In this document: positions 1 to 64,000 of the stretch, piece by piece | Layout: every line of letters begins with the position of its first letter | Numbering within the stretch: position 1 is the first letter of the stretch | From: Thelephora terrestris | Taxonomy: Eukaryota; Basidiomycota; Agaricomycetes; Thelephorales; Thelephoraceae | Direction of reading: 5' to 3' | NCBI GenBank assembly: GCA_015956445.1 | Contig: WIUZ02000003.1 | Span: 2,046,001-2,110,000, forward strand | Length of the DNA: 64,000 nt | Translations under genes and position numbers: made by a program | Notes under the pieces: generated by a model | What the model saw: the letters and a program-made list of their open reading frames with translations, nothing else | Databases searched by the model: none | Told to the model about the DNA's origin: nothing

Positions 1-208
1 TAGGGATCAACCCTTGCTTGTTAAACCGAACGAAGTACGGTTTAGGTTGGGTTTCTCTTTAGGATTTCGACCTGACTTGTAGTGACCTCGGACAACCTAC
101 CGGAAGAATAGAGACGTGATCGTTCTCTCACAAGCTAGTTGGACTAGTGAGTACTCTGCGGAGTCGGCTCAGTGCACTGGTAGTTGTTGGGGTAGAGTGG
201 CCCTGACA
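1..208 (+). mobile_element. Right end of an F-family TG...CA element (F0)
   Basis: These bases match the right-hand end of F1 (to 24024) and F2 (to 38913) almost base for base and stop at the same terminal GGCCCTGACA. The left part lies outside the window, so it cannot be told whether this is a solo copy or the 3' end of a longer element. The flanking pentamer on the right is TCTTT, the presumed target-site duplication. Confidence 0.85.
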
Positions 209-811
209 TCTTTCAGCTGTCGCGTCCCACGTGAGCAGACCCGTTGAACTGCTACTATCCGGGTGGAGTCAGGACACGACCAGAATAGCAGAAGTGGGGG
301 TGAGGGGTTGCCGGTTGTGCAGAGGTCGGGAAGGGGAGAGAAGCTAGACAGAGGAGAGGGAACCACGATAGGTCGCGACGTTGTCGGGACGAGAAGGGAA
401 AACTCTGTACTAGCAAACTCCTGCTAGACGATGACGATGGACTAGGGGGCTAGTGGACGATGGGCTAGTAGGCTAGGGGGCTATTGGAACTATGAGGCTA
501 GTGGACTCAATGTCAGAGCAAGGAGCTGGAGGTTTTCGATGATCAGGTCGTTCAGGCGGAAGGGAGAAGAGGTGTGAAGAGGCCCGGGGGTTTCTTGTTC
601 GTTCAACTAGCTAGTACAGGGTATTTATAGGTAAAGACAGTGCGATCTACGCGAAAGAGATGGGAAAAGTAGCAAACGAATGGAGAAACGGTGGGAGAAT
701 AAGAACAGGTAGATAGAAGGGGATAAACGAGAGTCTGATGCAGGGTAGGGCGACCAACGGTTCATCGGGAGGCCGGAACGAGGCTGGGACAGGTCTTACC
801 GAGAGGATGGA
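209..811 (-). mobile_element. Probable LTR sequence of Gypsy fossil G1
   Basis: No protein-coding signal is seen. On the minus strand there is a good TATA box (CTATAAATAC, 621-630) followed by pyrimidine-rich sequence, as in a fungal Gypsy LTR promoter. The stretch lies between F0 and foldback A1, on the downstream side of the minus-strand Gypsy G1, where its 3' LTR would be. No LTR boundary can be fixed because A1 sits on one side and F0 on the other. Assignment to G1 is inference from position and orientation. Confidence 0.4.
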
Positions 812-1103
812 CACTGGGGGCAAGGGGTCAAATACCCAGTGGGTACATGCTGAATACATTGTGATCACAGTCAACAAGTGATCACAATGTGCCCAGTGGG
901 GAAAATTTGAATACATTCAAAATGTGCCCAGCCATGTGTATCCAATGTGCCCACTGGGCACATTTTGATTGTGATCACAATGTACCCATCAATGTGATCT
1001 CAATGTACCCACTGGGGACATTTTGATTGTGATCAGAATGTGCCCATCAATGTGATCTCAATGTGCCCAGTGGGGACATTTTGATTGCAATCACAATGTA
1101 CCC

Positions 1104-1449
1104 CACCTCGTTCTCACGGAATCGTCCCCTAAGTAGGGGGTGCTGAGGTGTAGGGTATCGCTCCCTAAATAGGCTAATTTTTCGCCGTACCTCAGACCTG
1201 CGGTCACCCTTTAGAAAATCCCCAAAATGGAAACTTTTTTATATCCATTTTTGTAAATGCCTCCCGAAAATCCCAGGACACCCCGAGTCGAACTACACGT
1301 GACAATCCTTAATTAAAATTTACCGTGAGAGCGAACCGGTGGGGCTTGCCAGCTGAGAAATGGAATTCGTGGAGATATATTGTGTGATGGGGCCAGCGGG
1401 ACGCGAGGGACGTCCGGTCGCGTTCTAACGCGTCGAATAACCCAAGACA
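1104..1449 (+). repeat. KDZ left terminal inverted repeat
   Basis: About 346 bp match the reverse complement of 10225-10569 with few differences, up to the motif AACCCAAGACA. It contains a GGGGACGATTCC-type short inverted repeat near the tip. A further partial copy of the inner part (the stretch around CGCGTTCTAACGCGTCGAAT) follows at 1519-1588 as a subterminal repeat. Confidence 0.92.
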
Positions 1450-1818
1450 TCCAAAAACACGAGGGCCTGAGCTGTGGTTACAACCCAGCTACCCAACCGC
1501 AATCCAGGCTCATGCTTGATGCGTGACGGGGCCAGCTGGACGTGAGGGCGTTCAGTCGCGTTCTAACGCGTCGAATGGCCCAGGACATGTGTATTTTAAT
1601 CAGCCGGTCTGTGTCTACACATTAAATATCTAGTCTTATAGCATCCACGATAGATATCGGCACTTGGCAATCGATAACGATAATCGATAATCGATGACAG
1701 CCACCGACGCGTGTCATGTGACTGCCAGGTTTCTCGCGGAGCCCTACCCACCCAGCACCCACCCCTCTCGTCGACATTCCTTGCACACCACGTGTACTCA
1801 TCGCCTCCTCGTCCCACC

Positions 1819-4800
1819 ATGCCCAAACATGTGGGTCGGAAATCTCGAGTGGTATCACGGTCAGTGATCATCAACCAGCCGTCAGGATCCAGATTCACCA
1901 GCAATGGCCCAATGACGCGACACAATATGACCGCGATGGCTGCCGAGAGAGAATGGAGCAGAAAGAGGCATCTTGAACAGGTTTCGGGTGAGTCTCGCAC
2001 AACTACAATGGGCCGCTTTGTATTGATTCATGATAGGCCTCACTCCCAGCGAGAAACAAGTAATGGCAGATCTTCAGGGCGCTCCAAAAACCAACGACAC
2101 AAACCTTGATGAAGCTATCCACGATGACATCGACACGGAGTTTTTGCAAGAACGGGTGAAAGGGGACGACTCTTTCATTGAGGAACTTCAAGAGAAGTTG
2201 CAGCCATTGTGTGCAATTTGCTGTGCGCGCATCGCTTTGCTAACTCAGAATAGTGTCAGATTCCGGCGCGATGAGCGTACCTGGAGGCACCGTCTCAACT
2301 ATCTCCATCAGAACTGGAAACCCCTCATCGACGGCATGGTCGACGCCTACCTCCGTTGGAAGTACCCAGATGTCGCACAAGCTGATTTGGGCGAGGTACA
2401 GAATCTGCCTCCGCGGTCACAATCCACTTCCACAAACGACCCCATTACCACCGCCCCTCCTGACACAGGCAACAATCCGCCCTCACCTCAGGCACCAGCG
2501 ATTGCGTGCGGTGGAACAGGCACCAGCGATTGCGTGCGGTGGAACAGGCACCAACAACCCAAGTCCCCCGGTTTCATCTGAGGTCACAATCCTCGTGATT
2601 GACATCTACACCCTGTCAACATCAATCAAACTCCCATCTGCAGAGGATCAGACAACGGTGTCCACCCTCGCTAGCCTTGGATTCATCGGAAACGCTCCGT
2701 TCCGTCCCTCCGTTGCGGTTTCCATCAAAACACTCGAACTCTATCATGTGTTGCGTCGTCGAAAGCCATCGTTCAGTATCGAGGCATTTGTCAAGGTCAT
2801 TTGTGACCTGTATATGGTATGTTTTCTTTCCCTGTTCGCCCGGCCCATTCTCACCACCCGAAAGATCCCATATCGTCCAAGGTACCGACGTTTCTTTTCG
2901 GACGCCTTCGACGCGTACCTGGAAGTCACCAGAGCTGTCGACAAGCTCGTAAAAGCTGCCCTGGCTCATGATACCCCAAACTGGCGCGTGCTAAACGCCT
3001 GTCCTGCCTGCTCCTATGAGGTATGTGTTGGCTCGTACGTCGCCCGCCTTTAATTAAATGTTTTGCAGTTAGAGAATGAACCCGAACTTACATTCCGACG
3101 GATGTTTACTGTTGATGGCAACGATTCCTTGAAGCGAATCGCTCGAATTGGCTCTCGAGACGTTGGCGACCTGCGATGTTTTTCTGACAGCGATTATTAC
3201 ATCCCTGCTGATGAGGTGGACGAATGGGCGAGGGAAGCCAGGTCTACGCGTCTAGCAGAAGCAAGTGGCGATGACGACGAGGGTGACAGCGATGATGCAA
3301 CGGAACAGGGCAAGAATGGGGATCCTGATAGTGGTCCATGTGCGAACAACTGGAAAGCTGCGCAGTTGGACTCCAAGAAGCGGATGTGGGGAATCTTTGC
3401 AGAAACAGGTCTTTTCGCAAGTGCCTGCCAGCATGGTTTCATCCTCTGGATCACAGACATGATCCGGAGCGGAGAACAGTGAGTCCCGGTGTATTTTTTT
3501 TTGTCAAAATACTGACTCAATGTCTCTGCACTCAGGGCCAAGTACCCACTTGCTGTCATTGCGAGGGCTCTACATATCCTTGGTCCTCGTCTGTTGATCG
3601 GATACGACATCGGCTGTGTTTTCCAAAAAACAATCTCCACGAGTTCACTCGGCACTCAGTTCACCGATTCCGAGTCTCGTTGTTGCGTCAACGCGTTTCA
3701 CGGCTACTCACACAACTTCTCATGCCAAACTCAAAACCACCCGAATGTCATCACAGGAATGGGGATCGAGGACCTCGAAACAATGGAACGAATCTTTAGC
3801 TCATCAAACCAGGTGGCCGGCGTCACCCGATACGCATCAGCTTACCATTGTCGTGTGTTTATTGATATGTTTTTCCAGCAGTGGGATGACGAGAAGTACC
3901 GGAATCTTGCTTCGATGCTCTCTGGTAACTACCAGCAGGCAATATCAATCATCAAGGACGAAGGAGCTGCTGTTGAGGAGAGTATGAATGCGTTGGGAAT
4001 CTCGTCGACTGATCTTGAGACTTGGCACAACGAGCAAGTTTCTTTCTTTGAAACTGTCGGCGAGGAGTCAAGGTGGGACGTCCATGCAATGGCATATGTC
4101 GAGCTCCTCCAGGAGCTCAGTTCGACTGAGTAGAACTCTTCTTGTACACTCTGGATGTCGTCGCTAACTGGTTGACAGGTCCCAGGCTGATGCGTCTTCA
4201 ACGCGATTCCTCAACACAATTCCGACAGACTATCACTTCAGCCTCTCTGACAAGGACTTGGAAGGACCTCTAGCATACACATCTCAGTTGTCGAAGACAC
4301 GCCGCCTGGAAACCGAACGACGCCACGCCCGTGAGCGACATGACAGGATCCACTATCAGGTCCTCGAACTCGAGGACCATATGGGGATCACGAAGCGGTG
4401 GACTCCAGCCACTCCGGAATACATAGAAACCTTTCGGTATATCTCTGAACGACGGTACCATCGAGCCCTCAACAACCTCCAACGGCTCGTAACACAGAGG
4501 CTGTTCGAGTTGCACCGACTCAACCTGAGCGGCGCCGGTAAGTGTTTTCCCTTCCAAATGTTCTATGCTAATGTTGATACAGGGTACAAGGCTCGCACCC
4601 ACCTCGCTAAATCCCTGCAAACTCGGTGCAAGGCGATTCGCAACGCCACAGAAGCTTACAACCGCGCTGTGTGGGCTCTCGATCCCCCTCGTCCGCCACT
4701 GGACTGGGCCCAAGTTTCGCGATACAGCTTCCTCGAGGAGTTCACCCTCCTGCGTAACTCGCACCGCGACATCAGCAAAGCCCCATGGGCTGATCCTGTC

Positions 4801-5217
4801 ATTCGCGAAACGATCAAGAGGTTCTTCCGCGTTCGACGTGCACATGAAGAAATCCAACGGTGCAATGTCGAGATCCGACGTCTCGTCACGTCCATCCACG
4901 ATGAAGCTCAGCGACATCCCGATATACTCAAGGCACTTGCAGAGCAGAAGAGCCCTGTTCTCGGAGCAGTGAGCGAATACTTTCTTCGCCGCCGACGTGT
5001 GAATGGCATGCTCCTAGGGCAGGTCCAGCAGATCTTTGACCTTGATGGTTTCACGGGTGATAGGACACGGGGGCGTAGGAAGGGTCATCAGTTCACCCAG
5101 GGCGATGCGGCAGAGTGGTATGGCGATGCAGACAACGAGGATACCGAGGGCGAGGACGTGGGCGATGTTGACAACGACCAGATTGATGGGATCCTTAATT
5201 TTGTAACTAGTTTGTAA
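1819..5217 (+). CDS. KDZ transposase, seven exons, one frameshifting 28-bp duplication
   Basis: This is the DDE-type transposase of the KDZ element and would cut and paste it. Exons read 1819-1987, 2037-2816, 2865-3020, 3069-3478, 3536-4129, 4179-4537 and 4583-5217, each bounded by GT...AG introns of 45-57 bp. They give about 1,030 residues, normal for the family. The start at 1819 sits in CCACCATG. Recognisable parts are the N-terminal region with RHRLNYLHQNW, a Cys cluster (ACPAC), the DGN acidic motif (VDGNDSLKR), the second acidic motif YDIGC, the family signature AFHGYSHNFSCQ with ERIFSSSNQ, and WHNEQ, a candidate third acidic site. The C terminus is coiled-coil and acidic. In exon 2 a tandem copy of 28 bp (2489-2516, repeated 2517-2544) shifts the frame; everything downstream is otherwise open. 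Catalytic residue assignment is by family resemblance. Confidence 0.9.
2489..2544 (+). repeat. 28-bp tandem duplication inside transposase exon 2
   Basis: The 28-bp unit beginning CAGGCACCAGCG occurs twice in direct succession. Twenty-eight is not a multiple of three, so the reading frame of exon 2 changes here. The next frame continues with typical KDZ sequence, so a single unit would be the ancestral state. No plausible intron removes exactly one unit. Confidence 0.85.
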
Positions 5218-6573
5218 CGGATCTCCAATTTTTATTCTCGACCAAATTGCGGCGGCCCTAGACTGGTGGGGGTGATAATTTACAAGACCAGCAAATCTCA
5301 TTGCTTTCGTGATGTATGCACAATGCACTGTGGCACCTTCCATAGAAGCCGCTGAGTTAAATCACACATCCAGCATCTGAGAGAACGTCCTTGGCGAACG
5401 TTTCATAACATCCGCCACCTGGATCGACCTTTCAATCCCGTTGGAGTCAAGGTGATGCAGGATGCGGAGGAGATCCATAGAACAATGTAAGCGTTGTGTT
5501 CAATCGACACAAACAACGAAAGATCAGCAGCCGATGTTGATGATCGGTGGCAGTGGTCAGTGGCTCACACACATACGAGCAAAATAAAAATGCATAGACT
5601 ATCTCGACGTAATGTTAAACTAGTAGTGAATGTTACCTCCTTTGTGAATAACTAGAGTTGTACTGAAGTAGCCTGGGGGTAGGACATTCTGGCATCTGGC
5701 ACATCGTAAACAGTGATCGATGATTGTTGGTCACCGGTAACTGGTCACCGGTCACCACTGGCCGATAGATGCGCAAACTCATGCCTGAAGTAAGTCTACA
5801 CGACGCCTTCCTTGTAAATGGCTTGAATTATTCCGTGCGAGACCTAGTATGATTACTAGAACCATCCAGATTTGCTAGCAGCACATTAAGAATCAACGAT
5901 CGTGAACATATGAACTCGATGAAATCGCGCGAGTTACTTTTAGACTTAGATCACTGATTCGATTTATTCCGTGCTAATGGTATCATACAATTTGCGATGA
6001 GAGAGAACAGCAAATAACTGCAACTACACTATCATTAACCACCAATGGGACAGGTGGACTCCTATGAGTTGACCCAGTGGTTCGTGTGGTTGCGTAGCGC
6101 ATACACAAAACTCCATACGGGCGGTCTGAAAACCCACCACTTCTGTTGTTAAACTCAATCTCTGTTGCATACCTAGCACAGCTGCAGTTGCGTGAATTGC
6201 TGCTGTGTTGTGCACTATTCCGAATAATGCGAACACTTTGTTTCATCTCTATGTACTCATATTAGACGTTATCAGCGAGTACGTTTATCAACTGTTATCG
6301 CTATTCTCTTGTACGAGACATTATATACGAAGATGTTTTGGTCTCCATTCCTCGTTAAGCGTGTTCGATCATTTGATTTGTATCCTGTTGAGTGACCAGG
6401 ACACCGGTGTATATCTCATCGTTAGGCGAAGTATGCTATCGGTGGCGCCTCGATTTCGATGGCTTCTCCCCAGAATGGAATCAGGTTTCCCCATTCCACA
6501 CCGCTATTTTCCGAAGACACGTAGTCGAAAAAAAATCGCCCCACTTCTTCTCTTCCCCCCACCACCCACCACC
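5218..6573. other. Gene-free stretch inside the KDZ element
   Basis: No long open frame is supported on either strand. A 38-codon minus-strand frame (5362-5478, starting MDLLRILHHL) has protein-like composition and could be a remnant exon, but nothing identifies it. The rest is AT-rich and presumably holds the terminator of the transposase and the promoter of the next gene. Confidence 0.5.
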
Positions 6574-7778
6574 ATGATGAATGTTTGGGCTATACTCAGC
6601 GAAAACAAATTTGAGGTAATCGAACAAGATGACCCGTGCGTATTTCAACTTACCTGTGCACATCTGACTGACCGCTTCGCCAGGCCTACGGTATCCTGGA
6701 GCGGGGGAAGGGAGTCGCCCCTTTTCCCCTTATACATCCAGTGCCGTTCACAAGAGGACGCCATGGGGGTCCGGAACATCCACAGGCCTCTCGTGGCCCT
6801 ATACAACGCGTTCGCGGATGAGGTCGAGTTGGCCCGTGCGATCCACCACTCCCTCAACTGCTCATCTATCATGAGCGACGTCAGCGTGTGGTTCATCATG
6901 CTCAACGGCCTTTCTTTCAGAGGTATCTTAATCTCTAACAGGTATGTTTCATTCAACTTTACAGTGGCTCGTGTACTGACCTCACTCCTACAGTGACCTT
7001 GACGGGCAGACTCGCAACTTCAGATACCGCTCGTGGCGAAAGGGGGGATCGTTCAAGGAGGCGTTGATGATAATGGCTCTCCAGGGCGAGAAACAGCACC
7101 TCACTGCAATAAAGGCCTCGCCCCCTCCAGCGTCACCTGCGTCAACCAGTTTCGAGCACCTCAGCATATCCTCCTTGTCGCTACAGGATGACTCAGGTAT
7201 GGTCATTCCCAGCATAAGAGGGCAGTATTTACTCACAGGTTCGTCAAACAGAGAGATTCATCATGTCTCCCCCGGTCTCGGCATGTGGAAGAAAGGTGAC
7301 GCAGAACCTCGGTATGTGGTGACGGCCATCCTAGATTGCCCGCGACTGACCTTCGTCAGACACGACGACCAATCGGCCCGGTCCATCTAATCGGCCTGGT
7401 TCATCTCATCAAAACATACCGACCACTAACGGGAGGAAAGCAAAGCCCCGGGCGCCACCTATGCTCAAAAACTTCCGCCAGCAGTCTGTTTTCCCTGCCC
7501 GCTTGTCAAACCGTGTCTACAAATATATCCGAAGTGCCGCGGGAACAGTTGGTACCATTCACGATGAATCGGGTGTGGTCTCGCACCTCACCAGCGAGGA
7601 GTATCGGGCCTTAGGTTCCATCCGTGCTGCGTATCTCGATTCGCACGGATATGGTGTTGCGGAAGTAGAACAAATCCTCTACGCCTTCGAAGCTCCGACA
7701 GTTGGGGAGTTCATTGGGTACGCCGAGGGTTGTGGGATGTCCGTTGTTGAGCTTGAGTGGTTTTGGAACCTCGAATAA
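6574..7778 (+). CDS. Unrecognised second gene of the KDZ element
   Basis: The start is chosen at CCACCATGATG. The first exon codes for about 125 residues rich in aromatic and charged positions (for example HRPLVALYNAFADEVEL). Further exons follow introns with good GT...AG ends near 6941-6993, 7197-7238 and 7312-7360. The last exon is the longest C-terminal part and ends in a compact acidic helix-rich domain (LTSEEYRALGSIRAAYL) and the stop at 7776-7778. Exon edges are my reading and could be off. I do not recognise the family. It is not a TET/JBP dioxygenase, which some fungal KDZ elements carry, since no HxD motif is present. Position between the transposase and the HMG gene on the same strand suggests a transposition accessory role. 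Confidence 0.65.
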
Positions 7779-8060
7779 TCTTGTGTATACTCAATATTGC
7801 TTTACAATCTGAACGAAATGCTTTCTTGGATCTTTGTTCTTTTAAGTCGTTACTCGTGTGATATAAAAATACAGAAAAACGTGTCTACTCCTAGGGGTGG
7901 TGCAGGTCGACAGGCACCAGGAAATACAGATCGAGTAAATGAGTTCCTAATCATTAAAAAAATAACTTGTTGCTGGGGGTAGTCCCGTGTATATTGGCAT
8001 GATGTGAAGGGAAACCCTTACCTTTGCCAGAAAATTCCCCCCCTCTCAGCTCGCTGCCCC
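7779..8060. other. Spacer between KDZ accessory genes
   Basis: An AT-rich spacer of about 280 bp. A possible TATA-like stretch (GATATAAAAATAC, near 7860) lies on the plus strand, but is about 200 bp from the next start codon. Nothing else is seen. Confidence 0.4.
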
Positions 8061-9887
8061 ATGGCCCCATCTTCACCGGTGTTGCGCCATGGCTCTGATG
8101 CGATGTCGCGGACACACGTAGTCTCGAAACAAGCCCACAAGCTGACCACGAACAAGATGTTCACGTTCTGGCGCGAGGGGATACGACGACGCGTGCACGC
8201 CAAGCGTGTTTCCACTGCTCGTGACCGATACCTTCTGTCAAAGGAGCGCGCACAACGTCGCCAGGAGTATCGCGACGCGCTTCGCAAAGCCCATGACAAG
8301 ATCTACGACCTTGCCCGGGAGCTGAAGGACCACTTCGGCAAACATAGTCTTGAACATTACCACAACGAACTCATACACAGAGCCCACAAATTGCGGTCGA
8401 CACGAAGGGTCAACAGGTGGAATGCATTCCAAAAGCTAGAACTGAAGCGAATCAAAGGTTTGTTTGCTGTAGGGTTCTGCACAACATACGGACTTAGCCA
8501 ATTCACAGAAGCAAACCCTGGTGGAATAAAACTTACCGACGTATCGAGAGAGATTAGCGATCGTTGGAAATCACTATCTCAAGATGACCGCATTGCAATT
8601 ACGGATGGTTGCATGCAAGAAATCGAAGATCAATGTGAAGCAAAGGACCTCGCCACACAAAATATTCCACTCAGGGCGTTTCGCGATGCGAGGAGTACGA
8701 TGCTAGCTATTGAGAAAGACGTGAGCAGAAAATCATCTGATCCCAGATTAATCGATGTTGACGTTGATCGACGCGCCAGCTGTGTCAACTAAACTCAAGG
8801 ACTGGGCTCGAGTTCATGCTTACCGCCTGCCGATCCAGCACCAAGGACTTCATGAAGCCCTTTGTAGTCTACTCCTCCGACGTTGTGAAGGCATTTGTCA
8901 CGGATTCACTCAATCGCTTGTTGGATGACCTGGTAGTTCAAATGGAGGCCTATGTGATGTCTGGACTTAAAGGTGCGTGAAAATTCAAATAACATGGTTC
9001 TGCGTTCCGACCCTGTTCCTCTTTCCAGGTGTCGTTGTGAATTCCAAAACAAAAGTGCTGGAGCTGAAAAGGAGGACCGCGGCATTGATCCTTGGAAAGC
9101 TTCGTACGTCCCTCACATCCAGCTCACAACGCCTCTTCTACTGACCACGTTACCTGCAGAGGCTTTGGCCGGGACTGGTATTTCACGCATGGAATACGAC
9201 CGATTCGACGAACTCATCACTGCAAACCACAATATCGTCGTGAGGAACTGGCCAATCAAGACGTTCTGCAACCCCAGCAACGTCGCCTCTCAAATCGAGC
9301 TTGAACTGCTATACAACGGATGGAACTCCGGGACAGCTTATTTCGAGAAGCTCATGCCCGAAGACGCGAAAGCATGGGTGCGCAAGCGTAGGGAACTGGC
9401 CAATCCTCTTGTTGAATCCGCCCCTGCCCTTTCTTTGCTGCAAACCCCGGCCCCTGAGATGACATTGGTCTCCAAAATACCTCAACACAATCTTCTCGCA
9501 ATCGCCCTGGGCCATTTCCCCACCCCTGCTCAGCACGTACCGCTAGCACCTGTCACAAATCTCCCTTCCGGCCCAATCGCCACAAGTCCTTCACGTCCAC
9601 CGGCACCCAATCCCAACACGATACAAATGATGATCCAAGCCGATCCTTCGCTCCAGAACGTGGACCCAGCCCTCATTGCCATGAGCATCGCAGGGAACAA
9701 TTCCCACCAAGCAAGAGCGAGCGCGAGTTCAACCGAATCGCCGCCTGACCGCTCACTCGCGAGCGGCTCAAAACGGTGTTGGCAGGAGATCGTCACTCCT
9801 CATTCTTACGACGTTCAGACAGCGAAGAAGCCTAGAAAGCAGCAGAAACCAAAGCAGCCAAAAAACTTGGCAGGTCTCAATATGTAG
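8061..9887 (+). CDS. HMG-box protein of the KDZ element
   Basis: A DNA-binding protein of the HMG-box type, likely acting in the nucleus. Exon 1 starts at 8061 and is very basic (WREGIRRRVHAKR). The box is split by an intron of about 53 bp: the first helix part, RRVNRWNAFQKLELKRIK, ends near 8456, and the remainder (KLTDVSREISDRWKSLSQDD) resumes near 8510. Further exons cover about 8810-8970, 9030-9103 and 9161-9887. The C-terminal part has a conserved-looking segment (NWPIKTFCNP, LELLYNGWNSG) seen in many unnamed agaricomycete proteins, then a proline-rich tail and a lysine cluster (KKPRKQQKPKQPK) that could be a nuclear signal. The junction near 8720-8810 is uncertain. It may help bind the element ends. 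Confidence 0.72.
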
Positions 9888-10090
9888 GGCGCCGTCTCCC
9901 GGAGTTATCATTGATCTTGTGGCCTGCAGCGTTTCCCTCCATAGATAAGTTCCACATAGATCCGTTTGTTGGAAATCCGTACTCGTTCCGCGTGCGATAT
10001 AGTTGACGTGGGGGGACAATATATCTTGCTAGATCTTGAGGACACTCAGGCTGCTGGGGCTGTATCCACAGCTCACCGTGACGTCTCGTG

Positions 10091-10263
10091 GGTAAGAAAT
10101 GAGCAATACTACAGGGACTAACTAAAACACGCGTGCTTGGGTTATTCGATGCGTTAGAATGCGACCGGACGACGTCTTGTGTGTAAGAAATGCGTAATAC
10201 TACAGGGACTAAGTAAAACACGCGTGTCTTGGGTTATTCGACGCGTTGGAACGCGACCGGACG
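10091..10263 (+). repeat. KDZ right subterminal direct repeat
   Basis: Two copies, about 82 bp each, of a stretch starting GTAAGAAATG and running through TACTACAGGGACTAA and TTGGGTTATTCGA (10091-10173 and 10182-10263). The second merges into the right inverted repeat. With the extra copy at 1519-1588 on the left, it forms an asymmetric array of probable transposase-binding units. Confidence 0.8.
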
Positions 10264-10569
10264 TCCCTCGCGCCCCGCTGGCCCCGTCACACAATATATC
10301 TCCATGAATTCCATTTCTCAGCCGGCAAGCCCCACCGGTTCGCTCTCACGGTAAATTTTAATTAAGAAACGTCACGTGTAGTTCGACTCGGGGTGTCCTG
10401 GGATTTCGGGAGGTATTTACAAAAATGGATATAAAAAAGTTACCAATTTGGGGATTTTCTAAAGGGTGACCGCAGGTCTGAGGTACGACGAAAAAGTAGC
10501 CTATTTAGGGAGCGATACCCTACACCTCAGCACCCCCTACTTAGGGGACGATTCCGTGAGAACGAGGTG
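10225..10569 (-). repeat. KDZ right terminal inverted repeat
   Basis: Reverse complement of 1104-1449 with few mismatches, ending ACGATTCCGTGAGAACGAGG plus TG. It is followed directly by the 8-bp duplication ATGTACCC. Confidence 0.92.
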
Positions 10570-11238
10570 ATGTACCCATCAATGTGTTCACAATGTGCCC
10601 AGCTCATTACATAATGGTTTCTTTCACAATGTTGTCCACAATGTGTCCAGCATGTGGCTGAGCCACTCATTCAAACTTCTTTCACAAAGTATCCAGTAAT
10701 GTGTCCATAATGTCCCCAGGGGGTTCTTTTTGAAGTAATCACAATGTAATCACAATATTGTTCAATTTCACCATGTATTCTCAAAGAAATCACTATGTAT
10801 ATGGCTGTACACATTCTAGACACATCACTGGATACTTTGTGAAAGAAGTTTGAATGAGTGGCTCAGCCACATGCTGGACACATTGTGGACAACATTGTGA
10901 AAGAAACCATTATGTAATGAGCTGGGCACATTGTGAACACATTGATGGGTACATTGTGATTGCAATCAAAATGTCCCCACTGGGCACATTGAGATCACAT
11001 TGATGGGCACATTCTGATCACAATCAAAATGTCCCCAGTGGGTACATTGAGATCACATTGATGGGTACATTGTGATCACAATCAAAATGTGCCCAGTGGG
11101 CACATTGGATACACATGGCTGGGCACATTTTGAATGTATTCAAATTTTCCCCACTGGGCACATTTTGATCACTTGTTGACTGTGATCACAATGTATTCAG
11201 CATGTACCCACTGGGTATTTGACCCCTTGCCCCCAGTG

Positions 11239-11325
11239 AGGGGAAGGGCGTTCAACGTGATCACGTCCCGGCCTTTCCAGCCATCGACCTCTCCGGCGAG
11301 ACATATGAGGAGGGGGAGCAGCTGA
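11239..11325. other. Short leftover between foldbacks A1 and B
   Basis: An 87-bp remnant, presumably of the Gypsy G1 background, wedged between two foldback elements. No domain is recognisable. The triplets next to A1 and B do not match across either element, so the surroundings have been rearranged. Confidence 0.4.
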
Positions 11326-12314
11326 CACTGGGGGCAAGGGTTGGTTTACTGAGTCAGTAAACTGTGAGTAAATCACAAGCAAATGGAAAAAGAACCCAGC
11401 CAAATACTTGCCTGGCAAGCACAAAACAAATTCACAATTTACTGAGCCAATTTACCTGCAATTTACTGGGTTCAGTATGTGCTCAGTATGTTTGCAGTTT
11501 ACTGGGTCATGTGACTATGGTTTACCCATTAGGTAAACCTCGGAAAAATTCACAATTTACTGAACAAATTTACCAGCAATTTACTGGGCCACTTACCCAA
11601 TCAGCATGTTTTTAATTTGCTGAGTGATTTAATCACGATTTACTGGACTCAGTAAACTGCAAGTTTTCTTTCAGTAAATTGGAAATACATGTCAGGTAAA
11701 CTGGGAAAACACGTGACAATTTGATTGTGGTTTACTGGGCTCAGTAAATCAGAAAAAAACCTAACCAGTTTACTGACGATGTACCTGATTGGCTAATTTG
11801 AAAAAAACTCGAAAATTTACCAGGACGTGTCTTTATCAGTAAACTGCAAGTTTTCTTTCAGTAAATCGCAAATACACATAAAGTAAACCAGAAAACACGT
11901 GTAAACTGTAAGTAAATTCAAAGTTTACGTGTTTTCTGGTTTACTTTATGTGTATTTGCGATTTACTGAAAGAAAACTTGCAGTTTACTGAGTCCAGTAA
12001 ATCGTGATTAAATCACTCAGCAAATTAAAAACATACTGATTGGGTAAGTGGCCCAGTAAATTGCTGGTAAATTTGTTCAGTAAATTGTGAATTTTTCCGA
12101 GGTTTACCTAATGGGGAAACTGTGGTCACATGACCCAGTAAACTGTAAACATACTGAGCACATACTGAACCCAGTAAATTGCAGGTAAATTGGCTCAGTA
12201 AATTGTGAATTTGCTTTGCGCTTGCCAGGCAAGTATTTGGCTGGGTTCTTTTTCCATATGCTTGCAATTTGCTTACAGTTTACTAACTCAGTAAACCAAC
12301 CCTTGCCCCCAGTG
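11326..12314. mobile_element. CACTG foldback element type B, 989 bp
   Basis: Starts CACTGGGGGCAAGGGTTGG and ends with the reverse complement. The whole element is one palindrome whose arms contain repeated AGTAAA/TTTACT motifs, centred near 11,905-11,920. It shares only the terminal 15 bp with type A. Flanking triplets (TGA left, TGT right) do not match. Short frames in the arms are mirror images and are not genes. Confidence 0.85.
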
Positions 12315-13245
12315 TGTGGGCTACCTGTCAGGGCCACTCTTCGCCCTTCAGGTACCAGTGCTGTTGGCGAGTCGCAACTCCAACCAACAAGAAACAATGG
12401 GGCAAAGGGGGAACGACGTCCCTATATCCACCCAAAGACTACGTGGTCCAAAACGCGATGGACGAGCGTTCTCCGGTAGGTTGTCCGAATTCACAGCAGG
12501 AGTGCCGAGCCTCTATCAGATCAATCCCTATCTTCTTCTGAGGGCAGAGATAAGAGCCCGAGGATGGCGCCTCAAACTGGTGCTTGATTAAGAGAGCGGC
12601 GAGGAACTCCTTTTCGTAAGCGCGTTCGCCGATTCTTAACGCAAGGCTGAGAGAGAGAGGAGAGCGAACGGGTTCAGAGAGTTACTCGATAAGCTCTTCA
12701 GTGGCCTACAGCAAATACACCGATGCTGCAAGGAGAAGAGGACTTCCCGAGATTTCAAAGATGGGGAGTCCTCAGCTACTTCTACCGGTACTTATATAGG
12801 AGAGTGGCCGGGACATAGATAACCCTATCTAATAATAACTCGGAGTAAAGAAGGGCCGAGAGTAAGCTAGAACAGTAAGCGGCCCGGGTCATAGAATAGA
12901 AATGATAAAGGAATGACTAATGGGTCAGGGTTCGTGAGAGAATAAGAAAGGGGTCATGACGTCGTGTGGGAAAGGAATGACAAAGGATAATATCACATGT
13001 GAAGACAAACCAATGAGAGGACGACGCGTCAGCTCGTCCGATCGGGACAACAAAAGACCGAGTGGGGCTTGAATGGCGAGGGCGAATGTATAGGAAGCCT
13101 GGACCGGTGAAACGATGGTCCGATCCAATGGCGAATAGGACGCGAGCGCTGTCGATGGTCGGATAAAGCGTAGTGCGAACCGGCCGTTGGATCCATCAAA
13201 CTCCCTTCTTCGTAAACCAACACTTCCACCAACCAACTACTCATC

Positions 13246-15952
13246 ATGCCCATGATCTCCGACCGTATCTTCCGTGCTGAGAACAGCACTGCCACCATCG
13301 AGTCTGCCGATCCTCGGTCCGTGCAGAACAAGGGCTACTTTCTGCCGAACGCCAACGTGGCATACCCTAGCTACCGAGAGGCGCGTTGTCACGCGTCACC
13401 GTTTGCTGGCAACAACTGACAACGCTTTCGCAGATCTTCGCAGCCGCCGACAAGGTGGACGCTCGACAGCTGGAGGCAACGATAGCCAAGCCTCCCAGCT
13501 ATTTGACTATGGACGACGAGTTGTGGTATCACAACTTGATCGACCACAAGCTGCAGGAGTCGATGCGAGGGGTCACGTTCAACACCGAGTTGCGAATGCC
13601 ATACGAGACTCCTGTGGCTTCGTCGCTGTGGGGGCTCCTGCGAATGGGGATCTACGACTTGGGGAACGGGGAAGGAAGGTGGCCTGGAGCGACTCGCTCC
13701 CAACACTACACAGCTGCCGTGGGTCACCGCCTTTGGTTCCTATTGAGGACGGAACAGAAAGCGGTGAGTCGGTCTGTGCATCCCGCTTGTGGGATAACAC
13801 TGATGGACTTGTAGACACTGGGGGCAAGGGGTCAAATACCTGGTGGGTACATGCTGAACAAATTGTGATCACAGTCAAAAAGTGATCACAATGTGCCCAG
13901 TGGGGGAAATCTGAATACATTCAAAATGTGCCTGGCCATGTGAGTCCAATGTGTCCAGTGGGCACATTTTGATTGTGATCACAATGTACCCATCAATGTG
14001 ATCTCAATGTGCCCACTGGGGACATTTTGATTGTGATCACAATGTACACATCAATGTGAACTCAATGTGCCTGCTGTGCACATTTTGATTGTGATCACAA
14101 TGTTCCCATCAATGTGTTCTCAATGTACCCAGCTCATTACATAATAGTTTCTTTCACAATGTTGTCCACAATGTGTCCAGCATGTGGCTGAGCCACTCAT
14201 TCAAACTTCTTTCACAAAGTATCCAGTGATGTGTCCATAATGTCCCCAGGGGGTTCTTTTTGAAGTAATCACAATGTAATCACAATATTGTTCAATTTCA
14301 CCATGAACTTTCAAAGAAATCACTATGTGTATGGCTGCACACATTCTAGACACATCACTGGATACTTTGTGAAAGAAGTTTGAATGAGTGGCTCAGCCAC
14401 ATGCTGGACACATTGTGGACAACATTGTGAAAGAAACTATTATGTAATGAGCTGGGTACATTGAGAACACATTGATGGGAACATTGTGATCACAATCAAA
14501 ATGTGCACAGCAGGCACATTAAGTTCACATTGATGTGTACATTGTGATCACAATCAAAATGTCCCCAGTGGGCACATTGAGATCACATTGATGGGTACAT
14601 TGTGATCACAATTAAAATGTGCCTACTGGACACATTGGACTCACATGGCCAGGCACATTTTGAATGTATTCAGATTTCCCCCACTGGGCACATTGTGATC
14701 ACTTGTTGACTGTGATCACAATGTGTTCAGCATGTACCCACCAGGTATTTGACCCCTTGTCCCCAGTGAGAATGAGCGGCTGAAGCGCGAGGTGAAGGAG
14801 GCGAAGGATGACGCCCGCAGGATGTACTCGGAGGCGTTAGACACGAAGAAGACGCTCTTGCTGATGAACGACACGCTCCGCGTGACGTTTGAGAGCGAGA
14901 TGCTGGCGATGCGCGAGGAACATAACCGGTTGGTCGAATCTTTGAAGGAAAGGGACGACACCATCCAACGAGACCTGATCGAGGTTGACCGACGGCTCAA
15001 CCGTCATCGAAGGGCTCTGAATGAGCTCGACACCAAGGTCGGTGCCACTTCTCCTGGTCTTTACCCAAGAGAGCTCACGCCACTTCTAGGTTGACATGTT
15101 GGACGACGCCTTGCCGTTGCTGGGCGCTCGGGTCGAGTCGATGAGCGAACGGTTGTGCCACTGTCGTACACGTTCGGTGGCTGCGGTTCGCGACGAGTCT
15201 GGAGATGAGTCGATTCCGGATCGGATGGCTTCTCCCATAGGTGGGATGTCGGTTGACATATTTGGCCTGTCCACTGACATCCTTTTTAGCTTCCGATGGG
15301 TCGTATCGCACACCTGCGCATACCGATGGCGGGGAGGAGGTCGTTCGTGAGACGTCCGAAGAGACGGCCGTGAACCCGGTTAGTAGTTCTCCCGAGTTGG
15401 AGTACGCGGGGGAGAACGAGGTGGCCGTTCCGGTTCCGCCTCCGTCGATCTCTCCGGTGCGTGGGCAGCGTTCTATCCGTGCTCGTCGTTGGGTTCCTTA
15501 TCGTGGGGCACTTCGTCCAGCGCACCGCATGCGTCCCAGTAATCCAGACGCTGTCCGCCAGGGTGGAGACATTGAGTCCACTGTCTTATTCCGATGCGAC
15601 GATGCTTCAGTGTCGCGTGGATCGCGGCGAGTTGATTCCGGTGGAGTCCGTCGACGTGAACGGCTTAACCGACCTTACGCTCTTGTCGGTCCAGCGTGCA
15701 GCGGAGGCTGTTTGCCTGGTGGCTCAACTGACCGAGAGAGTGGAGGGCTGGTCAGTCCAGAGGACTCTGGATCAGACTACGGTCGATTCAGCGAGGAACC
15801 GCCTGCGCGCCGAGGTTCAGCTGGTCGCAGCTCATCGTCTGGAGGAAGCTCGGGTCGTCGAGATGGTCGACGAGGAAGTCGACGAGAATGTCTCGGAGGG
15901 GACGGAGGAGGAGATTGCCAGTGCTGAGGAGTACTGGCAGACCAGATCTTGA
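13246..15952 (+). CDS. E1 antisense gene: coiled-coil protein with Cys motif
   Basis: The gene starts at 13246 (MPMISDRIFRAENS) and has several exons. Visible parts are an N-terminal domain with DDELWYHNLI and LWGLLRMGIYDL, a long coiled coil starting NERLKREVKEAKDDARR, a CHCRTR cysteine motif, then a proline/serine and acidic tail. The same order is found in the F-family gene (DDELW, LWYTLQRGIYD, ERLEREVKEAK, CNCKEG), so the two are homologues. Foldback A3 sits in the intron before the coiled-coil exon. Over the last third two long open frames overlap. I do not recognise the family; a structural or nucleic-acid-packaging role is only a guess. Confidence 0.65.
13816..14768. mobile_element. 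CACTG foldback element A3, 953 bp
   Basis: CACTG...CAGTG palindrome flanked by AGA (13813-13815, 14769-14771). The empty site is preserved in E2 near 31280, where the same intron-exon border is uninterrupted; this proves a 3-bp TSD. The insertion sits at the splice acceptor of the E1 gene. Confidence 0.93.
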
Positions 15953-16203
15953 CGGCTAGGGTTTGTACACCTCAGTCCTCGTCCATAGAGTCCGGGCGGA
16001 TTCAACTCCGTCGGTTTGGTAGTCTTGTGTCTTCGCTGTGCGCGCGTGTGTAATATCATCTGTGTCCTTGTCTGTGCTCCTTGATGACGTGTGAGTCGTG
16101 ATAAGGGAAACGATAAGATAAGAAAGGGGTATAGGTAAGGAAAGTGGTCGAAAGTTGGGTGCGAAAATGGTTCAAAAAGAAGTTAAAATTCAGCACGCTG
16201 ACA

Positions 16204-17839
16204 CTACCCTTGCGATTCTTCCGGAACAGCTTGTTGCCAACAAGGAAGTAGTCTGTGGCTTGGCGAATGAACTGCCAGTAGTCGTGGTCAGAAAGGTCTG
16301 GAGGGCGCTCCAGGTCGGATAGGAACCTCTGTATCACGACCAGCCGTTCTTCGCGACAGAGGCCTTTGGGAGACTGGGGGATCGCGGCATCAGTCTCAGA
16401 ATCCGGCGAAGAGGATCGCGACGGGGCGGCAGAGTCGTCGGGAGGTTCTGGAGAGGGTCGAGGGGAAGAAGAGGAGGCATGCAGAGCTGGTTCGGGTTCA
16501 ATGGCGAATAGTATAGAAGGTGCCGGGTCTAGGGGGGATCGAGGTGTGTTGACTTCAAGGAAGAATCCTGCGCCGAGGTCTATCCACTCTTCTAGTTCGT
16601 CCGGATCGTCGGGAGGTGGATCCTCAGGGGCGCGAGGACAACGGGAGAGACCATCAGCTCCGGTGTGCTTGTCAGCGGGGACGTGGACGAGTTCGAAGTC
16701 GAAGAGCAGGATGGCGGATATCCATCGGTTCACGGCATCGTTGGGATGGAGCGTAGGGTTATTGAGCATCCCTTTGATAAACTTGGCATCCATTTCCACA
16801 GTGAGTTTCTTCACGCCGATGGTGTAAATCTGTGTCTGCTTGAGTGCGCGAAACAGCCCAAAGAGCTCGAGCTTGGCCTGAGAGTATCGCGACTCGCGAT
16901 CGTTGAACGTGATGGACCCGAATTGACTGGGGTAGCGCTTGCCGTCTTCACCGACCTGAAGGAGAATGAAACCAACACCGTTCATGCAGGAGTCGACGGC
17001 TAGGATGACTGGGCGTTGCGACTCGTAGTCGATAGGGCGTAGAGCTGGTGAGTTTACGATCGCAGCCTTGAGGTTCTCGATAGCTGCCAACTGCAGGGGT
17101 CTGATTTCGAAGGGTTCGTCTTTCCGTGTTAGCTGGATGAGGGGCCTTGCGACGAGAGTGTAGTTCTTGATGAAGATTCAAAGGACTCCACAGGTTCCCA
17201 GAAAAGCTCGAACCTCTGAGACATTCGTCGGGACTGGCCAGTCCTGGATGGCCTGGATTCACGAAGGATCCGCGATACGACCTTCGTAAGTACAGATGTG
17301 TCCAAGGATGTCGGCCTGAGGTACTCCGATGAAGGCCTTCTTCCCGCTAAACGTAGCCCCGTAGGACTTGACATGCTGGATGATCCGGTGGACTGCTTGG
17401 AAGTGCTCCCAGACGAATCGTCGAATGCCTGGGTTTTCGGGGATGGTCTTGTACGTTCCGTCGGGAAGCTCGTATCGCGACTTTGGGCCTTTGATGGGGA
17501 CGTCGTCGGCGAAAGGCTGGGTCCAGTGCGGGATTTCGGGTCGAAGAATGTGGGAGACGTCTCCCTGTAGCACGGCTGGGGAGTTGGTCCAACCCATCGG
17601 TAGAACTGTGAGTTGGAACGCGCCAAGGGGAGTGTTGAACGTGGTCATGTCGCGAGAGTCGGGATGAAGCTGGCGCTGGTCGAAGGAAACGTATAGGTCA
17701 AGCGTGGTGTAGATGGAGCGACCAGCGAAGTCTTCGGCAACCACATCAGTGTAGGGAGGCATGGCAGTGTTCTTGATCGTAACGGCGTTGAGAGGCTCCA
17801 GGGAATGGACCAGACGTAAGGACTTCCCATCCTTCTTGT
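16204..17839 (-). mobile_element. Gypsy fossil G1: RT C-terminal part, RNase H, start of integrase
   Basis: Minus-strand coding remains of a Ty3/Gypsy polyprotein. Going along the minus strand from 17839 there is the rest of reverse transcriptase (palm and thumb, with AFQLTVLPMGWTNSP and ADDVPIK in the place of the catalytic block), then RNase H (VILAVDSCMNGVGFILLQV, SRYSQAKLELFGL) and a proline-rich linker, then the first residues before the integrase zinc finger. E1 cuts it on the downstream side and foldback C on the upstream side. The copy is broken in several places and is old compared with the insertions it hosts. Confidence 0.88.
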
Positions 17840-18958
17840 CACTGGGGGCAAGGGGGTACTTACCCAGTGGGTACATTGTGAGTTCATTGTGGGTTTTGAA
17901 ACCATTCGCCCAGTTGTTACCCACCAGGTACTTTTTGGGTATTTTTTGAAAGATACCCATCAATTCGCCCGCATTTTACCTACTGGGTACATGGTGGGTA
18001 CTTTGTAAAAGTACCCACTCAGGAACCCAGTGGGTATTTTTTGAGCGAAACCCCTGGGTTCTTTCACAATTTACTTTCCAATGTGCTCATCACAAACTTG
18101 AGCCACTCGTTGAGAGTTCTTTCACAAAATACCCACCAATCTGATCAAAATGTACCCAGTGGGGTTTTTTCAAAGAACTCACAAAGAACTAACATTGTGG
18201 CTCAGTTTTACCACAAACTCTCAAAGAACCCATTGAGTATCTGGTTGAGTACATTGTGATCAGATTGTCAGGCCGACGCGACCTCTACAGTTCGATAACA
18301 CTCTTGTTATCCAAACCTATCACACTTAGGGGTCAAACACACAGTTATAACCCTATTGCAAACCTAGGGATATCGGAAGTCTCTTCACGGACTAGATTGG
18401 ATAAGAGGAGAAAGAAGGAGACAAGGGTCTTCAGGCACTCTTGCTCTAAGCACACAGCAGTAGAGGTCACGGAGAGTCTGATGATAACAAATCTAAGGAG
18501 TACAGGCTAAACTACTCGGAGTATATATACTACTTAGATTTGTGATGTGACCGTTACATGTAACTATACTAATGATACAAACACAGACAAACATGGTCCG
18601 TGCACAGCACTGCATGGTCTGTGCGTTACGTGGTGACTAATGCTACAAATTATCAGCTGATAAACGAAAGTGTGGCGGCCAATAGCAATTTGAGAGCATT
18701 ACAGAGCAATTACAAAGCATGACGTATCCTGAGAATGTTCGGAAGGAATGTGGGTATGGCTGACTAACAGCCAATAGTAAAAGGGGAGCATATGACTAAA
18801 GATAGGGGCATATGATGTCATGTGGGTCATGCGCAGTAAACAATAGAAATGATGACTCAACTCCTGAGTCGTGGAAGGGGCGTGGCGTTTGGTATATAAC
18901 CAAAGGGGGTTGGATGACTGGTCTCCCAACAAACCCACCTTTGTTACACACAGCCAAC

Positions 18959-20757
18959 ATGCCTCGTGCTTCTACTCGAAATCCCACCCGTCGTTCTTCC
19001 TCCTACTCTCCTGTCACTGGGGGCAGGGGCACCTGGAATCAGTGATTACATCTTGATTACATGGTGAGTTCATGTGCACTTTTCAATAATTGTAATCGCC
19101 GATTCCAGGTTGATTACATTTAAAATGTTACCTTGACATGTAATCCAACTGTTGCCACCAACTCCATTTGAAATTTCCTCAAGATGTTCCCAAGCAATGT
19201 TTCCTGAATGTGCCCAGTGGGTACATTGTGGAAACATCTCATGTTTTTGAGTGCATTTAGATTACATCTCGGACGATTGAAGAACATGCTGATTACATTG
19301 CAATATCATTTTTGCCGACAGGTCAAAAACATCTCAGAAACATTTGTCGAGAACATTTCAAATGTAATTGGTGAACATTGGTTGGATTACATGTCAAGGT
19401 AACATTTGAGATGTAATCAACCTGGAATTGGCGATCACAATTATTGAAAAGTGCACATGAATTCACCATGTAATCAAGATGTAATCACCGATTCCAGGTG
19501 CCCCTGCCCCCAGTGTGTACAGGAGAGTAACTTCAACATCGACCGCTTCTCCCATGCCCGTCGGGATCCTACCCGCCCTTATCCTACTTTGGGAGCCGTT
19601 ATGGACCGGACCGCCACCGCCGACCCTAATGAGGGGTTCTCTGATTTAGGTGGGGGCCCTGCTTGCGAATTCCGATTTAGGAAACCAAGCTAACTCCTTT
19701 TAGGTTTCAGGGACTTTCTCCAAGCTGCTCGAAGGGTGTCTCGGCGCAAGTTGGCGCGCATCGAGACTAACCCTTATGCGAACGAACTCCTTAATAGGGG
19801 TGTTGAGTTCGTGACCGAGACCAACGAGACCTTCAACTCCGTGTTGGAGGCCAGCGTTCTCCATACGGGGAACGTTGGGTCCATGCTGATGGACGAAGTG
19901 GCTCACGTCAACGAGCGCATCGATGGTCGTCGCGAGGAGATAGAAGCCTTGGAGAATTGGAAAGAGGATATGCAAGGTGTCATTCATGGGCAGGAAGATA
20001 GCGTTGTTCGGCAGGGGGCCGATATCGATTTGTTGAAAGTAAGAAAGTTTGGGTCAGGAGTAATTGACCTTTCTAACTCAAACTTTCTTTTAGGGAGAGG
20101 TGTCCACTCTCAAGGACTTGGTCCGGGCCCTGGTTACTAAAACCGGAGAATTGGAGGACGATAAGGTAAGGGGTAGGGGTTGAAGATAATTGATCTCTTC
20201 TAACCCTATTCCTTTAGGTTCGCCTTACTCGTCGTGTCTCCGAGTTGACCGGAGAAGTCCGGGATCTCCAGAGGAGGTGTAACGAGCCGGAGGTCCGAGT
20301 CGAAGAAGAGGAGGGGGAAGAAGTTCTGTATCGGGCCGGGTCGCCGATAATTCCCAATCGGGCTGAGTCGCCACCCGCTCGTTTGTTGGTTCGTCACGAG
20401 AACAGGTTGGTTCCTGTTGATGATGAGGTTATCGAGATTGGGAGCGACGAGTTCTATCAGAACTTGGGAGTCGTTCGTCGGGACACCCCTCGTCCTGGAT
20501 TCGTATCTACTCCTTGGGGTAGTCGCCGTCAATGGCCTGCTCTGGAGTACGATCCGTATGCCGAGTTCGTTCCTGATAGCGAACCGAACTCTGACACAGA
20601 GCTTCCAGATTATGACGACTTGTCGGACGTAGACCCGAACGAGATCCGGGAGCAGAACTGGTTGAATGAGGAGTTGGTGAGATCGGCATTGGAAGTAGTA
20701 CAAAGGATTCGAAGAGATATTGATGTCAGGAACATGGTATTTTTAAACTTTTTATAA
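18959..20757 (+). CDS. D1 antisense gene, interrupted by a foldback and by F1
   Basis: Starts MPRASTRNPTRRSS at 18959, about 60 bp after a TATA box (GGTATATAAC, 18891-18900). Foldback IV-a lies in the first exon and F1 lies at the very end of the gene. Between them are a long coiled-coil exon (HVNERIDGRREEIEALENW), a short exon and a last exon with acidic, proline-rich sequence. The uninterrupted version is in D2 (34562-35825). Function unknown. Confidence 0.6.
19015..19515. mobile_element. CACTG foldback element IV-a, 501 bp
   Basis: Starts CACTGGGGGCAGGGGCACC and ends with the complement; TSD TGT (19012-19014, 19516-19518). The empty site is seen in D2 near 34612. Both arms contain TTACAT/ATGTAA repeats. 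Same length as copy IV-b. Confidence 0.92.
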
Positions 20758-23700
20758 CACGCTCTTTCGTCGAACTCTTCTTACCAATTCTTATGTTTGA
20801 ATGATTCACTCTCCTTATCCTTCACACCAATCATTCGAAACACACACACGCGCGTACTATTCCCAGCGAATCCACAACGAGCTATACAAAGCACTATCCA
20901 AGTCCATCAAAAATCGACACTATCTACGGCAGGCCGGAAGGTCACCAAACGTCCATCCCGGAGATCGTAGTGCTGACCCCTCCTCGCAAGGACCTCCCCA
21001 AACATGGCGTCACCATCTTCGGCACTCAGCTGAACGACTAGTTCAAGCCGATAGGAAGAGATGCCTTCGAGCGGACCGATCAGCCTCCCAGATGTCACTG
21101 AACTCTGGAACACCTGGTCCCACATCGCCATCACCGGGTGACTGCTCGACAGCACTATCGACGTAGTCGGCAAGCGACCCTCCGTCTCCCTCGTCGGACC
21201 CCTGGGTGGGATCCTGTCTTGCGAGTCGTAGCTGGTGGCGAAGCTGGATCTCCGACTCGACCTGTCGGTAGGGACGGTGGACCCGATAGCGGAACTCTCG
21301 TCCTCCACCTCGACCAGACTGGTCACCATCCGACTCAACTGGTCGAGGATAAGGATTAGCCGATGGAGCCATGCGATGAGCAGGACGGCGTCGAGAGCGT
21401 TTGCAACGTTGCCCCTTAGTCACCGGACGTACCTCGGCGACCCTCGGAGCATCTTCGGCTCGGTCAACCTCCATGACCTCATCCTCGATCTTCACCAACT
21501 GATGGATCGGCTGCAATACACAGCGCCCACAGTTCTCCTTGTCGGAAGCGGCCAAGGTAGAAGCCGGACCTGGAGTCGGAACGGGAACCGCGTTCTCGAT
21601 TGGAGGCGTCGCATAGGACGACGGGTTAGGCGATGGCAGTACCACCTCGTCGGCGTACTCCAACTCGAACGGAACCTCGGCTGTCCCCTGACCAACCAAC
21701 TTGGGGCCCTCCTTACAGTTACAGGTTTTGTCCTGCAAGGACTCGACCTGCGCTGACAACACAGCCACCACGTTTTCGAGTTCTTCGGTCTAGAAGAAGT
21801 GTCAGCTTCCCTCATTTCGTCTTCGAGATGAGGAAAGCTACCTTTTCATCCCTCCTGGCCAACGCCCCCTTGATGTTGTTATCCCTGACCTTCAGACCGG
21901 CGATCAACTCTTGATGGTTAGCCACCATTGCCTCCAACGCCTCGTTCGTCCCCTGTTGGAAGGCCGCCAAGGTCTCCTTCAATTGAAGACCCTCTGCTGA
22001 TAGACGAAGGACGTCTGCCTTCGCTTCCTTTACCTCCCGCTCCAATCGTTCAACCTAGGCAGTCTGATTAGTCGAGAGTCATACTCGAATATTCAGACAG
22101 AAAACCTACCCGGCTTTCTCCCTCCCGAACGAGCGACCACAAGAGGCTAGTGGAAGCGGTAGCATGACGGACGGCCCGAGGAACGGTAGCTCCGTGCTCC
22201 AATAGGTCCTGATCGTAGATTCCCCTCTGCAGGGTGTACCAGAGCTCCTTCTTGATCGGATGCTCCAACTCTCCGAACCTACCCCTCATCTGGAAAGCCA
22301 CCTTCTCGGCGATGATCGTACGGACCCAGAGCTCGTCATCCCAGGTCAACCCCATCAAATGAGGCATCGTCTCCCTGAGACGTTCGGCGTCCACTTCCGT
22401 GACGACCTCCAAGATCTAGAAGCCGTTAGCTGGACATCAACGCCCAAAAGAACGTAACCTCTACCTAGAGGAAGGCGTTAGTGCTAGCACACAAAGCTCT
22501 AGGTCTCCCCCATACCTGGTCATCCGTGGTATAGGGAGTCCCAGCCGCACAGGCGTAGGTCTTGCGAGCGGCGGCACGACGGTCAATACGGGAGATGGTG
22601 GAGATACCATTGGCGACTTTGTAGGTATGGTTGTTGGGGAAGGACATGTTTTGGTAAGATGATGGGGAAGTTGTTGGTGTTGCTGATCAAGGATGGCTCC
22701 AAGAAGACGTCCTTCTTATAGCCTAGATCGGTGATCCTTCACGTGACCTACCTCGACGAACCTCATTGGTCCGGGTCACATCAACTTCCGCCCCTGTACC
22801 ATCATCGTCGGCTTACTACATCAAGCTGACACCTCGGCCCGCGGGACGGCCTTGGAAGAACTTCGCTCCGGAACGCCTAGAACGCGCGCGCACTAAAAAT
22901 AGGTCTCAAGACCCTGATGACCCCTTTATGACATCACGAACCCCTTTTACGACCCCTCATGACTTTACGATTACGATCAACCCTGGACCCTGATCACACA
23001 CGTGGACAGTCACATCACAGTCTCCTAACCGGAGGAAGGACTCGCCGCTATTCGGAAGCATCGCCTTAGGATTCTTCTGGTTAGCCCAGCGCATGTGGAG
23101 TAGCCGTTAGCGTGAAACGCCGGCGAATCTGTAATCCCTCATGTCCCATGAGTCTAGGCCTGACCTCCTCATGTTCGGACGTACGTTGAGGTTGCCACTA
23201 GTCCGTGATGCTGTTACCGCCTACAGACAACAAGGGATGTTTGCATGGCTCTACTCCCGAATCCGCTGGTACAACTATGTAAAGGGAGATTGCCACCTGA
23301 CCCTTGGGTGTGATCCCCAGGTACGAACTTTCACGACCCCTATGCCCCTATTTCTTTTAGGACTAGTGTTATCTTTACCCCTATGTTTCATGCGGACATT
23401 CCTTATCTTTTATGCAATCCTTCACACGCTAGTAAGGCCCTTTGTCCTTTATCTTCCCATGCGTCACATTTGTTCGCTTCCCTTACTTAGCGTTCTCACA
23501 CTCCTTATCTCCCTTTGTTCTGGACTTGATAAGGGTATATTAGGGTATTGACGTCATGGCCACTCCTTTAGTATAAGTAGCAACTGTGGCTGTATCGTAG
23601 TACCTTAGTTTTGTTACCTCAGGAAATCCTCTGCCCTTCTCAGCCCAGTTGCAGTTAAGGACAAGTCAGAGTTTCTTGTTTGATCCAAGACATCCCCATC

Positions 23701-24024
23701 TGCTCTCCCTCCCGCTCTGCGCGTCAACTGCGCCTCGTAACTATAGACTCTCAGCAGTCATATTAGAACACCTCGAGCGTCCAGTCGATCAACTGGTGGA
23801 GTCATCAATCCTGTTGTAGGGATCAACCCTTGCTTGTTAAACCGAACGAAGTACGGTTTAGGTTGGGTTTCTCTTTAGGATTTCGACCTGACTTGTAGTG
23901 ACCTCGGACAACCTACCGGAAGAATAGAGACGTGATCGTTCTCTCACAAGCTAGTTGGACTAGTGAGTACTCTGCGGAGTCGGCTCAGTGCACTGGTAGT
24001 TGTTGGGGTAGAGTGGCCCTGACA
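20724..24024 (+). mobile_element. F1: TG...CA element with antisense gene, uninterrupted, 3,301 bp
   Basis: Starts TGTCAGGAACATGG and ends GAGTGGCCCTGACA; TSD ATTGA (20719-20723, 24025-24029) in the tail of the D1 gene, whose empty site is seen in D2. A plus-strand TATA (GTATAAGTAG, 23571-23580) leaves about 445 bp to the right end, like R-U5. The gene is on the minus strand, antisense to this promoter. This is the cleanest F copy. Confidence 0.88.
20907..22647 (-). CDS. F1 antisense gene: coiled-coil protein with CNC motif
   Basis: Starts MSFPNNHTYKVANG at 22647, downstream of a minus-strand TATA (GGCTATAAGAAGG, about 22711-22723). Exons follow at about 22412-22110 (MGLTWDDELW, LWYTLQRGIYD), 22060-21840 (coiled coil, ERLEREVKEAKADVLRL), and 21790 to 21043 (CNCKEG, then a proline-rich and acidic region ending FLSA). 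A second open frame (20907-21338) overlaps the last exon in the +1 register and extends beyond it; it contains MWDQVFQSSVTSGRL. The layout equals that of the E gene. No known family recognised. Confidence 0.65.
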
Positions 24025-24801
24025 ATTGATTAGATAACTCTTTTGTACTGTTGGCTTCCAATGAATCTTCTTTCTATTTTGTCTATTGCGTGTGATCCAT
24101 GAGTCGTAAAACATAATGATTTTCATAAGTCCAATCCAAGGGTCAGATTAATAAGCCGGTTGACTTCTGCGAGAGGTCAGCGCGCGACGCTTATTAATAC
24201 ATCCCTTGTTGTCGGTAGCCTGAATATCTACTAGTCGTCCAGGGGCAACGGAGGGCCAGGTAGGGGGGATCTTCGTATGAAGGTCCGCCGGTACATGTTC
24301 ACGTATTATACCTCGGGTCTTCTGGGGTATCTTGACTAGTAGCACGTTCCACGTATTAGACTTTGAGTCGTTAAGCATAGGGCATGTTGCATAATAAACA
24401 GTTTACCGCCGTGTTTAGGGCAGGGCACCAACTGACTTAGTGGTGATGAGGCGTTAAATAAAGGGAATGAAAGGGGGTAAATGGCGAAATCATCACACAG
24501 ATCAGTGGGTACTTTATGAAAGAACTCTCAATGAGTGGCTCAGGTTTGTGATGGGCACATTGGAAAGTGAATTGTAAAAGAACCCAGGGGTTTTGCTCAA
24601 AAAATACCCACTGGGTTCCTGAGTGGGTACTTTTACAAAGTACCCACCATGTACCCAGTGGGAAAAATGTGGGCGAATTGATGGGTATCTTTCAAAAAAT
24701 ACCCAAAAAGTACCTGGTGGGTAATGACTGGGCGAATGGTTTCAAAACCCACAATGAACTCACAATGTACCCACTGGGTAAGTACCCCCTTGCCCCCAGT
24801 G

Positions 24802-25569
24802 TGTAGACACAGAACCATCTACTGTTGTAGGAGGAGGACGAGGGTTCGTAGACACCGGACTGCCACTTGTTCTCGATGATCTGGGTGACCTCAGAGAGGA
24901 TCCCGCGAGGGATGGGGCCTTGTCTGAGTACCCAGGGCGTGTGCGCGATGTGCGGGATCTCGATGGGGGCGAAGTACTTGGGATCAAATGTCCCTCTCTC
25001 GTCGTCCGTCCATGCGAATGCCGTGTGATGGGTGCTAACGATCCACTCCGTGAGCTTCACTTCTTCTGGTAGCAGAAGTCCTTTGCCAAGCGCCATTTGC
25101 TTCCGGCATTCGGGCGTGAAGCGGGGGACGGGGGTGTATTCGGGAGGGTGCGTAGGCAAGGGAGGCATGTCGGCAAGGGGGTCGGGATGGTCGTGCCGAA
25201 TGATCCAAAAGTTCTCTGGCAGGGTGGTGGCGACGGGTCGAGTCTTGTTCGCTACTTTCTTGTACAGGAATGCGGATCCGCCGAAGGTTTCGCTAGCGAG
25301 CGGGATCTGGGAGTAGAGCTCCGATAACCACATGCTGGCTGCTCGTGCGGGAGTAAGAGGGTCGAGATGGGGAGATGGTAACTCTTCGCGAAGGGCTGCA
25401 AACTCTGTCAAAAGGTTGCGACGGGCGGGAGCATTACCCATCGCGAGGAAGAAATGTTCTAGGTGTTCTGATGAAGTTCCTGCCACTTCGAGAGGTGGGT
25501 AACCGTCTTGGGTGTCTGCGTTGTTTTGGGGCGATCCTTCCGTCACACTCGATCTGAGAGCTCTGTAGA
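24802..25569 (-). mobile_element. Gypsy fossil G1: N-terminal part of reverse transcriptase
   Basis: Minus-strand coding sequence with the typical run-up to reverse transcriptase: a linker with LPTHPPEYTPVPRFTPE, then HHTAFAWTDDERGTFD, then PWVLRQGPIPRG and KWQSGVYEPSSSSYNSRW, the fingers region. It is cut by foldback C on one side and by A4 on the other. Confidence 0.88.
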
Positions 25570-26522
25570 CACTGGGGGCAAGGGGTCAAATACCCAGTGG
25601 GTACATGCTGAATACATTGTGATCACAGTCAAAAAGTGATCACAATGTGCCCAGTGGGGAAAATTTGAATACATTCAAAATGTACCTGGCCATGTGAACC
25701 CAATGTGCCCAGTGGGCACATTTTGATTGTGATCACAATGTACCCATCAATGTGATCTCAATGTGCCCACCGGGGACATTTTGATTGCGATCACAATGTA
25801 CACATCAATGTGATCTCAATGTGCCTGCTGTGCACATTTTAATTTCTTTCACAATGTCCCCATCAATGTGTTCCCAATGTACCCAGCTCATTACATAATA
25901 GTTTCTTTCACAATGTTGTCCACAATGTCTCCAGCATGTGGCTGAGCCACTCATTCAAAATTCTTTCACAAAGTATCCAGTGATGTGTCTAGAATGTGTA
26001 CAGCCATACACATAGTGATTTCTTTGAAAGTTCATGATGAAATTGAACAATATTGTGATTACATTGTGATTACTTCAAAAATAACCCCCTGGGGACATTA
26101 TGGACACATCACTGAATAATCTTTGAAAGAATTTTGAATGAGTGGCTCAGCCACATGCTGGACACATTGTGGACAACATTGTGAAAGAAACTATTATGTA
26201 ATGAGCTGGGTACATTGGGAACACATTGATGGGGACATTGTGAAAGAAATTAAAATGTGCACAGCAGGCACATTGAGATCACATTGATGTGTACATTGTG
26301 ATCGCAATCAAAATGTCCCCGGTGGGCACATTGAGATCACATTGATGGGTACATTGTGATCACAATCAAAATGTGCCCACTGGGCACATTGGGTTCACAT
26401 GGCCAGGTACATTTTGAATGTATTCAAATTTTCCCCACTGGGCACATTGTGATCACTTTTTGACTGTGATCACAATGTATTCAGCATGTACCCACTGGGT
26501 ATTTGACCCCTTGCCCCCAGTG
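25570..26522. mobile_element. CACTG foldback element A4, 953 bp
   Basis: TSD AGA (25567-25569, 26523-26525). Same family and length as A3, inserted in the opposite orientation as judged by the central spacer. It separates two parts of G1 pol. Confidence 0.92.
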
Positions 26523-27240
26523 AGACCTCTAATGCCAGGTGGCGGGTGAGAGCTGGTGTCGATGAGGTGGTCGCGACGTCGGGAGGATCAGGGATATCAA
26601 GAGTGGAGCGATCCGGTGGGGTCTCAGGATGGCCATCTATAGAATCGTATCCTATGAAGAAAGAGGAGAAAGGGGTGGGGGCAGCATAGTAGGATGATAT
26701 GGGGAAAGGAGCAGAGGAGAGAAAAGGAGAAAGGACGGAGGAAATCGAGACAAGAGGAGGTGGGAGAGGAGACATAGGTGAAACTGACGCAAGTTCTGGT
26801 AGAGGGGACCGGGACAGGGAGGTATCATAGGGTATCCGATGTTTTGCGGCCTGCAGCTTGGCGTGCACTGCAGACACTGGGGGTCGGTTGGGTCGGGACG
26901 CGGGAGTAGGTTCAGACGGCTCCATGAAGATGTGGGGCTCTTTGCGCGAGAGCGGGGGAGGTTGGGGCTCTGTCGCGACCGTAGTGCCGTCTGCTAATGA
27001 AAATTTACCGCTTCCTCGGGATTTGGTCGAGGAGACTTGCGGATTCGGGGCTGCGTCGCGAACACGTAAAGCTTCCCGGTCTTTGGGTCCTTGACGCGAA
27101 TCTCGTGTTTTCCTCCTGCACTGCTGATTTCGGAGCAGCTGATGACATCAAAGAACGGGCGTCCTAGAAGAACCTCGAACGGTGCCTCTTCGACGACCTG
27201 TATCTGGAGGTAGATGGTGATGGGACCGAGCTGGACTGGG
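26523..27240 (-). mobile_element. Gypsy fossil G1: protease C-terminal part and linker
   Basis: The minus strand codes for EEAPFEVLLGRPFFDV, the usual end of a Gypsy aspartic protease, then KDPKTGKLYVF and a long serine/proline-rich linker toward reverse transcriptase. Bounded by foldback V and A4. Confidence 0.8.
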
Positions 27241-27527
27241 CACTGGGTCCAGGGTAGAATAGGTTTTTGAGGATTATTCTAAACAATATTCTGAATATAA
27301 TTAAAATAATAGATGTGTTATTTTTTAAACAGATTCTGCCCACATCCAAGGAATATCCAAATGCGAATAAACTCTCAGCAGGGTTGGCTCTGGGCATTGG
27401 ATTTGAATAAAATAATCTTAGGATATGGCAAGAATATGTTTAAAATAAGAAATGTTTATCATTCTAATTATATTCAGAATATTATTCAAAATAATCCCCA
27501 AAAACCTATTCTACCCTGGACCCAGTG
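27241..27527. mobile_element. Small CACTG element type V, 287 bp
   Basis: Starts CACTGGGTCCAGGGTAGAAT and ends with the complement, TSD GGG (27238-27240, 27528-27530). Inverted repeats of roughly 70 bp surround an AT-rich centre. It lies within the G1 protease region. Ends share only CACTGGG with the other types. Confidence 0.85.
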
Positions 27528-27815
27528 GGGTGGTCTTTGACCAGACCTAGTGTCATGGTGGTGCTTGCATTTGCCGACTCCATTGGCATAGCGCAACTCG
27601 CGACGATGGGTGCTTGCAATCGGGACCAAACATCCTTCCTCATGACCACAACCTGAGCGCCTCCGTCAAGGATGCACTCCGGTTCGACACCTGGTCCGAA
27701 CGTGGGGTGGATGACGCGAAGAGGCAGGGATGAAGCCGCTGCGGAGGATGATGAGTCGTACTTCACGAGGTCCAGGAAGACTGAGGGGGTTTCGGTGTCG
27801 AGGCAACCAGTAAGG
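27528..27815 (-). mobile_element. Gypsy fossil G1: protease active-site region
   Basis: The minus strand codes for ECILDGGAQVVVMRKDVW. This is the aspartic-protease active-site block, with DGGA where most relatives have DTGA or DSGA. Bounded by foldback V and F2. Confidence 0.8.
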
Positions 27816-27993
27816 TGTCAGGAACATGGTATTTTTAAACTTTTTATAACACGCTCTTTCTTCGAACTCTTCTTACCATTTCTTATGTTTGAATGCTTCA
27901 CACTCCTTATCCTTCACACCCATCATTCAAACACACACAAAACGCGCATACATTCTTGGCAAACTAATAGGCTATACGATGCTTATACGATCC

Positions 27994-29734
27994 TCAAAAG
28001 TCAACTCTATCTACGGCAGGCCTAAAGGTCATCAACTGTCCATCCCGGCGATCGTAGTGCTGGCCCCTTCTCGCAAGAACCTCCCCAAACATGGCGTCAC
28101 CATCCTCAGCACTCAGCTGAACGACTAGTTCAAGCCGATAGGAAGAGATACCTTCGAGCGGACCGATCAGCCTCCCAGATGTCACTGAACTCTGGAACAC
28201 CTGGTCCCACATCTCCATCACCGGGTGACTGCTCGGCAGCACTATCGACGTAGTCGACGAGCGACCCTCCGTCTCCCTCGTCGGGCCCCTGGGTGGGATC
28301 CTGTCTTGCGAGTCGAAGCTGGTGGCGAAGCTGGATCTCCGACTCGACCTGTCGGTAGGGACAGTGGACCCGATAGCGGAACTCTCGTCCCCCACCTCGA
28401 CCAGACTGGTCACCATCCGACTCAACTGGACGCGGGTAAGGATTAGCCGATGGAGCCATGCGATGAGCAACACGGCGTCGAGAGCGTTTACAACGCTGCC
28501 CTGTTGTCACCGGACGTACCTCAATAGCCCTCGGAACATCTTCAGCCCGATCTACCTCCATGACCTCATCCTCGATCTTGACCAGCTGACTGATCGGCTG
28601 CAACGGACAACGCTGACAGTTCTCCTTGTCGGACTCGGCCAACGTAGAAGCCGGAGCCGGAGTCGGAACGGGAACCGCGTTCTCTACCGGAGGTGTCGCG
28701 TAGGACGACGGGTTAGGCGATGGGAGTACCACCTCGTCGGCGTACTCCAACTCGAACGGAATGTCGGCTGTTCCCTGACCAACCAAGATAGGACCTTCCT
28801 TACAGTTACAGGTCTTATCCTGCAAGGAATCGACTCGCGCTGTCAAGACGGACACTAAGTCCTCGAGTTGTTCAGTCTAGAAAAGTTGTCAGCTTCCCTC
28901 ATTTCGACTTCGAGATGAGGAAAGCTACCTCATCGTCCCTCCTCTTCAAGGCCCCTTTGATATTGTTGTCCCTGACCTTCAACCCGGCAATCAACTCCTG
29001 ATGGTTGGCTACCATCGCCTCCAACGCCTCATTTGTCCCCTGCTGGAAGGCGGCCATGGTCTCCTTCATCTGAAGACCCTCTGCTGACAAACGAAGGACG
29101 TCTGCCTTCGCTTCCTTCACCTCGCGCTCTAAACGTTCAACCTAGGCCGTTTGGTTAATCGAGAGTCATACTCGAATATCCAAACTGAAAACCTACTCGG
29201 TTTTCCCCCTCTCTAACGAGCGACCACAACAGAGTAGTGGCGGCAGTGGCATGGCGGACGGCCCGAGGAACGGTTGCCCCGTGCTCCAACAGGTCCTGGT
29301 CGTAGATCCCCCTCTGCAGGGTGTACCACAATTCCTTCTTGATCGGGTGCTCCAATTCCCCGAACCTACCCCTCATACGGAAGACCACCTTCTCGGCGAT
29401 CATCGTAGGGACCCAGAGCTCATCATCCCAGGTCAACCCCATCAGATGAGGGATCGTCTCCCTGAGACGTTCTGCGTCCACCTGCTTGACGACCTCCAAG
29501 ATCTAGAAGTTGTTAGCCTCACATCTACGCCGATGTTGTACAACCTCTACCTAGAGGAAGGAGTTAGTGCTAAACACAAAAAGCCCTAGCTCTCCCCCAT
29601 ACCTGTTCATCCGTGGTATAGGGAACCCCCGCCTCACTGGCGTAGGTCTTGCGGTTGGCGGCACGGCGGTCAATACGGGAGATGGTAGAGATCCCATTGG
29701 CGACTTTGTAGGTGTGGTTGTTTGGGAAGGACAT
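27994..29734 (-). CDS. F2 antisense gene
   Basis: Same gene as in F1, starting MSFPNNHTYKVANG at 29734. Exon blocks are recognisable near 29499-29200 (DDELW and GIYDQDLLEHG), 29150-28920 (coiled coil) and 28875-28130 (CNCKEG and the acidic tail). A second open frame (27994-28473) overlaps in the +1 register, as in F1. E2 separates the gene from its TATA box (now near 32740). Differences from F1 are scattered substitutions, many of them silent or mild in the first frame. Confidence 0.62.
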
Positions 29735-29782
29735 GTTTGGTAAGATGATGGGGAAGTTGCTGGTGTTGCTGATCAAGGATGG

Positions 29783-32715
29783 TGTCAGGGCCACTCTTCG
29801 CCCTTCAGGTACCAGTGCTGTTGGTGAGTCGCAACTCCAACCAACAAGAAACAATGGGGCAAAGGGGGAACGACTTCCCTATATCCACCCAAAGTCTACG
29901 TGGTCCAAAACGCGATGGACGAGCGTTCTCCGGTAAGTTGTCCGAATTCACAGCAGGAGTGCCGAGCCTCTATCAGGTAAATCCCTATCGTCTTCTGAGG
30001 GCAGATACAAGAGCCCGAGGATGGCGCCTCAAACTGATGATTTGATCCAAAGAGCAGTGCGGAACTCGATGTCGTGTCCGAGCTCGCTTCAAACACCGGT
30101 TAAGGATCAAGACTGAGTGAGAGAGGAGAGCGAACGGTTCAAAGAGTTACTCGATAAGCTCTTCAGTGGCCTACAGCAATTACACCGATGCTGCAAGGAG
30201 AAGAGGACTTCCCGAGATATCAAAGATGGGGAGTCCTCAGCTACTCTACTGGTACTTATATAAGAGAGTGGCCGGGACATAGATAACCCTATCTAATAAT
30301 AACTCGGAACAAAGAAGGGCCGAGAGTAAGCACGAACAGTAAGCGGCCCGGAGTGTAGAATTGAAATGATAAAGGAATGACTAATGGGTCAGGGTTCGTG
30401 AGAAAATAAGAAAGGGGTCATGACGTCGTGTGGGAAAGGAATGACAAAGGATAATATCACATGTGAAGACGAACCAATGAGAAGACGACGCGTCAGCTCG
30501 TCCGATCGGGACAACAAAAGACCGAGTGGGGCGTGAATGTCGAAGGCGAATGTATGAGGAGTCTGGACCGGTGAAACGATGGGCCGAGCCAATGGCGAAT
30601 AGGGCGCGGGCGCTGTCGAGGGTCGAATAAAGCGTAGTGCGAACCGGCCATTGGATCCATCAAACTCCCTTCTTCCCAAATCAACAATCCCACCAACCAA
30701 CTACTCATCCATTATGCCCATGATCTCCGATCGTGTCTTCCGTGCTGAGAACAGCACCGCTACCATCGAGTCTGCGGATCCGCGCTCCGTACAGAACAAG
30801 AGTTACTTCCTTCCAAACGCCAACGTGGCGTACCCTAGTTATCGCGAGGTGCGACGTCACGTGTCGCCGTTTGCTGGCAGCAACTGACATTGCATCGTAG
30901 ATCTTCGCGGTGGCCGCCAAAGTGGATGCTCGACAACTGGAGGCGACGATAGCCAAGCCTCCCAACTACTTGACCATAGACGACGAGCTGTGGTACCACA
31001 ACTTGATCAACCACAAGTTGCAAGAGTCTATGCGCGGGGTCACGTTTGACACCGAGTTGCGTATGCCATGGGAGACTCCGGTGGCGTCATCGTTATGGGG
31101 TCTTCTGAAGATGGGAATCTACGATCTGGGAAACGGCGAAGGAAGGTGGCCGGGGGCGACTCGTTCGCAACACTATACAGCAGCCGTTGGTCACCGTCTC
31201 TGGTTCCTTTTGAGGACCGAACAGAAAGCGGTGAGTCGGTCTGTGCATCCCGCTTGTGGGATAACACTGACAGGCTTGTAGAATGAGCGGCTGAAACGTG
31301 AGGTGAAGGAAGCGAAAGATGATGCCCGTAGGATGTACTCGGAAGCGTTGGACATGAAGAAGACGCTGCTCCTGATGAACGACACGCTTCGCGTCACGTT
31401 TGAGAGCGAGATGCTGGCGATGCGTGAAGAACACAATCGGTTGGTCGAGTCCTTGAAGGAACGGGATGATACCATTCAACGAGACCTGATCGAGGTCGAC
31501 CGACGGCTCAACCGTCATAGAAGGGCTTTGAATGAGCTCGACACCAAGGTCGGTGCGACTTCTCCTGGTCTTTATCCAAGAGAGCTCATGCCACTCCTAG
31601 GTTGATACGTTGGACGACGCCTTGCCATTATTGGGTGCTCGAGTCGAATCGATGAGCGAGCAGTTGTGCCATTGCCGCACTCGTTCGGTAGCTGCGGTTC
31701 GCGACGAGTCCGAGGATGAGTCGATACCCGATCGGATGGCTTCTCCCATAGGTGGGATGTCGGTTGACATATTTGGCTTGTCCACTGACATCTCTTTTTA
31801 GCTTCCGATGGGTCGTACCGCACACCTGCGCATACTGATGGCGGGGAGGAGGTCGTTCGCGAGACGTCTGAGGAGACGGCCGTGAATCCGGTTAGCAGTT
31901 CTCCCGAGTTGGAGTACGCGGGGGAGAACGAAGTGGCTGTTCCGATTCCGCCTCCGTCGATCTCGCCGGTGCGTGGGCAACGTTCTATCCGTGCTCGTCG
32001 TTGGGTTCCTTATCGCGGGGCACTTCGTCCAGCGCACCGCATGCGTCCCAGTAATCCCAACATTGTCCGCCAGGGTGGAGACATCGAATCCACCGTCCTA
32101 TTCCGATGCGACGATGCTACAGTGTCGCGTGGATCGCGGCGAGCTGATTCCGGTGGAGTCCGTCGACGTGAACGGCTTAACCGACCTTACGCTCTTGTCG
32201 GTCCAGCGTGCAGCGGAAGCCGTTCGCCTGGTGGCTCAACTGACCGAGAGGGTGGAGGGTTGGTCAGTCCAGAGGACTCTGGATCAGACTATGGTCGATT
32301 CAGCGAGGAACCGCCTTCGCGCCGAGGTTCAGTTGGCCGTCGCTCATCGTCTGGAGGAAGCTCGGGTCGTCGAGATGGTCGACGAGGAAGTTGACGAGAA
32401 TGCCTCGGAGGGGACGGAGGAGGAGGTTGCCAGTGCTGAGGAGTACTGGCAGACCAGATCTTGACGACCAGGGTTTGTACGCCTTGGTCCTCGCCCATAG
32501 AGTCCGGGCGGATTCAACTTCGTCGGTTTGATAGTCTCGTGTCTTCGCTGTACGCCTTGTGTAATATTATCAGTGTCCTTGTCTGCGTTCCTTGATGACG
32601 TGTGAGTCGTGATAAAAGAAATGATGAAATGAGAAAGGGGTATAGGTAAGGAAAGTGGGCGAAAGTTGGGTGTGAAAAACGGTTCAAAAAGGGAATAAAA
32701 TTCAGCACGCTGACA
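29783..32715 (-). mobile_element. E2: TG...CA element with antisense gene, uninterrupted, 2,933 bp
   Basis: Starts TGTCAGGGCCACTC and ends CAGCACGCTGACA; TSD GATGG (29778-29782, 32716-32720). The empty site is visible in F1 near 22690. A minus-strand TATA (CTTATATAAG, about 30256-30263) points to the left end. The plus-strand gene is at 30714-32464. Confidence 0.88.
30714..32464 (+). CDS. E2 antisense gene: coiled-coil protein with CHC motif
   Basis: Starts MPMISDRVFRAENS at 30714; an AATAAAG stretch near 30626 may be its TATA. Exons are separated by introns near 30850-30898 and 31230-31281, with more downstream. Parts in order are the DDELWYHNLINHK domain, NERLKREVKEAK coiled coil, VESMSEQLCHCRTR, then SSPELEYAGENE and a charged tail ending EEYWQTRS. 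Two open frames overlap at 31973-32394 in the +1 register, as in E1. This is the best reference copy for E1. No known family recognised. Confidence 0.67.
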
Positions 32716-33867
32716 GATGGCTCCAAGAAGACGTCCTTCTTATAGCCTAGATCGGTGATCCTTCACGTGACCTACCTCGACAAACCTCATTGGTCCGGGT
32801 CACATCAACTTCCGCCACTGTACCATCATCGTTGGCTTACTACATCAAGCCGACACCTCGGCCCGCGGGACGGCCTTGGAAGAACTTCGTTCCAGAACGC
32901 CTAGAACGCGCGCGCACTAAAAATAGGTCTCAAGACCCTGATGACCCCTTTATGACATCACGAACCCCTTTTTACGACCCCTCATGACTATACGATAACG
33001 ACCAACCCTGGACCCTGATCACACACGTGGACAGTCACATCACAGTCTCCTAACCGGAGGAAGGACTCGCCGCTATTCGGAAGCATCGCCCTAGGATTCT
33101 TCTGGTTAGCCCAGCGCATGTGGAGTAGCCGTTAGCGTGAAACGCCGGCGAATCTGTAATCCCTCATGTCCCATGAGTCTAGGCCCGACCTCCTCATGTT
33201 TGGACGTACGTTGAGGTTGCCACTAGTCCGTGATGCTGTTACCGCCTACAGACAACAAGGGATGTTGTATGGCTCCACTCGCGAATCCAGCTGGCACCGC
33301 CATGTAAAGGGAGGTTTCCACCTGACCCTTGGGTGTGATCCCCAGGTACGAACTTTCATGACCCCATGCCCCTTTTTCTTTAGGACTAGTGTTATCTTTA
33401 CCCCTATGTTTCATGCGGACATTCGTTATCTTTTATGCAATCCTTCACACGCTAGTAAGGCTCTTTGTCCTTTATTCTCCCATGCGTCATTCCTGTTCGC
33501 TTCCCTTACTCAGCGTTCTCACACTCCTTATCTCCCTTTGTTCGGACTTGATAAGGGTATATTAGGGTTACTGACGTCATGGCCACTCCTGTAGTATAAG
33601 TAGCAACTGTGGCTGTATTGTAGTACCTTAGTTTTGTTACCTCAGGAAATCCTCTGCCCTTCTCAGCCCAGTTGCAGTTAAGGACGAGTCAGAGTTTCTT
33701 GTTTGATCCAAGACACCCCCCCATCTGCTCTCCCTCCCGCTCTGCGCATCCTCTGCGCCTTGTAACTATAGAACCCCAGCGTTCATCATATAGAATACCT
33801 CAAGCGTCCAGTCGATCACCTGGTGGAGTCATCAATCCTGTTGTAGGGATAAACCCTTGCTTGTTAA

Positions 33868-36289
33868 TGTCAGGCCGACGCGACCTCTACAGTTCAATAG
33901 CACTCTTGCTATCCAAACCTATCGCACTCAAGGATCAAACACACAGTTATAACCCTGTTACAAACCCAGGGATATCGGAAGTCTCTTCACAGACTAGATT
34001 GGAGAAGAGGAGAAAGAAGGAGACAAGGGTCTTCAGGCACTCTTGCTCTAAGCACACAGCAGTAGAGGTCACGGAGAGTCTGATGATAACAAATCTAAGG
34101 AGTACAGGCTAAACTACTCTGAGTATATATACTACTTAGATTTGTGACGTGACAGTGACATGTAACTATCCTAAAGATACAAACACAGACAAACATGGTC
34201 CGTGCACAGCACTGCATGGTCTGTGCGTTACGTGGTGACTAATGCTACAAATTATCAGCTGATAAACGAAAGTGTGGCGGCCAATAGCAATTTGAGAGCA
34301 TTACAGAGCAATTACAAAGCATGACGTATCCTGAGAATGTTCGGAAGGAATGTGGGTATGGCTGACTAACAGCCAATGGCAAAAGGGGAGCATATGACTA
34401 AGAAATAGGGGCATATGATGTCATGTGGGTCATGCGCAGTAAACAATAGAAATGATGACTCAACTCCTGAGTCGTGGAAGGGGCGTGGCATTTGGTATAT
34501 AACCAAAGGGGGTTGGATGACTGGTCTCCCAACAAACCTCCCTTTGTTATACACAGCCAACATGCCTCGTGCCTCTACTCGCAATCCCACTCGTCGTTCC
34601 TCTTCTTACTCTCCTGTTCAGGAGAACAACTATAATATCGACCGCTTCTCCCATGCTCGTCGGGATCCGTCCCGCCCTTATCCCACCTTGGGAGCCGTTA
34701 TGGACCGGACCGCCACCGCCGACCCTAATGAGGGTTTCTCTGATTTAGGTGGGGGCCCTGCTTGCGCATTCCGGTTTAGGAATTCAAGCTAACTCCTTTT
34801 AGGTTTCAGGGACTTCCTTCAAGCTGCTCGAAGGGTGTCTCGGCGCAAGTTGGCGCGCATCGAGACCAACCCATATGCGAGTGAACTCCTCAATAGGGGT
34901 GTTGAGTTCGTGACGGAGTCCAACGAGACCTTCAACTCCGTGTTGGAGGCCAGCGTTCTCCATACGGGGAACATTGGGTCCATGTTGATGGACGAAGTGG
35001 CTCATGTCAACGAGCGCATCGATGGACGTCGTGAGGAGATCGAAGCTTTGGAGAACTGGAAGGAAGATATGCAGGGGGTTATTCATGGACAGGAGGATTC
35101 CATCGTTCGGCAGGGGGCCGACATTGATTTGCTAAAGGTAAATGTGGGGTCGGGAGATATTTGGCTTCTCTAACCCAACATTTCCTTTTAGGGAGAGGTG
35201 ACCACTCTTAAGGACTTGGTCCGGGCTCTGGTTACCAAAACTGGAGAGTTGGAGGACGATAAGGTAAGGGGTAGGGGTTGAAGATAATTGATCTCTTCTA
35301 ACCCTATTCCTTTAGGTTCGCCTTACCCGCCGTGTCTCCGAGTTGACCGGAGAAGTCCGGGATCTCCAGAGGAGGTGCAACGAGCCGGAGGTCCGAGTCG
35401 AAGAAGAGGAGGGAGAGGAGGTTCTGCATCGGGCCGGGTTGCCGATCATCCCTAACCGGGCTGAGTCGCCACCTGCTCGTTTGTTGGTTCGTCACGAGAA
35501 CAGGTTGGTTCCTGTTGATGATGAGGTTATCGAGATCGGGAGCGACGAGTTCTACCAGAACTTGGGAGTTGTTCGTAGGGACACCCCTCGTCCTGGATTC
35601 GTATCTACTCCTTGGGGTAGCCGCCGTCAATGGCCTGCTCTGGAGTACGATCCGTATGCCGAGTTCGTTCCTGATAGCGAACCGAACTCTGACACAGAGC
35701 TTCCAGATTACGACGACCTGTCGGACGTAGACCCGAATGAGATCCGGGAGCAGAACTGGGTGAATGAGGAGTTGGTGAGATCGGCGTTGGAAGTAGTACA
35801 AAGGATCCGAAGAGATATTGATTAAATAACTCTTTTGTACTATCGGCTTCCAATTAATCTTCTTTCTATATTGTCTATTGCGCGTGATCCATGGGTCGTA
35901 AAGCATAATGGTTTTCATAAGTCCAATCCAAGGGTCAGATTAATAAGCCGGTTGACTTCTGCGAGAGGTCAGCGCGCGGCGTTTATTAATACATCCCTTG
36001 TTGTCGGTAGCCTGAATATCTACTAATCGTCCAGGGGCAACGGAGGGCCAAGTAGGGGGGATCTTCGTATGAAGGTCCGCCGGTACATGTTCACGTATTA
36101 TACCTCGGGTCTTCTGGGGTATCTTGACTAGTAGCACGTTCCACGTATTGGACTTTGAGTCGTTAAGCATAGGGCATACTGCATAATAAACAGTTTACCG
36201 CCGTGTTTAGGGCAGGGCACCAACTGACTTAGTGGTGATGAGGCGTTAAATAAAGGAAATGAAAGGGGGTAAACGGCGAAATCATCACA
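33868..36289 (-). mobile_element. D2: TG...CA element with antisense gene, uninterrupted, 2,422 bp
   Basis: Starts TGTCAGGCCGACGCG and ends ATCATCACA; TSD GTTAA (33863-33867, 36290-36294) in the R-U5-like part of F2. A minus-strand TATA (about 34124-34132) leaves 260 bp to the left end. Between the two TATA boxes lie about 360 bp of intergenic sequence. Confidence 0.9.
34562..35825 (+). CDS. D2 antisense gene: coiled-coil acidic protein
   Basis: Starts MPRASTRNPTRRSS at 34562, about 60 bp after TATA (GGTATATAAC, 34494-34503). Exon 1 runs to about 34790. A coiled-coil exon (34805-35137, with RIDGRREEIEALENWKED), a short exon (about 35192-35262, GEVTTLKDLVRALV) and the last exon (35316-35825, with LTRRVSELTGEVRDLQRRC and a DSEPNSDTELPDYDDL acidic run) follow, with GT...AG introns. 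It ends RIRRDID. No DDELW domain is seen, so it is a more distant relative of the E and F genes or only similar in layout. Confidence 0.7.
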
Positions 36290-36415
36290 GTTAAACCGAA
36301 CGAAGTACGGTTTAGGTTGGGTTTCCCTTTAGGATTTCGACCTGACTTGTAGTGACCTCGGACAACCTACCGGAAGAATAGAGACGCGATCGTTCTCTCA
36401 CAAGCTAGTTGGACT

Positions 36416-38843
36416 CAGTAGTCCTTATTAGATGTAGATGCACATTACCACGGTATCTCGTATTTGTGCAATCTAGCATGCGGTAGTTTGTGCAATGCTG
36501 TAGGCATTGCAATTGGGCCTGCAGGTTGTGCAATGCCGACGATATGGTACTACTGGGTGACTGGGTCAGCTTATATAAGCCAGTCATGTGATTTTCCCAA
36601 AAAGGAAATTTTTATGGCTGACATAAGCAGGTCATGTGACTGAAAAAAGTGGATGTTGCTTATATAATCAGATCATGTGACCGACCAAAAAAGGAAAGTT
36701 TTGATGGCTTACATAAGCAACTCAAAAATGATTTTGGCATCAAAATTTCCTTTTTAGGAAATTTTGATGGCTGACATAATCAGGTCATGTGACTGGAAAA
36801 AGTGGGTGTTGCTTATGTAATCAGGTCATGTGACCGACCAAAAAAGGAAAGTTTTGATGGCTTACATAAGCGTCTCAAAAATGCTTTTGGAGGGGTCTTT
36901 CCTAAAAAGGAAATTCCTTTTTAGGAAATATTTGATGGATTACCAAAAAAGGAAATTTTGATGGCTTACATAAGCAACTCAGAAATGCATTTGGCAAAAA
37001 TTACCAAAAAAGGAAATTTCCTTTTTAGGAAATACTTTCCAAAAAAGGAAATTTTGATGGCTTACATAAGCAACTCAGAAATGCTTTTGAAAAAAAATCC
37101 AAAAAAGGAAATTTCCTAAAAAGGAAATTATATGCTAGAAAACTCGGAAAAATGCCAGAAAAATCCTAAAAAATACCGGGTGAGGGGGGGCCGAGCGAAG
37201 CGAGGCCTAGGGAGATGGGCGGGGGCAAAGGGTAGGTGGGGAAACCACCTTTCCGCCCTTTCGTCTCTTTATAGCCCAAGAGACTCATCAGTGCCGTTGC
37301 CAAGTAAGGAAGAAGTTACCATTTGCGGAGAACAAAGCGGGGTTATGGCTTGCTATTGTTCTCCCCGATCGTGGGAAACACGCCGAAGGCGTGTTTCTTC
37401 TGAATACAGATAAGGGGCCTGGGCCTTTGAGGTAAGTGAATGTATTGTGATGCCCCTATCTTAGGGTTCTTTGATCCGTGATCTTCGGCCCCCTATCTGT
37501 CATCTATATAGAAGATCAGTGGAGTTAGAAGCATCAATTCATTACCTAAGCGTCTCTTTTGACAGTTTCCATCAGAGAAGACTGATGATCAAAAAGAAGA
37601 GAAGACGTGATGCGTGATCGGATCAAACTTCTTTGATCCGATCACGCATCACGTCTTCTCTTCTTTTTGATCATCAGTCTTCTCTGATGGAAACTGTCAA
37701 AAGAGACGCTTAGGTAATGAATTGATGCTTCTAACTCCACTGATCTTCTATATAGATGACAGATAGGGGGCCGAAGATCACGGATCAAAGAACCCTAAGA
37801 TAGGGGCATCACAATACATTCACTTACCTCAAAGGCCCAGGCCCCTTATCTGTATTCAGAAGAAACACGCCTTCGGCGTGTTTCCCACGATCGGGGAGAA
37901 CAATAGCAAGCCATAACCCCGCTTTGTTCTCCGCAAATGGTAACTTCTTCCTTACTTGGCAACGGCACTGATGAGTCTCTTGGGCTATAAAGAGACGAAA
38001 GGGCGGAAAGGTGGTTTCCCCACCTACCCTTTGCCCCCGCCCATCTCCCTAGGCCTCGCTTCGCTCGGCCCCCCCTCACCCGGTATTTTTTAGGATTTTT
38101 CTGGCATTTTTCCGAGTTTTCTAGCATATAATTTCCTTTTTAGGAAATTTCCTTTTTTGGATTTTTTTTCAAAAGCATTTCTGAGTTGCTTATGTAAGCC
38201 ATCAAAATTTCCTTTTTTGGAAAGTATTTCCTAAAAAGGAAATTTCCTTTTTTGGTAATTTTTGCCAAATGCATTTCTGAGTTGCTTATGTAAGCCATCA
38301 AAATTTCCTTTTTTGGTAATCCATCAAATATTTCCTAAAAAGGAATTTCCTTTTTAGGAAAGACCCCTCCAAAAGCATTTTTGAGACGCTTATGTAAGCC
38401 ATCAAAACTTTCCTTTTTTGGTCGGTCACATGACCTGATTACATAAGCAACACCCACTTTTTCCAGTCACATGACCTGATTATGTCAGCCATCAAAATTT
38501 CCTAAAAAGGAAATTTTGATGCCAAAATCATTTTTGAGTTGCTTATGTAAGCCATCAAAACTTTCCTTTTTTGGTCGGTCACATGATCTGATTATATAAG
38601 CAACATCCACTTTTTTCAGTCACATGACCTGCTTATGTCAGCCATAAAAATTTCCTTTTTGGGAAAATCACATGACTGGCTTATATAAGCTGACCCAGTC
38701 ACCCAGTAGTACCATATCGTCGGCATTGCACAACCTGCAGGCCCAATTGCAATGCCTACAGCATTGCACAAACTACCGCATGCTAGATTGCACAAATACG
38801 AGATACCGTGGTAATGTGCATCTACATCTAATAAGGACTACTG
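36416..38843. mobile_element. Giant near-perfect palindrome P, 2,428 bp
   Basis: Starts CAGTAGTCCTTATTAG and ends with its complement. It is exactly symmetric about 37629.5: arms of 1,212 bp are separated by a 4-base loop (CTTC), with no length difference between the arms. It is flanked by TTGGACT on both sides (36409-36415, 38844-38850); the target is the U5-like part of F2. CAG-type ends and a 7-8-bp duplication would fit a hAT-like non-autonomous element, which is only inference. The 93-codon frame in each arm (37132-37413 and 37846-38127) is the same sequence mirrored and has no recognisable domain. Each arm holds five TCATGTGA sites and several AAAAAGGAAAT repeats. Confidence 0.88.
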
Positions 38844-38913
38844 TTGGACTAGTGAGTACTCTGCGGAGTCGGCTCAGTGCACTGGTAGTTGTTGGGGTAG
38901 AGTGGCCCTGACA

Positions 38914-39238
38914 TAAGGTAGGCGTCCACTTCGTCAATCTCCACCGTATTGGCCGAGATCTTCTTGCTGGTGACAATCTCCCGAACGTGCTTTCGTAGGT
39001 CGGGAGCGACGGCTAGGAGTTTGCGAGCACTGAGGTTGACCTTGGAGTCGAGCACGCGATGGACTATGTCACTCGTCTTGACGTTGTGTTCGATCGGGGC
39101 TTGGAAGCGGTACTTGGAATCGTCGGGGGGGTGGTCTAGGTGGATAGGAGACTGGTCGCATCGGTCCTTGGGGGCGCTGTGTCTGGCGATCTCCCACTCG
39201 AGCTCCAGGCTTCCCGGAGGTGTTGGCGGGGGTCGTCT
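38914..39238 (-). mobile_element. Gypsy fossil G1: gag end / pre-protease region
   Basis: The minus strand codes for KYRFQAPIEHNVKTSDIVHR and LSARKLLAVAPDLRKHVREI, a block typical of agaricomycete Gypsy polyproteins just before the protease. G1 is not recognisable to the right of 39239. Confidence 0.82.
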
Positions 39239-39739
39239 CACTGGGGGCAGGGGCACCTGGAATCGGTGATTACATCCCGATTACATGGTGAGTTCATGTG
39301 CACTTTTCAATGATTGTAATCGCTGATTCCAGGTTGATTACATTTTAAATGTTACCTTGACATGTAATTCAACTGTGCCCACCAACTCCATTTGAAATTT
39401 CCTCAAAATGTTCCCAAGCAATGTTTCCTGAATGTGCCCACTGGGCACATTGTGAAAACATCTCATGTTTTTGAGCACATTTAGATTACATCTCAGACGA
39501 TTGAAGAACATGTTGACTACATTGCAGTATCATTTTTGCCGACAGGTCAAAGACATCCCAGAAACATTTGTTGAGAACATTTCAAATGGAATTGGTGGAC
39601 ATTGGCTGGATTACATGTCAAGGTAACATTTGAAATGTAATCAACCTGGAATCAGCAATTACAATTATTGAAAAGTGCACATGAACTCACCATGTAATCA
39701 AGATGTAATCACTGATTCCAGGTGCCCTTGCCCCCAGTG
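39239..39739. mobile_element. CACTG foldback element IV-b, 501 bp
   Basis: Same family and length as IV-a; TSD TCT (39236-39238, 39740-39742). It lies exactly where recognisable G1 sequence stops and G2 starts, but the matching triplets say that G1 and G2 were already joined before it inserted. Confidence 0.92.
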
Positions 39740-41267
39740 TCTGATGGTCGCGCAACGGAAGGACGCTCCTGGGGAAGGTTCGCGAACCGAGTGAGCGGGC
39801 CGAAACCGTACAGACCCGTTCAAGAGGACGCCAAACAAGGCAAGACCGAGGGAAGGGAGCGAGTATGAGCTAACGCCATCACGCCCCAACCCAAGACCAG
39901 ACATTCGAGACCGGAAGGAGGACATCACAAGCGGGCTAGGAAAGGCAAGAAAATCAGTAGCGAGAAGCGGGATCAACTACGGGCTGAAGGGAAGTGCTTC
40001 CAGTGTGAACAACCAGGTCACTCACAACGAGATTGTCCTGAGTTGAACACGCTCAAGCCACCTACCGTTAGGATGAATAATGTAGACGTGGCCCGTTTAG
40101 AACGTTTGGCTAAGGCAAAAGGGAAGGCCGACTTACAAGTGGGACGAGTCTCGCTGGAGGGTGGCAACAGACCGGGAACGGTCGATGATGCCACGCCAGG
40201 CATGCACGCGGCTTACTGGTGCTGCGTGAGCGCCTGGGGACCAGACGAGAGATGGTTAAATCCTGAAACTCGACACGAGAGCATATTCGGGATCTATGAA
40301 TATGACATGGGCGTCGGGAGCGTAGTCGAGATTACTCTTTACGACGCACCCAAGTTCGGGATCCTTGAAATCGATGCGGAACGCTTCCAGGACCCACATT
40401 TCGAGATCACAGATGTAATAGACCCCGATGCGAACACTGTTGGAATAAGTGTTCGGGAGGGCGGGTTCTGGGATTGCAAAAAGAAATACGTAAGCTGGGA
40501 GTGGCCAGCATTGGCTTGGTTAAGAAAACTAGTAAAGGATCAGCTTGAATTCGAAAAAAGTGAGGAAACCATAAGCGTCCAGCGGACATTTATCGGTTAT
40601 GGCCTGCACATCGAAGGGACAGATATCCACTTCGAGATAACGCACCCCGAAGTCCTAGGAGACGCGTTAAACATCGGACGTATCCTACGTATAATGCGAT
40701 CGGTCCGGGACGTAGACATAAGAGGGCGGTCACCGTTATTCTGGGACTGCCGCCTCAACAAACGTCAACGGCGCATAACGGGCACGTTGAAACTGAGTGC
40801 TAGGTCAGTTCGACTACGTAAACCTAAGACGGAGGGCGTGAATGTACTAGAGAAGACCACCATGCGCGTAAAGGATCAGTCACGACGGGTACCAGAGCCC
40901 ATCGTAGTCCTAGCGCGAATCAACGGTAGTGAAGTCCGCGCACTAATAGACACAGGGTCGATGGCCGACTTCATCTCGACTACGGTAGTCGAACAGCTGA
41001 GACTCAAAAAGGAAGTCTATGCTAAACCACTCTCAGTACAGTTGGCGGTCCATGGATCGCGATCCAAGATAAATTGCGGGACACGGGTCAACTTCAAGTA
41101 TCAATCAATCGACTGCGAAAGGCGATTTGACATAGCCAACTTAGATAACTACGACGTTATACTTGGGACACCGTTTATCTACCAACACAAGGTTGTGGTA
41201 GGGCTAAACCCCCCTTGCGTCGTTGTGGGATCAGCGAAACCAACTGAAATGGAGGGAACCGATGTGA

Positions 41268-42220
41268 CACTGGGGACGAGGGGACAAATACCCAGTGGGT
41301 ACATGCTGAACACATTGAGATTACAGTCAACAAGTGATCACAATGTGCCCAGTGGGGAAAATTTGAATACATTCAAAATGTGCCAGGCCATGTGTATCCA
41401 ATGTGCCCATGGGGCACATTTTGATTGTGATCACAATGTACTCAGCAATGAGATCTCAATGTGCCCAGTGGGGACATTTTGATTGCGATCACAATGTACC
41501 CACCAATGTGATCTCAATGTGCCCAGTGGGCACATTTTAAATTCTTTCACAAAGTGTGCAGCAATGTGTTTCCAATGTACCCAGCTCATTACATGATGGT
41601 TTCTTTTACAATGTTGTCCACAATGTGCCCAGCATGTGCCTGAGCCACTCATTCAAACTTCTTTCACAAAGTATCCAGTGATGTGTCCATAATGTGTGCA
41701 GCCATATACATGATGATTTCTTTGAGAATACATGGTGAAATTGAACAATATTGTGATTACATTGTGATTACTTCAAAAAGTACCCCCTGGGGACATTATG
41801 GACACATCACCAGATACTTTGTGAAAGAAGTTTGAATGAGTGGCTCAGGCACATGCTGGGCACATTGTGGACAACATTGTAAAAGAAACCATCATGTAAT
41901 GAGCTGGGTACATTGGAAACACATTGCTGCACACTTTGTGAAAGAATTTAAAATGTGCCCACTGGGCACATTGAGATCACATTGGTGGGTACATTGTGAT
42001 CGCAATCAAAATGTCCCCACTGGGCACATTGAGATCTCATTGCTGAGTACATTGTGATCACAATCAAAATGTGCCCCATGGGCACATTGGATACACATGG
42101 CCTGGCACATTTTGAATGTATTCAAATTTTCCCCACTGGGCACATTGTGATCACTTGTTGACTGTAATCTCAATGTGTTCAGCATGTACCCACTGGGTAT
42201 TTGTCCCCTCGTCCCCAGTG
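41268..42220. mobile_element. CACTG foldback element A5, 953 bp
   Basis: TSD TGA (41265-41267, 42221-42223); tips are CACTGGGGACGAGG, a variant of the usual GGGGGCAAGG shared in part with A7. It lies between protease and reverse transcriptase of G2. Both arms and the spacer match the other A copies. Confidence 0.92.
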
Positions 42221-44911
42221 TGATCACCATAACCTCAGCGGCAGCAGACCTATTCGACGATGGTATAGAAGGAATCCGGAAACAGTTAAGGTCTGAAGCG
42301 GATGACCTATGTCCCGATACCTCGAAGACGGCTCTCCCCCCGCTAAGGGCGGTTAATCACACCATCCCGCTGATAGACACAAAGAAGGTCTATCAATTCA
42401 GACCGTCTAAGTGCCCAGAGGCGTTCCGTGAGCAATGGAGAACGAAGAAGAACGCTTACCTGGAAACAGGACGTTGGCGTACCGCGACAGGACACAATGC
42501 GATACCCTTGTTGATGATCCCCAAGGTATCCCCAACGAACGACAAACCGGGTTTGAGAACCGTGTTCGATAAGAGGGAGCAGAACGACAACACTTACAAG
42601 TTGGCGTCCCCGCTTCCCGACATTGAGGAGATCCTTCGCGAAGTATCTAAACACAAGTTCAGAAGCCTGATAGATGGAAAGGATGCCTATGAACAGATTC
42701 GCGTAATACCCGAACACGTCAGTCGAACGCTGTTCACAACGCCCGACAGAACAATGGAAAGTTTAGTGATGCAGCAAGGAGACTGTAATGCGGGCGCCAC
42801 TTACCAGACGTTAATGAATCACATCTTTGCGTCCTATATAGGCGTGTTCATGTTTGTCTATCTAGACGACATTATAATATTTTCGGACTCTGTCGAAAGA
42901 CATGTTGAGCACATCCGCACGGTGTCCAACGTTTTAAGACGAGAGAAACTCTACCTTGGACCGAACAAGATGCAGTTTTTTGCTGAGGAACTGAAGATAT
43001 TAGGACACATCATAGACTCGAAGGGAATCCGGATGGACCCGCACAAGGTTGACAAGGTATTGAATTGGAAGACCCCTACCAATAAGGACCTATTGCGCAG
43101 CTTTATCGGCGCCATTGGGTTCCTGGCCCCGGACTGCAAGGGGATCAGAATCCCAATGGGACAATTGTCGTCACTAACAGCGGAACTTCGACCATGGCGG
43201 TGGGACGCTACCGCCCAACGGTCGTTCGACGAAGTCAAACGAATCGTCCACTCGCATCGCGATGACCGTCGGAAGGCCCTGAACTATTCAGAAGGGTCGG
43301 AACCCATCTTTGTTACCACGGATGGATGCCTAACTGGAGGCGGAGGATTTGTTAGCCAAGGGAAAGATCCCAAAACAGAGAACGTTGTGGCATTCTGGTC
43401 CGGGAAATGGAACAGCGCGCAACAAAATTACCCTGTGCACGAACAGGAGCTCCTCGCGCTTGTGGAAACCCTAAAACGTTTTCGAGGGATCCTCCATGGC
43501 GCGAAGTTCACGGTCAGGACGGACCATCGGGCCCTAACACACTTCATGAAACAGAGGAATCTGTCTGCGCGACAACACAGATGGTTAGACATCTTGAGTG
43601 AATTTGATTTCGAAATCGAATACATACCGGGTGAAACCAACGGCTTTGCAGACGCTTTATCACGGATCTATAGTGATGAAGCCCCCAGTGTCGCGCAAGC
43701 GGAAAGCGAGCTTGTAGATGACAAGGATGAACTGAAGACATATCAGTCAATGAGGGTCTCACCGGTCTACGTTGAGACTTACCTGCTGTCTCTCGTGAAC
43801 ACGGAGTTCAGGAGATCATCCCGATTAGCGAACAAACCGAGTCCAAATTATAAAGAAACTCAAAATCGCAACCAAACGAAGGCTCGCAACAACTCCCGCA
43901 ACAACGAGACAGTGACCAACGTTGAAGAGACAGATGCCGGGACAAAAAACGATCCTCCCGAAGGCCAACGAGACCCCGTGGTGACGCCTCACAACCTGGA
44001 CGCCAGCCTACTGGGAGTCTCGAGTGGCTTAGGGGTGGAATTTCCGGAGTGCATCCGAAACAGATACGAGGAGGACTCGTTCTTCACGCCAATCCTGCGG
44101 GATCCCAGTGAATTCACGAACTTCAGGGTGGAAGATGGAATAACTTACTTCGTATCGGAAGGCGTGCGAACAATAGCTATCCCGGACGTAAAGGTCGGCA
44201 ACCAGAGCATAAGGGAGATCCTGATCCGCCAAGGACACTCGATATTAGCTCATCTGAGCGCCGAAAAGACGGCCACTTACCTGAGGGAACAGGTTTGGTG
44301 GAAAACAATGGCCAAAGATATTGATGAATATTGTCGGACGTGTCGTGTCTGTGCGATAAGCAAACCGCTTAGTGGTAAACCTCATGGGAAGTTGAAGACC
44401 ATGCCGGCACCAACTCGACCGTGGCAATATATCAGGATCGATTTCGTGGGCCCCTTACCTGAGTCCACCAACCGAACGGGGAGCTATGACATGATCTGCG
44501 TCATAATAGATCACCTGACCTCGATGGTGCACCTAGTGCCGACGCGGCAGACGTACCGGGCTTCCGATGTAGCGGAACTTATGTTCGATTCAATTTACAA
44601 GCTACACGGACTACCCGAGCGGATTATCAGTGACCGTGATTCACTGTTCACCTCTAAGTTCTGGAGACGGCTACACAAGCTGCTGAACACGGAACTCCGT
44701 ATGTCATCGGCTTATCACCCTCAGACTGACGGAGCCACTGAGCGCGCCAATCGTACGATCACTCAAATGATCCGGCAGTGCGTCAGTCCCGATCAAAAGG
44801 ACTGGGTAATTAAGCTACCTGCTGTCGAGTTCGCAATAAATTCGGCATGGTCGAGCACGACTGGGTTCTCCCCGTTTCAGCTTAATTACGGTCGGAATCC
44901 CAGCTCTCTGA

Positions 44912-45841
44912 CACTGGGGGCAAGGGGTCAAATACCCAGTGGGTACATGCTGAATACATTGAGATTACAGTCAACAAGTGATCACAATGTGCCCAGTGGG
45001 AAAAATTTGAATACATTCAAAATGTGCCTGGCCATGTGAATCCAATGTGCCCAGCAGGCACATTTTGATTGTGATCACAATGTACCCACTGGGGACATTT
45101 TGATTGTGATCAGAATGTGCCCATCAATGTGATCTCAATGTGCCCAGTGAGGACATTTTGATTGCAATCACAATGTACCCATCAATGTGTTCAAAATGTG
45201 CCCAGCTCATTACATAATGGTTTCTTTCACAATGTTGTCCACAATGTCTCCAGCATGTGGCTGAGCCACTCATTCAAACTTCTTTCACAAAGTATCCAGT
45301 GATGTGTCTAGAATGTGTACACCCATATACATAGTGATTTCTTTGAGAGTTCATGGTGAAATTGAACAATATTGAGATTACATTGTGATTACTTCAAAAA
45401 GAACCCCCTGGGGACATTATGGACACATCACTGGATAATCTTTGAAAGAAGTTTGAATGAGTGGCTCAGCCACATGCTGGACACATTGTAGACAACATTG
45501 TGAAAGAAACCATTATGTAATGAGCTGGGCACATTGTGAACACATTGATGGGTACATTGTGATTGCAATCAAAATGTCCCCACTTGGCACATTGAGATCA
45601 CATTGATGGGCACATCCTGATCACAATCAAAATGTCCCCAGTGGGTACATTGAGATCACATTGATGGGTACATTGTGATCGCAATCAAAATGTGCCCACT
45701 GGGCACATTGGATTCACATGGCCAGGCACATTTTGAATGTATTCAAATTTTCCCCACTGGGCACATTGTGATCACTTGTTGACTGTGATCACAATGTATT
45801 CAGCATGTACCCACTGGGTATTTGACCCCTTGCCCCCAGTG
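44912..45841. mobile_element. CACTG foldback element A6, 930 bp, flanks unmatched
   Basis: A-type palindrome, slightly shorter than its sisters. The triplets beside it are TGA and TTA and do not match. It lies just after the integrase core of G2, and the usual integrase C-terminal domain is not seen beyond it. Recombination between two A elements with loss of what lay between is the likely cause. Confidence 0.85.
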
Positions 45842-46488
45842 TTACTCACCGGCTCCGCGTGATCTACCTCGTGGACGTGGAAGGGGTCACGTCAGAGGAC
45901 GAGGAGGAGGTAACAGAGGTACGAGGGGACGGGAGGTACCTGGCGGTATCGGCAACAATCGAAGGAACCGTCCCTCGACTCGAGCGGGAGATGACATTGC
46001 GCCAAACGCATCGGGAGCATCTACCCGTAACACCCGGAACACTGTTTCCATCGACTCGACTCCAACGTCATCAGACAGCTCGTCCACTGGCTCCGGATCG
46101 GTCCCGACCTCCTCCCGTGGGGAAGGGAGTCAATCCGCCTCTGATAGCACCAGGGATACACTCACAGCTGCCAATCAGGCTGAGGGGTCCAGGTTCCGAG
46201 TCGCCCAGAGCGAGAGTGGCGAGGAGTCCATCGCCGACAGCCTCGACTCGATCAGCTCGGACCCTGCTTACCTGATGAGCAGACCAGACATCCCGGGTGA
46301 CGAAATCGAGAGCGCGCTAATGGCTAGAGTCCACGTATTGCAGGGACGCATGGGCGATATCACCGTGGAGGAAGACGATGATATGAGGGACACCGAGGGC
46401 GAACCTGCCAGCGAAACCGAAAAGAACTAGGGAAGGGGTCCAAAAATCTTTTATTTTTCACAAATTTTTCTTTCTAACTACCCTACGG

Positions 46489-47793
46489 TGTCAAGCAGTA
46501 GTGTCGGTCACTACTGGGAGGGCGAATGTAAGCATAGCGCCACCCCGGCAGCGGCTGATATGCCCGTAGATAGTTTTCCCGAAGTGATCCCGAGATCACA
46601 GAACTAACCCTTAACCCTTTCCCAAAATGTTCCACTCTCTTTCGCATTCGTAGTGTACCCGAGTCCTGATTACCTAACCTAACCTACAGTATATAAGGTG
46701 CCTAGGTAGAACGGAATACAGGGACACTTTCGAACTGCTCTTTTCTCCGTGTGTTTACCTCTCTCGGCACAACTCTCGCGAACCGGAAATCTCTGAGCTC
46801 ACTCCCGAGTCGTGTCCCGAGCCTGACACTGGGGACAAGGGCACAAATACCCAGTGGGTACATGCTGAACACATTGAGATTACAGTCAACAAGTGATCAC
46901 AATGTGCCCAGTGGGGAAAATTTGAATACATTCAAAATGTGCCAGGCCATGTGTATCCAATGTGCCCACTGGGCACATTTTGATTGTGATCACAATGTAC
47001 TCAGCAATGTGATCTCAATGTGCCCAGTGGGGACATTTTGATTGTAATCACAATGTACTCAGCAATGTGATTTCAATGTGCCCAGTGGGCACATTTTAAA
47101 TTCTTTCACAAAGTGCTCAGCAATGTGTTCACAATGTACCCAGCTCATTACATGATGGTTTCTTTCACAATGTTGTCCACAATGTGTCCAGCATGTGCCT
47201 GAGCCACTCATTCAAACTTCTTTCACAAAGTATCTGGTGATGTGTCCACAATGTCCCCAGGGGGTACTTTTTGAAGTAATCACAATGTAATCACAATATT
47301 GTTCAATTTCACCATGTATTCTCAAAGAAATCATCATGTATATGGCTGCACACATTCTGGACACATCACCAGATACTTTGTGAAAGAAGTTTGAATGAGT
47401 GGCTCAGGCACATGCTGGACACATTGTGGACAACATTGTGAAAGAAACCATCATGTAATGAGCTGGGTACATTGTGAACACATTGCTGAGCACTTTGTGA
47501 AAGAATTTAAAATGTGCCCACTGGGCACATTGAAATCACATTGCTGAGTACATTGTGATTACAATCAAAATGTCCCCACTGGGCACATTGAGATCACATT
47601 GCTGAGTACATTGTGATCACAATCAAAATGTGCCCACTGGGCACATTGGATTCACATGGCCAGGCACATTTTGAATGTATTCAAATTTTCCCCACTGGGC
47701 ACATTGTGATCACTTGTTGACTGTAATCTCAATGTGTTCAGCATGTACCCACTGGGTACTTGTGCCCTTGTCCCCAGTGTGAGGGTTCACACA
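46489..47793 (+). repeat. 3' LTR of G2, split by foldback A7
   Basis: Starts TGTCAAGCAGTAGTG after a purine-rich stretch near 46430. It holds a TATA box (AGTATATAAGGTG, about 46689-46700). A7 interrupts it at 46827; a few bases after A7 (TGAGGGTTCACACA) probably finish it, though the right boundary is uncertain because no second LTR copy is in the window. The start TGTCA matches the ends of the D, E, F and H elements. Confidence 0.65.
46827..47779. mobile_element. CACTG foldback element A7, 953 bp
   Basis: TSD TGA (46824-46826, 47780-47782). Tips are CACTGGGGACAAGGGC. It lies inside the G2 LTR, downstream of its TATA box. Confidence 0.92.
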
Positions 47794-48164
47794 AGTGGAG
47801 GTCCCCCAAGGAGTATGCACTTTGCACTGCATTCCTGTAACCCATGTTACATGTTGGTGTGCTAGGCAAGGTCAAGTTTAAGTTAGGACTTGTTTGTCAT
47901 GGGTCAGCTTAGGCAAAGCTATAGTCAGGTTGGATAGACCACTGCAGGTTAGGTTAGGTTGAAATGGGTTAGATTGGCTATTTCAGGTTAGGTTAGGTTA
48001 GGTTAGGTTGAATTGAGTTAGGTTAGGTTAGATTGGATGATGTTAGCTTAACCACTTTGGGTTAGTCAGGACTACAAACAGAAAAATAATGCAAGAGGTG
48101 AATGGATTCCTGACCTGGCAGTGCCTTGAGGTTAGGTTAGGATGTTGCTGTTTTCCAGAATCAA
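47794..48164. repeat. Gene-free stretch with degenerate TTAGG repeats
   Basis: No gene. From about 47950 to 48030 the plus strand is built of AGGTT/TTAGG units, including five in a row near 47985. Fungal telomeres use TTAGGG, so this is not a normal telomere tract. The rest shows nothing recognisable. Confidence 0.7.
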
Positions 48165-48375
48165 TCAGATATTTCCTTTTTAGGTAATCCATCAACTATT
48201 TCTCTTTTAGGCAGTCAAGCAATTTTTTCTTTTTAGGTAATCCATCAAATATTTCTTTTTTAGGTAATTCATCAAATATTTCCTTTTTAGGTAATTCATC
48301 AAATATTTCTTTTTTAGGTAATCCATCATATAGTTCCTTATTAGGTAATCCATTAAATATTCTTTTCAAGGTAAT
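48165..48375. repeat. 26-27-bp tandem repeat array
   Basis: About eight degenerate copies of a unit of the form TAGGTAATCCATCAAATATT + TCTTTTT. The same words (CCATCAAATATTTCC, TTTTTAGG) occur in palindrome P around 36905-36960 and its mirror, so the array was probably derived from a P-like element. It joins the 45-bp satellite directly. Confidence 0.8.
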
Positions 48376-48555
48376 CCACCGTACGGCACCGTACAACCCA
48401 TGGGCCATGGGCAAGGCATTCCACTGTACGGCGCCGTACGCTCCATGGGTCATGGATAGGGCATACCACCATACGGCACTGTACGACCCATGGGTCATGG
48501 GTAGGGTATACCACCGTATGGCACTGTACGTTCCATGGGTCATGGGCAGGGCATA
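48376..48555. repeat. 45-bp satellite, left block (four units)
   Basis: Four units of about 45 bp. Each contains a GTACGGCGCCGTAC-like palindrome and CCATGGGTCATGG, followed by GGGCATACCACC. It is the left part of one array whose right part is 50861-51545; element H separates them. Confidence 0.88.
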
Positions 48556-48575
48556 TGTCAGGGTTGTGGGCCTGC

Positions 48576-49198
48576 TTACTGTTTGGGGAGCGCTAGAGGA
48601 TTAGCGGATGGATGAGGGGTGTCGGGTCGGGTTTTGAATGGGGTACCAGGTGTAGAGATGAGGGGAGGAGGAATATCAAGCGAGAGTGGCGACTCTGTTT
48701 GATAGGGATGAACGGGGGAGTGATAGTCCTGACAAAACTGAGTCAGTTGTTGCACGAAAGGTTCGAAGTCTTGGTCGCTAAGGCGTTCGAAGTTGACGAG
48801 GTATTCTATAACCGAATAAGGTAGTTCAGTTGTATTTCCCACCACAGAATGATGATAGCCGGAGAATGGGTGTGGATATTAGTAGTGAGATGAACGCGTG
48901 GGTTTGGGAAGTAGAAGGCTGGACTTATACTGAAGTAGACAGTAGCTAAGACGCTTTCGGTGAAGTCAGAGTTCCAAAGGAACTGATGATCAGCACCCAA
49001 TAAGAAGGGAGGAGTGGTGACTCCGGCGTCGAGGGCTGCAAAGGGTCTGTAGTAGGGGAAATGGGTGAGTAAACCGGCGGTTCGGTTTACTTGAAGGCTT
49101 CTGATGAGTTTATACTCCCAGATAGACCTCCTAGCGTCAGGGACTATTGGCCGTTGAACTGGACTGGTAGAGAGGAAAGGGTTCGGGGTGCTGAACAT
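48576..49198 (-). CDS. Minus-strand frames in the R-U5-like part of H
   Basis: Downstream of the LTR-like TATA box there are two protein-like open frames: 49198-48806 (starting MFSTPNPFLSTSPVQRPIV, with WEYKLIRSLQVNRT) and 48845-48576 (ERLSDQDFEPFVQQLTQFC, then a proline-rich end). They could be parts of one short coding region of the sense transcript. No family is recognised and they may not be genes. Confidence 0.35.
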
Positions 49199-49858
49199 AC
49201 ACTGGCAGGAGGATTCCTGCTAGAATGAGTCAGAAGGGATAAGACGTGAGGAGAATTCCTCAGCTTACTTTGTTTATTCAAGTTATGGGTAGAGGAGTAC
49301 AGAAGAGATTGAGAATGGGGAAAAGAAAGGAGCGAACGCTCTTCCTTATATACCCAGTCCTCTACATGATTAGTAATCCTACAAGGAGTCAAGCACGAGT
49401 CAACATGGTCTGTGCGTAGTTTAGGGCAGGGTGACGGAGTCAGAGAAGTGGGACTTAGGACGACTGATGGTAGGTACGGCTAGGGGAACAATAGGGGATG
49501 AGTCAATAGTAGTTAAATGGGGATTTCTCGTGTTTCATGGTAGTAATAGAAGGACACTGGGGATTTCCCATGATCGATGGGGAATTCTCAGGTTTCATGG
49601 TAGCAATAGAAGAGTGATGGGGGATTTCTCATGATTGATGGGGATTTCTCCGGGATTGATGAGATCGATTGGGGCTGAGGGTTCGTTTATCCTTTTTGGG
49701 AGTTAATTGGATAATGGTTCATTGTCTTCCCCTTTTGGCGTCTCATTGAGTCAGGTGTATATAATCCAGGGGGATTATTGGTCTTTTCCTCTCATCGTCT
49801 CTTTTCCACTCCCACAAACATCAACCACTCTTCCCTCTTATAAACAACTCCTCCTACT

Positions 49859-50756
49859 ATGTCTTCCACCGTTCAGGCCACTGCTCTCAACGCCAACGCG
49901 GTCCCCTTCGACTTTTCTCCTTCCTTCGAGACCGACCGACCTTATGAGGTCGAACAACATCTCTATGACACCCCCGCCAATATCGCTCATGACAACCAAG
50001 TCGCTGTTGACTTCCTGTCGACTCACCGAGCTCCTCCTCAGTTCTGGGAGCAGGCCGGATACGAAGATCCCAACCGTACGGTTATGCGCACTCCCGGCGT
50101 TCCCCTTTTGTTGGATGCTATGGAGAGGGAGAGGGAGGATAGGATCTCGAAGTTGGAAAAGCGTGTGGACCTTATGTATGTCATCGTGAACAGTTTGAAC
50201 AAGGACTTTACTCACTTTGCCTTGGAACATTGGGGACCATTCCAGGCATCTCTCTTCCGATATTTCGGACATCAATGCCACGGGGCTTATTGCACCGACC
50301 CCCCTTGCAAGTCCCCAGTCATCCCTTCGCCACCGCCAGGATCAGGGCGTTCCTCTCCCTCCATCCCCTCCCTGGAGTCCTGCCCCAGTTCGTCAGATGG
50401 TGGAGAGGTCCCACAAGAAGAAGAACCGCAAGAGTCCGATGACTCGTTCTGGTCAACGTTGTCGTCCCTCCGACAAGTCACGGCAGGTTCGGATGAAGTT
50501 GAAAGTGGAGGTAGCGGGTCTCCAGGACCGCTATGGGTTCGCGTTAGTGAGCGAGGCGTTGACGGACGTAAAGAAGGAAATGGAAGATAGTTTGTATCAT
50601 GACGTGTTAGGGTGCAGGGAGTGTTGGAGGGATCCGGCGACTCAAGTAATGTCGTACTGTCCGCAGAGCGTGTATAACCCTCACCATTTTGCTCATCGTT
50701 GTCTTCCTTTTGGGAAGGCTTGTGCCTGCGAAGAAGACCCTTTCGTCTTGGTTTGA
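49859..50756 (+). CDS. H antisense gene with overlapping +1 frame
   Basis: Starts MSSTVQATALNANAV at 49859, about 95 bp after TATA (GTATATAATCC, 49757-49767). The first frame runs to 50590: an N-terminal domain with VAVDFLSTHRAPPQFWEQAG, a short coiled coil (EREREDRISKLEKRVDLM), a Cys/His patch (HQCHGAYCTDPPC), then a proline/serine-rich and acidic tail. A second frame, 50217-50756, overlaps in the +1 register and ends in a Cys-rich segment (CRECWRD; CACEEDPFVLV). The pattern copies that of the E and F genes. Function unknown. Confidence 0.62.
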
Positions 50757-50860
50757 GCTTGTAGTTTTTTGTATTCCCTTTTGTACCATTAGCACTGCGA
50801 ATACGACCAATATCTTGAATTATTCGTGTGATCTTGTCTACTATGTCACGCGTTCGTGAC

Positions 50861-51545
50861 AGCATACCACTGTACGGCGCCGTACGCTCCATGGGTCATG
50901 GGTAGGGCATACCACCGTACGGCGCCGTACGACCCATGGGTCATGGGTAGGGCATACCACCGTACAGTGCCGTACGCTCCATGGGTCATGGGTAGGGCAT
51001 ACTGTCGTACGGTGCCGTACGGTCCATGGGTCATGGGTAGGGCAAACCCCCATACGGCGCCGTACGACCCATGGGTCATGGGTAGGGCATACCACCGTAT
51101 GGTGCCGTACAACCCATGGGTCATGGGCAGGGCATACCCCTGTACGGCGCTGTACGACCCATGGGTCATGGGTAGGGCATACCACCGTACGGCGCCGTAC
51201 GCTCCATGGGTCATGGGCAGGGCATACCACCGTACGGCGCTGTACGCTCCATGGGTCATGGGTAGGGCAAACCACCGTACGGCACTGTACGCCCCATGGG
51301 TCATGGGCAGGGTGGATGGCTGTCCAGCACCACCGTACAGCCCATGGGTCATGGGAAGGGCATACCACCGTACGGCATCGTACAACCCATGGGTCATGGA
51401 CAGGCCATACTGTCATACAGCACCGTACAACCCATGGGTCATGGGGCCCACACACCATCGTACGGTCCATGGGTCATGGGGATTTGTACCTGTCGTACGG
51501 CGACGTATGGCCCATGGGTCATGGGATTTTGTCACGCCGTATGGC
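50861..51545. repeat. 45-bp satellite, right block (about 13-15 units)
   Basis: About thirteen recognisable 45-bp units plus degenerate ones at the right edge. Since 45 is a multiple of three, several frames stay open on both strands and give fifteen-residue protein repeats (for example APYAPWVMGRAYHRT); these are by-products. The right edge cuts the broken carboxylesterase. Confidence 0.9.
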
Positions 51546-52796
51546 CCATGACCCATGGGGAAAAAGTAGCTGAAACCTGTGGGTTCGTGGGGTTCATGAG
51601 AATGTGGACGCTGACTGAGAGAGTCCCTGTGCTTTGGCCCCATCTGTGCGGAGCGACCGCCAAACTTGGAGATATAAGTCTTGACCCAGTCCAGGAAGAA
51701 CCTTTCTGTAAAAACCGTGATTCATCTGTCAGCGAGGCCGAAGCATCAGAAAGGTTGAAAAATACTTATCTGTCACTTATTGGTCGCTTTTCGTGAAAAA
51801 AGGTGAAAAAAAGTAAAAAGTGCCAACTTCTAGAAGCTATGTAGGGAATAAAAAAAAGTTGGGCTTCCAAATATGGTAATAATTGGCAGATAAGTGAGAG
51901 AAAAGGAGAGAAAAGTCACGTCAAAAATAAGTAGAATGCAGTGTTACTGATGAGGAGGAACAGTCAGCTACCTTGATTATTGAAGTCACACTCCGTATAA
52001 GCCGACATTCACAGCTCCTCCCGCTAGAGCCTCTTTCCCGCCGAGGAAACCAAAGGCATTCAAACGGTAGTTGAAGTTTACATAGATAACCGGTTTTCCA
52101 AGCTGGACCGAACATTGTACGACGACGGTGGTGCCATCATAGGTAGATCCGTCACCAACAGCAAAAGCACCGCCATAGACCCACTTGCAATATTAGTTCA
52201 GAGACCACAAGGATGTCACCCGAGACCGCACAAGTACTCACGACGACAACCGGGAGTTCACGCAGATGTGGTTCGCCCTGCTGGTGTCATAGAACAAAGT
52301 AAAGACCTTAAGATTGAATTTGTGGTCAAATTTTGTCGCCAATTAAAGGTCAACGAAAAGACCCGTACAGTCTTCAGAGGCATTAGCCTTTGTGAAAAAT
52401 CCAGCCAGTACAGTGTAATTGATACCCAAAACAACAGGTAGCGTATAGTTCTGTTGGAGACAAGCATCTCCATACGTGGTGGCCTGACAGAAACAAGTGA
52501 AGCGATCGAGGTCAAAGATCACCGTAAAATCTCCGCAAATAGAATACAGGATCACTCATGAGTTTGGTATCGGACGAGGGAAGTGGGGGTTGAGGACGAC
52601 GGGATCGGAGGTTCCCGACTGGAGGTTTGGCATAGGAAATGCCCAAGAAACTCTCTACTCCACCCGACGAAGCTCCCTTGAACATTGCATAACTTAGACT
52701 AACCACGGGGCCTCCGTCACGTTTGTATGATATTGTTGCGACGTAAACACCAGCCTGGAGGAAGGTCCTGAGAGGTACGAGCACCATGAGCAACAT
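51546..52796 (-). pseudogene. Carboxylesterase (type B) pseudogene, copy 1
   Basis: Paralogue of the gene at 58802-61301. The start would be at 52796 (MLLMVLVPLRTFLQAGVYVA, a signal peptide). Recognisable exons code for FLGISYAKPPVGNLRSRRPQ, then GGAFAVGDGSTYDG and VIYVNFNYRLNAFGFLGGKE, then the nucleophile block as WGQSTG near 51620. The 45-bp satellite starts about 75 bp later, so roughly the C-terminal half, with the Glu and His of the triad, is missing. Within the third exon a 47-bp piece (52257-52303) is inverted relative to copy 2. It also lacks the intron that copy 2 has just before the nucleophile. Not functional. Confidence 0.85.
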
Positions 52797-53190
52797 CGTT
52801 GGGGTCGTTGATATGACCAGGGGTAGGAGGTCAGAGAAGTCATAGAGGCGGTCGGTGGTAGGCTTAAATAGACATTCCAACCCCTGTGATCCACGTATGT
52901 GACCATCAACATTTATGATCAACTTCTCTGGCCCAATGAGAAACGGGGGGTCGGTCGCAGCCCGCGGGCACTGAAAACAGTCACCTGGGGCTGAGAACAA
53001 ACGGCTTCTCGCTGTCATTGATGACTCCAACGCCAACACATCGGCTATGCGGAATGAACAGGGAAGCGGTGACACGCCTTCACCGAGTATGCGGAATACA
53101 CGAAGGAGCTCGTGAAAGCCGTGCGCAGAATAATTGTCCGTAAGTTGCGTTCCGGAAAACTGCACCCGTCATTGATGTTTCTGGGATAAG
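52797..53190 (-). promoter_or_regulatory. Duplicated upstream region of carboxylesterase copy 1
   Basis: The sequence matches 61302-61710, upstream of copy 2, at reduced identity, so the duplication took in the promoter. A TATA-like CTATTTAAGCC on the minus strand (about 52862-52872) corresponds to CTACTTAAGCC upstream of copy 2 (about 61366-61376). Confidence 0.6.
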
Positions 53191-54123
53191 CTTCCATCAG
53201 CCGTATGGCCGACTACCCACTATGGGTCACCCGGCCGGCGAGAAGAATCCAGGCGTCAATGTTCCGTGGACAGAATCCTCAGCGGGCACTCGCAGCAAAG
53301 AATCGTCCGGGTGCGAGCGGTGTACCCGGTGCAGAGACTTTGGGTTGTGGATACGGCAGACCACCCCCCTCGGCAAATTCTTCTGGTGAACGGGCGCAAG
53401 CATCAGGGGACATCTAAATTAGCGGCCATCCATTGACCTGGGCTTGTGAGACGTCGATGATCCATCTCGGATGGTTCTGCACGCGAAGGGGTGTCCAGGT
53501 AGTCTATGGTGTGAGACGACCATTATTGTTTGACAGCGTTCCGGATTGCGCCAATGACTGTACAAGTGCCTCAAACGTCACAGTCCTCAAAGAGAGTGGA
53601 TGCGATACGTGAGTTCGAATCTCGTGACACGAGCCGTCACGGGTCACGGGCAAGGGGGGAGTACAGGGCCGACGAGCAGCAGAGCCCGGGACGTGCTAAT
53701 GTCGATGATTCTCCGGACGTGTGCTTAGATCAACTTTGGTGTGTTTTACACGATGCAATTGTTAGTGACGGAAAAAACCACCTGTACTCAGATTCAAGTG
53801 AACGTGGAACCTGTCTAGATAAGTCTTAGTTTGCGTTTGATATTCAACGCCGGGATCCCCTCGAAGGGCACCGAATATACTTGTCGTTCACATGCACCAC
53901 ACCCGCTCCTATTCACGGGCCTGGAGCACCAGAATTTCTACGATGTATTAAACGGTGTACCCGAAAACAATGACAGAATGGTATCAAATGCCTTACGGAC
54001 GTAGCAGCGACGAATGGTTTTATGTAAGCAAATATACTGGAGGAAAGACGAGCGGGGAAGGTGGGAAGGTGGTGAATGGCGTGGATGTTCGATTGTTGAG
54101 GCTACGAGTATAGGACTCCAGTG
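53191..54123. other. Intergenic stretch, no gene seen
   Basis: No open frame with protein-like content is found on either strand. The stretch GAGTTCGAATCTC near 53612 resembles a tRNA T-arm, but no tRNA can be built around it. Confidence 0.5.
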
Positions 54124-56768
54124 TCAGCATGTAGGCGCACCGTTCGGGGTCGTAAGCGGAAGCGGAATCGCTTTGGGATCGTAGCGGATGATGAGCCCTT
54201 TGAGTTCTCCCGATAGCCGACGGATTGGTTCGATGAAGGAAGAGTAGCTAATCTTGTTCCCCAACGTTTCGTCGTCAAACGAGTCATCGACCTCACCCGC
54301 AGAAGTTCCATCTGACTGCCGGCTTTCCTGTTCCCTCTCCTGTTTCCTCACATAGAGAGACTTGAGCGTGAACCCGTCTCCGAATTGGAATTGAAGGGAC
54401 CGTAACCATGCACGAAAGTCATTGAAGCATGGGGACAGCTCGATGGGCAGTGTATCCGCAAAAAAAGCACCTTTGCGCTCGCCGAGCGCGACGGGGTTGC
54501 GTTCGTTGAACCAGGAATCATACGGCCGCTTCCCCCCTCGCATGACCATCTTTAATGGTCCCCCTGTGGACCCAGGTATCTCACCAGCCAACTCGTGGCG
54601 CCCGCACGTCAGTAACATGACGTAAAAGAGCGATTCGAGGTCGTGTCGATACAGGTGAGTGGTGTTCTTCCCCTTAAGCAAGTCCTGCGCCATATAGGGA
54701 GGCGTTCCGGTCCGCTGCTGCGACGTTTTGGTGTAGTCGTTTTTAAGGCGAACCGTCCACGACGAAAGGTCGTAGTCGGTAAGGACCCCATAGACTTTCC
54801 GAATTGATTCCCCTGTTGCGTTCGGTTCCTCGATAATGCGACACATGATGTTGTTTGGGCTGGGGTCGCGATGAAGGATCCCAGGGTGGTCATGGAGCCA
54901 ACGGTGAACTAGAACGGTGTAAGTGGACGGTACTAGTAGCCGAGAAGCAAAGGGGGCACGCACCACACGCGACATCAACGAAAACCTGTCCAATTTCCTT
55001 CACATTCCCCAGCGACTTCAGAGGGTGCAGCTCTTCCTGAACGATAATCCGGAGGGCACGCCGCTCATACACAAACTTGCCGTCCGCGGCGAACGTGGCG
55101 TCCTCGAACAGATTCGCGACCGACTCAAAGGTTGAGTCCGTGCCGAAATTGATGTCGCCTGCCCACCAGATCTTGGGGAGGTGCTTGGCTGCCCATGTCG
55201 ATTCCTCCTTCTTCGCCTCCTTGATCGCCTTGTTCACGAACTCGTTCTCTGAATCCCGGGTGTCACTCGGCCAGCTGACCTTGACGACTAGCTTTTCCCC
55301 CGGCCATTCGAGGGAGGTTGCCCTCAGCACCACCGTAGACCGCCCGATAATCGCCGGTTCGCGTGAGATGACATCGCCCAGGGTCAGAGTGAACCCTTTC
55401 TTCGGTTCTTTAACCTTGATTCGCAGCTCGTTCTGATTCTGAATGGCCCTGTCGTCCGACGAAATATTGGTGTCTTTCACTAGTTCGGCATTGCCTTCTG
55501 CGAAGGTATGCAGAATCCCATTTTGGTCTAACGAAAGGCAGTGAAAGGCGATGATGACGGCGATGAACTGGTCCAACCCGGGGGCCGTGGAAATATTTAT
55601 CGCCGAGGAGACTAGGATGACCGAGCGGTTGGCGTGATACAGCTGCAAACGGTCGCGGTCGACAAGGCAGACGGTAGCGTGGGAACGAAGCAGAGGGACG
55701 GAGAACATCTCCAAAAGATAGCTGCCGATTTGGACTGCCGGACTAGCTTGTGTTTGTGGTTCCGGCGTTGACAGAGAAGACCCTGGGTCGTCTTCAGATA
55801 CCGGGAGCAATTTGGATGTCGTCTTGGCTTTCTTTGGCCTCGGCTGATGACTTGTATGCGATTCCACAGACCGCCGCTTTTTAGACGAAGCTTCGGAAGG
55901 AGGGTCGGAAGCAGTTGTGGGCGTACCAGGGCGAACAGTCTTACCCGATTTTCGCTTGGTGGATGAAGGCGCGTGATTCGAGAGCGGATCGATCTCTGTC
56001 CCCCAATTCAGTCGTGCTCCGCCAGAGCGAACTCGATACGTGCTTACCATTAATGATCAGCCTTGGTATGTGATCTCCATCGCATATGGCGGTGTTATGC
56101 GATTTGACTTCGAGGACGTGAAGCGCGTTAGCCCAGTGGATTTCCTTTGGGGGTCGAAGTTCCCCGGTAGTCTGGCTATCCTCGGTGGCCTGGCAACCCT
56201 TGTGGAGGACAACCAGGTCAGGGGAGAGGTTGCGCTTATTGATGACACCACCCTGAAGCTTCTCGCGGTCGTTGACATGGTAGTACTGGGGAGTCCCGGA
56301 GATGCCGTCAAATTTGGACGCAGACACGACGTCGAGAACAGCGTTTGCGGTTTCCATCAACGGCTTGTAGAATGGCTGCTCCGTAAAACGGGGCGCTTTG
56401 CATCGATCGCAGTACTCTTTGTAGCCTTTGCGGAACTCCTCGTTCGCCTTGACTGCTTCGATAGCCGGTCCCCATAGGGTCCTCCAGTCGCGAGGAACGT
56501 GTAGGGCAGACTGCAAGAAGATCTCGAAATCAACAAAAACTCGCTTTTTGAGATCCTCGGAGATGTAGTTGTCATAGTCGTTGCGCTTGTAGCCCTCGAC
56601 CCGGTCCGTATTGCCTTCTTGCCTCATAACAGCGGCTGAGCCGCGGGTGCTGGGGGTGTTGCTTGATACATCGTCATAAGGGGCGACACTGGGATTGCGT
56701 TTCGATTTCGGTGTCTCGAAGAGGATCTGATTCGACTGGACCAACGAACGTGGCGGTGTGTTAGACAT
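54124..56768 (-). CDS. FunK1-type fungal protein kinase
   Basis: A fungus-specific protein kinase of the FunK1 family, common in large numbers in agaricomycetes. I chose the start at 56768 (MSNTPPRSLVQSNQ) because a minus-strand TATA (CCTATATAAGG, 56816-56826) lies 50 bp upstream. Exon 1 runs to about 56050, exon 2 from about 55999 to 54985, exon 3 from about 54945 to the stop at 54124, with introns of about 50 and 40 bp. The N-terminal half has a FunK1 extension domain (DWRTLWGPAIEAVKA) and a Lys/Arg-rich stretch (STKRKSGK, RPKKAKTTSK). The kinase lobe shows LHRDPSPNNIM (catalytic Asp and Asn), LTDYDLSS in place of DFG, and RTGTPPYMAQDLL. The key residues are kept, so it may be active. Targets are unknown. 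Confidence 0.85.
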
Positions 56769-57429
56769 GGGGAGGTTGGAAGGGATGGGTGAGAAGCATG
56801 AATCTGCGGGGCGCACCTTATATAGGTCGACAAAAAGGCAAAAGTCTACGAGAGCCATGCGTGGATAGTTCTCGGGGTCACCCAGATGGTCAGTCGCGAC
56901 CAAGCGTGACAAGAAACCGTGGGATGGTGGCGATCGACGAATCAGATACTTACGTTCATCAATGTTCAACGTTGATTTGATGTCCAAACGCGTGCATACA
57001 ACGGTCACGGGCTCAACACGCTCTGGACGATTCGTTGCGAAACGGTGAGATCTTCCCACACCCGCGTTTTTTTGCCCCCGGAGTTTGAGTCGGGGATTCA
57101 ACCATCCCACTGACACCACGGCCTTTCCAAATCCATGCGTACTCCGTTCTGTCACGGTTTGATGCGGTTAATGGGCGGATGGGTTCTCTCGGCGTATCTT
57201 CCCCGTTATATTTGGAAAAGTTGCGCCGGGAGCTATTGATCCTGCACGGCCTACGAGTCACAAATCAAACCCGACTGCCCGTGGCAGGCGAACAAAAACG
57301 AGACAATGGAAAACACTCTGACTCGGCTGATCGTTGGTGGTTCTCTGGTGTGTTTATCACCAAGCATCTCTCTGCATGGTCTAGTCCCTTGTCGCCCACA
57401 CGAACCGAGCTGACAAGTGCACGTTCGTA
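56769..57429. promoter_or_regulatory. Kinase promoter and intergenic stretch
   Basis: The TATA box at 56816-56826 (minus strand) serves the kinase gene. Between it and the permease pseudogene no coding signal is convincing, though the kinase frame stays open upstream of its start for a further 129 codons. Confidence 0.5.
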
Positions 57430-58240
57430 GGCGACTCAGCAGCAGAAGCCGGTTGTTTGGATCCGATCCTCTTATTGTACATCATTGGCGTATTCGTGCT
57501 CGGTTTGATCAGCCCGTCCGACACGATCCCCAAGCTTGGCACTGGTAACGCCGCCTCTTCTGCATGGGTGATCGCCATCCAGAGGGCCGGAATCAAAGTT
57601 TTTCCCCACATTGCCAATGCTTGCTTCTTGAGTACCTCGCTACTTATCTCTGTTCCCCTCTGCACGAATGGTTTCTAACCCCTTACCGCCCTAGTCTCTG
57701 CATGGTCTGCCGGCTCTTTCGATCTGTACACCCCTTCCCGCGGATTGTACGGTCTCACCAAGATCAAACAGGCTCCTAAGATCTTCACCCGCACCAACTC
57801 CAAGGGAACCCCCATCTACTCGCTCGCTGTTTCCGCGGCTCTCGCTGGCCTATTCTACCTAGTCGTCTCCGAGTCCTCGAACACCATCTTCGCCTGGTTC
57901 TCCAACATGAGCTCCGTCACCGGGATGTTCACCTGGCTCAGGATCTGCATGACCGGCATCCGATTCCGACAGGGCCTGAAGGCGCAAGGGATCAGCTCCG
58001 AGCATCTGCCATGGTAGCGCAATTTGATGCCGTATGCGGCTTGGTGGAGTCTGATTTGGACGATCAACATCATCCTCTTCGCCAAGTGGAGCGTGTTCCT
58101 GAAGGGGAGTAGGAACACGGTTCGTTTGTCACCAATTATCTGCCGATCCCGGTGTTCTTCTGCTTGGATTTCGGGTGCAAATTTTGGTACAAGACCAAGT
58201 GGATTCGGGCTTCTGAGATGGATTTCGTGACTGGCATCAC
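57430..58240 (+). pseudogene. Amino-acid permease (AAT/APC family) C-terminal pseudogene
   Basis: Plus-strand remains of a yeast-type amino-acid transporter of the plasma membrane. Recognisable are LLLYIIGVFVLGLI, GNAASSAWVIAIQRAGI, SAGSFDLYTPSRGLYGLTKI, NTIFAWFSNMSSVTGMFTWL, MPYAAWWSLIWTINIILF and FWYKTKWIRASEMDFVTGI. These are the last six or so membrane helices and the conserved end. The N-terminal half is absent. There is an in-frame stop between EHLPW and RNLMPYAAWW (58015-58017) and a frame change near 58115, and the block before SAGSF is in another frame, with or without an intron. A relic of a host gene. Confidence 0.85.
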
Positions 58241-58801
58241 GTGCTGGAAGCACCAACAGTGGGGCCGGGTTATCTGTCCTCCTTTGACCCTTTTTATCGC
58301 ATATACAATACACTCTTGTATTTATTTCCTTGTTGCGACTCCTTCAGGGTTTATCTGTGGACTTTTTTCACTTTCTTCATACTGTTTGTCGATGTTTATC
58401 ATGATCAGAAAGCCACCGGTGTTATGGCTCTTTACTTACAGTAAGCGGTTCAAGCACTCGTCGAGCAAAGCTGCAAAACACGAGAAAGACTCGAGGCGCT
58501 GAGAATATTGCCGAAAATCTACATTCTACGCGACCTTTCGAAAAGGGCGATCCTCTGAGAGAAAGAGAAGGCGCGATTCACCGTTTTGAAAAAGCCGTGC
58601 CGAGCGCGCCCCCTTTCAATCGACGAGAGCGCACTATATCATGGATTTACATTACTATGGGCTGGCCCAAGCTACCCTCGCAGCGAATACAGGTTTGGCA
58701 AGGAAACTCCTACATCGAACGAACCAAGTTGCACAGGACTGACAACGCATATAGTATGACGGGGAATGCAGACGCTTCCTTAGGAAAATGAGACCCTTTT
58801 T
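58241..58801. other. Intergenic stretch, no gene seen
   Basis: No supported coding sequence or repeat. It separates the permease relic from the 3' end of the carboxylesterase gene. Confidence 0.5.
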
Positions 58802-61301
58802 TCACTGCCCCAAAGCCGTTTGAACCTTGACGATTGCAGCGATAGCATCTGCGCGGTAAGTGTCAGGAACAGTGGTGTACTCTTCCGTGGCATTGTCGCT
58901 GAACAGAAACATTTTCTTGCTGTCGAGGTCATATTTGGGCCAAGCGACGCTAGACAATAGGCTCGCAGCTGTGGATCCTTCTGGATGGTTAGGGTCCTGA
59001 TGGTTGACAAAGTTGACTGGTGTGATCCTCGTCAATCGCAGAGGCCGCATAAACGAAGGGGAGGGGGGAAACGGACACATACCTATGGCATCCGTGCCAA
59101 GGTGATCACCCGTGATGCCGTACATCTCAGGAAGCTCGCCACCATGAACGGACCCAAGGTAGAGTGATTCCTTGTTGCGCTTCCACACTAGATCCAAGAA
59201 GTTACAAGTTAGCGCGCTCCCACGCGGAAGTCAACCCGGTTTAAACACGGAGGGACGAACAGAATGACCAAACGTTCTGGGTAGCAGCCCATTTCGAGAA
59301 CGCGGAACGACGACCGGACTGGAAGAACAGATCGCCCTGGATAGCAGCCAGGCGCTTGAATTCGGGGCTGTTGGGTAGGTGTGTCAGCCTCCTGTAAGTC
59401 GAAATGACTATGCGGCCTCACGTCAAAGCGCTGCGATTCCCGGTACCGAATGGAGAACCCTAGAAAGAACCCAGTCGGAAGGTGTTTTTGAGCGGTCATG
59501 TGAACTAGCTCACTGCAGCAGGATCCTGAGGGTACTTGTCGGCCACCGAATTGACTTGAGCGTCAGTAGCTCCTAGGTAGAGGCCTGCCTTCAAGAATGC
59601 CTTGAGGTCGGCATCAGTGCTTTAAAATAAATTTTGAGCCTATGTGGTTGGGTAGTAGTTCTGCAAGAGAACCCACGTAATTGACTGGTCGTCAAGAGTG
59701 AAGAAGCTAAAATTCCAGCCTGAGCATCAGCCACAACATTGCCACGACGTCTAGGAAGAGTAGTGACTGGACTCACGTTCCTTCGTCATCAACCTGACCA
59801 CCCAGGATAGGAACCCTAGCATAGCATCCCTCGTTGACGTATTGCTTCACAGTCTTTTGGATCAATTCTCCGTCGATGCTGATGTCCCAAGTTAAATCCA
59901 ATCCATTGAGAGACAAGAAGGAGGGGGTAGTGTTGACAGCATCTGCAAGGGTCGCATACGGCGCAGCTCGGAGGCATTCCAGAGTGTCCGGAGCTGAAGC
60001 ACATCCGGTGAACTGAACCAATTGATCGTAAGTCGCTTGGTAGTTCTGGCTATCGGCCTTGTAAGTAACAGATGTATAACTTGAATGCTACGAATTCAGT
60101 TAGACTCTTAGCAGCACCAAATCGGAATCTCGGATTCGCAAGCGCGTACCAGGATAGCGGCCTTGAAGGGAGGGCTGGTGGGGTTTGTGAGAATGTGGAC
60201 GATGATTGACTGTGACCCCGCACTCTGGCCCCAGCTGCACGGAACGCGCAATATAAGTGATGACCGAATCAATCAGCGGGGACTCTGCAGGTCCGCCGAT
60301 TAAACTCACGCGGTAACTTGGTTTGGATCGCCACCGAACTTGGAAATATAAGTCTTGACCCAGTCCAAGAAGAATTTTTCTGTTGAACCCGCAGATCATC
60401 GATGCATCAGTTGCCGAGAACGAAAGAACCGACGGGAGTAGTGGTTAGAAGCCATGAAAGTGTGTTGATTGAGGTGAAACTCACGATCGTACAAGCCGAT
60501 GTTCGTAGCTCCTCCCGCTAGAGCCTCTTTCCCACCGAGGAAACCAAAAGCATTCAAACGGTAGTTGAAGTTCACGTAGATGACTGGTTCCCCAAGCTCA
60601 ACCGAACGTTGCACGACAGTACTTCCATCATAGGAAGAGCCGTCACCAACAGCGAAAGCACCGCCGTAGAACCACTTATAATAATGGTTCAGAGTCTATC
60701 AGGGCGTCATCCAGGATCGTACAAGTACTCACGACGACAACCGGGAGTTTACTTTGTTCTGTGACACCGGCAGGGCGGATCACGTTTGCGTAAAGGCCTG
60801 AAACATCGGAGTTTCTTGTTAGATTTCACCTCACGTTCGCGCCGATTCAGACGTTAACGAAAAAAAAACCGTACAGTCTTCAGACGCGTTGGCTTTCGGG
60901 AGAAATCCGGCCAATATAGTGTAGTTGATGCCCGGAATAAGAGGAGGGGTATATTCCTGTGGGAAACAGGCGTTTCCGTACGTCGTGGCCTGACAGAAAC
61001 AAGAAAGGCAACCGAGGTCAGATATCTGGGTCGAATCCCCGCAACAGACCACAAGATCACTCACGAGCTTGGTACCGGATAACGAAAGTGGGGGTTGAGG
61101 CCGACGGAATCGGAGGTCACCGACTGGAGGCTGGGCGTAAGGAATGCCCAAGAAACTCTCTAGCCCACCCGTCGAAGCCCCTTCGAACGTTGCATAACTC
61201 AGAGTGACCACGGGACCGCCGCCACGTTTGCTCGAAGCCGCTACAGCGTAAACACCGACCTGGAGGAAGGTCCCGAGAAGTACAAGCGAGTTGAAAAACA
61301 T
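58802..61301 (-). CDS. Secreted type-B carboxylesterase/lipase, copy 2
   Basis: An alpha/beta-hydrolase of the type-B carboxylesterase / Candida rugosa lipase group, which hydrolyses carboxylic esters outside the cell. The start at 61301 gives a signal peptide (MFFNSLVLLGTFLQVGVYA). At least nine exons with short GT...AG introns can be traced. Landmarks in order: FLGIPYAQPPVGDLRFRRPQ; oxyanion-hole GGAFAVGDGSSYDG; VIYVNFNYRLNAFGFLGGKE; KFGGDPNQVT; the nucleophile GQSAG (about 60222), reached only after removing an intron; GGQVDDEGT with the acidic triad residue (about 59775); QGDLFFQSGRR; VHGGELPEMYG with the catalytic His (about 59135); and NHQDPNHP near the end. The triad is complete and no break is seen, so it may be active. 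Some exon edges are uncertain, mostly around 60100 and 59230. Confidence 0.85.
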
Positions 61302-63256
61302 CCTCGGTGTCGTCGATATGACCAGGGTAAGAGGATAGGGATGCCACAGGGACAGCCGGTACGTTGGCTTAAGTAGGCATCCAAATGCCCGTATCTATCT
61401 TGGTCCGTATTGGTATTACTGGGGTGCAGTTAACCCCTCCGGCTCAGGAGCGCATGCCTGACCCAATGAGAAAAAGAGGCGGTCGCAGTCCACAGGTCAG
61501 CACTGAGAAACGATGGGGCTGGGAACAAAGAACTCCCTCGCCGACCCCGATGCCGATACCCCGGCTGTGCGGAATGAATTAGTAGTGCGGAAGCAGTGTG
61601 ATGTATATGTGCACAAGAGGTTCGGAAGCTTGCGGCAGCCGCGCGGAGCGTCACAGCGTCACGGTGTTTTCCTGGAAGCTGCACGTGACGCTCACTTTCC
61701 TGGGATAAATCTCGGATCAATCTACAAATCTCTGATCCCCGGTAAGTAGGATCCAGAAGCTCGAGCAACACTGGGGGTCGTTGAGGAACGCGAAAATAAA
61801 CTGGCTCGCGACCGGTAGCGACCAACCCCAAAGTAGATAAATCAATGATCTGCATTTGGATTACTTACTCGAAGTCAATCCATTGGGAATGATTCCAAGT
61901 GACCCGGGGGACGGCCGACCGTGAACCCTGACCCATTTTCGACGAGTACAGTACACACGCCGGACATAATATATACACGGAAGTAATACACGGCGTGGTT
62001 GTAAATGAGTGACTGTCCACAGGACTAGATTACAGCAGGAATATATATATCCGTTGCAGAAGGGTGCCACTAGCCGAGATTCGCCGCAACAGTCCACAAA
62101 TATTCACCTAAGTTTGAGTGCAAACTGTGTACATCCCACGGACAGTCACTCAATCTATCAGTGGCAGATTTTTTTAATAAAAAAAGAACTCAGTATGAAA
62201 CCTTTACCCCAATTGTTGCCAGAGGAAACTAGGAGCCCTCGCTCAGTACCTATCGTCGGGGTGTGTCTCGCGGCGCTCAAGGTTGTCAAGTGTCACGCCT
62301 GAGTCAAAATTCGTGCGTCATACATATATCAGGCTCAAGGAACGCGCTCCGAGTCAAAGCTTATTGTCCCCCTCACGGTGTGTAAGTGGATGTCCGTTAC
62401 GATGGTCCTGGCCAGCCTATTCGGTACGTTCCGAGGCTTGGAGCTCGAAAACGCTCGCTGCCTTTCATTGCCGCTAGCCATGCAATCTGAGTTTCATCCC
62501 CCCACCGCTCTTCACGGCGGACCTACGAAACATCAACGTGGTGCCGCGAGCCCTTTGATCATGGTGTGTATCCATGCTGGCTGACTTCCGTTCGGGTCCA
62601 TTGTAGAGACCGTTTGCGCAGCGGGGTTGGACGTGAGGGTGGGAAAAACTTGACGAACAGGGAGCAGAAGGGGAAAGTCGCAATGTACCCACGTGCTCGG
62701 GTTTACCGTAAATTTAATCCTCAGATTGGATTGAGGAGGCAGCAGAGTTTTGACGGGCCAGAGCCACATCCGCAGACCCCCCCATCGAGATCAGGATCGA
62801 CCCGATAGTTGAAGCGTCGGCTGCGCAAAGTAAATGACGGTACTTGCCCGAGGCGTGCCATGAATAAATGGTAACAGAGCCTGCGCCGCAAACTCTGCAG
62901 GGTCGGGCATTGATCTTAGCTGGTAGGCGGTTGTACAGCCGCTCGAGTTGTATGCGGCGAAGAGGCAGGTTACCTGGTCCCACCCTTTATACTAGTAGTA
63001 CACATCGGTCTTTATCCTGTCATCGGAAGCCGCGGATCTTCACAGATGTGGCGATTGCAAAAACCTGCCAAGGGTGGTTCGCTCAACCAAAACCCTTGTT
63101 CAAAAGAGCAATGGCCGTCTGCTGGGGGTGAGGTGTGCCTCTCGAAGTGTCCTTGCCCTGCGGTGTACCCTCTGAAACAAGTCAACCGCTTCACAATTTG
63201 GACATGAGCTATAACACAAGGCTTAATGGTAGCTTCAGATATACGGACACCCTCAA
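61302..63256. other. Upstream region of copy 2 and gene-free stretch
   Basis: The first 400 bp are the duplicated promoter region shared with copy 1. From about 61710 to 63256 no coding sequence is supported on either strand; frames are short and unlike any family I know. Confidence 0.5.
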
Positions 63257-63930
63257 TCACCGCGGAGACACGCGACTAAGGTCCGGAATTTCAGCTCCGA
63301 GGGCGGGAGACCAGCAAGGAAAAAACGCACAGTCTGCATTACTTCCAGTTGTTCCGAAATAACCCGAATCACTTGCCCGAACAAACGCCGTTCTTTCCTC
63401 CATGATATCCAACCTATATGGCTCTGCCTCGGCTCTCGACATGGTCCCGTCGTCCCCGCGGGAGATGAACTCGATTAGTTCGACGGGAAGCCTACCAAGC
63501 CGTGACGAGTTACCGGCCTCCAACATCGCATCTCGAATGAATTCGCGCTGCTGGGGCGCGGTAGTGGTGGCAGAGGGGATGGTGGACGTCGGGTCCACCA
63601 GGAAGGCAACAAATATCTTGCGGCATCCAGGCTTTTTCCGGTCTTTGAGACGGAAAGGTTGGACTCGGTGTTGGTAGATATTCGGGAAGGCGACGCAACG
63701 ACCTTCAATGGTTTCGACACTTCCGAGTTCTTGCAAACTTCTGTCACGACTAGTTGCAACAGGCAATAGTCATTTCACTGACTTTTCCTACAATGACGCA
63801 AGGTGGGCTCACCGGTCGAAATCATAAAGAACGCGCATACAGTGGTTTTCATCTGGCCTGTAGTGTGCTGGTGCACATGTTGCCCTTCGGAACGCGAGTC
63901 GTGACGAGGTGATGTTTTCACAGTCATAAT
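63257..63930 (-). CDS. DUF4246-domain protein, C-terminal part
   Basis: Minus-strand coding sequence of a fungal DUF4246 protein, whose biochemical role is not established to my knowledge. One exon (about 63930-63812) reads YYDCENITSSRLAFRRATC and MRVLYDF. After an intron of about 60 bp with a GTGAGC donor, the last exon has LQELGSVETIEGRCVAFPNI, YQHRVQPFRLKDRKKPGC and LPVELIEFISRGDDGTMSRA, and stops at 63257. These are the usual last blocks of the family. Upstream sequence to 64000 shows no clear continuation, so the gene is either cut by the window edge or is a fragment. Confidence 0.75.
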
Positions 63931-64000
63931 ACTTTGCGGGGTCTCACAGTTGAGTCGTCATACCACGGTTGACGAACGGACTCACATATATGAAACTGGA

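Follow-up and report, generated by a model that had tools for sequence, protein, structure and literature searches.

Giant Gypsy LTRs with TGTCA...TGACA ends have been described for the rice element Retrosat2, whose LTRs exceed 3.2 kb (TGTCACACCC-GGGCGTGACA) (PMC3485330). As described there, Retrosat2/RIRE8 (LTRs of ~3 kb) resembles the units reported here in its giant LTRs, its TGTCA...TGACA ends, and its extra, fast-changing ORF, but that reading frame (ORF0) belongs to the internal region, ahead of gag-pol, and not to the LTR (PMC3485330), whereas our units have no visible internal region. Among LTR retrotransposons, the fungal Boty-type elements of Botrytis (antisense gene brtn) and the plant aORF elements (Grande, RIRE2, and Retand) have a conserved gene that is antisense to gag-pol and near the 3′ LTR. 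According to the published accounts, brtn and the plant aORFs are internal, between pol and the 3′ LTR, whereas the gene described below resides inside an LTR-like unit and has several introns (PMC7264820, PMC11963269). The units carry a confirmed gene in three families (E, F, and D) but no linked gag-pol that would set its place or sense relative to the aORF type.

For HBZ of HTLV-1 and related antisense genes, the antisense mRNA, which is also spliced, is reported to begin in the 3′ LTR, and the product acts in trans (PMC10186651). However, HTLV-1 is a virus of people, and HBZ has no homology to the unit genes. The HBZ coding region also lies largely outside the LTR, unlike that of the units. 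Cassandra, Helenus, and Ajax are described as non-autonomous LTR elements, and Cassandra LTRs contain a 5S rRNA-like gene, which is a small RNA gene rather than a spliced protein gene (PMC10886601). Finally, Ginger DNA transposons share with the units TGTNR ends, a gene with introns, and integrase-type insertion, but are described as having terminal inverted repeats (TIRs) of ~40 to 270 bp, an integrase-like transposase, and CCGG/CCGT or RTATAY targets (PMC2836005), none of which the units possess. Among open-licence papers, we found none describing an LTR that harbors a spliced protein gene.

Four families (E, F, D, and H), amounting to seven complete units, were identified in the 64-kb window, which is the whole stretch of DNA analyzed. 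A preliminary description of this DNA had reported TGTCAGG and CA termini, 5-bp target site duplications (TSDs), and lengths of 2.3 to 3.3 kb. Each of the seven units indeed runs between TGTCAGG and CA termini and is flanked by a perfect 5-bp TSD, and the net lengths range from 2,306 bp (H) through 2,424 and 2,422 bp (D1 and D2) and 2,925 and 2,933 bp (E1 and E2) to 3,301 and 3,305 bp (F1 and F2). E1 (12326–16203, plus strand, TSD CTACC) is interrupted by a palindromic MITE at ~13816–14768, at the end of intron 2. F2 (27816–38913, minus strand, TSD TAAGG) is split by E2 (29783–32715, plus strand, TSD GATGG), by D2 (33868–36289, plus strand, TSD GTTAA), and by a 2.4-kb palindrome. D1 (18266–24497, plus strand, TSD CAGAT) contains F1 (20724–24024, gene on the minus strand, TSD ATTGA) together with a 0.5-kb MITE (19015–19515) in exon 1. 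H (48556–50861, plus strand, TSD GCATA) splits the 45-bp tandem repeat array in which it sits. A third F copy (F3, positions 1–208, minus strand), cut off by the window edge, is represented by its end alone, which is identical to F1 over 208 bp.

This nesting provides empty sites in paralogues for three of the seven insertions, which proves those three. F1 serves as the empty site for E2 and D2, with a single GATGG and a single GTTAA, and D2 serves as that for F1, with a single ATTGA. The TG...CA termini, whose inverted ends are short and imperfect (~3 to 8 bp) in all seven units, and the 5-bp TSDs, which by eye have no common motif among the seven and no evident target motif, make retroviral-type integration well supported. 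Once oriented alike, all four families (E, F, D, and H) have TGTCAGG at the gene-5′ end, and the end sequences of E and F match at 83% of the first 36 bp.

A multi-exon gene had been proposed for all four families, and this was borne out for E (plus strand), F (minus strand), and D (plus strand), each with exons compatible with splicing. The E2 gene (30714–32072, plus strand) comprises exons 30714–30848, 30901–31230, 31282–31548, 31601–31751, and 31802–32072; its open frame continues to ~32461, and no frame is clearly coding beyond the modeled exons. The F2 gene (28171–29734, minus strand) comprises exons 29603–29734, 29197–29481 (acceptor uncertain), 28929–29141, and 28171–28876, and the D2 gene (34562–35825, plus strand) comprises exons 34562–34748, 34803–35137, 35192–35263, and 35316–35825. 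Introns of ~50 bp fit a basidiomycete, and matches to Pkinase_fungal and KDZ in the window suggest that the host is probably an Agaricomycete. The H gene (49859–50587, plus strand) is tentative, because its support, a coding-like stretch from the ATG at 49859 to ~50206, is codon usage in one copy only. Gene-model scores favored the gene strand over the opposite strand in E (153.0–169.3 versus 77.5–84.5), F (129.6–130.7 versus 40.7–43.4), and D (102.0–108.9 versus 28.7–42.6). Exon 1 of D1 is in frame across the MITE site once one copy of the TSD is removed. Note that the models ran past both ends of the genes, adding questionable exons, and were trimmed by hand before the dN/dS, site-class, and indel comparisons.

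The exons of the two copies in each testable family revealed a large excess of synonymous change, with dS/dN values of 0.580/0.024 for E (dN/dS ~0.04), 0.411/0.062 for F (~0.15), and 0.325/0.016 for D (~0.05). None of the 10 indels in E and none of the 18 in F fall in exons, which are intact in both copies of each family. A synonymous excess at p ≤ 0.001 was found for 11 gene-strand ORFs (five in E, three in F, and three in D), but for none of the 11 ORFs in MITE (palindromic repeat) pairs and none of the 30 from 5′ flanks that served as controls. On the opposite strand, three minus-strand ORFs of E and one of D also pass this threshold; we interpret these as shadows of the plus frame, given that the gene-model scores favor plus. 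Thus, the gene is under strong purifying selection in all three testable families. No sign of its neutral decay was seen in the element copies of these families, and the strong synonymous excess together with exons free of indels indicates that it is not a neutral passenger. The units look like solitary ends of retrotransposons, but in three or more of the four families they hold an intron-containing gene of their own that is maintained by selection. Because all three testable families are under selection, and because E and F have related genes as well as related end sequences, the gene looks like an old component of the elements, and the earlier notion of a captured or colonizing gene understates its standing.

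The preliminary description further held that, in all four families, one TATA box points toward the nearer end with the gene antisense to it. This arrangement is evident only in H, the sole family with an antisense-only TATA box (TATATAAGG, antisense). F has no TATA box upstream of its gene on either strand, and the single TATA[AT]A match in this family is on the same strand as the gene, ~30 bp from the opposite end of the unit. In E and D, the boxes upstream of the gene are near-palindromes that score on either strand. In addition, the gene strand of D and of H has TATATAA-like boxes at ~100 bp or less from the ATG. Close to their left ends, E, F, and D have no AATAAA-type signal in the antisense direction, and H has one in the antisense direction. 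The accompanying argument that an antisense gene keeps its introns through an RNA intermediate is sound as logic, but the TATA evidence for it breaks down in F and is equivocal in E and D. If introns are kept through an RNA cycle, then the gene is antisense, or the genomic RNA is unspliced.

The reading that we favor, with moderate confidence, is that the E, F, D, and H units are solo LTRs of a giant-LTR, Gypsy-type lineage, each with an intron-bearing coiled-coil gene that is probably antisense and has its own promoter. In this scheme, for which we infer the LTR nature, the antisense transcription, and the role of the protein, a lineage of Gypsy-type retrotransposons with LTRs of 2.3 to 3.3 kb would have left the four families behind as solo LTRs. 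Every LTR would bear an intron-containing gene (tentative in H) for a protein with a long coiled coil and no assigned family. The gene would probably be opposite in strand to the genomic RNA and driven by its own promoter, and this antisense placement would preserve the introns through reverse transcription. The gene product would most likely act in trans for the element, perhaps by RNA or particle binding or by regulation, as with HBZ of HTLV-1. If the units are LTRs, they represent a multi-exon protein gene inside an LTR that selection has kept across families, and thus a route by which a retroelement can retain introns despite passing through RNA.

As had been suggested earlier, solo LTRs of unseen Gypsy elements remain the best single reading, but the 64-kb window contains no full-length parent and no LTR pair, and none of the units occur as paired LTRs around gag-pol with a primer-binding site and polypurine tract. 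In line with solo LTRs, and except for a 77-bp duplication inside H, no unit contains a direct repeat longer than 22 bp that could be a possible LTR pair. The check proposed earlier was to look for the same unit as direct repeats flanking a Gypsy pol, and the window offers a look-alike: E1 and E2 have the same orientation, and pieces of Gypsy pol lie between them. This pair was rejected because the TSDs are separate (CTACC versus GATGG), and because each unit has its own TSD, E1 and E2 are independent insertions. Separately, the position pairs 51727–58069, 1712–6805, and 8783–13548 were dismissed as chance, as no repeat copy supports them. A domain scan covered the 20 longer ORFs of the units and the three spliced proteins and yielded no reverse transcriptase, no Gypsy-like integrase (rve), and no other Pfam domain above the cut-off, in agreement with the claimed absence of reverse transcriptase.

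A possible but not a likely explanation is that these are stand-alone elements that move as DNA, each with one spliced gene and retroviral-type ends, inserted in trans by a co-resident Gypsy integrase with help from the coiled-coil protein. Such elements would retain introns without an RNA step, all seven complete units are single, and the gene is under selection even though it is the only one found in the unit. A Gypsy pol in the same window has integrase domains, of which H2C2 passes the cut-off and rve misses it by a tenth of a bit, and integrase-type DNA transposons with TGTNR ends do exist, as described for Ginger (PMC2836005). However, the inverted ends of the units are too short to sit easily with this explanation. 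Moreover, a signature of ends and TSDs of this kind commonly comes from solo LTRs, and we know of no case in which a Gypsy integrase has moved a lone unit of this size. If the units are not LTRs, they would constitute a new type of DNA element that depends on an integrase. We consider it doubtful that they form an element class defined by a single spliced, selected gene and retroviral-type ends lent to resident Gypsy integrases, with no polymerase or integrase of its own, rather than relics of a longer element. The sequence CCTGACA at 46822 was evaluated as a Gypsy LTR end, as for a helper LTR with matching ends, and was rejected because its CA belongs to an inserted MITE with the TSD TGA.

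It is unlikely that the units are ordinary solo LTRs with a captured host gene, in which the selection signal would come from host paralogues and the copies here would be passengers. In favor of this reading, neutral gene sites are ~3 to 8 times more diverged than non-coding flanks, and because of this excess the gene cores appear as if from older, diverged sources than the ends. Introns differ less than fourfold sites in E (9/141 versus 28/120, p = 0.00013), marginally so in F (25/174 versus 37/158, p = 0.048), and not in D (18/123 versus 28/148, p = 0.42); we therefore rejected synonymous change faster than intron change as a general rule. Host capture is at odds with the presence of such a gene at the same place and on the same strand in three families, probably four, with the homology of E and F in both genes and ends, and with the intact exons in both copies of E and F. 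Furthermore, within the window, the genes of E, F, and D occur only inside units.

The E and F proteins are homologous, and D and H resemble the other families in layout only; profile comparison did not connect either D or H significantly with E/F. Autonomous DNA transposons of a novel kind, with the spliced gene as transposase, are very unlikely: selection conserves the gene in three testable families, and E and F have gene and end sequence in common, but the proteins are short, a long coiled coil is apparent on visual inspection, and no domain passes the cut-off. With the F protein as the only query, a PDB search returned no match with an E value under 0.32. Viral contigs yielded no confirmed relative of the E/F exon, of a D exon, or of the Gypsy pol, and prokaryote genomes none of the E/F exon; the exon results count against the favored solo-LTR reading. 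AlphaFold predicted the most conserved E exon (four sequences) to be helical with low confidence (mean pLDDT 48), a model that may be read as neither showing nor excluding an enzyme. The MITE ends in the window are presumably CACTA-like.

Self-comparison of the window and reading of the unit boundaries bore out the preliminary description of the termini: all seven complete LTR-like units of the four families (E1, E2, F1, F2, D1, D2 and H) possess TGTCAGG and CA ends and a perfect 5-bp target site duplication (TSD). An eighth unit (F3) is truncated by the window start. When oriented with the gene on the plus strand, TGTCAGG is the start in all four families, the first 36 bp at this end are common to E and F (83%), and the opposite ends across the families are CTGACA, CCTGACA, TCACA and GTGACA. 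Three of the seven insertions are proven because empty sites are kept in paralogous copies. Specifically, E2 and D2 are nested within F2, and F1, which lacks both, carries a single GATGG and a single GTTAA; F1 is itself nested within D1, and D2 carries a single ATTGA. Unit H interrupts an array of 45-bp repeats that continues on either side. It is close to certain that these units were inserted by a retroviral-type integrase, and they are likely, as yet unproven, LTRs.

The window is transposon-rich, with Gypsy gag-protease and pol-integrase ORFs (39869-45036), Gypsy pol pieces (16059-17975, minus strand), a DUF4100 piece (38852-39280) and a KDZ transposase (3516-4130, Pfam E 4e-44), upstream of which lies a weak, below cut-off CxC cluster match (2244-3050). 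E1 and E2, which enclose Gypsy pol pieces, lie in direct orientation, as do F1 and F2. We rejected both as LTR pairs because each unit has its own TSD.

Copy pairs were available for families E, F and D, and we examined every stop-free frame of at least 50 codons with at least five substitutions, which were re-placed randomly among like bases. Among the 36 (E), 28 (F) and 22 (D) ORFs tested on both strands together, a synonymous excess at p ≤ 0.001 was found for five, three and three gene-strand ORFs, respectively. Opposite-strand ORFs that also passed (three in E, one in D) are read as shadows. Control MITE pairs (0/11 ORFs) and 5′ flanks (0/30, here with frames of at least 40 codons) yielded no such excess. 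A gene model permitting GT-AG introns preferred the assigned gene strand (plus in E and D, minus in F) in each family. Doubtful outer exons of the models were removed by hand; dS/dN values were 0.580/0.024 over 384 codons (E), 0.411/0.062 over 443 codons (F) and 0.325/0.016 over 368 codons (D). After the fifth E exon, positions 2291-2690 of E2 (unit at 29783-32715) gave no clear coding frame, with dN/dS of 1.30, 0.41 and 0.26 across the three frames.

Exons contain none of the 10 indels in E, none of the 18 in F and one of the four in D, the last being an effect of the boundary chosen for excising the D1 MITE. Internal stops are absent from the exons of E1, E2, F1, F2 and D2. The intron 1 donor is GC in E1 versus GT in E2, and the acceptor of F intron 1 is uncertain. 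In these three families the presence of a spliced gene under selection is well established. For H, a single copy, the best of six frames by codon usage scored 51.6 bits from about 49850 (next frame, 22.8), with an ATG at 49859.

The E and F proteins are homologs: blastp E-values reach as low as 6e-31, at roughly 30% identity across some 350 residues. Their conserved exon, around LTxDDELW and GIYD, precedes a stretch that looks by eye like a coiled coil. D and H share this layout, and profile comparison revealed no significant link between them and E/F. Among 20 unit ORFs and three spliced proteins, none matched Pfam at cut-off; weak matches were scattered, many to coiled-coil families. No copies of the E, F or D genes occur outside the units in the window.

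With CpG sites excluded, copies of E, F and D diverge by 23, 24 and 19%, respectively, at fourfold sites, versus 7, 3 and 3% in the 5′ flanks and 7, 8 and 3% in the 3′ flanks. Fourfold sites of the gene vary about 3 to 8 times more than the non-coding flanks (copies within 12326-38913), and E introns vary less than synonymous sites. Either the non-coding ends are under strong constraint or gene cores have been swapped among copies by recombination, which template switching could accomplish. It follows that some of the selection signal could have been acquired in copies other than these.

The proposal that the gene lies antisense to a TATA promoter in all four families did not hold. Ahead of the gene, E and D have TATA-type boxes on both strands, H has one on the antisense strand alone and F has none; the chance of at least one such box per strand is 0.03 to 0.14. 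That the gene is antisense to element transcription is inferred from intron retention; an antisense promoter in the units is not demonstrated.

Among the closest known cases, Boty brtn (PMC7264820) and Retand (PMC11963269) carry an extra/antisense gene, and Retrosat2 (PMC3485330) an extra gene, in the internal region rather than inside an LTR-like unit as here, whereas Cassandra (PMC10886601) is described with a small RNA gene, not a spliced protein gene, in its LTR. A spliced protein gene within an LTR-like unit appears to be a new arrangement, no earlier case having been found in the searches made of open-licence literature.

Several palindromic MITEs occur in the window. One family of about 955 bp, with ends CACTGGGG...CCCCAGTG, has full copies at 13816-14768, 25569-26522, 41267-42221, 44911-45842 and 46826-47780 (about 83-96% alike) and a partial copy at 10570-11240; a 3-bp TSD (AGA or TGA) flanks four of the five full copies and is absent at 44911. 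At 46489-46830, beyond the stop codon of the Gypsy pol, the beginning of a 3′ LTR is suggested by a starting TGTCAAG together with a TATATAAGG box. The CCTGACA end of this segment was rejected as a Gypsy LTR end, being produced by MITE insertion. At 36416-38843, F2 carries an inserted perfect palindrome (1,212-nt arms, 100% complementary, 4-nt center) with TTGGACT at each side, which is either a very young fold-back element or an assembly artefact. A small AT-rich element at 27243-27525, with 21-bp inverted ends CTGGGTCCAGGGTAGAATAGG...CCTATTCTACCCTGGACCCAG, sits in a minus-strand stretch that by eye resembles Gypsy protease. Finally, a 900-bp direct repeat (76%; 51994-52880 and 60488-61384) flanks a region with Pkinase_fungal (fungal-type protein kinase) ORFs (54127-56056), and one of its copies overlaps an ORF with a carboxylesterase match.
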